A stretch of 35,436 bases of DNA, taken from a virus. Location of the stretch: positions 1 through 35,436 of the IMG/VR virus record IMGVR_UViG_3300025769_000380; one strand, 5' to 3'. Position 1 is the first letter of the stretch, and the number at the start of each line of letters is the position of its first letter. Shown here in pieces: positions 1 to 35,436 of the stretch. Position numbers and translations under genes: made by a program. A model generated the notes under the pieces. It did not search any database. It saw only the letters and a list, made by a program, of their open reading frames with translations, and was not told where the DNA came from.

Positions 1-3
1 GGA

Positions 4-2142
4 TCATAATATATAATTGTTTATATCGGATTCTACATTGTATTCTTCTGCTAAACCTAAATAGCTTAATCTATTGTAATAATTCATATATAGTTCGTGG
101 TTATTATAGCCTGTTAGTTTCTCTAATTCTAAGTCAGTAAGAGCTTCTTTAAATACCATTACACTTTTTACATTTCCGTAGAAATTAGAACTACCTGCAA
201 AATCAAAATCTAATTGATTTAAGCCACTCGGTACTGTACCTGATGTGTCTGTTCCAATCTCTCTACCATTTGCAAATATTTTAAAATCGTTAGCCTTGTA
301 TTGAAAAGCTATTTTGTTATGCTCTAAAAGATTTGTAAATAATATTAAACTATTAACTGTTACTGAGCCACCATCTCTTACAAGAAACTGTATTTGATTA
401 TCTACCTGTCTATACCTGTACTCAATAACATTATTTTGTGTACCGTCATTTAAAGTAATTACTCTAAAAGTACCATCATTAGCTAATATCTTTAATTCTG
501 TATAAAGCACTCCCTCTGTAGAGTTTATTAAGTCGCTGTTTCCTGCATTAGTAGCTGCATCTGCACTACGAGTAACTGCACTTCCTGAAGTGTGTATTAG
601 AGATGTTGCATAGCTTCCTTGTTCAAGTTGTGCTCCATAGATATATAAATTATCATTTGCCCCAACATATGCTCCAAGTTCTTTCATATACAAGTAAATA
701 TAAACACTTGTATCCCCTGATGTGCCTGTAATTGAGCAACGATACCATTCGTTACCCATATCCTGAATACTATGGTTTTTTCCTGCACCTCCTGAAATAG
801 TTCCGTTTTTTAAATTAACCGATGCATTTGCTATTGTACCACCTGAAAACAAATTTAAAGATACAGTAGTCATTGTTCCTTTTTTTAAGAAAATTGAATA
901 AGTATAATCTACACCATTAGTGCACCCTGTTATTTGTCTAATAAACCTATGATTTCCGTTAGTAGCATTATCAATCATTTCATAGGCATTGTCTAATCCT
1001 TGTGGACTTGTTAAGGCATTAGCATTTGTCGTTACATTAGTAAACGTATATCCACTATTAAAATTTTCTGATTCAGGATTAACATTTGTCCTCTGAGGCT
1101 CAAGCAAGATACTCGGCTCTCCGTTTGTGTAATCTATTCTTGGTATGTCTAATCTGTCTGTTGTTTTTAGATATTCTTTTGGTTGGTCGCCTTTTACTAA
1201 TTGTGTGCCATAAACAAATAAAGATTGTGTAGGTACACTATCCGAGCTTGTAAACCTAAACTGAAAACCTCTGTCAGTTGTAGATAAATTATTAGCGATA
1301 GTAAAAGTATATCTTTTCCATTGATTAGTTATAGTTACTGTTCCTATATCATTTCCTGTGCTTGATGTATTTCTACAAGCCACCTTAACTATTTCTCCAC
1401 CTACAACACCTTTCATCCAAACACTTAAAGTGTTATTCATATTAGCACCAACTGTTGCGTTTCTTGTAACTAAAATTCCGTTACTGCCTGTACCTGCTGT
1501 AAAGTCAAATAATACAGCTTTATTATCGTAAAAAGGAGATTGTTGATTAGGAGTTCTTACTATTGATGCACCACCATAAGCAAATATTGTCCAATCTTCT
1601 TGTTCTTCACTTTTATCTACTAAATTATAAGGCACATCTTCTATAAGATAATCTTCGTTGACTCTTGTTCCTGTTGAGTTTCTGTCAAAGTCAAAGTCGG
1701 CATCTGTTATTTCTTTTACGCTTACATTGTCTATTGAGCCTGTGAAAAAACTTGTTGCATCTATTTGAATTTTTGGTGTGCCTGTAAACTCTATATCTTC
1801 AACATAGACTCCATTGGAATTTCTTACAGTGCCTAATCCACTTCCCAACTCTACTCTTACATCTCCTGATGAATAATCTAAAACTTCAAATGAAACACGA
1901 TATTTTCTATTACTAATTAATGAAATAGATTGTTCTGCTTCCCTTGTAGTACCTGTGAAATTTAATTTACCATTAGATATATTAACCCCTGAGCCTGTAA
2001 ATGTCCAATCAGAATCAGTATCAAACGTACCATTAGTAACAAGCTCTGAGCCTAAAGCATAAGCAGGTTTTATAGAATATAAGTAGTCCTCAGCATAAGC
2101 TGTAGGTGTGGTTATTATGGATGCTTTCTTTAATAAACTCAT
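4..2142 (-). CDS. Tail fibre / receptor-binding protein with CBM-like and LamG-like domains
   Basis: A 712-residue virion protein, presumably at the tail tip, binding host surface glycans. Residues ~30-145 look like a carbohydrate-binding beta-sandwich (GSELVTNGTFDTDSDW). Next comes the motif DFDFDRNSTGTRVN, which recurs in the proteins at 33731-35398 and 32463-33731. Two further CBM-like segments follow (NEWYRCSITGT, LYIYGAQLEQGSY), then a C-terminal LamG/concanavalin-like domain (~550-665, ending FYGNVKSVMVFKEALTD). A ~45-residue tail after the LamG domain is absent from the paralogues. It is the last gene of the portal-connector cluster, 3 nt after the 60-residue gene. The fold-level family call is firm. 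Receptor binding is inferred from the architecture, and the ligand is unknown. Confidence 0.75.
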   Translation of the reverse strand: MSLLKKASIITTPTAYAEDYLYSIKPAYALGSELVTNGTFDTDSDWTFTGSGVNISNGKLNFTGTTREAEQSISLISNRKYRVSFEVLDYSSGDVRVELGSGLGTVRNSNGVYVEDIEFTGTPKIQIDATSFFTGSIDNVSVKEITDADFDFDRNSTGTRVNEDYLIEDVPYNLVDKSEEQEDWTIFAYGGASIVRTPNQQSPFYDNKAVLFDFTAGTGSNGILVTRNATVGANMNNTLSVWMKGVVGGEIVKVACRNTSSTGNDIGTVTITNQWKRYTFTIANNLSTTDRGFQFRFTSSDSVPTQSLFVYGTQLVKGDQPKEYLKTTDRLDIPRIDYTNGEPSILLEPQRTNVNPESENFNSGYTFTNVTTNANALTSPQGLDNAYEMIDNATNGNHRFIRQITGCTNGVDYTYSIFLKKGTMTTVSLNLFSGGTIANASVNLKNGTISGGAGKNHSIQDMGNEWYRCSITGTSGDTSVYIYLYMKELGAYVGANDNLYIYGAQLEQGSYATSLIHTSGSAVTRSADAATNAGNSDLINSTEGVLYTELKILANDGTFRVITLNDGTQNNVIEYRYRQVDNQIQFLVRDGGSVTVNSLILFTNLLEHNKIAFQYKANDFKIFANGREIGTDTSGTVPSGLNQLDFDFAGSSNFYGNVKSVMVFKEALTDLELEKLTGYNNHELYMNYYNRLSYLGLAEEYNVESDINNYIL

Positions 2143-2145
2143 ATC

Positions 2146-2328
2146 TTAATCTTCTAAGTTTTCTAATAGTTGTATGGTCATTGTGTTGTTCTCGTATATT
2201 TGCACTCTCCTGTTTAAATCAGAAGTGTGGTACTCTATTTGATAAACATCTGCCCAATCAATCGTTGAGGTTGCGTTCCCCCAATAACTCTCGCTGTATG
2301 CTTTTCCCCAATCTATTGTATTCGCCAT
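2146..2328 (-). CDS. Small virion-associated protein with two TIDW repeats
   Basis: A 60-residue protein beginning MANTIDWGKAYSES. It carries two copies of a short repeat: TIDWGKAYSESYWG, then TIDWADVYQIEY. I recognise the NTI(D/N)WG start as common in short proteins located among tail genes of marine phages, but no biochemical function is known to me. It sits between the connector candidate and the tail fibre, with 3 nt to the fibre gene, so a small tail or neck structural role is likely. The ATG at 2328 is preceded by another short ORF in a different frame. Confidence 0.6.
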   Translation of the reverse strand: MANTIDWGKAYSESYWGNATSTIDWADVYQIEYHTSDLNRRVQIYENNTMTIQLLENLED

Positions 2329-2398
2329 CTTTTTCTTGTCGTTTTAAATATTGTTTTAGTTTCTCAACATTAATCTTTTTCGGTTTGTACATGCTCAT
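2258..2398 (-). CDS. Possible small overlapping ORF, 46 aa, basic
   Basis: The ORF starts at ATG 2398 (a second ATG lies at 2392), 2 nt after the stop of the connector gene, and ends TGA at 2258. It therefore overlaps the 60-residue gene by 71 nt in another frame. The product begins MSMYKPKKINVEKLKQYLKR and is lysine/arginine-rich and probably helical. Tight stop-start packing is the rule in this genome, and without this ORF a 72-nt gap would stand out. The long overlap with a well-supported gene and the lack of any recognised homologue keep confidence low. Confidence 0.35.
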   Translation of the reverse strand: MSMYKPKKINVEKLKQYLKRQEKDGEYNRLGKSIQRELLGERNLND

Positions 2399-2400
2399 AA

Positions 2401-2916
2401 TTACAACACCCAGCTATGAAAATTAACATCCTTGTCAGGGTACATATCTTCATTAGAGTTAGAATTATATTCTGGATATAATGTCGAGTTATAAGTCATG
2501 TAATCAATAAACCTTCTAGTATAAAACTCTGCTGTTTCTGAAACCTTGTTTATCAGCATTGCAACCTCTTCTTGTGTTACAGAATCAGAGTTCTCACTTC
2601 TATGTTTAAATACTCCACCGTTACCTATTTGATACATAGCAAACGGAAGATAATTACTTTGTGTAAACCATATTAACATTGGCTTTATATAAGTTGTTAA
2701 TAATGATTTGTAATGTGCGTTAGCAGGATTGTTTATATCGTTACCTGTTGTGATTAGTGTTTGTAATTTGTTGTATAAATCTGTTCCTAAATAGTTTTGT
2801 ATGTGCGTATCTTGTGCTACCTCAATAAACTGAATTACCTTGTCAGCATCTAAGTTCCCATCTATTATGGATTTTCTCTTTAAGTCTATTACTGTTATAA
2901 ATAATGCTTTTGCCAT
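2401..2916 (-). CDS. Putative head-tail connector/adaptor (DUF6712-like)
   Basis: A 171-residue protein, largely helical. It resembles a family found immediately after the portal in Bacteroidota phages (DUF6712-like), which I take to be the adaptor ring under the portal. Visible features are an N-terminal segment typical of gp6-type connectors (residues 19-55), a central tryptophan/tyrosine-rich helix (LIWFTQSNYLPF) and a polar C-terminal tail ending SWVL. It starts 4 nt after the portal stop, as head-tail adaptors usually do. The connector role is inferred from length, helical content and position; the family itself has no function established from sequence alone. Confidence 0.55.
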   Translation of the reverse strand: MAKALFITVIDLKRKSIIDGNLDADKVIQFIEVAQDTHIQNYLGTDLYNKLQTLITTGNDINNPANAHYKSLLTTYIKPMLIWFTQSNYLPFAMYQIGNGGVFKHRSENSDSVTQEEVAMLINKVSETAEFYTRRFIDYMTYNSTLYPEYNSNSNEDMYPDKDVNFHSWVL

Positions 2917-2920
2917 AATC

Positions 2921-4657
2921 TTAACTATTTGGATAAGCTCCTGAGTTCGGCATATCTGTTGGTCTAACAGATACCTCTGAAGGATTATTAGGTTCTACAA
3001 ATCCATCCTTTGTTGCTTGATTAACACTAATCTCTGCATCATCAGATACTTTCTTTTTATATACTCTTAACTCCCAGTAATGCTTACAGTTTTTACCACC
3101 CTTGTATTTAAACAGAGAATAGTTTCTACCTTTGTGTCCAAGCTTCTTGTTTACTCCTCTAAAACTCATTAGTCCAATATCTTCTTTTCTAAATACAATA
3201 TTGTCCTGAGTATATAACTCCATTCTCTTACAAAATTCTCTACTATTAGGAGACTTTCTTACAGGCATATAAGCATATCTTACTTTGTATATTCCTCTGT
3301 CTTGTTTAGACTTCTTGTTAGGAGCAGACTTAATACCTGCTAAATTATCCAAATTAAAGCCCTTTTCCGAGTCTTTTACCTCTTCGGAATGTATAAGCTC
3401 CCAATCGTCAGAGATACGCTCTCCTAGAGCTTCTAATTGCTCCAAAAGGTCATCTCCTTCTTCATCACTAAAATCTGTTACTTCCTGTGAGCTTAATTTC
3501 TCTCCTGTTTCTTCTTCTCTCTTAACTCTTGTAGAGATATTATCTAGCTCTGTAAACTCAATCGGTTGTAGAGTTACAAAGTATAAGTTCAAGTATATCT
3601 TGTTAAAGTTAAGTATGTCGTTAATACCTTCTATAAGACCTTCTTGGAACGGTCTAATAACAATATTGTCCATCAATATAGAAGCAGTTCTTAACTCTTC
3701 TGCGTTATTCCCAAACCCTGTATTGTCTTTTATCCCCAAAAGAATAGGAGATACAATACCGTGTCCTAACATAATCTTCTCTCTGCTCTCATCAGATAAG
3801 AACTGATATTGCGCATGAGCATCTGGTAAGTGAATAGGCTCTAGGTCTGCTTTAGTTTCTATAGATTCGTTAAATGCTAAAATAAATTTACCTGCATTAG
3901 AACTGCCACTAAATTTATCATATATTTTTCTTTCAATAATCTCTTGAGTTTCCTCATTTGGAATCCCATTGTTAAAGTTTATTAGTAAGCTAGGTTGTAA
4001 TCCTTGCTTTATGTTACTGATGTGATAATTGCTTACTTCTTCTTCTAAAGAACAATATTGTAAACATCCATGATAATCAACAGGAGCATAATAATAAAAG
4101 CCACTTCTGTAAGGCTTGAATATATATAGCTCTGATTTTTCACTCTTTGCACCATTCCCAAATGTAGGGATTCTCTTAGGTGTATCGCTTGGCTTTATCT
4201 CAGCCCACTTAGGGTGATAGTAATAAGCTCTAATAACTCCTTTTGCATCACACTTCTCTGCTCGTAAACACTCCATAGGAAAGTGTAGTACCTTTATTAT
4301 TTTGGTTTTAGACTTGTTGTATACTACTTGCATAGCTGCTTGACCTAACATCTTGTAATCGTTAGATACTCTCTTTACATCTTTAGGTCTAATCAACACC
4401 TTAAACTTAGCATACATTTCAGGAAACTCTGCACTATCTGTAGCCTCTAATCCTCTACCATACACCATATCAACAATACCGTTGATACATCTACTGTTAG
4501 TAGGAGAGCCTAAATACCTTTCAATAAGTATGTCGAAGTAGTCGTTGTTTTCTCCATAAGAAATCCACTTCTTATTGTAAACTTCTTTTACCTCTGGTAT
4601 CTCGTAACCAGATAAGTTTACTACTCTTATTGAATTATTTTTTTCTTTATTAATCAT
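2921..4657 (-). CDS. Portal protein with C-terminal MuF-like extension
   Basis: A 578-residue protein whose residues 1-365 carry the phage portal core. The clip/stem region includes EEEVSNYHISNIKQG (205-219), and GHGIVSPILLGIKDNTGF (298-315) is the typical portal segment before the stem helix. It forms the dodecameric packaging ring and head-tail vertex. After an acidic linker (~390-430), residues ~455-536 form an extra domain with SREFCKRM (C476) and GGKNCKHYW (C524, H526). That pattern resembles the conserved Cys/His end of MuF/SPP1 gp7 minor head proteins. No separate MuF gene is visible in the window. The start at 4657 overlaps the preceding gene by 8 nt. Confidence 0.85.
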   Translation of the reverse strand: MINKEKNNSIRVVNLSGYEIPEVKEVYNKKWISYGENNDYFDILIERYLGSPTNSRCINGIVDMVYGRGLEATDSAEFPEMYAKFKVLIRPKDVKRVSNDYKMLGQAAMQVVYNKSKTKIIKVLHFPMECLRAEKCDAKGVIRAYYYHPKWAEIKPSDTPKRIPTFGNGAKSEKSELYIFKPYRSGFYYYAPVDYHGCLQYCSLEEEVSNYHISNIKQGLQPSLLINFNNGIPNEETQEIIERKIYDKFSGSSNAGKFILAFNESIETKADLEPIHLPDAHAQYQFLSDESREKIMLGHGIVSPILLGIKDNTGFGNNAEELRTASILMDNIVIRPFQEGLIEGINDILNFNKIYLNLYFVTLQPIEFTELDNISTRVKREEETGEKLSSQEVTDFSDEEGDDLLEQLEALGERISDDWELIHSEEVKDSEKGFNLDNLAGIKSAPNKKSKQDRGIYKVRYAYMPVRKSPNSREFCKRMELYTQDNIVFRKEDIGLMSFRGVNKKLGHKGRNYSLFKYKGGKNCKHYWELRVYKKKVSDDAEISVNQATKDGFVEPNNPSEVSVRPTDMPNSGAYPNS

Positions 4658-5072
4658 TTAATATAATATATTCGTTATCGCTAGAAGAACCAGTAAAAGG
4701 CTCGTATTCACCTGCATCAATAGAATGAATAGCAGTATTGTTATAAGGCACATCATTGTCTTCTAATACTAAAAGTCTATCTCTATAAAAAAGCTTTCCA
4801 GTAGTATTGTTTTTTATCTCCATAAAGTAATTAAAGTTCTTTCTAAACGTATTTACTGTTGCTGTTACTTGCAGAGCTAAATAGTTAGGATATTTATTAC
4901 TTACTAAATTTAAAAAACTAGCACCATTATTGGTTTCTTCTTCCACAAACTTAACAGTCAGAACATTAGCATCAAGAGTAATAGTTCCATCCTCTTGAGT
5001 AGTATATTCTACAACACCATCTCTAGGTATTATGTTAAATGTCTGTGTCTCTGCTGCATTAATAACTATCAT
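4650..5072 (-). CDS. Hypothetical beta-rich protein upstream of portal
   Basis: A 140-residue protein with alternating hydrophobic/polar strands (TITLDANVLTVKFVEE; LALQVTATVNTF; YFMEIKNNTTGKLFYRDRLLV), suggesting an Ig-like beta-sandwich. I do not recognise a named family. Similar-looking short beta proteins sit near the portal or capsid in Bacteroidota phages and could be decoration or head-closure proteins. It is the first gene after the terminator at 5110-5139, and its ATG lies 4 nt after the CGTTATCA element of a putative late promoter. It overlaps the portal start by 8 nt, so the two are probably translationally coupled. Confidence 0.6.
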   Translation of the reverse strand: MIVINAAETQTFNIIPRDGVVEYTTQEDGTITLDANVLTVKFVEEETNNGASFLNLVSNKYPNYLALQVTATVNTFRKNFNYFMEIKNNTTGKLFYRDRLLVLEDNDVPYNNTAIHSIDAGEYEPFTGSSSDNEYIILND

Positions 5073-5076
5073 AATA

Positions 5077-5103
5077 TGATAACGTAAAAACTATTTTTTG
5101 TTT
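5077..5103 (-). promoter_or_regulatory. Putative phage late promoter, site 1
   Basis: On the minus strand AAACA (5103-5099), a 14-nt AT-rich spacer, then CGTTATCA (5084-5077), with the ATG of the next gene 4 nt downstream. The same element with the same spacing recurs at 7259, 8760 and 21271, and with a 15-nt spacer at 16304. It begins 7 bp after a strong intrinsic terminator, so a new start is needed here. It resembles ECF-type promoters (AAAC, ~15-16 nt, CGTT). Confidence 0.6.
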
Positions 5104-5109
5104 TATAAT

Positions 5110-5139
5110 AAAAAAGGGTAGACCGAAATCTACCCTTTT
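5110..5139 (-). terminator. Intrinsic terminator after the tail-tube candidate gene
   Basis: An 11-bp perfect stem (AAAAGGGTAGA / TCTACCCTTTT) with a 6-nt loop. The 3' arm runs into T6 on the minus strand. It lies 24 nt downstream of the stop of the gene at 5164-5742 and just before late promoter site 1. Confidence 0.85.
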
Positions 5140-5163
5140 AATTGAATAATAATAAAGGAAGTA

Positions 5164-5742
5164 TTATTCGTTACTCATATTTGAAGTCTGTACGTCAAAT
5201 CCAGCACTAACGCCTTCTCCAACTAAAGTACTTAGAACAAATAGAGATGGAAGGACTTCTTTTCCTTCGAAAGAAATTGTATAACCATATAAATCTCCCA
5301 TTGCACCACCAGTAGATGTATTCACAGATACCTCTACTCCGTTTTGTGCGCCAGCAATCCTAAATTTACCATTGTAATCTTCAATGATAATATGAGGTCT
5401 ACCGTAAGATAATAACTTTAATTGCATCATAGTCTCAGCATTCTGAGCCTTAATCACAAAACTTCCTGATTGTGTCCAGAAAGATGTTCCGTTATCTCTT
5501 GAATTTTCATTAGTTTCTTCAAACGTATTGTTATCTCCTCTTACTTCAAATTTGTACACATCTACTCCAGCAGTTAACGTATCTACTTGACCGTTAAATG
5601 CAGAACCTGATGGTGCTACAGAAGCAGAGTCAGCCATACCAGCATACATAGCAGAAGTGTAGTTTCCAATGTATAAGTTTTTAATACCACCTACGGATTC
5701 TTTACACGCCTCTAATCTCCCTTTTGATATATCACAAGCCAT
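5164..5742 (-). CDS. Putative major tail (tube) protein
   Basis: A 192-residue, beta-rich protein starting MACDISKGRLEACKESVGG. I recognise this N-terminus as a conserved family in Bacteroidota phages, usually encoded just after the capsid gene. Strands such as GSFVIKAQNAETMMQLKLL and KFRIAGAQNGVEVSV, and the abundance implied by private terminators on both sides, fit a major tail-tube subunit. No other tube candidate is visible in a genome that has a tape measure. The tube function is inference; a capsid decoration protein is the alternative. The leader AAAACAATTAAATTATG is A-rich with no Shine-Dalgarno sequence. Confidence 0.5.
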   Translation of the reverse strand: MACDISKGRLEACKESVGGIKNLYIGNYTSAMYAGMADSASVAPSGSAFNGQVDTLTAGVDVYKFEVRGDNNTFEETNENSRDNGTSFWTQSGSFVIKAQNAETMMQLKLLSYGRPHIIIEDYNGKFRIAGAQNGVEVSVNTSTGGAMGDLYGYTISFEGKEVLPSLFVLSTLVGEGVSAGFDVQTSNMSNE

Positions 5743-5760
5743 AATTTAATTGTTTTTATT

Positions 5761-5791
5761 AAAAAAGGGTAGGTAGAATTTCCACCTACCC
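5761..5791 (-). terminator. Intrinsic terminator after the major capsid gene
   Basis: An 8-bp perfect stem GGGTAGGT/ACCTACCC (5784-5791 with 5767-5774) and a 9-nt loop, followed by T6 on the minus strand (5766-5761). It lies 28 nt after the capsid stop. I see no new promoter between this hairpin and the next gene, so it probably attenuates rather than ends transcription. Confidence 0.85.
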
Positions 5792-5819
5792 CTCTTTGTT
5801 GTTAATACTTATCTAACTA

Positions 5820-6746
5820 TTATGTATAGTAAACGATTTCTGAACCTAATCCGTACTGTACACCAGCAGTATATCTCATAACGATTCTTACGTTTTGAGA
5901 ACCATCTAGGTCTGCCATGTCAATTACTTTTACTTCATTGTGGTCTGATAATAAACCAGTACCGAAGTATAAGTTTGATTTTTGAGCTGCCATTGCATCA
6001 TTATCAGGTAATCCGTTAGCTACGAATAATTTAACACCATCAAAAGATAATGAACCATTATTCCACCATTGTGTACCCATATTGTTTGTACCTGCAGCAC
6101 CTAATCCAGAAGCTCCAAATCCACCTAAAGCTCTTACATAAGCTCTAGCAATGTTTTGAGATACATAGATGTATAAATCTTCTTTTCCATAGATAGTAGA
6201 AGGAATAGCATCTACAATCTTACCAAGCTCAGCGATTACGTTTGCAGCAGTTACAGTTGTTCCTGTTACGTCAACTACGTCTGAATCAGCAGCAGCTAAT
6301 ACTGTGAATCCGTCAAACTCACCAGCAGTAGCGTTAGCACCTTGCCAGATTGCGTGTTCGTTTTTCTCAGCTACTTTAGCGATTACATGAGCTAATAAGA
6401 AATCTTGGAAATTCTTAGGTAATGTGTCAAATGCAGAATATCCCATAGAGACAGCTTCCCAATCTGAGACGAAGTCTTTCTTACATAACTGTAAGTTTAC
6501 TTGGAATTCTTCTGGCTGAATAATTCTTTCTGTTAATGTAACAGAAGAAGTAGCAGCGAAATCACAAGAAGCGTTAGCAACTAGGTCTCCAGTAGCTAAT
6601 TTCTTAATGACTTCCTTAAATTTAATGTTTGGTTTTACTTCGATTCCACCATTATCAATAGTAGAAGAAGAAAGAAGAGCTGCAGCGATATACTTGCCAG
6701 CAAATTCTCCTGCGTAAGTACTTGTTATACTTGTTGTTGTTGCCAT
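5820..6746 (-). CDS. Major capsid protein (HK97 fold)
   Basis: A 308-residue capsid subunit, within the usual range for small HK97-fold proteins. Visible are an N-arm rich in Ala/Ser/Thr, an E-loop-like stretch (NASCDFAATSSVTLTERIIQ), helix NFQDFLLAHVIAKVAEKNEHAIWQG (spine helix region), GFTVLAAADSD, and a C-terminal A-domain strand segment (QNVRIVMRYTAGVQYGLG). This pattern is shared with capsid proteins of Bacteroidota phages. It follows the acidic scaffold gene by 10 nt and precedes a strong terminator, as expected for the most abundant late protein. Synonymous third positions contain more C than in neighbouring genes, consistent with high expression. Confidence 0.88.
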   Translation of the reverse strand: MATTTSITSTYAGEFAGKYIAAALLSSSTIDNGGIEVKPNIKFKEVIKKLATGDLVANASCDFAATSSVTLTERIIQPEEFQVNLQLCKKDFVSDWEAVSMGYSAFDTLPKNFQDFLLAHVIAKVAEKNEHAIWQGANATAGEFDGFTVLAAADSDVVDVTGTTVTAANVIAELGKIVDAIPSTIYGKEDLYIYVSQNIARAYVRALGGFGASGLGAAGTNNMGTQWWNNGSLSFDGVKLFVANGLPDNDAMAAQKSNLYFGTGLLSDHNEVKVIDMADLDGSQNVRIVMRYTAGVQYGLGSEIVYYT

Positions 6747-6756
6747 AATTAATTAA

Positions 6757-7242
6757 TTAATTGTTAAATAATTTGTTAAATACTCTTTGTTGTGTCGTCA
6801 TAGGACGGTTTTGAGAATATAAATTCATTGGTTTTGAATCTACCTCTGCTTCAGGTGAATGTGAGATTGCTTCAGCTTCCTCAGAAAGTTCAACTTTGTC
6901 TGAGCTTAATTCTGCAGGTGCATCAGAAGCTTCCTCCTGACCCATTCCATCCATCATTTGCTCATACATAGCTTTAAATTCAGCTACTACTTTGTTTAAT
7001 TCTTCTTTTGTAGCATAAATTTCTTCTGGTGCTTCTTCAATTACTTCTTCTTCAACTTCTTCTTCAGCCAATTCTTCCGTAGAACCTTCTTCTACTGTTT
7101 CTTCTTGAGCAAGTTCTACCTGCTCTTCAGTAACTTCCTCTTTAACTTCAGCAGAAAGCTCCTCTTGTACAGGAGTCTCTTCTTCAGTCTCAGCAGAAAG
7201 TAATACATCTTTGAACTTTTTAATAATTTCTGTTGCTTTCAT
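6757..7242 (-). CDS. Capsid scaffold protein
   Basis: A 161-residue, extremely acidic protein. Residues ~18-75 are almost entirely Glu/Val/Ala/Pro, then a predicted coiled coil (YATKEELNKVVAEFKAMYEQMM) and a basic C-terminus (TQQRVFNKLFNN) that could contact the capsid shell. Composition, length and position between the protease and the capsid gene match internal scaffolding proteins, which are needed for procapsid assembly and then degraded. Assignment rests on composition and synteny, since scaffold sequences diverge too fast for residue-level recognition. Confidence 0.72.
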   Translation of the reverse strand: MKATEIIKKFKDVLLSAETEEETPVQEELSAEVKEEVTEEQVELAQEETVEEGSTEELAEEEVEEEVIEEAPEEIYATKEELNKVVAEFKAMYEQMMDGMGQEEASDAPAELSSDKVELSEEAEAISHSPEAEVDSKPMNLYSQNRPMTTQQRVFNKLFNN

Positions 7243-7258
7243 AAATAATTATTTAATT

Positions 7259-7285
7259 TGATAACGATTAATAAAATATCTGTTT
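7259..7285 (-). promoter_or_regulatory. Putative phage late promoter, site 2
   Basis: Minus strand: AAACA (7285-7281), N14, CGTTATCA (7266-7259). Here the -35-like part reads TGAAACA, the closest of the set to the classical ECF -35. The scaffold ATG is 16 nt downstream rather than 4, so this transcript would have a short leader. Confidence 0.6.
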
Positions 7286-7296
7286 CATTTTCAAGG

Positions 7297-7443
7297 TTAC
7301 GGAGTTGTGCCTTGTCCTGTTAAAGCTCCGATACCTTGTGCTTGTAAACTTCCATCACAGCATTTACTACTGTAAGTTCCGTTCTTGCATAAACAGCCTC
7401 TCTTTTTGCCTGTTGGACTTGTTCTACTTGGTGTTTTTTTCAT
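7297..7443 (-). CDS. Small Cys-rich protein (CLCKNGTYSSKCCDGS motif), 48 aa
   Basis: Reads MKKTPSRTSPTGKKRG, then a Cys cluster CLCKNGTYSSKCCDGSLQAQ and a Gly/Thr tail. The CLCK(D/N)xTYSxKCC motif is one I recognise from tiny proteins in the head region of other flavobacterial phages, with no function known to me. Four cysteines in 14 residues could bind a metal or form a disulphide knot. The ATG at 7443 overlaps the TGA of the preceding ORF (ATGA), supporting translation of both. Virion or procapsid association is inferred from position only. Confidence 0.7.
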   Translation of the reverse strand: MKKTPSRTSPTGKKRGCLCKNGTYSSKCCDGSLQAQGIGALTGQGTTP

Positions 7444-7559
7444 CTACCTTGTCCTTTATATTTCTTTTTATATCCCTTTTGTCCTACACTTGCATTCTTG
7501 CTATGAGGATGAGACTTTCTCTTGTTCTTTCTATATGTGCTTACTACTTTTCTAGGCAT
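7440..7559 (-). CDS. Small very basic protein, 39 aa
   Basis: Starts at ATG 7559 overlapping the protease stop (TAATG) and ends TGA at 7440, overlapping the next ATG. The product MPRKVVSTYRKNKRKSHPHS... has about a third Lys/Arg plus several His, so it is likely nucleic-acid binding or disordered. I recognise no family. The stop-start overlaps at both ends, which link protease, this ORF and the Cys-rich ORF into one translational chain, are the main evidence that it is real. Confidence 0.6.
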   Translation of the reverse strand: MPRKVVSTYRKNKRKSHPHSKNASVGQKGYKKKYKGQGR

Positions 7560-8755
7560 TACTTTTTGTCAGGTACACAGTTAGGAACTAATCTTCCGTT
7601 CTTCTTCTTCATTCCGTATTGTGTATATCCTTCTTGACAAGGGTCTTCTTGTAATAAATGCTCTTGACAAGGCATAAACCATATCTTGCCTTCTACTTCA
7701 TGCTCGTGAGAACCTTCACATCCTAAGTCTGCTGCTTTTTCTTCAGCCATCTCTTTAGTAGCAAAAGCCAATCTGTTATCAATAATTATATAATCATCAT
7801 TAACAGGAACAAATTCTTTAGCTAGTTTCTTTTTATCTATTTGCTTTAGTTTATTTATAGCCCAGTTAACACCAGCACTACCACCCCAAGCATCCCACAT
7901 AATACCACCACATCCTTCTGAATACGGTACATCTTTGTTTTGTTGGTGTCTCTTAAAGCTTGCCATTCTAGCTATTGTTGAACGAGAGATACTAGCACCT
8001 GATGCTAATTGTGAAGCTCTTCTCCATCCTACTGGTGTTCCACAACTACTACCGTTTTCTTCTTTATACTTTAATGCTCTCTTTGCATTATTTCTAGCTC
8101 CTTTAGGATAGTCATTATAGCTTTCTAATTCTACATCTAGTTGTGAAAGCACAATATCTTCTAATTCAAATAGCTTAGCTAATGCTTCAAACTCTTCAGA
8201 GTCTATCTCTTCTTTTACGCTTTCTCTTGGTCTTTCATCAAGCTTGTCTGTAAAAAACCCCTCAATACTAAAACCTTTTACCTTGCCTTCTTTTACAAAC
8301 TCTTGCCATATCTGGTCGTTGTTTACCTTAACAGATACCATCCAAGTTCCTACAGGTAAATTAAGATTGTACTTAGCAGACTTGTCTTTCTTCTCATCTT
8401 CTATAATCCAGCTTTCTACTACGCTTAATCCTTTTAACTCTACATCATGTTCTAGTGTTGAGTTGTTTTGTTTACCCTTTGTTAGAAACAGCTCAGATGC
8501 TCTCCTAACAGTATCTTTAGAGAAATAGATAAAGTATTCTTTATCTCCACTTTGTCTAAATATCTTTTTGTCAGGTATTAATGCAGCACCCATTAAGATT
8601 CTTTTCTCAGAATCTACCTCTGCTAACTGTATTGTTTGTTCTTTAAGAGCAATGAAGTCTTCTTCTATTGCTGGATATTCTACTATAGAAATTGCTTCTA
8701 TACCAGAAAAATCATTTTCTTCGTCTATAAATAGTTCTATAATATCTTGTTCCAT
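7559..8755 (-). CDS. Prohead maturation protease (XkdF/S78_2-like), multidomain
   Basis: A 398-residue protein. Residues ~50-170 match the S78_2/XkdF prohead-protease pattern: LEHD with His103, VESWIIED, GTWMVSVKV and the nucleophile motif GFSIEG (Ser163). This part cleaves scaffold and capsid during maturation. Residues ~215-305 form a second domain (YPKGARNNAKRALKYKEENG; VGWRRASQLASG; WDAWGGSAGVNWAINKLKQI) that I recognise from other phage head proteins. Residues ~325-366 form a third, His/Cys-containing segment (LGCEGSHEHEVEGKIWFMPC). The ATG at 8755 is 4 nt after a CGTTATCA element. The protease call is firm; the roles of the added domains are unknown. Confidence 0.78.
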   Translation of the reverse strand: MEQDIIELFIDEENDFSGIEAISIVEYPAIEEDFIALKEQTIQLAEVDSEKRILMGAALIPDKKIFRQSGDKEYFIYFSKDTVRRASELFLTKGKQNNSTLEHDVELKGLSVVESWIIEDEKKDKSAKYNLNLPVGTWMVSVKVNNDQIWQEFVKEGKVKGFSIEGFFTDKLDERPRESVKEEIDSEEFEALAKLFELEDIVLSQLDVELESYNDYPKGARNNAKRALKYKEENGSSCGTPVGWRRASQLASGASISRSTIARMASFKRHQQNKDVPYSEGCGGIMWDAWGGSAGVNWAINKLKQIDKKKLAKEFVPVNDDYIIIDNRLAFATKEMAEEKAADLGCEGSHEHEVEGKIWFMPCQEHLLQEDPCQEGYTQYGMKKKNGRLVPNCVPDKK

Positions 8756-8759
8756 ACTT

Positions 8760-8786
8760 TGATAACGATTTTTATATTATTTGTTT
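8760..8786 (-). promoter_or_regulatory. Putative phage late promoter, site 3
   Basis: Minus strand: AAACA (8786-8782), N14, CGTTATCA (8767-8760), then 4 nt to the ATG of the protease gene. It overlaps the end of the tape-measure transcript, so it would boost expression of the head genes. Confidence 0.6.
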
Positions 8787-8790
8787 TATA

Positions 8791-10932
8791 TTAATCACCA
8801 AGTGATGCTCCTGTTTGTATTTGTAAATCTAGTTCTTGTTGTGATGTAATCTCATTACTTACTACATAAGCTTGTATTGGTTCTTGGAACTGACCTCCTA
8901 CTGCTTCTGCTAATTGGTTTGTTCCTGTGCTTCCTACTAAATTAAAGTCAAAGGTTCTACCTCCACCACCACCTGCGCCTCCTCCAGCGCTTCCACCACC
9001 AGAAGGTGCTGTCCTAGATGTTAAAGTAGTTGCTAGTATGTTTGCTATTGCTATTCCTGCACCAATATTGTTTTTAGCTATTCTTTTAGCTGCGCCTGCT
9101 TGAGCAGCACCTGCAGCAAGCTTAAAAGTTGCTGACCTTTCAGGGCTTAGTAATGCAGTTGCAGCAGCAGAAGCATTGTAAAAACCAACTTCTGTTTGAC
9201 TTGCAGATAATATTTTTTGATTTGCTGCTTGAGCTTCTACAACAACTCCAGCTATAGCAGCTCCTTTTTCTAATACTAATGCAACTTTAGCTAATCCTTC
9301 GTTTTCTTTACCAATAGTTTTAAATACGTTTCCAATTCCTGATACAAAGTTTGCATATTCTAATTGTGCCTTCATCTTCATGTCTATAATCATCAGTTCG
9401 TGTTCTAGCTCTTCATCTTGCAATTCTATTCGCATCATAGCTAAGTTTTTTTCAGCTTCAGTCCTTTCAAATTCACTCCCCTTAAATAGCTTTAACCTTT
9501 TCTCCTCATGAGATATTTCTGCTTTCAGCGTGTTATTAGCAGCTGTAGAAGCCATAATCATAGAGATGTCAGTATATTTGCTGGTTAAGTCCAGTCTTTT
9601 ATCCTGCAAGTCAAAATCGAGCTGTATTAGCTTTTCATCTTGCTCTTCCTCTAGCTTTAATGTTTCTACAGAATGAGTTAAGTTTAATTGTCTAAGGGCT
9701 GTTAAATGGTCTACCCTTGCTTTTTCTATTGATTTTTCGTATTTTTCTTTAGCCAAAGCCTTTTGTTTATCACTAGCGTTAGAATCCATAAAGTCTTGGT
9801 ATCTAAGCAGTTCTTTTTGCATAAAAGCTTTTTTTCGCAACTCTAAATCTTCTACCTCAAACCTTTGTCTTATCTTTAATTTGTTTGCTTCAACCCTTTC
9901 AACACCTAACTCTTCTCTTTTTTCAAACCCCGAAATAATCTTAGTTAAGTCAAGATATTTTTGTTTAAAATACTTAGTGTTACCCCCACTTTTCTCCTCT
10001 TCTATATTTGCATCTTTAAGCAACTTTAAATATTCATCTAGAACCTTGTTGTATTCTTTTTCCACAACCATCAAATCACCTGTTGTTTCAGCTATATCAT
10101 CAAAAATAGTTTTTCTCATACCCATAAAATTCATGTTCATAAGAGCAAATTGAATAAAATTAGCCTCTCTAACTTTATTAAGTTGTTCATCTTGTTCAGC
10201 TTGTAACAAACTCTTTTTATTAAAAGATTCTTTAAGCTCATTTCTTTTTAAATCTATTTCAAACTCCAACTCCTTTACCCTCAAGAACTCTTCAGTTATT
10301 TCTTTTAGCCTTTCAGTATTGTCAGCTGCTTCTTTTAGTTTATCATTGAAATCCTTGTCTAACAAAGCAAGTCCTTTAACAATAGCACCTCTTTGCTCTA
10401 AAGTAACATTAGCTCTTGATAAAGCGTCTTTGTATATCTTTAGCATTTTTATCTCACCCTTTAAACTATTTTCAAGCTCGTCTGTAGCTTTTTTTGCTTT
10501 TTCTGTTTCCATAGAAAATCTTTCAAAAGCAGCAATAACAACATTAATAGCTAATATGATTCCTAGAGGACCCATAAATGCTTTACCAATATCTTTTAAC
10601 CCTGCTGTAAAACCCCCTGCTTTTTCTGCAGTAAATACAAAGTTATTTGCTAGCTGAGAAAGGTTGTTTGCAACACCTCTAATTCCGTAGTTAAAATCGG
10701 AAACTACTCTACCTGCTTCTAAAACAGTAGCAGATGCAGAACCTGTAGCATTCCTAGCATTGTTAGCTCCTGTTGCTAATGCGTCAAATCCTTGTGATGC
10801 TTTAGCACTAAAGTCTTGCGCTGCTTGTCCAGCCTCTACAAATCCTTTAGTTATACCATCTATCTTTATTTTAGAATCTTTGGTATTTAATTGTATAGTA
10901 ATTGTTTTTACTACTTGTGAATTAGTTGCCAT
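8791..10932 (-). CDS. Tail length tape-measure protein
   Basis: A 713-residue protein with an N-terminal beta/Ala-rich region and a hydrophobic stretch (AFMGPLGIILAINVVIAAF, ~125-145). A long charged coiled coil follows from ~145 to ~550, then a second hydrophobic Ala/Gly helix region (~550-650), then a Gly-rich linker (SGGGSAGGGAGGGGG) and a folded C-terminus. This architecture is that of tape measures in siphoviruses, which set tail length and are ejected on infection. At roughly 1.5 angstroms per residue it implies a tail near 100 nm. It follows tail-tip and tail-completion genes instead of preceding them. Confidence 0.85.
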   Translation of the reverse strand: MATNSQVVKTITIQLNTKDSKIKIDGITKGFVEAGQAAQDFSAKASQGFDALATGANNARNATGSASATVLEAGRVVSDFNYGIRGVANNLSQLANNFVFTAEKAGGFTAGLKDIGKAFMGPLGIILAINVVIAAFERFSMETEKAKKATDELENSLKGEIKMLKIYKDALSRANVTLEQRGAIVKGLALLDKDFNDKLKEAADNTERLKEITEEFLRVKELEFEIDLKRNELKESFNKKSLLQAEQDEQLNKVREANFIQFALMNMNFMGMRKTIFDDIAETTGDLMVVEKEYNKVLDEYLKLLKDANIEEEKSGGNTKYFKQKYLDLTKIISGFEKREELGVERVEANKLKIRQRFEVEDLELRKKAFMQKELLRYQDFMDSNASDKQKALAKEKYEKSIEKARVDHLTALRQLNLTHSVETLKLEEEQDEKLIQLDFDLQDKRLDLTSKYTDISMIMASTAANNTLKAEISHEEKRLKLFKGSEFERTEAEKNLAMMRIELQDEELEHELMIIDMKMKAQLEYANFVSGIGNVFKTIGKENEGLAKVALVLEKGAAIAGVVVEAQAANQKILSASQTEVGFYNASAAATALLSPERSATFKLAAGAAQAGAAKRIAKNNIGAGIAIANILATTLTSRTAPSGGGSAGGGAGGGGGRTFDFNLVGSTGTNQLAEAVGGQFQEPIQAYVVSNEITSQQELDLQIQTGASLGD

Positions 10933-11069
10933 TATCTATTTCGTTTTATTGCGTTTTTAAATTCTTTCCAATTAGTAGGAGCTAAATATTTACCTTTGGC
11001 TATCTTTATATCTTCATCATCTATATGCCAATCTGCTGCTCCTAATAAATCTATTATATCTCTTATCAT
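10932..11069 (-). CDS. Small protein between tail-tip gene and tape measure, 45 aa
   Basis: ATG 11069 overlaps the TGA of the upstream tail gene (ATGA), and its TAA overlaps the ATG of the tape measure (TAATG). The product starts MIRDIIDLLGAADWHIDDED and ends in a basic helix. No family is recognised. Perfect coupling on both sides makes it a real translated ORF. Its position suggests a small tail protein or a translational relay for the tape-measure gene. Confidence 0.65.
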   Translation of the reverse strand: MIRDIIDLLGAADWHIDDEDIKIAKGKYLAPTNWKEFKNAIKRNR

Positions 11070-13396
11070 ACTACTTCATTCATTAATTCTAGGTCTGCTT
11101 TACCTGTATTAATATTCATCTTTATTTTGTTTATCTTATATTTCTTAGCAGAAATAATAAGTCTGTCGTTTAGCTTAAGCTTATTAACTATCTTAGCTGG
11201 TAATACTACTTTAAACTTAGACAATCTAGCTTTTTCGCTATATATACCTGTTACATAATTAAAGTAAAAGTTAGCAAATAGACTTTCATTGTTTGGTAGG
11301 TTAGTGTCTGCAAAATATTCGTCTTGCTCTTCACCAAAATGTATGCTTTGTAGATTAGCAGTAGGTGTTGTTGTACCAGAAAGGATGTGAGTTCTTGTGT
11401 TTGCAGGTCTTATGTATTTGTCTATAGTAGTTCCATCCTCTAACTCCATCTCATAGGCAGAAGTTGTAGCGTGTTTATGACAATAAACAAGTAAGGGTTT
11501 ACCTAAAACAGGGTTCTCATCTTCACTAACCATCCAACCCCATTGTGTATTTGTAAGCTGTTGCGTTCCTGATTGATTAGTCATTCTCTCATACATCATG
11601 TGTTCAAACCCTAACTCAACATCATACTTACCTCCATCAAATGCTAAAGGACTATCTATTTCATCACTACGGTTATCTAACCTTTCATTACCAAACTCAT
11701 CATTTGTTATCTCATTGCTATGTATTATTGCGAAAGTAGAAGGGTCGCTATATTTAAAATTGATTTCGGAATATATGTTTGCTTTACCAACACTATGTTT
11801 ATCAGTATACAAGTATTCTGTTATGTCATAATTTGTTCCTTCAGAATAATAATCATCTAAAGTCATTACTTTTATTTTACCAAAATCTGCATTTGTACTT
11901 CCATTATTTAATATTTTTCTATCATCATAAAAAGCAATAAGATTAAACATCTTGAATATAGATGTTAAGAAATCTATAATTTTCATCTTTGGCATATTAG
12001 CAGACATCTCTAATCCTGAAGACACCGTAAATGTATTGTTTGATGTAGCTGGGTTTGTTATAGTGTAATTAGCATCATAATGAGGAGGAGGTGTTGATGA
12101 AGAAGTTTCTTCTGTGTATTTTTCTATTACTAATGAATTTATCGTAGCAGTTTGTATTGCTCCTACAGTTTTAAGTTGAAATACTGGTGTATAGACCCTG
12201 CTACCAAAAGCAAAGCTTGGTATTTGAATTAGAAATGTAAACACCGATGGACTACCCACCCCTACGCCTGTAGAAACCGAGTCAGGGGTTATTGTATTAC
12301 CTGTTACTGTATCTAATAATTCAGCAGTATATGTAGCTCCTGCACCTCCAGTAGCTGTAACACTAATAATATATTTATAATAAACCCAAGTACGATTACC
12401 TACAAAAGGCGAACCTGATATTGATGAGACTAAGTCTGTGTTTCCAGTATTACTTCTTGGGTCGTCATTACCTGTTGGAGAGGTGTTTGTAAATGTAAAC
12501 TCACCTAAGCCTATTGACAAGACGCTTTCTCCAATTTGTGTTGCTAAATCACCTGCTTCTCTATGTAACCATAAGTATAATTCATGAAATGGTGCGTTGG
12601 TCGTGTTAAAGAAATCTGTACTAAAAGTAATATTATATTTTTCTTCTATTGATTTTATAATATGATAAATTCTAATTGCAGGTTTTAAGTCTACCAGATT
12701 TATACCCTTCTCGTCATTCCCATGTGTTTGCACATTCCTAGAAGGAGTGTCTGTTCTGGTTACAGGTTCGTTATTGTGTTGTGAATCATAATAGTAATGA
12801 GACCTACCACTAATAAAAGGGAAACACAAATCACCTGCCTTATTTCCATCTGGATTTTGTACTATACCAACACCAGCCTTATTATATCCTTCTATAAATC
12901 CATTTTTGGCAAATGTAGAGGTGTAAGGCTGATTGAATGCGTTTAAGTAAGAGCCAACATTGTCAGGAAGTGAGTCTAATTCATCATCACCAAACAATCT
13001 TTTTATGTTAATGGTTTTACCATAAAAAACAACCTTATATGAAAAAGGCTGTTGGTTCTTCATGCTAACATCATTTAGACTTATAAAGCCTTGTCTGTAA
13101 TCTTCTCCATTTATCTTAATCAATGCTTCTCTTTTTACTCTAGCATCAAAACCACCATCTATATCAAAGTTGTAGTAGTGTTTAAATATCTTGTTGTTAG
13201 CTGTACTTGCAGGTACATTAAACTGTTGTGAGTAATCAGTAAATACTTTTGCTATATCTCTAACATCTTTTATAGAGTTGGTTATGTTTATTGACTCTTC
13301 GTCAAATAAGTCTAACTTATAGTAATAAGGAATCTCTAATAAATCTGCTGGATTTATTTGTCTAATACTTACATATACCTCTACTTGTCTTCGCAT
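11066..13396 (-). CDS. Tail tip / baseplate-like protein
   Basis: A 776-residue protein. The N-terminal ~150 residues (SINITNSIKDVRDIAKVFTD, SQQFNVPASTANNKIF, SYKVVFYGKT) are a domain I recognise from tail proteins of Bacteroidota phages. A central beta-rich insert (~330-450) has TATGGAGATYTAELLD-like strands. The C-terminal third (MPKMKIIDFLTSIFKMFNL; KFKVVLPAKIVNKLKLNDRL) resembles tail-hub domains. It probably forms the distal tail or baseplate hub and contacts the neighbouring 385-residue protein. The exact role (Dit-, Tal- or hub-like) cannot be assigned from sequence alone. It begins one base inside the preceding gene's stop (TAATG). Confidence 0.6.
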   Translation of the reverse strand: MRRQVEVYVSIRQINPADLLEIPYYYKLDLFDEESINITNSIKDVRDIAKVFTDYSQQFNVPASTANNKIFKHYYNFDIDGGFDARVKREALIKINGEDYRQGFISLNDVSMKNQQPFSYKVVFYGKTINIKRLFGDDELDSLPDNVGSYLNAFNQPYTSTFAKNGFIEGYNKAGVGIVQNPDGNKAGDLCFPFISGRSHYYYDSQHNNEPVTRTDTPSRNVQTHGNDEKGINLVDLKPAIRIYHIIKSIEEKYNITFSTDFFNTTNAPFHELYLWLHREAGDLATQIGESVLSIGLGEFTFTNTSPTGNDDPRSNTGNTDLVSSISGSPFVGNRTWVYYKYIISVTATGGAGATYTAELLDTVTGNTITPDSVSTGVGVGSPSVFTFLIQIPSFAFGSRVYTPVFQLKTVGAIQTATINSLVIEKYTEETSSSTPPPHYDANYTITNPATSNNTFTVSSGLEMSANMPKMKIIDFLTSIFKMFNLIAFYDDRKILNNGSTNADFGKIKVMTLDDYYSEGTNYDITEYLYTDKHSVGKANIYSEINFKYSDPSTFAIIHSNEITNDEFGNERLDNRSDEIDSPLAFDGGKYDVELGFEHMMYERMTNQSGTQQLTNTQWGWMVSEDENPVLGKPLLVYCHKHATTSAYEMELEDGTTIDKYIRPANTRTHILSGTTTPTANLQSIHFGEEQDEYFADTNLPNNESLFANFYFNYVTGIYSEKARLSKFKVVLPAKIVNKLKLNDRLIISAKKYKINKIKMNINTGKADLELMNEVV

Positions 13397-14553
13397 TATC
13401 TTACGCTGTTTATTTTATCAAAAGCAAATTCTACTTGTATTGTGTAGTTTATTAACTTGTCGTTTAATTGTGTTTGGAATGATAAGTCGCTAGACTTGAC
13501 TGTTACAGGTAATGTCTTGTTATCATATTCTATCCAAACCAATTCACTTAATGTAAACTGTCTAAACACCTCATTGTACTCTTCAGGATAAAAACCTGTA
13601 TTTAGTGTTAAAGTTTCTTTTGCATTAACATTAAATGTCTTGTATTGGTGGTCAAATGTATTGTATGTTCCTGTAGCTGATAGTAAAGTAGATGACCTAA
13701 AGCTTTCTTCGTCTTTCTTCATTGATAAATTACTTCTTTTGAACATCCATAAGTCTTGTAAAGCACCATACTTGTTCACAAAGACCATTTTGTAAGGAGT
13801 ATGCTTACATTCTTCTATATTTCTTACTTCTAGCTTTGTTATTCCTTCTACTCCATCTACATATACCTCATCTACACCATAGATTCCGTTTTGTGCTAAA
13901 AAGTTGTTTAGGCATTGACTGTTTTCAAATGTACCTCCGTCTTGTAATACTCTATCTTCGTAACTATCTGCACCTGCTTGTGTTTCGTTGCTTATGTATT
14001 GTATGTAGTCCTTAGAGTCTGTTTGACTTGCAACTGCTTGTGTATATATTTCTTGATTATTGTAAAAGAAAGATACAGATGTTGTATTGTTTGCATCAAC
14101 AGGTATTCTTAAAGGAGAATCGTCTGGTTTAATTATTATTTTGTTGCTTATGAGTAGTCCTTGTAGTAATTCTGGATTTGCACCGTCTTCAAAGTAGCCA
14201 TATCCATCAAAAGCCTTAACTCCTAATACAGCAGTTAACTGTGTGCTATTACCATTTGTTAATGTTCTTGTAACTTGATAGTCTACATTTATTGTGTTTG
14301 CTATGCTTTGTGTTCCTGCGTAGTTACCATCAAATCCTGTAGCAATATAATCTTTTATTAAGTTGCTTATCTCAAAGTTTACATAAAACCCAAACTGTCC
14401 TACTGATGAAGATGATAGTGTATAAGTAGGAGTTATTGTATGCCCTAGAGAGTGTGCTGTTCCTGCATATATCTCTATATCTAATTTAGCAGATGCTAAG
14501 TCTGCATGAAATACATTTACAAAGTATGGGCTTCTTACGTTTATTTTAGCCAT
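13396..14553 (-). CDS. Tail protein, probable distal-tail component
   Basis: A 385-residue beta-rich protein starting MAKINVRSPYFVNVFHADLA. It contains tandem jelly-roll-like segments (KLDIEIYAGTA; FGFYVNFEISNLIKDYI; ITKLEVRNIEECKHTPYKMVFVNK with GALQDLWMFKRS). This family accompanies the large tail-tip protein in Bacteroidota phages, and the pair are adjacent here. It likely forms a ring of the tail tip. I have no residue-level evidence for enzymatic activity. The leader AATAAAAACAAATG is A-rich and typical for this phage. Confidence 0.55.
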   Translation of the reverse strand: MAKINVRSPYFVNVFHADLASAKLDIEIYAGTAHSLGHTITPTYTLSSSSVGQFGFYVNFEISNLIKDYIATGFDGNYAGTQSIANTINVDYQVTRTLTNGNSTQLTAVLGVKAFDGYGYFEDGANPELLQGLLISNKIIIKPDDSPLRIPVDANNTTSVSFFYNNQEIYTQAVASQTDSKDYIQYISNETQAGADSYEDRVLQDGGTFENSQCLNNFLAQNGIYGVDEVYVDGVEGITKLEVRNIEECKHTPYKMVFVNKYGALQDLWMFKRSNLSMKKDEESFRSSTLLSATGTYNTFDHQYKTFNVNAKETLTLNTGFYPEEYNEVFRQFTLSELVWIEYDNKTLPVTVKSSDLSFQTQLNDKLINYTIQVEFAFDKINSVR

Positions 14554-14562
14554 TTGTTTTTA

Positions 14563-15045
14563 TTATTTTAATATTTTATCTAATTCTGCTTCTAAATCTT
14601 TCATGAATGCAGTCAGTAAATCATTTCCAAATACATTCATAGAGTCATTTACAGCTCTATCTATAAAGTTACTTCCAGAATAACCAAATCTTTTTATAGT
14701 TCCTTCCCTATATATACTATTAGCAATAGCTTTTGCAGACTCTAACCTTGTTTTACCTGCTCTAGCATTAATTCCTTTAAAAGACATCCATGCAAGTATG
14801 TCGTTTTCAAAGCCTTTAGGTAATCCAGCTCCTTTACGCCTACCTTCATCTACAGTTTTACCATATTCAGCCATGTATATCTCAATAGTATCATTCACTA
14901 TCTTGTAATACATACTAGATGCTAAATTACCAGACGCTCTTAACCCACCCTGATAATAAGGGTCTGATGTTAAAGTGTAGTTTAGTCTTTCTAGTGTTTT
15001 AGAGCCAAACTTTTCTAACGCCCTTTTCATAAACTCATCTCTCAT
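14563..15045 (-). CDS. Tail completion / neck protein (HK97 gp10-like)
   Basis: A 160-residue, basic, helix-beta protein. Segments GGLRASGNLASSMYYKIVNDTIEIYMAEYGKTVDEGRRKG and SGSNFIDRAVND are typical of the HK97 gp10/neck family, which sits at the head-tail interface and closes the connector. It overlaps the tail-terminator candidate by one base (stop/start overlap), and this pair is conserved as neighbours in siphoviruses. Family assignment is by pattern and position, and I consider it likely. Confidence 0.6.
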   Translation of the reverse strand: MRDEFMKRALEKFGSKTLERLNYTLTSDPYYQGGLRASGNLASSMYYKIVNDTIEIYMAEYGKTVDEGRRKGAGLPKGFENDILAWMSFKGINARAGKTRLESAKAIANSIYREGTIKRFGYSGSNFIDRAVNDSMNVFGNDLLTAFMKDLEAELDKILK

Positions 15046-15503
15046 TAGCAGATACTTATATCATTAATCATCTTAATGTCTATTTCTGCTTCCCAACCAG
15101 CTAACTCATTCTCAAATCTCTCTTTAAATGGCTGACAACTCATTGTGTCATCTACCTGCAACTTATCAGCCCTTAGATTACCTCTTTTTAGTTTAGAGAA
15201 TATTAAATTCATTACCTGTAATTGTGTGTTTAGTACATCCTGCAAGTTGTCTACACCATAAAACTGGTCTGGAGTAACTACTTCCTTTGTATAATCTACT
15301 ATGTCTGCACATAATATCTGCAAAGTGAATGTCATAAACTGTGAATCTATTACTACATTAGAGATGTTTAGGTGTGATAATGGAAATATATCCATCTTGT
15401 TAAGGTTAACTTCTGTTATATCACCAAAACTAACACTATTCATGTGATGATTAGCTCTTAGTTCATCTTTAATCTTGTCTAATAAGTCGTATACTTGTGT
15501 CAT
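15045..15503 (-). CDS. Putative tail terminator protein
   Basis: A 152-residue alpha/beta protein with an N-terminal helix (YDLLDKIKDELRANHHMNSVSFGDITEV). A sheet follows (VVIDSQFMTFTLQILCADIVD), then a conserved stretch QDVLNTQLQVMNLIFSKLKRG, and an end FENELAGWEAEIDIKM. The beta-sheet with flanking helix fits gpU/tail-terminator folds that cap the tail tube before head joining. The position next to the gp10-like gene and directly after the tail chaperone supports this. The start 2 nt after the frameshifted chaperone stop shows the chain continues from that frame. Confidence 0.55.
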   Translation of the reverse strand: MTQVYDLLDKIKDELRANHHMNSVSFGDITEVNLNKMDIFPLSHLNISNVVIDSQFMTFTLQILCADIVDYTKEVVTPDQFYGVDNLQDVLNTQLQVMNLIFSKLKRGNLRADKLQVDDTMSCQPFKERFENELAGWEAEIDIKMINDISIC

Positions 15504-15505
15504 AT

Positions 15506-15772
15506 TTATTTTTTATATGCCTTCTTTATTAAAGCATTCTCTATTCTTGTCTTATCCTTTATATATTCTAAGTACATTAGACAGGTGTGTACTGGAAGCT
15601 TTGTAGCTTTGTCAATCTTTGCTGCATCTTCTTGAGCGATTGTAAATATTGATTGATACCAACCCCACTTTTTTCCAAAGTTTGCTTGAGCTGTGGTGGA
15701 ATCGCCTTCCCTTTCAGCTCCTGCTGTAAATAATCCAGCGTATAGCTTGGTAATTTGCTCCCTAAACGATAA
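15506..15772 (-). CDS. Tail assembly chaperone T-like extension, made by -1 frameshift
   Basis: After the T9 run (15779-15771) in the gene at 15577-16299, the -1 frame stays open for 88 codons to TAA at 15506. It encodes a protein-like sequence: QITKLYAGLFTAGAEREGDS, FGKKWGWYQSIFTIAQEDAA, THKL-type segment ATKLPVHTCLMYLEYIKDK. The FGKKWGWYQS(I/L) segment is one I recognise from tail chaperone extensions of Bacteroidota phages. It has no good start of its own: the only ATG is 23 codons from the end. It would be expressed as a 264-residue fusion (176 + 88), as for lambda gpG-T. It is positioned upstream of the tape measure as expected. Confidence 0.7.
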   Translation of the reverse strand, partial: LSFREQITKLYAGLFTAGAEREGDSTTAQANFGKKWGWYQSIFTIAQEDAAKIDKATKLPVHTCLMYLEYIKDKTRIENALIKKAYKK

Positions 15773-16299
15773 AAAAAAACCATCGCCCCTATCGCTACAT
15801 TAACTGGCATATCTAACATTACATCAGAATACTTATGACTGCCTTCATAATCCATCACCCTATAGAACTCATTCTTCTTAAAGATGACTGGTCTAAACAA
15901 TACAGCCATTGCTTTGTGCATCTTATCCCAATCTGAGATATACCCATCTAAATCAATGAACTCACCAAATGTCATCTCGTCTAGCTTTGGTATAAAACCA
16001 AACTCAACAACCGTCTCTTCTCCATACTCATCTGTGGCTGACATACTAAATCTAGGTACTAAAGGTGTCTCTTCCTTAAAACACTTGTTTATTACATCAA
16101 TAGCGAAATCAAAGTTGTTTAAGGGAATCTTAAATGTATCTTCAATCTCTAATCCACAGAATATCTGCAGCATCTTTGTCTTTATATATACCTCATCTTC
16201 CTTATCCCATTTATCTAGTATCTTTAGATACTTCTGATACTGTCTAAGGGTTATTCCTGCCAATGCTTGAGGTACAGACAGTTTATATTCCTTTATCAT
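15577..16299 (-). CDS. Tail assembly chaperone (gpG-like), zero-frame product
   Basis: A 240-residue protein, MIKEYKLSVPQALAGITLRQ... with conserved PKLDEMTFGEFIDLDGYISD, AMAVLFRPVIFKKNEFYRV and a C-terminal amphipathic part (SGVGINQYLQSLKKM). The start at 16299 rather than further upstream is chosen because the ATG lies 4 nt after a CGTTATCA promoter element and the residues before it look non-coding. Codons 174-177 are GTT TTT TTT TAT on a T9 run, a slippery site for -1 frameshifting into the extension at 15506-15772. The chaperone call rests on this frameshift architecture and position. It would coat the tape measure during tail assembly and be absent from the virion. Confidence 0.68.
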   Translation of the reverse strand: MIKEYKLSVPQALAGITLRQYQKYLKILDKWDKEDEVYIKTKMLQIFCGLEIEDTFKIPLNNFDFAIDVINKCFKEETPLVPRFSMSATDEYGEETVVEFGFIPKLDEMTFGEFIDLDGYISDWDKMHKAMAVLFRPVIFKKNEFYRVMDYEGSHKYSDVMLDMPVNVAIGAMVFFYRLGSKLPSYTLDYLQQELKGKAIPPQLKQTLEKSGVGINQYLQSLKKMQQRLTKLQSFQYTPV

Positions 16300-16303
16300 A
16301 CTA

Positions 16304-16331
16304 TGATAACGAAAATCAACACTTTCTGTTT
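16304..16331 (-). promoter_or_regulatory. Putative phage late promoter, site 4 (tail operon)
   Basis: Minus strand: AAACA (16331-16327), N15, CGTTATCA (16311-16304), then 4 nt to the chaperone ATG at 16299. It is back-to-back with the plus-strand copy at 16361-16388: the two AAACA elements are about 30 bp apart, forming a divergent promoter pair. Confidence 0.6.
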
Positions 16332-16360
16332 TCTTGTTAATAAGTTGTTTATGGAGGAAT

Positions 16361-16388
16361 AAAACAAAAATCAAAAATATCGTTATCT
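16361..16388 (+). promoter_or_regulatory. Putative phage late promoter, site 5, plus strand (divergent)
   Basis: Plus strand: AAAACA (16361-16366), N14 (16367-16380), CGTTATCT (16381-16388). Sequence and spacing match the minus-strand sites, yet it points right, away from all genes, into the 16.39-16.96 kb gene-poor region. Expected start near 16391-16395. Confidence 0.55.
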
Positions 16389-16475
16389 TTATATAAGTAG
16401 TTGCAAATCTACATAAGTTGCCACACTTCAATACCCTAATAAATACGGATGATTGTTGGACCGTGTACTCTAAAT

Positions 16476-16546
16476 CTCCTTGTGAATGGCAGTACTAAAT
16501 CCTTTGTTGTTTTCGTAGTCGCCCTAGTACTATTCCATACAACGAG
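16476..16546 (+). repeat. Long bulged inverted repeat / RNA hairpin
   Basis: The central arms AGTACTA (16491-16497) and TAGTACT (16525-16531) are extended outward by GAAT/ATTC, TTGT/ACAA and CTC/GAG. The outward extension is interrupted by GGC bulging on the 5' side, CAT on the 3' side, and one C-C mismatch. The loop is 27 nt. Regular 3-nt bulges on alternating sides look like an evolved RNA helix more than a protein-binding palindrome. Confidence 0.6.
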
Positions 16547-16928
16547 TAAACAGCTAACCAAATATCTAGCAAATATTATTTAAAATAACATTTATTATAG
16601 GTGGGCGAATAATACCTTCCCAATACACTTCCAATTATATATATATTTTTAGAATATGAGTTTTAGATAAATTCGTTTTGGATGAAATCATTAGAATGGG
16701 TAACTCCCACCGTAGCACATTCAATTTACGTTAAATGTATGTTATAAACGTCTAATCTAAGACTATTTAGAGACGATTTAAGACACTATCTTTAATTATA
16801 TGTGTGTGGATACTTGATGAGGTGTAAAGTATGCTTAAATGAGCTTAAAATTGTTTGTTATTTCACAGCTCTATATCTCATTTGTAAATCAATAACTTAC
16901 AAAATATATGCATATATATAATAGATAT

Positions 16929-16960
16929 AAAAAAAGCCCTTAAACATAGGTTTAAAGGCT
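16929..16960 (-). terminator. Intrinsic terminator of the small-gene operon, possibly bidirectional
   Basis: An 11-bp stem (one G-U on the minus strand) AGCCTTTAAAC/GTTTAAGGGCT with a 4-nt loop and T7 on the minus strand (16935-16929). It lies 29 nt after the stop of the last small gene. On the plus strand the same hairpin is followed by CTTTC, a weaker but possible stop for the candidate RNA. Confidence 0.8.
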
Positions 16961-16988
16961 CTTTCGGACTAACTAAATATAAAACAAA

Positions 16989-17147
16989 CTAAACTGAATC
17001 TATTATTTTAAAGTATGTTTCTTTATCATTAATAAAATATTGTTTATCATTTACATTGTATATGTAACCATATATTTCACCTAATTTATTAAGGTCAATA
17101 AATCTATATTTATATTGATAGTTTTCTTTTATTTGTTTAATGTTCAT
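16989..17147 (-). CDS. Hypothetical small protein, 52 aa
   Basis: Reads MNIKQIKENYQYKYRFIDLNKLGEIYGYIYN and ends KETYFKIIDSV. It is rich in Tyr/Ile/Asn/Lys, with no recognised family. I prefer ATG 17147 because it lies 4 nt after the stop of the preceding ORF; ATG 17174 would add nine residues and overlap it. It is the last gene of the small-gene operon before the terminator at 16929. Confidence 0.5.
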   Translation of the reverse strand: MNIKQIKENYQYKYRFIDLNKLGEIYGYIYNVNDKQYFINDKETYFKIIDSV

Positions 17148-17151
17148 TTGA

Positions 17152-17286
17152 TTAATTATTAAAGTTTTGTTCATATTCTTTATCTCCGTCAGCATAGGCG
17201 CAGGCCTCAGCGTCAATTATTATATAGGTTTTATATATGTATTCTTCATACTTTTTAAACCATTCTATTTGCTTTTTGTTTGTCAT
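17152..17286 (-). CDS. Hypothetical small protein, 44 aa
   Basis: Starts ATG 17286 overlapping the previous stop (TAATG). The product MTNKKQIEWFKKYEEYIYKT... continues with an Ala/Asp/Glu-rich stretch (DAEACAYADGDKEYEQNF). The amphipathic N-terminal helix and the stop-start coupling support it. No family is recognised. It belongs to the early small-gene operon, where short regulators or host-takeover proteins are usual, but no function can be assigned. Confidence 0.55.
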   Translation of the reverse strand: MTNKKQIEWFKKYEEYIYKTYIIIDAEACAYADGDKEYEQNFNN

Positions 17287-17507
17287 TATCCAAATATTTG
17301 AATTATTTTCATTGCTAAGATAACGCCAGTTATTAACATTATAAGAATTAAAAGAGTACCTCTGATGTCGTTCTCTCTGTTTGTTTTTCTTATTCTGTAT
17401 CTCATTAAATCATTGAATTCTTGCAAGGTTAAGACCTCAATTTGTTTGCCATAATGAATGCAGATTTTGTTAGTTGGTAACATTTTTATTTCTGTGATTT
17501 CTTTCAT
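17286..17507 (-). CDS. Small membrane protein with C-terminal TM helix, 73 aa
   Basis: The N-terminal ~48 residues are soluble (MKEITEIKMLPTNKICIHYG; LTLQEFNDLMRYRIRK) and the C-terminus is one clear transmembrane helix (TLLILIMLITGVILAMKIIQ). This gives a tail-anchored inner-membrane protein with a cytoplasmic domain. Phage early genes of this form often act in superinfection exclusion, but nothing in the sequence shows that here. The A-rich leader (AACTAAAACAAAAACAATG) is typical for this operon. Confidence 0.6.
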   Translation of the reverse strand: MKEITEIKMLPTNKICIHYGKQIEVLTLQEFNDLMRYRIRKTNRENDIRGTLLILIMLITGVILAMKIIQIFG

Positions 17508-17517
17508 TGTTTTTGTT

Positions 17518-17772
17518 TTAGTTGTTGTTATTATATAGCCATTTATTATAAATATAATTATAATCTGTATTAAATAAAGTAGACAACGCCATAAATAGAC
17601 GCTCTCTAATTATAGAATCGGCAACGTTTATAGTCTCATAAACGCAAATACCTCTATCAATATTTTTAAATAATTCAAGAAATGTAATATCTCTCAATTG
17701 ATACGCTAAATTGTCATCTTGATAATTTTCTTTGTACCATTGTTTAATATTAGTATTTAAATTTAATTGCAT
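17518..17772 (-). CDS. Conserved phage protein, 84 aa (WYKEN..RERLF type)
   Basis: MQLNLNTNIKQWYKENYQDD... with a central FLELFKNIDRGICVYETINVADSIIRERLFMAL and a C-terminal YNYIYNKWL. I recognise this pattern (WYKExYxxDxL, VYE-IxVxDSIxRERLF, YDYIYNxW) as a family spread across phages of Bacteroidota and Firmicutes, usually among early genes, with no known function. It is fully helical by pattern. It precedes the small membrane protein by 10 nt, so the two are co-transcribed. Confidence 0.65.
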   Translation of the reverse strand: MQLNLNTNIKQWYKENYQDDNLAYQLRDITFLELFKNIDRGICVYETINVADSIIRERLFMALSTLFNTDYNYIYNKWLYNNNN

Positions 17773-17804
17773 TGTTTTATTTGTTTTAGTTGTTATTTAT
17801 TAAA

Positions 17805-17863
17805 TTAGCGTGCTATTTCTCGGACAATTCCAAAGCATAGTTTTTTTATACTTGTCGCACTAA
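17805..17863 (-). other. Intergenic nested hairpins (possible RNA element)
   Basis: In the 100-nt gap between two small genes the minus strand can pair TTAG-TGC with GCA-CTAA (2-nt bulge), then GACAA with TTGTC, then GTATA with TATGC (one G-U) around an A-rich loop. Three nested short stems in one AT-rich gap are suggestive of a cis-acting RNA, but each alone is weak. I see no promoter or T-tract here. Confidence 0.3.
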
Positions 17864-17872
17864 TTATTAATA

Positions 17873-18022
17873 TTAAAATGATGCAGTAATAAAACCATTT
17901 AAAGCCCATTGACCGACAACAGAAACTAAGCCGAACATAACAAAACTAAAAATTGTTAGTTGTACTTTTTCGAATGTGTCTAATTGTTTAAATGTGTTTA
18001 CTTGTTTGTTAATTGTTTTCAT
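17873..18022 (-). CDS. Small membrane protein, 49 aa
   Basis: ATG 18022, preceded by the A-rich leader AAAACAATAAACA. The product starts MKTINKQVNTFKQLDTFEKV and then has one hydrophobic helix (QLTIFSFVMFGLVSVVGQWAL) and a short C-terminus. The charge pattern predicts a cytoplasmic N-terminus. No family is recognised. The clean leader, the charged N-terminus and the TM segment make it a credible gene in a 350-nt stretch that would otherwise be empty. Confidence 0.6.
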   Translation of the reverse strand: MKTINKQVNTFKQLDTFEKVQLTIFSFVMFGLVSVVGQWALNGFITASF

Positions 18023-18099
18023 TGTTTATTGTTTTATTGTTATTAATTATTATTGTTATACAATATTAACAATTAAGTTAACAACTATATAATTATAAG

Positions 18100-18128
18100 T
18101 GTTAAAGTTTTGTTAAAGAAATGTTAAA
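18100..18128 (+). repeat. Three TGTTAAA repeats at 11-bp spacing
   Basis: TGTTAAA occurs at 18100, 18111 and 18122, exactly one helical turn apart. It is identical to the core of the seven ATGTTAAACA iterons at 19550-19658. The last copy overlaps the stop codon of the gene at 18124-18426. It lies upstream of the small membrane gene at 18022, so it could be an operator or a second iteron cluster. Confidence 0.5.
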
Positions 18129-18426
18129 ATTTTATTTCTACTCTGTTCCCGTTCCATTTTTCACCATCTAAAAACCATTCAAAACGCTTTTGATATATTC
18201 GAGGTTTGCCGATATAATCTAAAATTCCGTTTAACCTTTCTTTGGTTGTGTTGCTGAACCAACCACAATTTGCAATAAATAATTTGCCGTTTTTAATCTC
18301 AGCTATTAAATTGTTGTGAAGGTAAAACCTAGCACCAAAAAAGGTATCAACAACGCTAGTATTATTTTTGTAAAATCTTTCTTGCTTGTAAAATGCTCTT
18401 ACGCTTTCTTTTGTTATTTTTCTCAT
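18124..18426 (-). CDS. Conserved phage protein, 100 aa (NCGWFSNTTKERLN motif)
   Basis: MRKITKESVRAFYKQERFYK... then LHNNLIAEIKNGKLFIANCGWFSNTTKERLNGIL and a C-terminal YQKRFEWFLDGEKWNG. I recognise the GNxIAxxxxGxLFIxxxGWxSxTTxERLN pattern as a widespread small phage protein in many hosts, function unknown. It is beta-rich with conserved Trp and Asn residues. It overlaps the preceding gene by 4 nt and sits in the early operon. Confidence 0.7.
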   Translation of the reverse strand: MRKITKESVRAFYKQERFYKNNTSVVDTFFGARFYLHNNLIAEIKNGKLFIANCGWFSNTTKERLNGILDYIGKPRIYQKRFEWFLDGEKWNGNRVEIKF

Positions 18427-18638
18427 GATTCTTTTTTTATTCTTTTGTTTTGTTGTTTTACTTGTTTGTTAAACTCTTTTTTTGTTAAATAAATTATATG
18501 GTCTAAATCAAAATATAAATTTCTTATATTCATTACTAAATAATTATTTTCATTCATTAAATGCAATTCTCCATCTTGCGTCCAAATTGTTTCGGTGTCA
18601 TGTAGGTACATTGTTTTTTGTTTTTTTTCTTTGCTCAT
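18423..18638 (-). CDS. Hypothetical protein, 71 aa
   Basis: MSKEKKQKTMYLHDTETIWT... with an acidic/aromatic middle and a strongly basic C-terminus (KQQNKRIKKES). No family is recognised. The A-rich leader (AAACATAAAACAATG) and the 4-nt overlap with the following gene support it as a gene. The alternation of strands in the first 50 residues suggests a small beta domain. Confidence 0.55.
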   Translation of the reverse strand: MSKEKKQKTMYLHDTETIWTQDGELHLMNENNYLVMNIRNLYFDLDHIIYLTKKEFNKQVKQQNKRIKKES

Positions 18639-18650
18639 TGTTTTATGTTT

Positions 18651-19061
18651 TTAAAATGGTAATAAATCGAATTTCTCAATATAATTATTTAAATATTGTT
18701 CAACCTCTTTTTTTATGTCTCCTAATTCCTCGAATGAATCAAAATTAAATTCTAAATCATTTACTAAAATATGCGCATAATGATTGAATATAAAATTAAC
18801 TACAAATTCCGAATTAATATTATCGGCTGGTATGTTTTCGCCTGTCATCTCTTTATATAATTCACTTGCGAAGCTGATAACATCCCAAACATTACAACCT
18901 GATTCATTTATAAAGTGATTGCAACGACTATAATAAATCATTGAATAAATTTCATCACTTGTAATAAACTCAAAATCTGTTGCACCTTCGTAATCGTCTA
19001 GCGAATCAATAACGCATTCAAGGACATGAAGTTTAAATTGTTTTTCTATGTTACTATACAT
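18651..19061 (-). CDS. Hypothetical acidic helical protein, 136 aa
   Basis: An acidic protein (MYSNIEKQFKLHVLECVIDS; DFEFITSDEIYSMIYYSRC; FDSFEELGDIKKEVEQYLNN). It is probably all-helical, with several Cys and many aromatic residues. I cannot place it in a family. Acidic small proteins in early phage operons are sometimes DNA mimics or host inhibitors, but no motif supports that here. The leader AACCAATAAAAACAAAAAAATG is typical. It is the second gene after the operon promoter. Confidence 0.6.
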   Translation of the reverse strand: MYSNIEKQFKLHVLECVIDSLDDYEGATDFEFITSDEIYSMIYYSRCNHFINESGCNVWDVISFASELYKEMTGENIPADNINSEFVVNFIFNHYAHILVNDLEFNFDSFEELGDIKKEVEQYLNNYIEKFDLLPF

Positions 19062-19104
19062 TTTTTTGTTTTTATTGGTTATTATTTTTTTTGTGTTTTT
19101 GTTT

Positions 19105-19314
19105 TTAATAGTCTGTTAATAAATTAGGATTTAATTCTTTAACAAGTGTTAACTCTGTGTTGACTCTGTTATATTGAAAGTTTGCCTCATTATATTGTTT
19201 ATCCTTTTCTGATAGTTGATTTTTTAGAGATATAATCTCTTCGTCTTTTTTCTCTAGCTCCTGTCTAACGTCTCCGTCTAGTTTTTTTCCGTTAAAAATT
19301 GTGTAATCTTTCAT
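19105..19314 (-). CDS. Small coiled-coil protein, 69 aa
   Basis: The first gene of the small-gene operon. A short N-terminal region (MKDYTIFNGKKLDGDVRQEL) is followed by a clear heptad coiled coil (EKKDEEIISLKNQLSEKDKQ) and a short tail. No family is recognised. A strong host-type promoter sits 29 nt upstream of the ATG, which makes this an immediate-early or early gene. Oligomerisation through the coil is the only property that can be read from the sequence. Confidence 0.62.
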   Translation of the reverse strand: MKDYTIFNGKKLDGDVRQELEKKDEEIISLKNQLSEKDKQYNEANFQYNRVNTELTLVKELNPNLLTDY

Positions 19315-19342
19315 TTTGTTTTGTTTTTATTGTTTAATGATA

Positions 19343-19375
19343 CAAATATATAAACAATTTTGTTAATAAACCAAA
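19343..19375 (-). promoter_or_regulatory. Host-type (Bacteroidota sigma-A) promoter for the early operon
   Basis: Minus strand: TTTG (19375-19372), 21-nt spacer, TATATTTG (19350-19343), matching the Bacteroidota -33 TTTG / -7 TAnnTTTG consensus. The ATG at 19314 follows after an A-rich leader. The unit probably drives all genes down to the terminator at 16929. The rest of 19376-19512 is AT-rich with no credible gene. Confidence 0.7.
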
Positions 19376-19512
19376 TAAATATATAATTTTTTTTTACACC
19401 TATTATAAGCGTGTGCGCATGTATACAAAAATAATTTGACACTACAAAAATAAAATTGATTTTGTTACTGGCTTTTTTTCTGGCTAAAATTGTGTAAATC
19501 TTATCACACACT

Positions 19513-19531
19513 ATTTAGAATGATTCTAAAT
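19513..19531. repeat. Perfect 19-bp palindrome
   Basis: ATTTAGAAT-G-ATTCTAAAT: 9-bp arms around a single central G. It is 18 bp from the iteron array, separated by a G-run (GTGGGGGGAT). The symmetric odd-length form suits a dimeric DNA-binding protein or a cruciform; there is no T-tract, so it is not a terminator. Confidence 0.75.
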
Positions 19532-19549
19532 AAGGAAAGTGGGGGGATA

Positions 19550-19658
19550 ATGTTAAACAGCCCCTCATGTTAAACAGCCCCTCATGTTAAACAGCCCTCA
19601 TGTTAAACACCTCCATGTTAAACAATCGACCCTTCATGTTAAAGGTTCATGTTAAACA
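19550..19658. repeat. Seven-copy iteron array (ATGTTAAACA), candidate origin or pac site
   Basis: Copies of ATGTTAAAC(A) start at 19550, 19567, 19584, 19600, 19615, 19636 and 19649. The sixth reads ATGTTAAAGG. The first two units are identical 17-mers (ATGTTAAACAGCCCCTC) and spacing then drifts to 16, 15, 21 and 13. The array begins 2 bp after the terminase stop. Iterons next to a palindrome and AT-rich DNA are a typical phage origin layout, and the position beside the terminase genes also fits a packaging-initiation site. No CRISPR features: units are too short and directly abutting. Confidence 0.7.
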
Positions 19659-19660
19659 AA

Positions 19661-20875
19661 TTATCGAATAACATATTTTCCAGAATTTACTCCTTGAACT
19701 AAATATTGTAAGGAATATCTGATTGCATCTACAAAGTGATTGTACTTGTCTATTGGTTTCTGACCTCTCTCGTGCCAAACATAATTGTTAAACTCTCTTA
19801 TTATATTGTGTGAGTTTCTCTCTACTATTATCTCATAGTCTTGCATCAAAGCAATACCTGATAAGATACTACCCTTCTTCTTTATGGTTGGTCTTATGTT
19901 TAATCCTGTATTTCTTAATTCTTTTATCAGTCTAGGTTCAGAACTATCACAGATTATCAAATCTGCACCACATTCCTTCCTATTCATAAATGCTATATCT
20001 GACGTAGAAAGTGCTGTTTTACCGAATATCTCTTTTACATAGACCTTACGCACATCTCTATCAACAGAGACCTTTACAAGCGTTGTCATGTCCATAGAGA
20101 ACCCAAAATCCTGCCCATAGCAAGTTAATTCTGTTTGTGCAAACTCTCCAAGCTTCCAGTTTCTAATTATTGTTCCTTCAGCTTTCTCCATCCAACCTCC
20201 TAAAATAATATGCTCAAACTTAGAAGGAGTTCTACGTTTCATATCCATTATCTGACTAATAAATGATTCGGATAAGTTCTTCTTGTTATCTTCATAGGTA
20301 GTGTGAATGTATGTAACATCATTTGTAACACCATTGTAACCTCCTTTAATATTCTTATACAAAAAGAATCTCTGATATATCCAATGCTCTTTTGTAGCTG
20401 GGTTTAATATTAAAATACATCTGTTTTGTTTACCTTGTGTACGAATAGAGAAGTCAATCTTGTTAAACACATCCTCTTCTAAAAGCTCTTCGGCTTCATC
20501 TACAACGAATGTAGTTACACCATTTAAAGATTTAAGAGCTGCAGTTTGATTACCTGATGAGGTTCTTATACCTTTAAACATTATAGAACTGTTTGTCTTT
20601 AAGTTTATTATCTCATCCTTAGTAATTCTAAAATCACTATGAACATCCATCAAGTCTATCTTCTCAATGAACTCAGGTATAATAGAAGTGTTGGCTGATG
20701 TTAAAGTATATCTAGTAAATAGAATCTTATGTCCATGCTCATAGGTTAGGTTCAATAGAAACAGAGCAGCACCAAAACTCTTACCACTACCTCTACCTCC
20801 TGTAATTATAAAGTATCTACTATCAGATTGAAACAAAGGTATATACTTTGTATGTAGATTTATGTTACTGTTCAT
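19661..20875 (-). CDS. terL: Terminase large subunit
   Basis: A 404-residue packaging motor. The ATPase has Walker A GGRGSGKS (26-33), Walker B with catalytic Glu FVVDEAEE (123-130) and a coupling region LNPATKEHW. The nuclease domain has DFGFS (Asp256), IICDSSEP (Asp310) and the C-terminal NHFVDAIRYS (Asp383), the RNase H-like metal triad that cuts concatemers. Length and order fit the PBSX/Terminase_3 family. It overlaps TerS by 11 nt. The C-terminus ends 2 bp from the iteron array. Packaging genes are separated from the portal gene by about 15 kb, which is unusual. Confidence 0.95.
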   Translation of the reverse strand: MNSNINLHTKYIPLFQSDSRYFIITGGRGSGKSFGAALFLLNLTYEHGHKILFTRYTLTSANTSIIPEFIEKIDLMDVHSDFRITKDEIINLKTNSSIMFKGIRTSSGNQTAALKSLNGVTTFVVDEAEELLEEDVFNKIDFSIRTQGKQNRCILILNPATKEHWIYQRFFLYKNIKGGYNGVTNDVTYIHTTYEDNKKNLSESFISQIMDMKRRTPSKFEHIILGGWMEKAEGTIIRNWKLGEFAQTELTCYGQDFGFSMDMTTLVKVSVDRDVRKVYVKEIFGKTALSTSDIAFMNRKECGADLIICDSSEPRLIKELRNTGLNIRPTIKKKGSILSGIALMQDYEIIVERNSHNIIREFNNYVWHERGQKPIDKYNHFVDAIRYSLQYLVQGVNSGKYVIR

Positions 20876-21266
20876 CCTCTGGTGTTACATCTATAACATC
20901 ATCTTGTATTTGAGACTCCTTGTTGTTAAAGAAGTTGATTACAGGTACTTGAACCTTCTTGCTACTATTACTATCATTTATACTATCTGATGGTTTACCA
21001 TAAGCATACTCCATTAATAGTTTCATGTGAGTAAAGTTCTTCTTACCAAGCTCAGCAAGGTGCTTAAACGCCTCTTTCTCGCTTCCAAACACTTCTTTCA
21101 TAGCATTGGTCGCATAAGAAGAGATACGGTCTCTCTTGGCTTTATTTTGCCTTGCAGGTACTAGCTTCTTTATCGTAGATATTGGCTTAGGTTCAAGTCT
21201 TTTGTTGTTCTTTCTTCCGTCTGTTCTCTTGATTTCTTGAGACCTATTCTTTTTAGCTCTTGACAT
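20865..21266 (-). CDS. terS: Terminase small subunit
   Basis: A 133-residue protein. The basic N-terminus (MSRAKKNRSQEIKRTDGRKN; RQNKAKRDRISSYATNAMKE) is for DNA contact, followed by a helical oligomerisation core (AFKHLAELGKKNFTHMKLLM; EYAYGKP) and an acidic C-terminus (DDVIDVTPEDEQ) that likely binds TerL. It recognises the packaging site. The start at 21266 is supported by the CGTTATCA element 4 nt upstream of the ATG. Identification is by composition, size and its position before TerL. Confidence 0.82.
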   Translation of the reverse strand: MSRAKKNRSQEIKRTDGRKNNKRLEPKPISTIKKLVPARQNKAKRDRISSYATNAMKEVFGSEKEAFKHLAELGKKNFTHMKLLMEYAYGKPSDSINDSNSSKKVQVPVINFFNNKESQIQDDVIDVTPEDEQ

Positions 21267-21270
21267 ATAA

Positions 21271-21297
21271 TGATAACGATTATTTTGTATTATGTTT
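21271..21297 (-). promoter_or_regulatory. Putative phage late promoter, site 6 (terminase)
   Basis: Minus strand: AAACA (21297-21293), N14, CGTTATCA (21278-21271), then 4 nt to the TerS ATG. It partly overlaps the 3' end of the preceding gene (stop at 21280), so it is an internal late promoter at the end of the middle operon. Confidence 0.6.
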
Positions 21298-21498
21298 TTT
21301 GTAAAGCTTTAAGTAAACATCTGCAATGCCTTCTTGTACAGTCTTCTTGTTATACTTTTCTTGTATGATTGCTCGCTTGTTACCTTTCTCTACAACTATA
21401 TTATAAGTACTATTATCTTTTGTTACTGGATATATAATAAAGTCATTAGCAATACACCATTGAACTGCATCTGGGTTTAATACTTTTATCTTACGCAT
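21280..21498 (-). CDS. Hypothetical protein, 72 aa
   Basis: MRKIKVLNPDAVQWCIANDF... with YPVTKDNSTYNIVVEKGNKR and a basic C-terminal helix. I recognise similar short proteins before TerS in flavobacterial phages but know no function. It has a compact alpha/beta pattern. It overlaps the DnaA-C-like gene by 8 nt and its last codons form part of the terminase promoter. Confidence 0.6.
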   Translation of the reverse strand: MRKIKVLNPDAVQWCIANDFIIYPVTKDNSTYNIVVEKGNKRAIIQEKYNKKTVQEGIADVYLKLYKKHNTK

Positions 21499-21961
21499 AG
21501 GTCTTAATCATGTCAACCATTGCCTTTACTCTAACCCTAGCAGTCTCTAAGTGTTGACTAGGTATTTCCTTTACAATGCTAACAATTTCGTCATACTCAT
21601 CAACTGTTTTTGTCTCAATTAGATTTTCATATTTTACCAATAAGCTTTCGTGTTCTTTACGCAACGCATAATAGTTTTCTTTTATATGATTTAAGTCATC
21701 ATTGTTTTTTATTTTACTATATACCCTGTAAAGAAAAGGCTCTTCTTTTTTTATTATTGGAAATATATTATTAATACCATGCAAAACTGTAGCGTGATTT
21801 AAGTTTAAAGTGTCAGCAATCTTTTTTAATGTAGAGGTTGTTTTCTCTTTACACAACTTAAAGTATATAGCTCTTGCATAAACTAATTCTCTTTGTCTTC
21901 TTCTACTAGACAAGTCTTGCATAGTAGCTTGTTCAACTTCCTTTCTTATTTTTTCTATCAT
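21491..21961 (-). CDS. DnaA C-terminal (domain IV)-like DNA-binding protein
   Basis: A 156-residue protein. Residues ~18-66 carry the DnaA domain IV pattern: SSRRRQRELVYARAIYFKLC, then a Ser/Thr-Leu-KIADTLNLNHATVLHGINNI segment equivalent to the DnaA DHTTV signature (here NHATV). There is no AAA+ ATPase domain. The rest is helical (NYYALRKEHESLLVKYENLI). It probably binds specific DNA to start phage replication or regulate the host's DnaA. The iteron array and palindrome 2 kb away are natural candidate targets. The start overlaps the previous gene by 29 nt. Confidence 0.7.
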   Translation of the reverse strand: MIEKIRKEVEQATMQDLSSRRRQRELVYARAIYFKLCKEKTTSTLKKIADTLNLNHATVLHGINNIFPIIKKEEPFLYRVYSKIKNNDDLNHIKENYYALRKEHESLLVKYENLIETKTVDEYDEIVSIVKEIPSQHLETARVRVKAMVDMIKTYA

Positions 21962-22205
21962 CCTTTATAAATTTTATATTATTCTTTATTTTATCTTCGC
22001 TCATAATTTTAGCCAAGTCAACTGACAAGTTAAACTTATAAACTTCTAACGCATTATATATGCCTGCACATTCTAAATACATCTCTAACTCCTCGTATTG
22101 TTTTAAGATAATCTTTATCTCATCAACACTTGTTCCCTTCTCTAGTTCATAGGTTGTCAAAGCAAAGTACTCTGCAATCTTAGAACTAGATAAATCATCT
22201 CTCAT
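21933..22205 (-). CDS. Hypothetical helical protein, 90 aa
   Basis: MRDDLSSSKIAEYFALTTYE... with a helical core (VDEIKIILKQYEELEMYLEC; GIYNALEVYKFNLSVDLAKI) and a basic C-terminus (KDDRKNKKGS). No family is recognised. It overlaps both neighbours by a few bases, between the exonuclease and the DnaA-like protein, so a replication-accessory role is possible but unproven. Confidence 0.55.
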   Translation of the reverse strand: MRDDLSSSKIAEYFALTTYELEKGTSVDEIKIILKQYEELEMYLECAGIYNALEVYKFNLSVDLAKIMSEDKIKNNIKFIKDDRKNKKGS

Positions 22206-22888
22206 TCTGTTCTTAGTCTAAGTAAATTATAACATTGTATATATTTTAATTTTGCTTTCTGTTTATATATTTCTTTAAACAACCCATATACTTTTTTAGT
22301 AAATTGATAATGAGTTGTACATTCTGCAAACAACTTCTCTGCATACTTCTTACCATAACCTTTACAATAGTTTACGTTGTCTATTGTATCACCTACAATC
22401 ATTTGTGTGTAGAAATTGTTTAGTGCTTCTACCTCTGATACATCATACATACATTGATGATTGTAATGATAGTTGTATATTAAAGCTGGTAGTTGCATAT
22501 AATCTTTATCTAATGCTAAGATGATTACATTGTCTCTGCCTTCTTCTTTAGCTATGTGATTCCAGTATCTAGCAACTAAGTCATCTGTCTCAACACCACA
22601 AGCTTTGATGCCATCATACTTCTCAGTAACATACTCATGTATCTCCTGTAATATTAAAGGAAGCTCACTTCCCTTTCTATTAGCTTTATATTGAACATCT
22701 AATAGTTTTCTAAAATTTCCACTACTATTATTAAAAGTAATAACTGAATCAATATCATAACGACCATATAAGTTTGTTAGTATGTTATCGAAAGAATCAT
22801 CATACTCTTTCTTTGCTTGTTCTAAATCACCATCAGCTCTAAAGCACGAAGCCCACACCAAACTATCTGCATCAAATAAGACAGTCAT
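22202..22888 (-). CDS. 5'-3' exonuclease (FEN/PIN-like, T5 exo/T4 RNase H type)
   Basis: A 228-residue protein with the metal-binding motifs of the family: FDADSLVW (Asp6, Asp8), FRKLLDVQYKANRKG (59-73) equivalent to the helical arch base, ETDD (100-103), LDKDYMQLP (126-134), and VGDTIDNV (165-172) followed by the helix-hairpin-helix CKGYGKKYAEKLF. Such enzymes remove RNA primers and flaps during phage replication. The length is typical for phage-only versions without a polymerase domain. The start overlaps nothing and lies 4 nt after the preceding stop. Confidence 0.88.
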   Translation of the reverse strand: MTVLFDADSLVWASCFRADGDLEQAKKEYDDSFDNILTNLYGRYDIDSVITFNNSSGNFRKLLDVQYKANRKGSELPLILQEIHEYVTEKYDGIKACGVETDDLVARYWNHIAKEEGRDNVIILALDKDYMQLPALIYNYHYNHQCMYDVSEVEALNNFYTQMIVGDTIDNVNYCKGYGKKYAEKLFAECTTHYQFTKKVYGLFKEIYKQKAKLKYIQCYNLLRLRTE

Positions 22889-22891
22889 ATA

Positions 22892-23047
22892 TTATTTGTA
22901 TGTGTTGTTGCTTGTCTTGTTTAACATATTACCTTCTGTATCAAAGACTGTATAGCCTTCGCTACATAAAAGTACTATTGCTTTATTACGTTCAATAGCT
23001 CTCTGTTGACTTCTAAATGTTTCAAATGTTTCGTTTGATATTGGCAT
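22892..23047 (-). CDS. Hypothetical protein, 51 aa
   Basis: I choose ATG 23047 (MPISNETFETFRSQQRAIER...) because it follows an A-rich leader (AAAAACAATTAATATG). An upstream ATG at 23101 would add 18 residues that overlap the previous gene. The C-terminal part (AIVLLCSEGYTVFDTEGNML) looks like a short beta hairpin domain. No family is recognised. Confidence 0.5.
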   Translation of the reverse strand: MPISNETFETFRSQQRAIERNKAIVLLCSEGYTVFDTEGNMLNKTSNNTYK

Positions 23048-23069
23048 ATTAATTGTTTTTAATTGTTTA

Positions 23070-23309
23070 TTATATAAAGCTGTCATGATACTCTTCTTCA
23101 TCTTGAATCTGTTGAGCAGCTTTGTTTTCTATTTCTGTTATTGTTTCTCCGTCTAACAAGTCTGTTATGTCTTGGTCTCCACATACTATAGATATAGACT
23201 GGAACTCTGTAGGGTCTGATGGGTACATATAAGTAGCGTTACATCCTTCGTAATATTGACCTTTAATATCTAATGTAACTCCACTATAATTAATTCTAAT
23301 TTCTCTCAT
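23070..23309 (-). CDS. Hypothetical acidic protein, 79 aa
   Basis: MREIRINYSGVTLDIKGQYY... then SISIVCGDQDITDLLDGETI and an acidic helix (EIENKAAQQIQDEEEYHDSF). The pattern (beta hairpin, then D-x-T-x-LL and an acidic C-terminal helix) is common in small replication-region proteins of phages, with no known function. It is the first gene after a host-type promoter at 23337-23367, with an A-rich leader. Confidence 0.55.
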   Translation of the reverse strand: MREIRINYSGVTLDIKGQYYEGCNATYMYPSDPTEFQSISIVCGDQDITDLLDGETITEIENKAAQQIQDEEEYHDSFI

Positions 23310-23336
23310 TGTTTATTATCTTTATTGTTAATAACT

Positions 23337-23367
23337 GCAATATATAATAAATATTTATATATCACAA
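23337..23367 (-). promoter_or_regulatory. Host-type promoter inside the middle operon
   Basis: Minus strand: GTTG (TTG at 23367-23365), 20-nt spacer, TATATTGC (23344-23337), 28 nt before the ATG at 23309. The -7 element and the following TTAACAATAAA leader closely resemble the promoter at 28508. The -33 element lies in the end of the upstream gene. Confidence 0.5.
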
Positions 23368-23826
23368 CTTTTTTAACTCTAAATGTTTTATGTGGTTATA
23401 TTTAACCTTAACTACCTTGTCTTTCTTTCCCCACTTCTCTCTAGTATAATACATTAAATAGTTTCTTTTATCTGTCGTGTCTCCACCTACATTGTTAAAG
23501 ACAAACTTAAGTAAATCACTTCTTTTATATATGCTAAAACAATCTAACTCTTTTATGTGCATAGCTATATAGTAAGCCTCACCTCTTAACCAACCTTTAT
23601 TACCATTAACATTTGTATACTCTAACCATATAGTATTTAAATGTCTATTGCCTTTAACATCTACACCATATCCATCTACATAACAATCTATATGCTTATA
23701 CCAATCATCCTCTGTTGAAGACATCTTCCAGTCATGACCAGTAGACATAACCTTTTTCTTAAACAAAGACTCATAATAGTCTCCATCTTTAGCACAAGAG
23801 TCATATCTTTCTTTGGTTACTTTCAT
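23362..23826 (-). CDS. PD-(D/E)XK-like nuclease
   Basis: A 154-residue protein. Residues ~15-60 fit the restriction-endonuclease fold core: a helix with an acidic residue (DYYESLFKKKVM), then DDWYKHIDCYVDGYGVDVKG, where the D-x(n)-DVK pattern supplies the catalytic Asp/Lys. It continues with IWLEYTNVNGNKGWLRGEAY, a segment I recognise from a widespread phage family (NGNxGWLxGEAxYIA). It probably cuts or trims DNA in recombination or host-DNA degradation. The substrate is unknown. It overlaps the upstream gene by 26 nt. Confidence 0.6.
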   Translation of the reverse strand: MKVTKERYDSCAKDGDYYESLFKKKVMSTGHDWKMSSTEDDWYKHIDCYVDGYGVDVKGNRHLNTIWLEYTNVNGNKGWLRGEAYYIAMHIKELDCFSIYKRSDLLKFVFNNVGGDTTDKRNYLMYYTREKWGKKDKVVKVKYNHIKHLELKKL

Positions 23827-24202
23827 CTCTGTTTCTATTGTACTGGTCTATGTACCATTGCTCATCTCTTTCGTTAGAGTTCTCTAATTCTTTTTGTAGG
23901 TTAGCCATAGCTCTCCATGCAACCTTTGCGCTATGACGAATACCATCTGTATCTGTCTTACCAGCTTCCACTAGGTGTCTAGCCAAAGCATCCAGCTCAT
24001 CTGTACTCTTCTCTCTATCCCAATGTAAAGGCTCATCAGGATGATGTTGCTCGTTTCCTTTTAAAGATACTCTAGCTAATTCTGCTATGGCATCAGGAAA
24101 GTATTTAATGACTCCAGTATAAATAGGAATCCTTTTTCTCTCTTGACTATTAGTTGGTAGATTACCAAACTCTTCCTCGTATGCTTTTCTACTATCACTC
24201 AT
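23801..24202 (-). CDS. dATP/dGTP diphosphohydrolase N-terminal-domain-like protein
   Basis: A 133-residue protein. The core (residues ~25-105) shows the signature of the dATP/dGTP diphosphohydrolase N-terminal family: YTGVIKYFPDAIAELARVSL, KGNEQHHPDEPLHWDREKST, DELDALARHLVEAGKTDTDG, RHSAKVAWRAMANLQ. Family members are MazG-like nucleotide pyrophosphatases, some linked to diaminopurine-containing phage genomes. No purZ-like gene or DNA polymerase is visible here, so a role in adjusting deoxynucleotide pools is the modest reading. The conserved acid-rich helices with Glu40, Glu68 and Asp69-like positions fit metal binding. Confidence 0.65.
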   Translation of the reverse strand: MSDSRKAYEEEFGNLPTNSQERKRIPIYTGVIKYFPDAIAELARVSLKGNEQHHPDEPLHWDREKSTDELDALARHLVEAGKTDTDGIRHSAKVAWRAMANLQKELENSNERDEQWYIDQYNRNRDESNQRKI

Positions 24203-24353
24203 CTGTTTCTTCTTTTTCTTCCTTAAATAATATTTCTTCCATCTTCTTTATTCTTTCGCTAAAGTTTACATTGGTTAGATATAACTGAGTAAGAACCTTT
24301 TCCATCCTACCCATCCTTTGCGATATTGTATGTTTCTTATCTTTTAGTTTCAT
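24195..24353 (-). CDS. Small charged helical protein, 52 aa
   Basis: ATG 24353 overlaps the TGA of the phosphoesterase gene (ATGA), and the stop overlaps the next gene's start region by 8 nt. The product MKLKDKKHTISQRMGRMEKV... is a single highly charged helix ending KEEKEETDE, with heptad-like hydrophobics (probable coiled coil). No family is recognised. The coupling on both sides fills what would otherwise be a 150-nt gap. Confidence 0.6.
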   Translation of the reverse strand: MKLKDKKHTISQRMGRMEKVLTQLYLTNVNFSERIKKMEEILFKEEKEETDE

Positions 24354-25063
24354 AAATCCATTAATTCATTAACAACTGTATGTCCTCCAAATACTACTGC
24401 ACAACCTATAGCTGGTTTCTTTCCTGCCTTAGCATAAGCAAACGCATACTTCTCGTGGTCTATGCCACAACCTACTTGTGTAGCAAATACTTTAAACTTA
24501 GCACCAACACACCATTCACTATAACATTGTGTATGTAGGTGTCCTTGTACTGTAGACATCATATCTCCTTTAGCTTTTGTTCTAGCTGTTCCTCCTTCTC
24601 CATGTAAATACTGTACATTGTCTACAACTAATCTTTCTATAAAATTCCAGTTAGGAGTGTTTAGTACATCAGAATAATCTCTTATCCATTTACTAGGTAT
24701 GCCTCCTGTCTGTGCTTTCCTTGCTATAATCCTATCGTGATTACCAATGATTACATCTGCTTTAGGAAATACTTTATACCATCTAGCTATTCTATCTATA
24801 GCTATATCTAACTCATCTCCTCCACCTAAACCATCAGCATTCGTTTCATGATAACTTGAATAATGATTGTCTATTACATCACCTATAAATATAACCTTGT
24901 TACAATTATACTTAGAGTATATGTCTTTGCAGAAGTTTAAGTATTTGTCTAAGCAAAAAGGCTCGTGTAAATCTCCTATAACTAAAACCCTAGTTTCTCT
25001 TTTAGTTACATTAAGAAATGCTTTAAGCTTATTGCCTTTTAGTCTTGGTCTAAAATCTTTCAT
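24350..25063 (-). CDS. Calcineurin-like metallophosphoesterase
   Basis: A 237-residue protein with all canonical motifs of the superfamily in order: GDLHEP (30-35), GDVIDNH (61-67), GNHD (107-110), LHGE (153-156) and GHLH (174-177), giving a di-metal centre. Phage members include nucleases and phosphatases acting in replication or DNA end processing, but the substrate cannot be told from the motifs. The neighbours are all nucleic-acid enzymes, which favours a phosphodiesterase acting on DNA or nucleotides. It starts 2 nt after the preceding stop. Confidence 0.85.
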   Translation of the reverse strand: MKDFRPRLKGNKLKAFLNVTKRETRVLVIGDLHEPFCLDKYLNFCKDIYSKYNCNKVIFIGDVIDNHYSSYHETNADGLGGGDELDIAIDRIARWYKVFPKADVIIGNHDRIIARKAQTGGIPSKWIRDYSDVLNTPNWNFIERLVVDNVQYLHGEGGTARTKAKGDMMSTVQGHLHTQCYSEWCVGAKFKVFATQVGCGIDHEKYAFAYAKAGKKPAIGCAVVFGGHTVVNELMDL

Positions 25064-25064
25064 C

Positions 25065-25481
25065 TTAATCGTATTGGTTAAACAAGATTCTTAATTCATC
25101 AGTCATTGTTTTAATACAAGAACCACAACTTGTCCTTTCTCTTCTTTGATTAAACACCCTGTTGTATATCTTTAACAATCTGTTTTGGTCATCTTGTCTA
25201 ATCACATTAGACTTCTTATTAAACCAGTCAGATAAATAAGTATACTCCTCTTGTGTTAAACAGTTTACATTCCTTCTTTTAAGAATAGGAATTGCATTCA
25301 TCTTCTCCTTTCGTTCATCACAACCACAATCCTCACCAGCAATAAACTTAACTGCTTTCTTGATTCCTGTAGCTTCTGTAACCTTCTCAACTATATCTCC
25401 TAGTCCGAGTGTGTTCTCTTTGTTAAACTTCTTCTTCCATTCCTTGTACTCTTTAGTACGCTTGTCTTTAGGTTCTTTCAT
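25065..25481 (-). CDS. Conserved Bacteroidota phage protein with GEDCGCDERKE motif
   Basis: A 138-residue protein. The conserved block LGLGDIVEKVTEATGIKKAV-KFIAGEDCGCDERKEKMN is one I recognise in many flavobacterial phage genomes. It is followed by CLTQEEYTYLSDWF and a C-terminal CGSC (SCGSCIKTM). Cys-Gly-Cys plus CGSC could form a zinc site or redox pair. No function is known to me. It lies directly between the sigma-like gene and the phosphoesterase, with a basic N-terminus suggesting nucleic-acid contact or a partner role to one of them. Confidence 0.6.
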   Translation of the reverse strand: MKEPKDKRTKEYKEWKKKFNKENTLGLGDIVEKVTEATGIKKAVKFIAGEDCGCDERKEKMNAIPILKRRNVNCLTQEEYTYLSDWFNKKSNVIRQDDQNRLLKIYNRVFNQRRERTSCGSCIKTMTDELRILFNQYD

Positions 25482-25485
25482 AGTA

Positions 25486-26049
25486 TTATATTTTATCGTA
25501 ATCTTTATTGTAAAAATCCTCTACATCCTCACTAAATTTCTCTTGTATAATCTCTCTGTGGTTTTTTATTGTATTGTAGATACTGGACCTGCCTATGCCT
25601 AATTCCTTTACTAGCTTATCTAATGATAAACCTGTAGTGAAATAAGCAATACATAAATTCTTATTATAGAAATCCCAAGTGTTTATTTCATCTAGTATTC
25701 TATTATAAATCTTTGTAAATGCTTCTTGCTCTTCCATATCCATACCAGCATAATAAGCTGGAGTCTCAGTTAGAGAATCTACTTCATCATTATCCATTAT
25801 CTCAAAGAACGTATACTTGCCTCTTGTCCTCTTGTAATCTATATACATAGACTTCAATGTTAAATAGATATAAAATCTATTCGCAGACTCGTCATCATAC
25901 ATCACATTCTTTCCTTCCTTAACCAATCTGTCTATTCGCAGATACATCTGCTGGACAATATCTTCTGCCATACTAGGGTTACACCCCATATTAAGAACCA
26001 TCTTCAACCATAAAGTGTGATTCCTAGCCACCTTTTCTAATACATTCAT
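25486..26049 (-). CDS. ECF-like RNA polymerase sigma factor
   Basis: A 187-residue protein. The N-terminal part (HTLWLKMVLNMGCNPSMAED-IVQQMYLRI, ~11-40) matches sigma-70 region 2.1-2.2 of ECF factors. YLTLKSMYIDYKRTRGKYTF resembles regions 2.3-2.4, and the C-terminus holds a helix-turn-helix like region 4 (LSLDKLVKELGIGRSSIYNT-IKNHREII, ~138-165). It probably redirects host RNA polymerase to phage promoters. The six AAACA-N14/15-CGTTATC elements in this window, which have ECF-type geometry, are the obvious candidate targets. It overlaps the RusA-like gene by 4 nt within the middle operon, as suits an activator of late genes. Confidence 0.7.
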   Translation of the reverse strand: MNVLEKVARNHTLWLKMVLNMGCNPSMAEDIVQQMYLRIDRLVKEGKNVMYDDESANRFYIYLTLKSMYIDYKRTRGKYTFFEIMDNDEVDSLTETPAYYAGMDMEEQEAFTKIYNRILDEINTWDFYNKNLCIAYFTTGLSLDKLVKELGIGRSSIYNTIKNHREIIQEKFSEDVEDFYNKDYDKI

Positions 26050-26438
26050 ATACTTTTTATAAAAACTTCAACTCTCGGATTCTCTCTGTCTAATTCTGTC
26101 GGCATTATTGTTTCTGTTTTTACAAAATCATCATTGTCATCTGTCCAACAACCTAATTGAGTTATTGCATCTAACAGATACTTTGATGTTATACTTACAA
26201 CATTCATTTTATCTAGCATATTATTTCTAGCTTTATAAACCTTGTAAGTTATTTCTACTGGTGTTTTTATTTTTACTCCTTCTAATTGTTCTCTTAATAG
26301 TTCTTTATACTTAACTTTAACTTTGTTGTTTATTTGAAAGTGTAAGTTTCTATATGTATTCATATTAACAAAAACCTTTTTATCTGCTTTTGTTTTTCTT
26401 TCTATAGTAATATATAAAGGACATATAAGTTTAATCAT
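26046..26438 (-). CDS. RusA-like Holliday junction resolvase
   Basis: A 130-residue protein, the usual size for phage RusA-type endonucleases. The family core is visible in DKMNVVSITSKYLLDAITQL followed by GCWTDDNDDFVKTE, where the conserved Asp residues form the catalytic metal site. The N-terminal beta strands (MIKLICPLYITIERKTK) are followed by a basic helix. It resolves recombination and replication intermediates before packaging, in partnership with the ERF and SSB-like proteins encoded just upstream. The first Asp of the usual motif is followed by KMN rather than DN. Confidence 0.75.
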   Translation of the reverse strand: MIKLICPLYITIERKTKADKKVFVNMNTYRNLHFQINNKVKVKYKELLREQLEGVKIKTPVEITYKVYKARNNMLDKMNVVSITSKYLLDAITQLGCWTDDNDDFVKTETIMPTELDRENPRVEVFIKSI

Positions 26439-27309
26439 AAGGTAACTCTTTATGCTTTATGTCTATACCTTGTAATGGGTTGTATAGGTTACCTACTAAT
26501 ATAGGATAACCGTAATCATTAACTTTAAAGCTAAATGTATCAAAAGGAAAACCTCTACTTCTTCTACATCTAACTGTAATCTGTTCATGGTGAACAGTAT
26601 TTACTTCTAATTCTATTTGTGTTTCTGCTTTCTTTTCTAGTAAACTACCTAAGTGTCCTGTTGGTTTAGATGAACCATAGTTAGAATGTATTATTGTAAT
26701 GATATGACAGTTAAAGTTAGCTGTCCATTCCATTAGTTTTTGCACTACATTATTACTTTCTTCAAGGTTGTTTACATCACTAATTAAATCAGCAACACCA
26801 TCTATTATTACAATACCAGCTTTACCTTCTTCTACTCTTTCTCTTAACCAATACTCTATAAATTCTAATCTAGTTTTATATCCTATGGTTCTTAATGTAA
26901 AAGTCTGATAGTTGTCATCTTGTTTTGTATTGTTCATATCTAGCACTCTTCTAAATACTTTTTGACAATGCCATTTACCTTGCTCTGTGTCAAAGTGTAA
27001 TAGTTTTCTATCTCCTCTATGTCCTTTAATCTCTCCCCCAAACTTGTTACTACCTGCTAGGTAAACAGAAGCTAATAGACTAACAAAGAATGTTTTCTTA
27101 GTTTTAGGTGGTGCTTGTACAAAACTAAAGTTTCCATAAGTTCCAATAGGAACTGGATATGTTTGTACACCATCTTTAGTTGTAAAGCTTTTTTCCCCTA
27201 TAGATAATGCTATAGGTGGATATACTATCTTTTCAGTAGTGTCTAGGATGCAATCTTGTTCAACTACTTCCATTACTAAATTGTTTATTGTTCTTTCTTC
27301 TAGTGTCAT
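26431..27309 (-). CDS. RecA/RepA-like AAA ATPase (replicative helicase-type)
   Basis: A 292-residue protein with the AAA_25/RepA-like RecA fold. The P-loop region is FVQAPPKTKKTFFVSLLASV (Walker A APPKTKKT, 66-73), sensor-like HFDTEQGKWHCQKVFRRVLD, Walker B GIVIIDGVADLISDV (165-179) and a downstream HIITIIHSNYGSSKPTGHLG typical of RepA/DnaB-like ATPases. It likely works as a replicative helicase or helicase loader. The Walker A is non-canonical: alanine replaces the first glycine and lysine stands where the second usually is (GxxxxGKT), but K72-T73 are kept. It lies 5 nt beyond a terminator, so its expression depends on readthrough. Confidence 0.75.
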   Translation of the reverse strand: MTLEERTINNLVMEVVEQDCILDTTEKIVYPPIALSIGEKSFTTKDGVQTYPVPIGTYGNFSFVQAPPKTKKTFFVSLLASVYLAGSNKFGGEIKGHRGDRKLLHFDTEQGKWHCQKVFRRVLDMNNTKQDDNYQTFTLRTIGYKTRLEFIEYWLRERVEEGKAGIVIIDGVADLISDVNNLEESNNVVQKLMEWTANFNCHIITIIHSNYGSSKPTGHLGSLLEKKAETQIELEVNTVHHEQITVRCRRSRGFPFDTFSFKVNDYGYPILVGNLYNPLQGIDIKHKELPYD

Positions 27310-27314
27310 ATAAT

Positions 27315-27341
27315 AAAAAAGGGAGGGTTATTAGCCCTCCC
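27315..27341 (-). terminator. Intrinsic terminator / attenuator after the SSB-like gene
   Basis: A 7-bp perfect stem GGGAGGG/CCCTCCC with a 7-nt loop and T6 on the minus strand (27320-27315). It lies 6 nt downstream of the SSB-like stop and only a few bases before the ATPase start. It probably lets much SSB be made relative to the downstream enzymes. Confidence 0.82.
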
Positions 27342-27347
27342 TATTAA

Positions 27348-27647
27348 TTAAAATGGTAAATCGTTGCTAGTGGAAGCAACCGTTTCTTTTTTTGCTCCGT
27401 CTTTCTCTGCTGCTACGCAGTTTCCATCCGTCCAAACTACTTTTCCGTTGCCAATGTAGACTTTGTCTTTCTTAGCTTCTCTTTCCTCTTTTGTTTGGCT
27501 ATCAAATAAAGATACGTTTTGACCAAATTGGTTAGTCTCATCATTCACAGATATTGTGAAATTATAGTAGACTCCTTTTTTTCCTTCTACAAATTTTTCT
27601 TTTGGTAAGTTTTGTAGATTCATACTTACGTTAATTAAACTACTCAT
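27348..27647 (-). CDS. Single-stranded DNA-binding protein-like
   Basis: A 99-residue protein with an OB-fold-like strand pattern: LINVSMNLQNLPKEKFVEGK, KGVYYNFTISVNDETNQFGQ, KVYIGNGKVVWTDG. It ends in an acidic/hydrophobic tip SNDLPF like the DDDIPF tail of bacterial SSB, which recruits partner proteins. It protects ssDNA during replication and ERF-mediated annealing. The size is smaller than bacterial SSB but typical for phage versions. The upstream gene is the ERF recombinase and the downstream one the ATPase, and a terminator just after the stop suggests high dosage. Confidence 0.65.
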   Translation of the reverse strand: MSSLINVSMNLQNLPKEKFVEGKKGVYYNFTISVNDETNQFGQNVSLFDSQTKEEREAKKDKVYIGNGKVVWTDGNCVAAEKDGAKKETVASTSNDLPF

Positions 27648-27665
27648 ATATATTAAATTTAATGG

Positions 27666-28115
27666 TTATAATAAATTAAAGTCTTTAGATTTTGTACTAA
27701 AGCTTTTCTCTTTGCCATGTGTATTGGTTACATCTGCATCCTTTGTGTCGTCTATTAATAATAAACCATTCAAGGCATACTTTCTTGCATAAGAACTAGA
27801 TGAACCAAATGACTGTGATATGTCCATACCCTTTCTATTAGGGTCTATACCAGCTTGTGCTGTTGATTCCATTTTACCATCAGGGCAATGTAAGACTGCT
27901 CTTGCTTGTACATAGGGAATACCACATACTTCTTTTACTTCGTCAGTAATCATTAAAGACAAACCATACTTTGCAAGCAAAGGTTTTACTGACTCTAGTA
28001 TGTCTTCACAACTTCTATAGTTGTATTTACCAAAGTTGTTTCTTTGGTTCTTTGGAGCTTTAAGCTCCGTTTGTAAGAGAACTACTCTCTCATGAAATGT
28101 GTACTCTGTTTTCAT
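27666..28115 (-). CDS. ERF-family single-strand annealing recombinase
   Basis: A 149-residue protein with a clear ERF core: LQTELKAPKNQRNNFGKYNY, RSCEDILESVKPLLAKYGLS, YVQARAVLHC, and SQSFGSSSSYARKYALNGLLLIDDTKDAD. The last is the family signature (GSxxSYARKYALxxLxxIDDxxDxD). It anneals complementary ssDNA and supports recombination-dependent replication. It is shorter than P22 Erf because it lacks the C-terminal domain. It overlaps the preceding small gene by 26 nt. Confidence 0.88.
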   Translation of the reverse strand: MKTEYTFHERVVLLQTELKAPKNQRNNFGKYNYRSCEDILESVKPLLAKYGLSLMITDEVKEVCGIPYVQARAVLHCPDGKMESTAQAGIDPNRKGMDISQSFGSSSSYARKYALNGLLLIDDTKDADVTNTHGKEKSFSTKSKDFNLL

Positions 28116-28317
28116 TATTATTTATTTGTTTATTAAATTTGTCTTGCCACTTTGACAAGTTTTCTTCTAACTCTCTATTTTCTAATCTTAATGTATTGAC
28201 ATGAAAATAGATTTCTGTTAATGCTGTTTTGCATTTTTTCTTATTACTATTGTTCTTAAGAAAGTATTCACTAAGTATTTGAAAGTTCTTGTGAAAATTT
28301 ATCTCTTGCATTCTCAT
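28090..28317 (-). CDS. Hypothetical helical protein, 75 aa
   Basis: MRMQEINFHKNFQILSEYFL... with a basic helix (KKKCKTALTEIYFHVNTLRL) and a coiled-coil C-terminus (ENRELEENLSKWQDKFNKQI). No family is recognised. The ATG at 28317 overlaps the stop of the ORF upstream (ATGA); a second ATG at 28311 is possible. It is placed just before the recombinase and could be an accessory or regulatory protein. Confidence 0.5.
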   Translation of the reverse strand: MRMQEINFHKNFQILSEYFLKNNSNKKKCKTALTEIYFHVNTLRLENRELEENLSKWQDKFNKQINNNENRVHIS

Positions 28318-28481
28318 TGAAATAATTTATTTCTTATTTCATTTATATATTCATCAGTACATTCTCCAGTAAGTAATTCAAAGATGTATGATTCTAATTG
28401 TAAGTTTTCTTGCTCTAAGGTATGTACTCTGTCTTGTAGTGTTTTAATCCTTAGATTTTTGTAGGTTATTAAGTCTTCCAT
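28314..28481 (-). CDS. Small coiled-coil protein, 55 aa, first gene of the replication operon
   Basis: ATG 28481 follows the A-rich leader AAAAAAACAATAAACA, 27 nt after a promoter -7 element. The product MEDLITYKNLRIKTLQDRVH... continues in heptads (TLEQENLQLESYIFELL) and ends with a second short helix. Its stop overlaps the next ATG (ATGA). No family is recognised, but the promoter, leader and coupling together make translation likely. Confidence 0.62.
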   Translation of the reverse strand: MEDLITYKNLRIKTLQDRVHTLEQENLQLESYIFELLTGECTDEYINEIRNKLFQ

Positions 28482-28507
28482 TGTTTATTGTTTTTTTGTT
28501 ACAGTAT

Positions 28508-28538
28508 GCAATATACACAAAAATATTAATAAAACAAA
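28508..28538 (-). promoter_or_regulatory. Host-type promoter for the replication operon
   Basis: Minus strand: TTTG (28538-28535), 19-nt spacer, TATATTGC (28515-28508), then a TAACAA leader and ATG at 28481. The -7 element matches the one at 23337 exactly. The -33 element is embedded in the T-tract of the terminator that ends the lysis genes. Confidence 0.55.
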
Positions 28539-28565
28539 AAAGAGGGCAGAAATAATTCCACCCTC
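28536..28565 (-). terminator. Intrinsic terminator closing the lysis/late operon
   Basis: A 10-bp stem with two central G-U pairs (GAGGG-TG-GAA / TTT/C-TG-CCCTC) and a 4-nt loop, followed by T6 on the minus strand (28541-28536). It is 28 nt after the stop of the degenerate M15 gene. Confidence 0.78.
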
Positions 28566-28593
28566 CTAAAACAAAAAACAATAATAAACAATA

Positions 28594-28974
28594 TTACCAG
28601 AGATAAAGTCCTCTTTCTTTCAAATCATCAGTATCATAATAAACTAAATCTTTGGCAATTGCTATTCTCGTAACACCTTCAAGTATTAACAATCTAACTA
28701 AATCCATGCGTTTCTGTGGATTAAGTATTTTTATTCTTACAGCTCTTCCGACTCTATGTGAGTCTTTACTAGATAAACCGTATTTGGTAGCATAAGATGG
28801 AGTTGTGTAGCCAAGTATTATATTAAAGTTTCTTCTAGTTCTTTTAACTATTCTATCTAAGATATATACTGGTTGTCTTTCCATAAACTTATAACCACTA
28901 CCTTTTTCATCTGGAGAATCAAACAAACTCCATTGCAAATAATCTAAGCCTTCTATGTCTAAATCATCTTGCAT
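28594..28974 (-). CDS. Degenerate M15 peptidase-like protein (metal site lost)
   Basis: I start at ATG 28974; an upstream TTG would add two residues. The 126-residue product aligns by eye with the M15 fold of the endolysin 800 bp away: NIILGYTTPSYATKYGLSSK-DSHRVGRAVRIKI, then RIAIAKDLVYYDTD and a terminal LYLW. The zinc site is broken. His73 is kept, but the Asp of SxHxxGxAxD is Arg80, and the distal His is Tyr112 (VYYD instead of VHYD). It is unlikely to be a zinc peptidase. It may bind peptidoglycan, inhibit or regulate the endolysin, or serve in the virion. Confidence 0.62.
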   Translation of the reverse strand: MQDDLDIEGLDYLQWSLFDSPDEKGSGYKFMERQPVYILDRIVKRTRRNFNIILGYTTPSYATKYGLSSKDSHRVGRAVRIKILNPQKRMDLVRLLILEGVTRIAIAKDLVYYDTDDLKERGLYLW

Positions 28975-29165
28975 ATTCAAATATACAAAAAAATAATTAA
29001 ATAAATAGTTGTTTAGTGAGAAATATTTTTTATAACTTTACGACTTATTAAAAAACAAGATAAGTTTTCTTAATAGTTTGTGGTGTAGCCACACAGCGAA
29101 ACCACAAAACACACAGCGTTATAAGTATTCAATACGCTATAATTATGTTCTTTATTCTGAGCTAC
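28975..29165. other. Intergenic region with direct repeats and hairpins
   Basis: A 191-nt gap between the holin and degenerate M15 genes. It has two ACACAGCG direct repeats 20 bp apart (29091-29098, 29111-29118), a hairpin TGTGG-TGTAG-CCACA (29080-29094) and an alternative TTTGTGG/CCACAAA pairing. AGCGT/ACGCT lies at 29115-29138. Competing pairings of CCACA look like a regulatory RNA switch or a terminator/antiterminator. TATATTTG (28985-28978) matches a host -7 element but overlaps the gene start. No credible ORF. Confidence 0.4.
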
Positions 29166-29612
29166 TTATTTAATCGACTTAAATTTCTCTGCTCCTCTAC
29201 TTCCATAATAAGCAACATAGACTGTAACAAGAAGAGATTTTAGCAAATCTACCCATGAGCTGTCGATACTAAACTGTATGTTAAAGCTGTCCAATAATAT
29301 TAAACACACCATAGATATAGTAAGAAATATAAGTGTCATAGGTCTGGTATTCTTACTTAACCAACTATCACTAGCCATATCGCTGGACCATCTCTTAGAA
29401 ACCTCTTGCATCTCTATAGAATCCATTTCAAGCAGTTTTAACGCCTTTTCTTTATCTTCTGGTGGTAGGGTACTATCTTTATGTATAACGTTCTTTAAAA
29501 CGCCTAATAAGCCTTGATTCGGCAATGTATCACCTACTAACCCTACTATATCTGAACCTTTGCTAGTTAAGAACTGTCCTAGCTTCGTATCTTTAAACTT
29601 CTTTTTACTCAT
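29166..29612 (-). CDS. Holin-like membrane protein
   Basis: A 148-residue protein, start ATG 29612 (MSKKKFKDTK...), chosen because it overlaps the previous stop as ATGA; an upstream ATG adds five residues. The N-terminal soluble region has an amphipathic helix (LGQFLTSKGSDIVGLVGDTL). The conserved pre-TM motif SWLSKNTRPMTLIFLTISMV leads into TM1 (~98-115) and a second TM (VDLLKSLLVTVYVAYYGS, ~125-143), with a basic C-terminal end. This matches the holin family with RPxTL before the TM pair, found beside endolysins in Gram-negative phages. It would control lysis timing. Confidence 0.72.
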   Translation of the reverse strand: MSKKKFKDTKLGQFLTSKGSDIVGLVGDTLPNQGLLGVLKNVIHKDSTLPPEDKEKALKLLEMDSIEMQEVSKRWSSDMASDSWLSKNTRPMTLIFLTISMVCLILLDSFNIQFSIDSSWVDLLKSLLVTVYVAYYGSRGAEKFKSIK

Positions 29613-29749
29613 AAGTACAATCTCCATTTAAGTTGAACAACTAATAAATAAAGGTTTACCTCCTCATAATTATGCTCGTCATCAGCAGGAAAGTAATTAA
29701 ACCCTAAGTTTAAACCGTTTGGTAATAATAATATTATTCTAAAATCCAT
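29609..29749 (-). CDS. Conserved small phage protein, 46 aa
   Basis: MDFRIILLLPNGLNLGFNYF... then an acidic middle (PADDEHNYEEVN) and a hydrophobic end (LYLLVVQLKWRLYL). I recognise this small family (M-x-F-R, LNxGFNYxP, D/E-rich, LYLxxxxLxxRx) from lysis regions of other flavobacterial phages; the function is unknown. The terminal TGA overlaps the holin ATG. It starts 2 nt after the endolysin stop, so endolysin, this ORF and holin are translationally linked. Confidence 0.65.
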   Translation of the reverse strand: MDFRIILLLPNGLNLGFNYFPADDEHNYEEVNLYLLVVQLKWRLYL

Positions 29750-29751
29750 AT

Positions 29752-30132
29752 CTATTTTTTTCTATAATCCCATCTAGCTTTAGTACCTCTTATATCATAA
29801 TGAACAAAAGTATCATACAAACCTAAACCACCTTGTAACATCTCTCCATTGCTTATAGCATCTTCTATGTATTGATATAAAAACTCTGTCTTCATACCAC
29901 TAACAACTATATCTGCAGCTTTACCTAATATATGCTGAGACTTAGGAACTCCTCCTACACTCTCATTATGCTCTGGACTTCTATAAGCACTATTTACTTT
30001 AATTGGTTTGTTTAAGTAATCTCTAAGGTATTGTAATTGATTAGCCACCTTAACAACATTATGATATACCTCTTCAGGCATCTCTCTACCACACTTCGAT
30101 TCAAACTCTGATTTACTAAAATTCTTTGTCAT
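29752..30132 (-). CDS. Endolysin, M15 D-Ala-D-Ala carboxypeptidase-type
   Basis: A 126-residue M15_3-family zinc peptidase with FSKSEFESKCGREMPEEVYH at the start, VNSAYRSPEHNESVGG (47-61), the metal motif SQHILGKAADI (Ser65, His67, Asp74) and FVHYDIRGTKARWDY, which supplies His111. All three zinc ligands are present. It cleaves peptide cross-links of peptidoglycan at the end of infection. It has no signal peptide, so export needs the neighbouring holin. The start overlaps the stop of the preceding gene (TAATG). Confidence 0.88.
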   Translation of the reverse strand: MTKNFSKSEFESKCGREMPEEVYHNVVKVANQLQYLRDYLNKPIKVNSAYRSPEHNESVGGVPKSQHILGKAADIVVSGMKTEFLYQYIEDAISNGEMLQGGLGLYDTFVHYDIRGTKARWDYRKK

Positions 30133-31217
30133 TATAATTTATAATTTAATCCTATTTTAATTTCCTTTATTTCTCTACCCCAATACTTTTGCATAGTCAA
30201 CTCACTAAACACACCTAGTTTACCTAATCTAAAACCAAATACGCCACCTGCTGAGTAATCTATCCAATCCCCTTCAACAAAGTTATTGTATGAGTACCTC
30301 TCATCTCCACTCATTAACTCATGCTTTCCTAGTACATTACCATATAGATGTACCCAGAACTTCTTCTTGTAGTGATAAAAGTCTACTCCTACAACTGCAG
30401 CTAAATCAGCAAAGCCACCTATCATAGATAACTGTTCTCTGTTGTATCTATTAACTACATTTTGGAATACACCGTTTCTATAATCAGCATCACTTGCTGC
30501 AATAATTTGTCCTGCTTGATTATACCATAGATAATCATAACCTAAACTTTCTTGTGTAAATGGGTCTATCATCTCATATAACTGGTCTGTATGAAACTCA
30601 TAGGCTAATTCCCACCAAGCATTATCTTCTAAGTATTTCTGTATCGGATTATGACCATAAGCTTTTTCATACGTTCTATAGATACTACCAACACTTATAC
30701 TAAACTTCTTTCCTATAGGCAATCTAAATCTTAGTTCTGCACTCTTATAATCTATATCTACTAATTCATTCTTTTGATATTCAGCTTTAACTAACCAATA
30801 GTTAGATAAATACCTTAAGAACATTTCCTTATTCACAAACTCATTTCCTTGTTGTCTACCACTACTGTATTCAACTAAATACTCTAATCCTTTATAAGCA
30901 CCTATATTACTTCTAGTAGATGCGTTCTTCTCATCTCCATCATAAAACTTATCTCTATCCTCATACTGAAAGTGAGCCAGTTTTCTCCAACCATAAGTAA
31001 CCATCATATCAGACGGATGTCTTTTAGTTGTCTCTATTAGTTGATTGTCTTGTGTTACAATGAATGTCTGAGGTGCTTGTACTGAATTGGTTTGACTATA
31101 TGCACCATAAAAGGTAGAATACTTAAAGGTCTTTTTTAGCCAACCTTCTTTCTTTTCTTGACTGTTTGCGCTTATGCTTACGATAAGAGCGAATAATACT
31201 GCTATTAATTTTTTCAT
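30132..31217 (-). CDS. Exported outer-membrane beta-barrel-like protein
   Basis: A 361-residue protein with a clean signal peptide (MKKLIAVLFALIVSISANSQ). The mature part is a series of amphipathic strands rich in Tyr/Trp/Phe (GKKFSISVGSIYRTYEKAYG; WWELAYEFHTD; KKKFWVHLYGNVLG; AGGVFGFRLGKLGVFSELTM) ending KIGLNYKL, a C-terminal strand with aromatic/hydrophobic residue like the barrel-assembly signal. This suggests a phage-encoded outer-membrane barrel. Possible roles are receptor masking, superinfection exclusion or outer-membrane disruption at lysis. No enzyme motif is seen. Its first 95 nt overlap the upstream gene in another frame. Confidence 0.62.
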   Translation of the reverse strand: MKKLIAVLFALIVSISANSQEKKEGWLKKTFKYSTFYGAYSQTNSVQAPQTFIVTQDNQLIETTKRHPSDMMVTYGWRKLAHFQYEDRDKFYDGDEKNASTRSNIGAYKGLEYLVEYSSGRQQGNEFVNKEMFLRYLSNYWLVKAEYQKNELVDIDYKSAELRFRLPIGKKFSISVGSIYRTYEKAYGHNPIQKYLEDNAWWELAYEFHTDQLYEMIDPFTQESLGYDYLWYNQAGQIIAASDADYRNGVFQNVVNRYNREQLSMIGGFADLAAVVGVDFYHYKKKFWVHLYGNVLGKHELMSGDERYSYNNFVEGDWIDYSAGGVFGFRLGKLGVFSELTMQKYWGREIKEIKIGLNYKL

Positions 31218-31524
31218 CTTTTGGTTTATTTAATAATTTAATTGTTACTGATATAGCAACTCCTCCTAAAGTTGTTGCTAATAAATCTTTGCTATCAAAA
31301 CCTCCATACCTGATTTCATCATAAGTTTCTTTACCTAAACCCACAATAAAAGAGGTAGCGACTGCTCCTCCTATATTATCAAAAGTGTGGTAACCTGTAT
31401 AACCTGAAATAGTACCTGCTGCAAAATGTAGAATCTTATCTTCTGGTATTTGTGCAAAACATAGACTTGTTAGAAGCGTTGCTCCAACAAAGAGTCTATA
31501 TGTTCTATTAAGGTATTCTTCCAA
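31123..31524 (-). CDS. DUF2279/YfiM-like exported protein
   Basis: A 133-residue protein with an N-terminal signal-like segment (RLFVGATLLTSLCFAQ). The middle matches the DUF2279/YfiM pattern: EDKILHFAAGTISGYTGYHT, GLGKETYDEIRYGGFDSKDLLATTLGG (H, KE-xx-D and DLLA-xx-GG conserved). A second hydrophobic helix (VAISVTIKLL) is followed by a very basic C-terminus (SYRKHKRKQSRKERRLAKKD). It is probably anchored in or near the envelope. The basic tail is encoded in the DNA that also encodes the signal peptide of the next gene. The function of the family is unknown. Confidence 0.62.
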   Translation of the reverse strand: MEEYLNRTYRLFVGATLLTSLCFAQIPEDKILHFAAGTISGYTGYHTFDNIGGAVATSFIVGLGKETYDEIRYGGFDSKDLLATTLGGVAISVTIKLLNKPKDEKINSSIIRSYRKHKRKQSRKERRLAKKDL

Positions 31525-31799
31525 TCTTCAGGTAGTTTTAGGGTTATTCCACTCTCTATTCTTATTTCTTCCTCACCATCATTATATAAAATGATAGTAG
31601 GTAAGTACTTTATCTCATTCTTGTTAAACGCATCTTCAGATTTAGACATAAACAATGTCTCTACATTATAATCTCTAAAATCTTTTAATGACACTTCTTC
31701 TGCAAATCCTGCTGTATACTGAACTATAGATATAGATTCAGTTTGTGCAAAATTAACAGCCGATACAAAAAGGGCAATTACCGTTACAATCCATTTCAT
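31470..31799 (-). CDS. Exported thioredoxin-fold-like protein without CXXC
   Basis: A 109-residue protein with a signal peptide (MKWIVTVIALFVSAVNFAQT). The rest follows a thioredoxin-like layout: strand SISIVQYTAGFAEEVSLKDF, helix SEDAFNKNEI, then KYLPTIILYNDGEEEIRIES with the cis-Pro-like YLPT, and a C-terminal helix (WKNTLIEHIDSLLEQ). No Cys pair is present, so redox activity is unlikely; a structural or partner-binding role in the periplasm is more plausible. The stop lies 55 nt inside the next gene, and the start overlaps the previous stop. Confidence 0.55.
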   Translation of the reverse strand: MKWIVTVIALFVSAVNFAQTESISIVQYTAGFAEEVSLKDFRDYNVETLFMSKSEDAFNKNEIKYLPTIILYNDGEEEIRIESGITLKLPEDWKNTLIEHIDSLLEQRF

Positions 31800-32095
31800 C
31801 TTTGTTTACTAATTTGATACAATCTCTCATCCATCTTAGCTAAAGATTCTTTTATCTCATTGACATCTTCTTTAACTGTAGACACATCAGAGTCTATTTT
31901 TTCGATAGTACTTCTGACTAACTTATCCTTGTAGTCAAACTCTATCTTCTGTATTTCTGGTTCAGGTAACTCCTTAGCTTCTGCAATGTCTGCCTTCAGA
32001 GCAAAATACATACTTGCTAAAGAGACAGCAAAACCAACTATCATACCGATAGTCTTAAGGTCTAATGTTACGTTAGTTTCCTCGCTTATCTTCAT
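31796..32095 (-). CDS. Membrane-anchored coiled-coil protein (i-spanin- or holin-like)
   Basis: A 99-residue protein. A short acidic N-terminus is followed by one TM helix (TIGMIVGFAVSLASMYFALK, ~15-34). A charged coiled coil follows to the end (STIEKIDSDVSTVKEDVNEI; ESLAKMDERLYQI). An inner-membrane protein with a periplasmic coil is the topology of i-spanins and of some phage accessory holins. I know similar proteins from the lysis side of fibre genes in flavobacterial phages but no experimental role. Overlaps at both ends (TAATG-type and ATGA) place it in the lysis chain. Confidence 0.58.
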   Translation of the reverse strand: MKISEETNVTLDLKTIGMIVGFAVSLASMYFALKADIAEAKELPEPEIQKIEFDYKDKLVRSTIEKIDSDVSTVKEDVNEIKESLAKMDERLYQISKQR

Positions 32096-32460
32096 TACAT
32101 CTTGTTTTCTAAATATGAAACCCCCATAAATCCGTGCATACCTTCTGTGTCAATATCAATAGCATAACTAGCCCATCCATAAGGGTGGCTAACACTACTA
32201 TTTCCATCTTCATCCACTTCTTCAATGTCTTTCCAAAGCACATCTACATGATAGTTCTCTGATAAAACAGGTGCAGTTGTTTCATTTCCATCCTCATCAT
32301 ACTCACCTTCAGTTATAACAATATTGCCTAACTTAACGATAGTATGTTTATGAGTAGGATAGCTGTTCCCATCTTCATCAGTTGCACTTGGTAAAGCATT
32401 AATTTTACTTTCTGCTTGTTCCTGTGAGTTAAACTCATATTTACTAATGTAAATTCCCAT
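32095..32460 (-). CDS. Conserved phage protein, 121 aa, linked to tail fibres
   Basis: MGIYISKYEFNSQEQAESKI... then HKHTIVKLGNIVITEGEYDE, SENYHVDVLWKDIEEVDEDG, and a conserved end HPYGWASYAIDIDTEGMHGF-MGVSYLENKM. I recognise the YHVDVLW and GxHxFxGVxYxxNK(I/M) blocks from a family that follows tail-fibre genes in flavobacterial phages. It could be a fibre-assembly protein or a small virion component. It has three DEDGN repeats, so calcium binding is conceivable. It starts 2 nt after the fibre stop. Confidence 0.58.
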   Translation of the reverse strand: MGIYISKYEFNSQEQAESKINALPSATDEDGNSYPTHKHTIVKLGNIVITEGEYDEDGNETTAPVLSENYHVDVLWKDIEEVDEDGNSSVSHPYGWASYAIDIDTEGMHGFMGVSYLENKM

Positions 32461-32462
32461 AA

Positions 32463-33731
32463 TTATTGTGTTAATTGTGTTAATAAATTATTTATTTCGG
32501 TATCTGTCATACCCTCTGTATCGTAATATCTTAAATCTTTGCATTTTCCGTAAAAAGGCGCAAAACCACTACCATCATCAAATGCTAATTCACTTAAAGT
32601 TCCTGATGAAAATGTAGTTCCACTTGTATCTGTGTCTGTTTGCACACCATTAACCCATAATGCAAAATTGTTTTCTTTGTACTTAACTCCTATTTTGTTA
32701 AATTTCAATGCATCATTCAAAAGCTCATAAGCATTAAACTGTAAACTACCGTTTGATAAAAAAACCCTTAATTGATTAGTTAAAGTAGTATATTGTAGTA
32801 CAACTACATTTTGATTTGTGCCACCACCAATAGATATTTTTTTATCTGTACCATCATTATTGATGTTAGCTATTTCTGCATATAATATACCTTCTTCTGA
32901 GTTAAATGTACTAGCATCTCCTGCTCCATTACAAGTCTCTGCACTTCTAGTAGAGCTAATGTTAGATGTAGTTTTTATATAGCTTGTAGTATAATCCTTT
33001 TGTTCAAACTGCGCTCCCCATAAATAGATAAAAGAATTACCATCTAAAGGTACTGTACTTGTTCCGTTTGCTGATGCTTGTCTAATTAAAACTGTTCCTG
33101 ATAAATCTGTGCCTGCTGTAAAGCCAATACTACATCTATACCATCCATTAGGGTATTTTTCTATATTTGGTCTATGACTAGCATAAGTAGTTCCTACTGC
33201 ACCTGTAGCTAAATTAAAGAATGTTTCTCCAGTACCTCCTCCATCAGTAAAGTTCCCTGTTCTTAAAGCTACAAAGTCCATACTTCCTTTCTTAGCAAAC
33301 ACACTAAATGTGTAATCTGAACCATTAGCAACTATAACAGATAAAAACCTTTGAGATGTATCTGTTCCTGTACTTCCATCATCTTTCATCTTAGAAGCAT
33401 TAACAGTACCATCTGGACTCATGATAGAGTCTGCTACAATAGCACTTCTTGTAGAACCCCAACTAGAAAATAACTCACTATAACCTAAAGCATTTGTAGA
33501 TGCTGGTTCTAATAATAAACAAGGGCAACTATCAGGATTTCCATTAGACAAATCATAATGTAATCTAGGTAAATTACTAGCAGATGTTTCCCATAAACCG
33601 TCTTTGTTTAATCTATAAGCAGTAGAACTTCTTGCAAAAGTAAAATCTCCAACACCTGATTCAGGCATAATGGAGTAAACTTTTGTGGCTTTTACACCAG
33701 AAGGTATCATTGCTAAATTAGGTTGCTCCAT
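32463..33731 (-). CDS. Tail fibre / receptor-binding paralogue B
   Basis: A 422-residue protein. It lacks the N-terminal CBM found in the paralogue upstream and begins almost at the shared motif GDFTFARSSTAYRLNKDGLW. Then come LHYDLSNGNPDSCPCLLLEP, a CBM-like domain (DYTFSVFAKKGSMDFVALRT; YPNGWYRCSIGFT; FIYLWGAQFEQKDYTTSYIK), and a C-terminal LamG-like domain ending FYGKCKDLRYYDTEGMTDTE. The start overlaps the upstream fibre stop by one base (TAATG), so the two are made together and may form mixed fibres. Glycan binding is inferred from the folds. Confidence 0.72.
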   Translation of the reverse strand: MEQPNLAMIPSGVKATKVYSIMPESGVGDFTFARSSTAYRLNKDGLWETSASNLPRLHYDLSNGNPDSCPCLLLEPASTNALGYSELFSSWGSTRSAIVADSIMSPDGTVNASKMKDDGSTGTDTSQRFLSVIVANGSDYTFSVFAKKGSMDFVALRTGNFTDGGGTGETFFNLATGAVGTTYASHRPNIEKYPNGWYRCSIGFTAGTDLSGTVLIRQASANGTSTVPLDGNSFIYLWGAQFEQKDYTTSYIKTTSNISSTRSAETCNGAGDASTFNSEEGILYAEIANINNDGTDKKISIGGGTNQNVVVLQYTTLTNQLRVFLSNGSLQFNAYELLNDALKFNKIGVKYKENNFALWVNGVQTDTDTSGTTFSSGTLSELAFDDGSGFAPFYGKCKDLRYYDTEGMTDTEINNLLTQLTQ

Positions 33732-35398
33732 TAACTTGTTATTTTATTTAATAATATATCTACTTCTGAATCTGTCATCTCTTTAGTGTTATATACTCTT
33801 ATATCTCGTACATTTCCGTAAAACTTATGTGCTCCATTACCATAATCAAAATCTAATTGGCTTAACCCTACAGGCATTGTTGCAGAAGTGTCTGAATGAA
33901 TTTCAGTTCCGTTTATCCAAAAACTAACATCATTTAACTTATATCTAATTGCACATTTTACAAAATTGTTTAAAGGGTTTACAGAACTAACTTTTGATGC
34001 TACATTTGTTCCCCCACTAATAACAAAAAAAGTAAGCAAACCATTTGTTCCTATCTCTATAAATACATTGTTGTTTACTGTTCCATCATTTAAACCCAAT
34101 ATTAAAAACCCACTACTTGGCAATCCATTAACGCTTATTTCTGTATATAATATTCCCTCCTCACTTGGTAGAATAGAAGATGTACCTGCACCATTACAGG
34201 TTTCTGCTGCTCTTGTTTGTGTGCTTCCGTTTGTTATGATTAAACTTGTCGGATAGCTTTGTTGCTCTATTTGACAACCAAAAACATAAATATTGTCCTT
34301 ACCATTTCCTGCGTGATATATTGAACTCGTACTTGCAGCAACACTTATTACAGCTCTTAACGTAGGTGCGTTTGATGCTAAAGTGCCTGTTACTGATAAT
34401 CTATACCAACCGTTGTTATATTCTTCTACTTTTGCAGATGCATTTGTAGGAGCAGTACCACCTGTGATAGCTGAGCCAAGAGTATTATTATCAAAATCAT
34501 ACACGAAATCTACAGCACCAACAAAAAGATTGCTTGAATCTCTTTGATTTATACCTACTGATGCAAAATTACCTGTACCTCTTTTTATAAAACAACTTAC
34601 AGTATATGTGTTTGAAGCAACTGCTGTTACATTTTTATATATATAATGATTAGCAGTAGAGGTTGTTAAAGTAACTTTTGTTGCAGTATTTGTTCCATCA
34701 GGTGATATAGCATTATTAGAAACTTTATTAGTACCTGAAGTTAGCCAAGAACTATCTCCTAAATTTGTGTGTGTGTTTAAATTTGTGCTTTGTGTCTCTA
34801 ATAAAAGTGATGGCTTTGTGTTTACTAAACCTCCCTCTATTTCATAATTTAATCTTGCTCTGTCGCCATTAATTTGTTTTACACTTACATTGTCAACTAT
34901 AACGCTTCCTATTGTGCTACCTGATAATGTTTGTATTAATATTCTATTATCTGTACCATTTGATACACCTGAGAAAGTATGCGTTCCTGTAGCAGATGCT
35001 TGTCCTATTTCATTGTAACCACCTGAACCACCACCTAACAATATTTTTAAACCACCTGCGCTAATCACAGCATCTAAAACAACTTTAAATGTGTTTCCTA
35101 CTGATGTAACACCACCTTGATATAAATTAAGACCTGAACTTGCTAAAGTATTTATAGCTTTACCATTTTCTATTTTCCATCCATCTTTTGACCAATTTGT
35201 GTCAGCATCAAAACCACCATTAGTAACTAACTCACTACCATAATAACCTACTCTTTCTATTAAACCCTCACTATTCACACGAGTAGCATCCGAATCTCTG
35301 TTAAAGTCGAAATCAGCATCCGTTGAGTTAGGAAATACAGAATGTACTTTGCCTGAACTAACTGCTGAGGGAATCATAAATAAACTTGGTATATCCAT
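33731..35398 (-). CDS. Tail fibre / receptor-binding paralogue A
   Basis: A 555-residue protein. The start MDIPSLFMIPSAVSSGKVHS is close to that of paralogue B (QPNLAMIPSGVKATKVYSIM), showing direct duplication. It contains DADFDFNRDSDATRVNSEGL, a CBM-like domain (GSELVTNGGFDADTNWSKDG), a second one (NTYTVSCFIKRGTGNFASVG; YNNGWYRLSVTGT; IYVFGCQIEQQSYPTS) and a LamG-like C-terminus (KFYGNVRDIRVYNTKEMTDS). It has the same domain order as the 712-residue fibre at the other window end, minus one CBM. Host-surface binding is the likely role. Confidence 0.74.
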   Translation of the reverse strand: MDIPSLFMIPSAVSSGKVHSVFPNSTDADFDFNRDSDATRVNSEGLIERVGYYGSELVTNGGFDADTNWSKDGWKIENGKAINTLASSGLNLYQGGVTSVGNTFKVVLDAVISAGGLKILLGGGSGGYNEIGQASATGTHTFSGVSNGTDNRILIQTLSGSTIGSVIVDNVSVKQINGDRARLNYEIEGGLVNTKPSLLLETQSTNLNTHTNLGDSSWLTSGTNKVSNNAISPDGTNTATKVTLTTSTANHYIYKNVTAVASNTYTVSCFIKRGTGNFASVGINQRDSSNLFVGAVDFVYDFDNNTLGSAITGGTAPTNASAKVEEYNNGWYRLSVTGTLASNAPTLRAVISVAASTSSIYHAGNGKDNIYVFGCQIEQQSYPTSLIITNGSTQTRAAETCNGAGTSSILPSEEGILYTEISVNGLPSSGFLILGLNDGTVNNNVFIEIGTNGLLTFFVISGGTNVASKVSSVNPLNNFVKCAIRYKLNDVSFWINGTEIHSDTSATMPVGLSQLDFDYGNGAHKFYGNVRDIRVYNTKEMTDSEVDILLNKITS

Positions 35399-35401
35399 AT
35401 C

Positions 35402-35436
35402 TTATAAATTATCTATTACTTTTTTAACTTCGTTTA
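35402..35436 (-). CDS. 3' end of another tail-fibre gene, cut by the window edge
   Basis: The last codons read NEVKKVIDNL then TAA at 35404-35402. This matches the C-termini of the fibre paralogues (SEVDILLNKI, TEINNLLTQL) in spacing and residue type, so it is probably the end of one more LamG-domain fibre whose body lies outside the window. The alternative, if the window ends are joined, is a 13-codon ORF starting on an ATG that overlaps the stop at position 4. Confidence 0.5.
   Translation of the reverse strand, partial: NEVKKVIDNL

Follow-up and report, generated by a model that had tools for sequence, protein, structure and literature searches.

The window, that is the whole stretch of 35,436 nt analysed here, belongs to a phage whose hosts are probably flavobacteria-like bacteria. 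It raises the question of what reads a bipartite element that recurs along it, in most cases directly ahead of a virion gene.

A bipartite element ahead of virion genes

The first-pass annotation had counted six copies of the element, with a spacer of N14 in five and of N15 in one (16304-16331). A search for AAACA-N13..16-CGTTATCW returned exactly these six with the same spacing, and none in 100 dinucleotide shuffles. The earlier coordinates held for the five minus-strand sites; the plus-strand copy starts at 16362, not at 16361. The sites and the genes that they face are as follows.

5077..5103, minus strand: candidate late promoter, box ending 4 nt before ATG 5072 of the gene before the portal
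7259..7285, minus strand: candidate late promoter of the scaffold-like gene (ATG 7242) and capsid operon, by motif match
8760..8786, minus strand: candidate late promoter fused to ATG 8755 of the head maturation protease, by motif match
16304..16331, minus strand: candidate late promoter with N15 spacer, fused to ATG 16299 of the chaperone-like gene
21271..21297, minus strand: candidate late promoter fused to ATG 21266 of the TerS-like gene, overlapping the 3' end of the upstream ORF
16362..16388, plus strand: candidate divergent late promoter of a structured RNA, by motif match
4650..5072, minus strand: gene before the portal, 140 aa, heading a late operon
6757..7242, minus strand: acidic scaffold-like gene, 161 aa, by position
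7559..8755, minus strand: head maturation protease (PHROG 3017, Pfam Peptidase_S78_2)
15577..16299, minus strand: tail-chaperone-like gene, 240 aa, by position (PHROG 32199, function unknown)
20865..21266, minus strand: TerS-like gene directly before TerL, by position
19661-20875: TerL (PHROG 2)

The portal was identified by PHROG 33693, while TerS, scaffold and chaperone matched no naming family and take their identities from position. With gene starts at 5072, 7242, 8755, 16299 and 21266, the five minus-strand copies do precede virion genes, as had been claimed. On its upstream side, the site at 5077..5103 is adjoined by a hairpin-like sequence, GGTAGATTTCGGTCTACC, and a T-run.

The ORF set covers 92% of the window, and five of the six sites lie entirely outside predicted genes; the exception is the TerS copy, 18 bases of which fall within the upstream ORF 21280-21498. 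Checked against coding regions and shuffled sequence, the motif is thus intergenic rather than coding. Bare CGTTATC occurs nine times against 1.4 expected, so that three copies are without the upstream half.

A phage-encoded ECF-type sigma factor

The window carries a gene whose product could read such sites, which had gone unnamed in the earlier annotation:

25486..26049, minus strand: ECF-type sigma factor, 187 aa, in the early/replication gene block (PHROG 1740, TIGR02937, structural model)

The block, named from gene content and position, lies apart from the late operons. The assignment is supported by sequence families and by a predicted structure. The gene matches the PHROG 1740 sigma factor family (E 1.2e-10), and the TIGR02937 sigma70-ECF model is matched by 26/26 aligned family members. 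The window protein itself scores 34.4 bits against TIGR02937 (residues 18-171), under the cut-off of 42.9, and 15.4 against Pfam Sigma70_r2, under the cut-off of 24, and is therefore better regarded as a divergent ECF-type protein than as a filed family member. An AlphaFold model from 26 sequences (mean pLDDT 73) has two helical parts and a low-confidence linker (77-103); its best PDB folds in Foldseek are the ECF sigmas SigL, SigH and sigmaE (probability 1.00, 160-191 columns), with low TM-scores of 0.3-0.4. Searched with a profile, PDB sequences yielded three weak matches, two of them to sigma factors. ECF (group 4) sigma factors have regions 2 and 4 with a short linker between them, without regions 1 and 3, and the same layout is found here in a protein of 187 aa with a TIGR02937 span of 18-171 and two predicted helical parts joined by a linker.

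ECF promoters pair an AAC-type -35 with a CGT-type -10 about 15-17 nt apart, and the element has this form. The consensus of 58 distinct coding sites is xGTTA (x being C in 28, A in 19 and T in 11), then mostly TCATAnT, then ATG; these sites were selected for the box, and the informative parts are only its first base and the flanks. In 54/58 the AAAC-to-box spacer is 15-17 nt. The resemblance to ECF promoters that the first-pass annotation had pointed out is matched by an ECF-type sigma in the same phage.

Conservation in relatives

Sigma factors 73-97% identical to that of the window occur in 12 viral loci, and the motif was found in 10/10 of these close relatives searched, in three to six copies depending on how much of the genome is present. 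A check for the motif beyond them recovered it in P12024L/S and in many terminase relatives. The cultivated Nonlabens phages P12024L/S (portal 35%, TerL 52% against the window) have seven equivalent sites, AAAC-N16/17-CGTT; CGTT stands 8 nt before the ATG in six of them and 7 nt before it in the seventh. In P12024L, which infects Nonlabens (Persicivirga) sp. IMCC12024, the seven boxes end at about 171, 3023, 5404, 22083, 24763, 26003 and 27604. Both phages also carry a CDS annotated with Sigma-70 region 2, which in P12024L is 26% identical to the window sigma over 93 columns in a pairwise alignment. A tblastn search of 50,697 phage records with the window sigma (E 1e-3) returned no match and missed even P12024, so that the absence of other phage sigmas from it says little. 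A collection-wide count of the promoter motif was left out of the evidence; many lone matches in large contigs may be chance.

Among further relatives, Riemerella phage RAP44 (TerL 46%) has no sigma, and its single xGTTA-ATG match is GGTTA without AAAC; in L385 (Dyadobacter) and L387 (Sphingobacterium) neither sigma nor site was found within the 21 kb searched. The Bacteroidetes MAG contig L381 (TerL 57%) has a sigma and two CGTTA sites. Three loci (L382, L384 and L386) have a sigma, but at -12 no xGTTA box could be detected. As motif donors we also tried 76 loci with distant sigma relatives (about 31-48% identity) and discarded them, as they gave no AAAC-CGTT peak; either their promoters differ or they are fragments without late genes. 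Sigma-bearing loci without the box indicate either a rule confined to a sublineage or the use of other boxes elsewhere.

Box-to-ATG distance and predicted transcript starts

In four of the five minus-strand copies the arrangement is CGTTATCA-N4-ATG, with the box ending exactly 4 nt before the start codon and CGTT 8 nt from it. The scaffold copy (7259..7285) has 20 nt from CGTT to ATG 7242, its box lying 16 nt away, and is the sole coding site with a longer predicted leader, of about 12 nt. We measured the distance from AAAC-N14..17-[ACT]GTT to ORF start codons, dropping repeats of one site and using three controls per group. In each group the distribution peaks at 8 nt, a distance found in 24/60 sites of the window clade (controls 2/28, 1/39 and 1/36), in 8/15 sites of P12024 (controls 0/11, 0/5 and 1/17) and in 22/84 sites of 24 further terminase-relative records (controls 4/72, 2/61 and 4/67). 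A positional k-mer search before ATGs, made without the motif, also ranked CGTT at -12 first in the window clade and in P12024L/S.

Transcripts under gp47 of Salmonella phage 7-11 are reported to start 6-9 nt from the promoter element (PMC8948821). With a -10 box 8 nt before the ATG, a start would be expected on the start codon or within about 3 nt of it, and the gp47 rule applied here places it between -3 and the A of the ATG. By this analogy the virion mRNAs are predicted to be leaderless or nearly so. Since A stands at -3 in 49/58 coding sites, the ribosome could see a short leader, and a 3-nt leader is possible. Flavobacterium johnsoniae mRNAs are described as lacking Shine-Dalgarno sequences and favouring A at -3 and -6 (PMC6847099), and only 5.5% of 890 F. 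psychrophilum mRNAs as leaderless (PMC9723704); given these features, virion mRNAs without a leader would be out of the ordinary among these bacteria.

The fixed distance to the ATG, together with the frequent A at -3 that helps initiation in F. johnsoniae (PMC6847099), could also suggest an element of translation initiation or of the mRNA 5' end rather than a promoter. We consider this very improbable, because the AAAC half lies a further 15-17 nt upstream at conserved spacing, the distance stretches to 20 nt at the scaffold copy, and one copy leads a structured RNA and faces no credible ORF. A protein site could likewise consist of two conserved halves at fixed spacing, and the motif might then be the operator through which a phage activator or repressor controls a different promoter. 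The motif is however not palindromic, always points into the downstream unit, is spaced like ECF -35 and -10 boxes, and leaves no space for a second promoter before the ATG, which makes an operator no more credible than a translation signal.

Coordinated change of the box base among lineages

At least 80 terminase relatives (61-100% identity) were fetched. A sigma was found by profile search in 26/30 terminase-relative records, lying 2.9-7.1 kb upstream of TerL in the 24 measured; upstream of TerL, the four in which the search found none (G021, G025, G039 and G040) each comprise less than 2.7 kb. Between lineages the box at TerS or other late genes differs in its first base, being CGTT in the window clade, G011, G013 and P12024, TGTT in G012, G014, G015 and G020, and AGTT in G016, G018, G019, G022, G023, G024, G028, G030, G031, G035 and G038; in G032, GATTATC stands in place of xGTT. 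Across 22 hand-picked representatives, the first base matched the majority of its genome in 52/59 sites, against a permutation maximum of 47 (0/5000), a comparison uncorrected for phylogeny in which discordant sites, some maybe chance, were kept; G020, G026, G033 and G037 had no qualifying site in it. Box bases that are lineage-specific track phylogeny and are not independent of each other. One base across most coding sites of a genome is what a shared trans-acting sigma would require. A code linking sigma residues to the box base was tried, region 2.4 reading LTLKS with C, MTLRS with T and mostly xTLRN or xTLKN with A; it was dropped because P12024L, a C phage, reads TIYN and the split follows phylogeny.

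These observations bear on the alternative that a host ECF sigma, recruited by the phage, reads the sites as its promoters, and that the phage's own sigma serves something else. F. psychrophilum is credited with seven ECF sigmas and with a promoter class, SM6, that has a CGT box at -10 (PMC9723704), and the box here looks like an ordinary ECF box. Recruitment of a host sigma is nevertheless unlikely: the phage lineage has an ECF-type sigma gene of its own in a fixed position, the base of the box changes with the phage lineage across the sites of a genome, and RAP44, lacking the sigma, also lacks the sites. The phage sigma remains the preferred reader, and the sigma gene, the sites with their geometry and conservation, and the coordinated change of the first base between lineages are direct observations.

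A divergent structured RNA

The plus-strand copy is followed by about 550 nt in which no credible ORF was found, and by this feature:

16393..16627, plus strand: structured noncoding RNA, conserved; modelled part of about 230 nt, with the 5' end predicted near 16393

This site and the sequence after it are kept in ten records covering the region, window included, and indels of 1, 2 and 11 nt there argue against coding. A pattern for the RNA core gave 42 non-redundant matches in the loci searched, 27 being the RNA and 15 unrelated, and the motif stands directly upstream in 27/27 of the RNA loci. In 24 sequences taken from the predicted start, 37 pairs were modelled with 99.1% of cells paired and nine pairs changed on both sides, and the covariation score was above that of every one of 500 shuffles and of every slid version. 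In the window the first hairpin opens 4 nt past the predicted start. Ten further records contain homologues that a covariance model detected at E-values no higher than 6e-5:

G012, G014, G015, G023, G025, G027, G029, G030, G031, G035: RNA homologues, by covariance model

An alignment of 13 sequences, which was fitted to the covariance model, has double changes in 27/37 pairs, a number reached by 0/500 shuffles. The box before the homologues is TGTT in G012, G014 and G015, AGTT in G023, G025, G027, G029, G030 and G035, and TATT in G031, and in 8/8 records readable for both, besides the window, the RNA promoter has the base of the coding promoters.

Single-sequence folding was unremarkable (z +0.40 on the plus strand, +0.64 on the minus), and the case for the RNA accordingly comes from the alignments. 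Alignment folding did better than 200/200 column shuffles on each strand (z -3.5 and -3.0); its covariation part taken by itself, as a bonus term, equalled or exceeded 193 and 179 of 200. The RNA strand was therefore taken from G-U patterns: read on the plus strand, the main helix has 12 cells with a one-sided variant, all of them G-U and none A-C. Rfam at gathering score gave no match in the window or in eight homologue-bearing loci, and the covariance search did not find the RNA in P12024L/S or the other records searched, some being fragments. The sole strong terminator-like site nearby lies on the minus strand (16965-16930). A role in assembly or packaging is a guess from the neighbouring genes.

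The proposed late regulon and its meaning

Taken together, we consider the element to be the promoter of the phage-encoded ECF-type sigma (25486-26049), directing the late virion operons and the RNA, with a probability of about 0.86. The sigma would be expressed from the early/replication block, associate with the host's core RNA polymerase and guide it to AAAC-N15/16-CGTTATCA before the TerS, chaperone, protease, scaffold/capsid and pre-portal operons, while also firing the divergent late RNA from 16393; starts on the ATG or within about 3 nt of it would leave the virion mRNAs with no leader or almost none. That the sigma binds these sites, where the transcripts start, that they appear late and that they are translated without a leader is what we infer here. 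The phage-specific late regulon of the first-pass annotation gains computational support from an intergenic motif conserved in relatives and from a phage-encoded sigma; its five virion sites stand, and the plus-strand copy joins them as a sixth member serving the RNA.

More tentatively, and with slightly less conviction than an even bet, we propose that in a lineage of marine Bacteroidota phages the -10 box read by the phages' own ECF-type sigma is fused to start codons, so that the virion mRNAs are mainly leaderless, that the box was coordinately re-tuned several times, and that the same sigma makes a new family of structured late RNA for assembly, packaging or late control. If true, this would offer, in short genomes, a natural series of coordinated sigma-promoter shifts (C, A and T at one position), from which the reading of the -10 box by ECF sigmas could be learned. 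Bacteroidota seldom rely on Shine-Dalgarno pairing, and leaderless initiation in this group could then be tested on genes that are strongly expressed. The phages also yield a new family of covarying RNA and a rule for annotating promoters across a widespread group of uncultivated marine phages, some members of which (P12024L/S) can be cultivated.

Comparison with known systems

Within open PMC full text (titles and abstract starts, subscription papers lying outside), no paper was found that treats this motif, leaderless late genes controlled by a phage sigma, or the transcription of P12024-like phages. To the first-pass statement that such a regulon had not been seen described it must be added that phiEco32 and 7-11 precede it with late sigmas of this type. 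Phage late sigmas are already known (T4 gp55, SPO1 gp28/gp34, phiEco32 gp36, 7-11 gp47), and as read from its genome the window likewise combines a phage-encoded sigma with candidate cognate sites before virion operons. T4 gp55 and SPO1 gp28/gp34 similarly redirect host polymerase to middle or late genes (PMC9429907), and phiEco32 gp36, annotated as ECF in SU10, is a phage sigma acting with host core polymerase on late genes (PMC4281155, PMC8948821). Its middle and late promoters, unlike those here, have a single element, tAATGTAtA, without a -35, which is ascribed to the lack of region 4 homology in gp36 (PMC8948821). The ECF-type SM6 promoters of F. psychrophilum differ in forming a host regulon with type IX secretion genes (PMC9723704). 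Salmonella phage 7-11 is similar in having a sigma with region 4, gp47, and bipartite late promoters, GTAAtg-(16)-aCTA, but it has other boxes and is a podovirus of Enterobacteria; the fusion to the ATG, the lineage base shifts and the divergent late RNA do not figure in the portion of its account consulted (PMC8948821). Unusual features here are the fusion of promoters to start codons, the succession of shifts in specificity and the late RNA.

Sequence covariation points to a structured RNA oriented divergently to the chaperone-like gene:

16393-16627, plus strand: structured RNA, covarying, with homologues in ten further records

No family matching this RNA was found in Rfam, and it represents a new family of structured RNAs.

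Terminator-like hairpins with a T-run were observed at two other positions of the window, one (5104-5140) adjoining a late promoter without a gap and the other (27310-27345, minus strand) adjoining, likewise without a gap, the ATG at 27309. In the lineage with TGTT as promoter box (terminase relatives G012, G014 and G015), the -35 box is also variable, AAATGA replacing AAAC at some sites. Many phage sigma factors related to that of the window (approximately 31-48% identity) are encoded at loci L186-L261, in which AAAC-CGTT sites were not found.

A short way upstream of the TerS region, a gene (21491-21961, minus strand) encodes a protein of 156 aa that contains the DNA-binding domain found at the C-terminus of DnaA (Bac_DnaA_C, E 6.2e-13). 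The product of 18124-18426 (minus strand) matches Pfam Kyano_Gp96 (E 3.6e-21), a protein family whose name is taken from Kyanoviridae phages.

Follow-up and report, generated by a model that had tools for sequence, protein, structure and literature searches.

Does the longest gene-poor stretch of a viral genome, entered by a late promoter that reads against all of its genes, specify a structured RNA and, if so, which strand folds? We asked this of IMG/VR record IMGVR_UViG_3300025769_000380, a virus DNA of 35.4 kb (35,436 nt) that was analysed as a whole and is called the window here. As the first-pass annotation had described, every large supported ORF in the ORF list lies on the minus strand, and positions 16300–16988 form the longest span of the window without one. 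Portal, terminase, tail, holin and exonuclease genes are all on the minus strand, as is the gene bordering the gap (15577–16299; phrog_32199, a family of unknown function), which served as our anchor. A search of annotated phages by DNA similarity gave no match. By portal and anchor protein, the closest isolates are the Nonlabens phages P12024L/S (Inhavirus), at 29–35% identity. These share related portal and anchor proteins with the window and encode one protein that contains sigma-70 region 2, whereas their anchor gene directly follows the terminase gene, with no RNA locus in between. Beside the window's terminase gene, a TGTTTAACATGAGGGG-like unit is repeated about seven times in an array on the minus strand (19501–19680) that resembles a regulator binding site or an origin; related TGTTTAAYATNNNGGGG units recur in relatives and in some of these lie inside the RNA gap as well.

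The late element itself is well defined. The pattern RAAACA-N14-CGTTATC has five exact copies in the window compared with 0.00 expected in shuffled sequences. Four are on the minus strand (5078–5104, 7260–7286, 8761–8787 and 21272–21298), and the fifth (16361–16387, AAAACA-N14-CGTTATC) is the sole exact plus-strand copy, facing right into the gap as originally noted. It lies back to back with a sixth, minus-strand copy with a spacer of 15 nt (AAAACA-N15-CGTTATC, 16305–16332), the putative late promoter of the anchor gene, whose ATG lies 5 bases past CGTTATC. Of the five minus-strand sites, four (5104, 8787, 16332 and 21298) have exactly 5 bases between CGTTATC and ATG, a spacing that suggests leaderless late messages. 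Applied to the plus-strand copy (CGTTATC-N5-A), the same spacing predicts a transcription start (+1) near A16393.

The orientation of the plus element is also kept in relatives: among 41 non-redundant relatives it is exact in 39, and the remaining two (L067 and L080) differ by one mismatch. Furthermore, in all 39 exact relatives the motif class of the plus element is that of the minus-strand element of the anchor gene, with AAAACA/CGTTATC on both (n = 28) or AAAATG/TGTTATA on both (n = 11) and no mixed case (n = 0). The element thus combines what marks a phage late promoter, namely a bipartite motif, a fixed spacing before late genes and concerted change across relatives. This conservation, and the way its class tracks that of the anchor-gene element, is the strongest indication that the plus element is in use, and it very probably functions as a promoter. 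Related elements apparently occur on both strands, as judged by eye, in L044 and in a further clade, F (L161–L171). In L045, an inverted repeat (TATACAC...GTGTATA, ∼1400–1460) flanks the plus promoter on either side and could be an operator. A candidate sigma factor that might read the late element is encoded at 25486–26049 on the minus strand (phrog_1740, E = 1e-10); its product resembles P12024L gp35 (E = 5e-8), which carries Sigma70_r2, and its own match to Sigma70_r2 is weak (E = 0.016).

We gathered relatives of the locus through the anchor protein (60 loci), with more added by DNA patterns and then by further anchors. A 29-sequence alignment (A4) delimits a core of ∼340 bp at 16393–16732 that is conserved across five clades (A–E), while 16736–16930 is less conserved and holds, at 16736–16870, short repeats around CTTAAA. 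The strongly conserved part is therefore shorter than the ∼560 nt first proposed. Conservation of the core does not follow codons: there are stop codons in all frames, single-base indels in L002, L035 and L109, and an even spread of variable columns over the three codon positions (61/114, 64/113 and 61/113). It does follow base pairing. In the pair model, 95.4% of cells are paired compared with 33–44% when the partners are slid, changes on both sides affect 13 pairs compared with at most 2 in the slid controls, and there are 120 double-change cells compared with at most 12. Covariation thus exceeds the slid controls, as expected of a structured RNA. A phylogeny-aware test of single pairs reached E = 0.23 at best, with none below 0.05, and is underpowered because the alignment comprises only about five clades. 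When the core is folded as a whole, its energy is unremarkable on both strands, and a minus-strand z of −3.1 across the whole gap was not reproduced on the core. We conclude that 16393–16732 is a real structured-RNA locus of the phage and, with no Rfam family fitting it (see below), a new family. Of the structured non-coding RNA initially suggested, non-coding status and covarying helices hold up, whereas its length, its plus-strand terminator (see below) and its resemblance to GOLLD or ROOL do not.

The helices of the core define a compact fold; H1, H2 with its loop, H4 and the two pseudoknot helices are given here without assignment to a strand, as is the core itself. The strongest element is H2, a stem of 18 pairs (16476–16497 with 16525–16546), seven of which are changed on both sides. 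Its conserved loop (16498–16518) is A-rich on the minus strand (CGAAAAYAACAAAGG) and U-rich on the plus strand. The H2 loop also provides one half of PKa (16519–16524 with 16603–16608), a helix seen in the alignment and in L113 once the register had been corrected by hand. PKa appears as UCGCCC/GGGCGA, GCACCC/GGGUGC, GAUGCCC/GGGCAUC or CUGCCU/AGGCAG depending on the clade. Errors of register in the alignment of clades D and E compromise part of its pair counts, so that machine counting is incomplete and the helix was re-read by hand in some clades; with these variants, an H-type pseudoknot is well supported. A second pseudoknot helix, PKb (16553–16570), pairs GCUA with UAGC, or ACUA with UAGU in L067, and is missing in part of clades C and D. 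The smaller stems vary by clade as well, H4 (16429–16455) as CAAU/AUUG, UAGG/CCUA or CUAUA/UAUAG and H1 (16397–16412) as GUAG/CUAC, ACAG/CUGU or GCAG/CUGC. H1 would be the 5′-terminal stem of a plus transcript and the 3′-terminal stem of a minus transcript. Two elements pair on one strand only: helix P2 (16469–16475 with 16578–16584; A-U and G-U pairs) on the minus strand, and the alternative hairpin Hx (16456–16473; UUGGNN/NNYYAA, G-C and G-U pairs) on the plus strand. The distal edge of the core carries an invariant ACGTAA motif (16726–16731, minus strand), which is present as two tandem copies in most of the clade F relatives read.

The hairpin at the far end of the gap (16930–16965) had been taken to serve both strands. 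We find it to be an intrinsic terminator on the minus strand only, belonging to the upstream minus-strand genes: all relatives that include this region have the U-run on the minus side, and in clades C–E the tail on the plus side is not rich in U. No plus-strand intrinsic terminator or conserved plus-strand end was found after the core in the window and its relatives. The late plus transcript may therefore run on, antisense to the upstream minus-strand genes.

Which strand provides the folded product is a nearly even question on the sequence evidence. Tentatively, and at slightly less than even confidence, we favour a late structured RNA read from 16393–16732 as the plus strand. We infer that the late promoter, which is specific to the phage and probably recognized by its own sigma-like protein, would start a plus RNA close to A16393, shortly ahead of H1. 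Late in infection, transcription from it would run through the pseudoknotted core in the direction opposite to the structural operon, and the RNA would most likely work in folded form, as a ligand of a protein or of RNA polymerase or as an aid to virion production. In line with this, the only promoter with good support at the locus faces the plus direction, conservation sets in at the predicted +1, H1 begins at +3 to +5 in clades A–E, and a covarying stem of clade F (GAUAAYC/GRUUAUC) begins at about +1 or +2. Global measures do not separate the strands: consensus folding gives z values of −2.7 (minus) and −2.6 (plus), and MFE, consensus energy and column shuffles end in a tie. Clade F gives −2.75 for plus and −1.8 for minus on a segment that includes promoter bases. 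Counting against the plus reading are the lack of an intrinsic terminator after the core on that strand, the ordinary folding energies, the outcome of the single-pair test and the minus-strand features given next.

The strongest alternative is that a minus transcript, made before or at late onset, is the folded RNA. The late plus transcript would then be its full-length antisense in a sense/antisense switch, either silencing the minus RNA or blocking minus-strand read-through into the structural operon. We consider this quite plausible, if short of probable. Local stability of H2 points this way (z = −2.1 as minus, −0.5 as plus), in the same direction in all five clades, as do an invariant U.G pair within H2 that exists only as minus RNA, the confinement of P2 to that strand and the A-rich loop. 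Loops of H-type pseudoknots are usually A-rich. Judged by eye, a clade F hairpin such as UAGUUA/UGACUA can use U.G pairs as a minus RNA, and as a plus RNA it would have A.C mismatches. Single-sided changes in the strand-neutral helices favour minus by about 3 to 1, on too few changes to carry weight, and the upstream terminator would shield a minus RNA from the early genes. However, the only promoter here with good support faces the opposite way, and the 3′ end of a minus transcript lacks a terminator. A search for a minus-strand promoter for the core found no clear one: TTTG-N17-TAAATTGA is consistent with clades C and D, but its −7 half varies, and its −33 half is missing elsewhere. The candidate ACGTAAATTGA was rejected as weak, its −7 half being variable and the unit tandemly repeated in clade F. 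The fullest form of such a switch, with a pseudoknotted RNA and a full-length late antisense started by opposing promoters, one at either end of the conserved stretch, and with an unrelated RNA sequence under the same inward late promoter in the slot of relatives, is in our estimate unlikely.

Less likely again is that the conservation mainly reflects a DNA element (a replication origin, an operator array or a packaging signal), the plus promoter being a by-product of the divergent late pair. Operator-like TGTTTAAYATNNNGGGG repeats do occur inside the gap of some clade E relatives and of L044, the ACGTAA units are doubled in clade F, and the flank carries the CTTAAA-centred repeats; compensatory double changes in several helices and a long-range pseudoknot are nevertheless hard to explain in this way, and we regard it as improbable. 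A gene remnant or a source of small peptides can be dismissed almost entirely, since the short ORFs present are those of any AT-rich DNA and the core combines stops in every frame with single-base indels and a lack of codon periodicity.

The plus-strand RNA that we favour would belong to a locus present in dozens of environmental phage contigs, from viruses related to marine flavobacterium phage. The A–E sequence family was found in contigs of this phage group only; GTDB genomes scanned with one DNA pattern gave no match, and a 95-position covariance model searched against distant loci recovered only the window and L113. A weak match of this model in L176 was dropped because it lies inside an ORF. 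The locus is absent in most of the other distant relatives read, as well as in P12024L. In clade F and L044 the slot, the ACGTAA motif and the inward late-type promoter are kept with a sequence unrelated to the A–E core. Upstream of the anchor gene, L161, L164, L169 and L170 carry ACGTAAAATGAA..GAGGTAT..GGTTT..AAAATCAA in tandem, and the tandem copies of clade F adjoin a second, unrelated conserved stretch that contains the covarying GAUAAYC/GRUUAUC stem; the clade F loci searched gave no Rfam match. In L044, ∼600 nt of unrelated sequence (180–795) fill the slot and contain hairpins, for example CCTAGAAGGGAAACTCTAGG, as well as CGTTATA elements on both strands. In L114, a methyltransferase-like gene is followed by a long stretch that looks non-coding and lies ∼700 nt upstream of the anchor gene (before position 5001); it is possibly a structured RNA and has no match in Rfam.

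Searches against Rfam 15 at gathering or permissive thresholds returned chance matches only; the family is not OLE, nor is it GOLLD or ROOL. The GOLLD covariance model gave no match at gathering score in the window or its relatives, and the ROOL and phi29 pRNA models gave none in the same set. The likeness to GOLLD and ROOL put forward at the outset is thus not borne out by size, tRNA neighbourhood or family match. GOLLD is a phage-encoded structured RNA whose expression rises in lysis (PMC12286853). Its length is frequently above 800 nt and it tends to sit close to tRNA islands, whereas the core here spans ∼340 nt and a tRNA search of the window found none. ROOL, too, is larger than this core, and it assembles into an RNA cage. 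This phage RNA contains several pseudoknots and is not known to have a protein partner (PMC12286853), and differs from the core here, which has neither an Rfam match nor a tRNA island. Like the core, phi29 pRNA is a small structured phage RNA, and a packaging role of the core would be possible; unlike phi29 pRNA, the core has no Rfam match, and the terminase here belongs to the common large-terminase families (phrog_2). Phages and plasmids also have antisense control RNA pairs, in which opposite transcripts cross one structured stretch. Opposite transcripts over this locus would work in the same way, the minus transcript here being hypothetical. Large structured phage RNAs are few and mostly without known function. 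Among them, this locus is compact, and its promoter motif offers a way into late transcription of flavobacterial phages; since it combines a definable, class-tracking promoter with dozens of contigs and a slot that holds differing structured sequences, its function can be tested by comparison.
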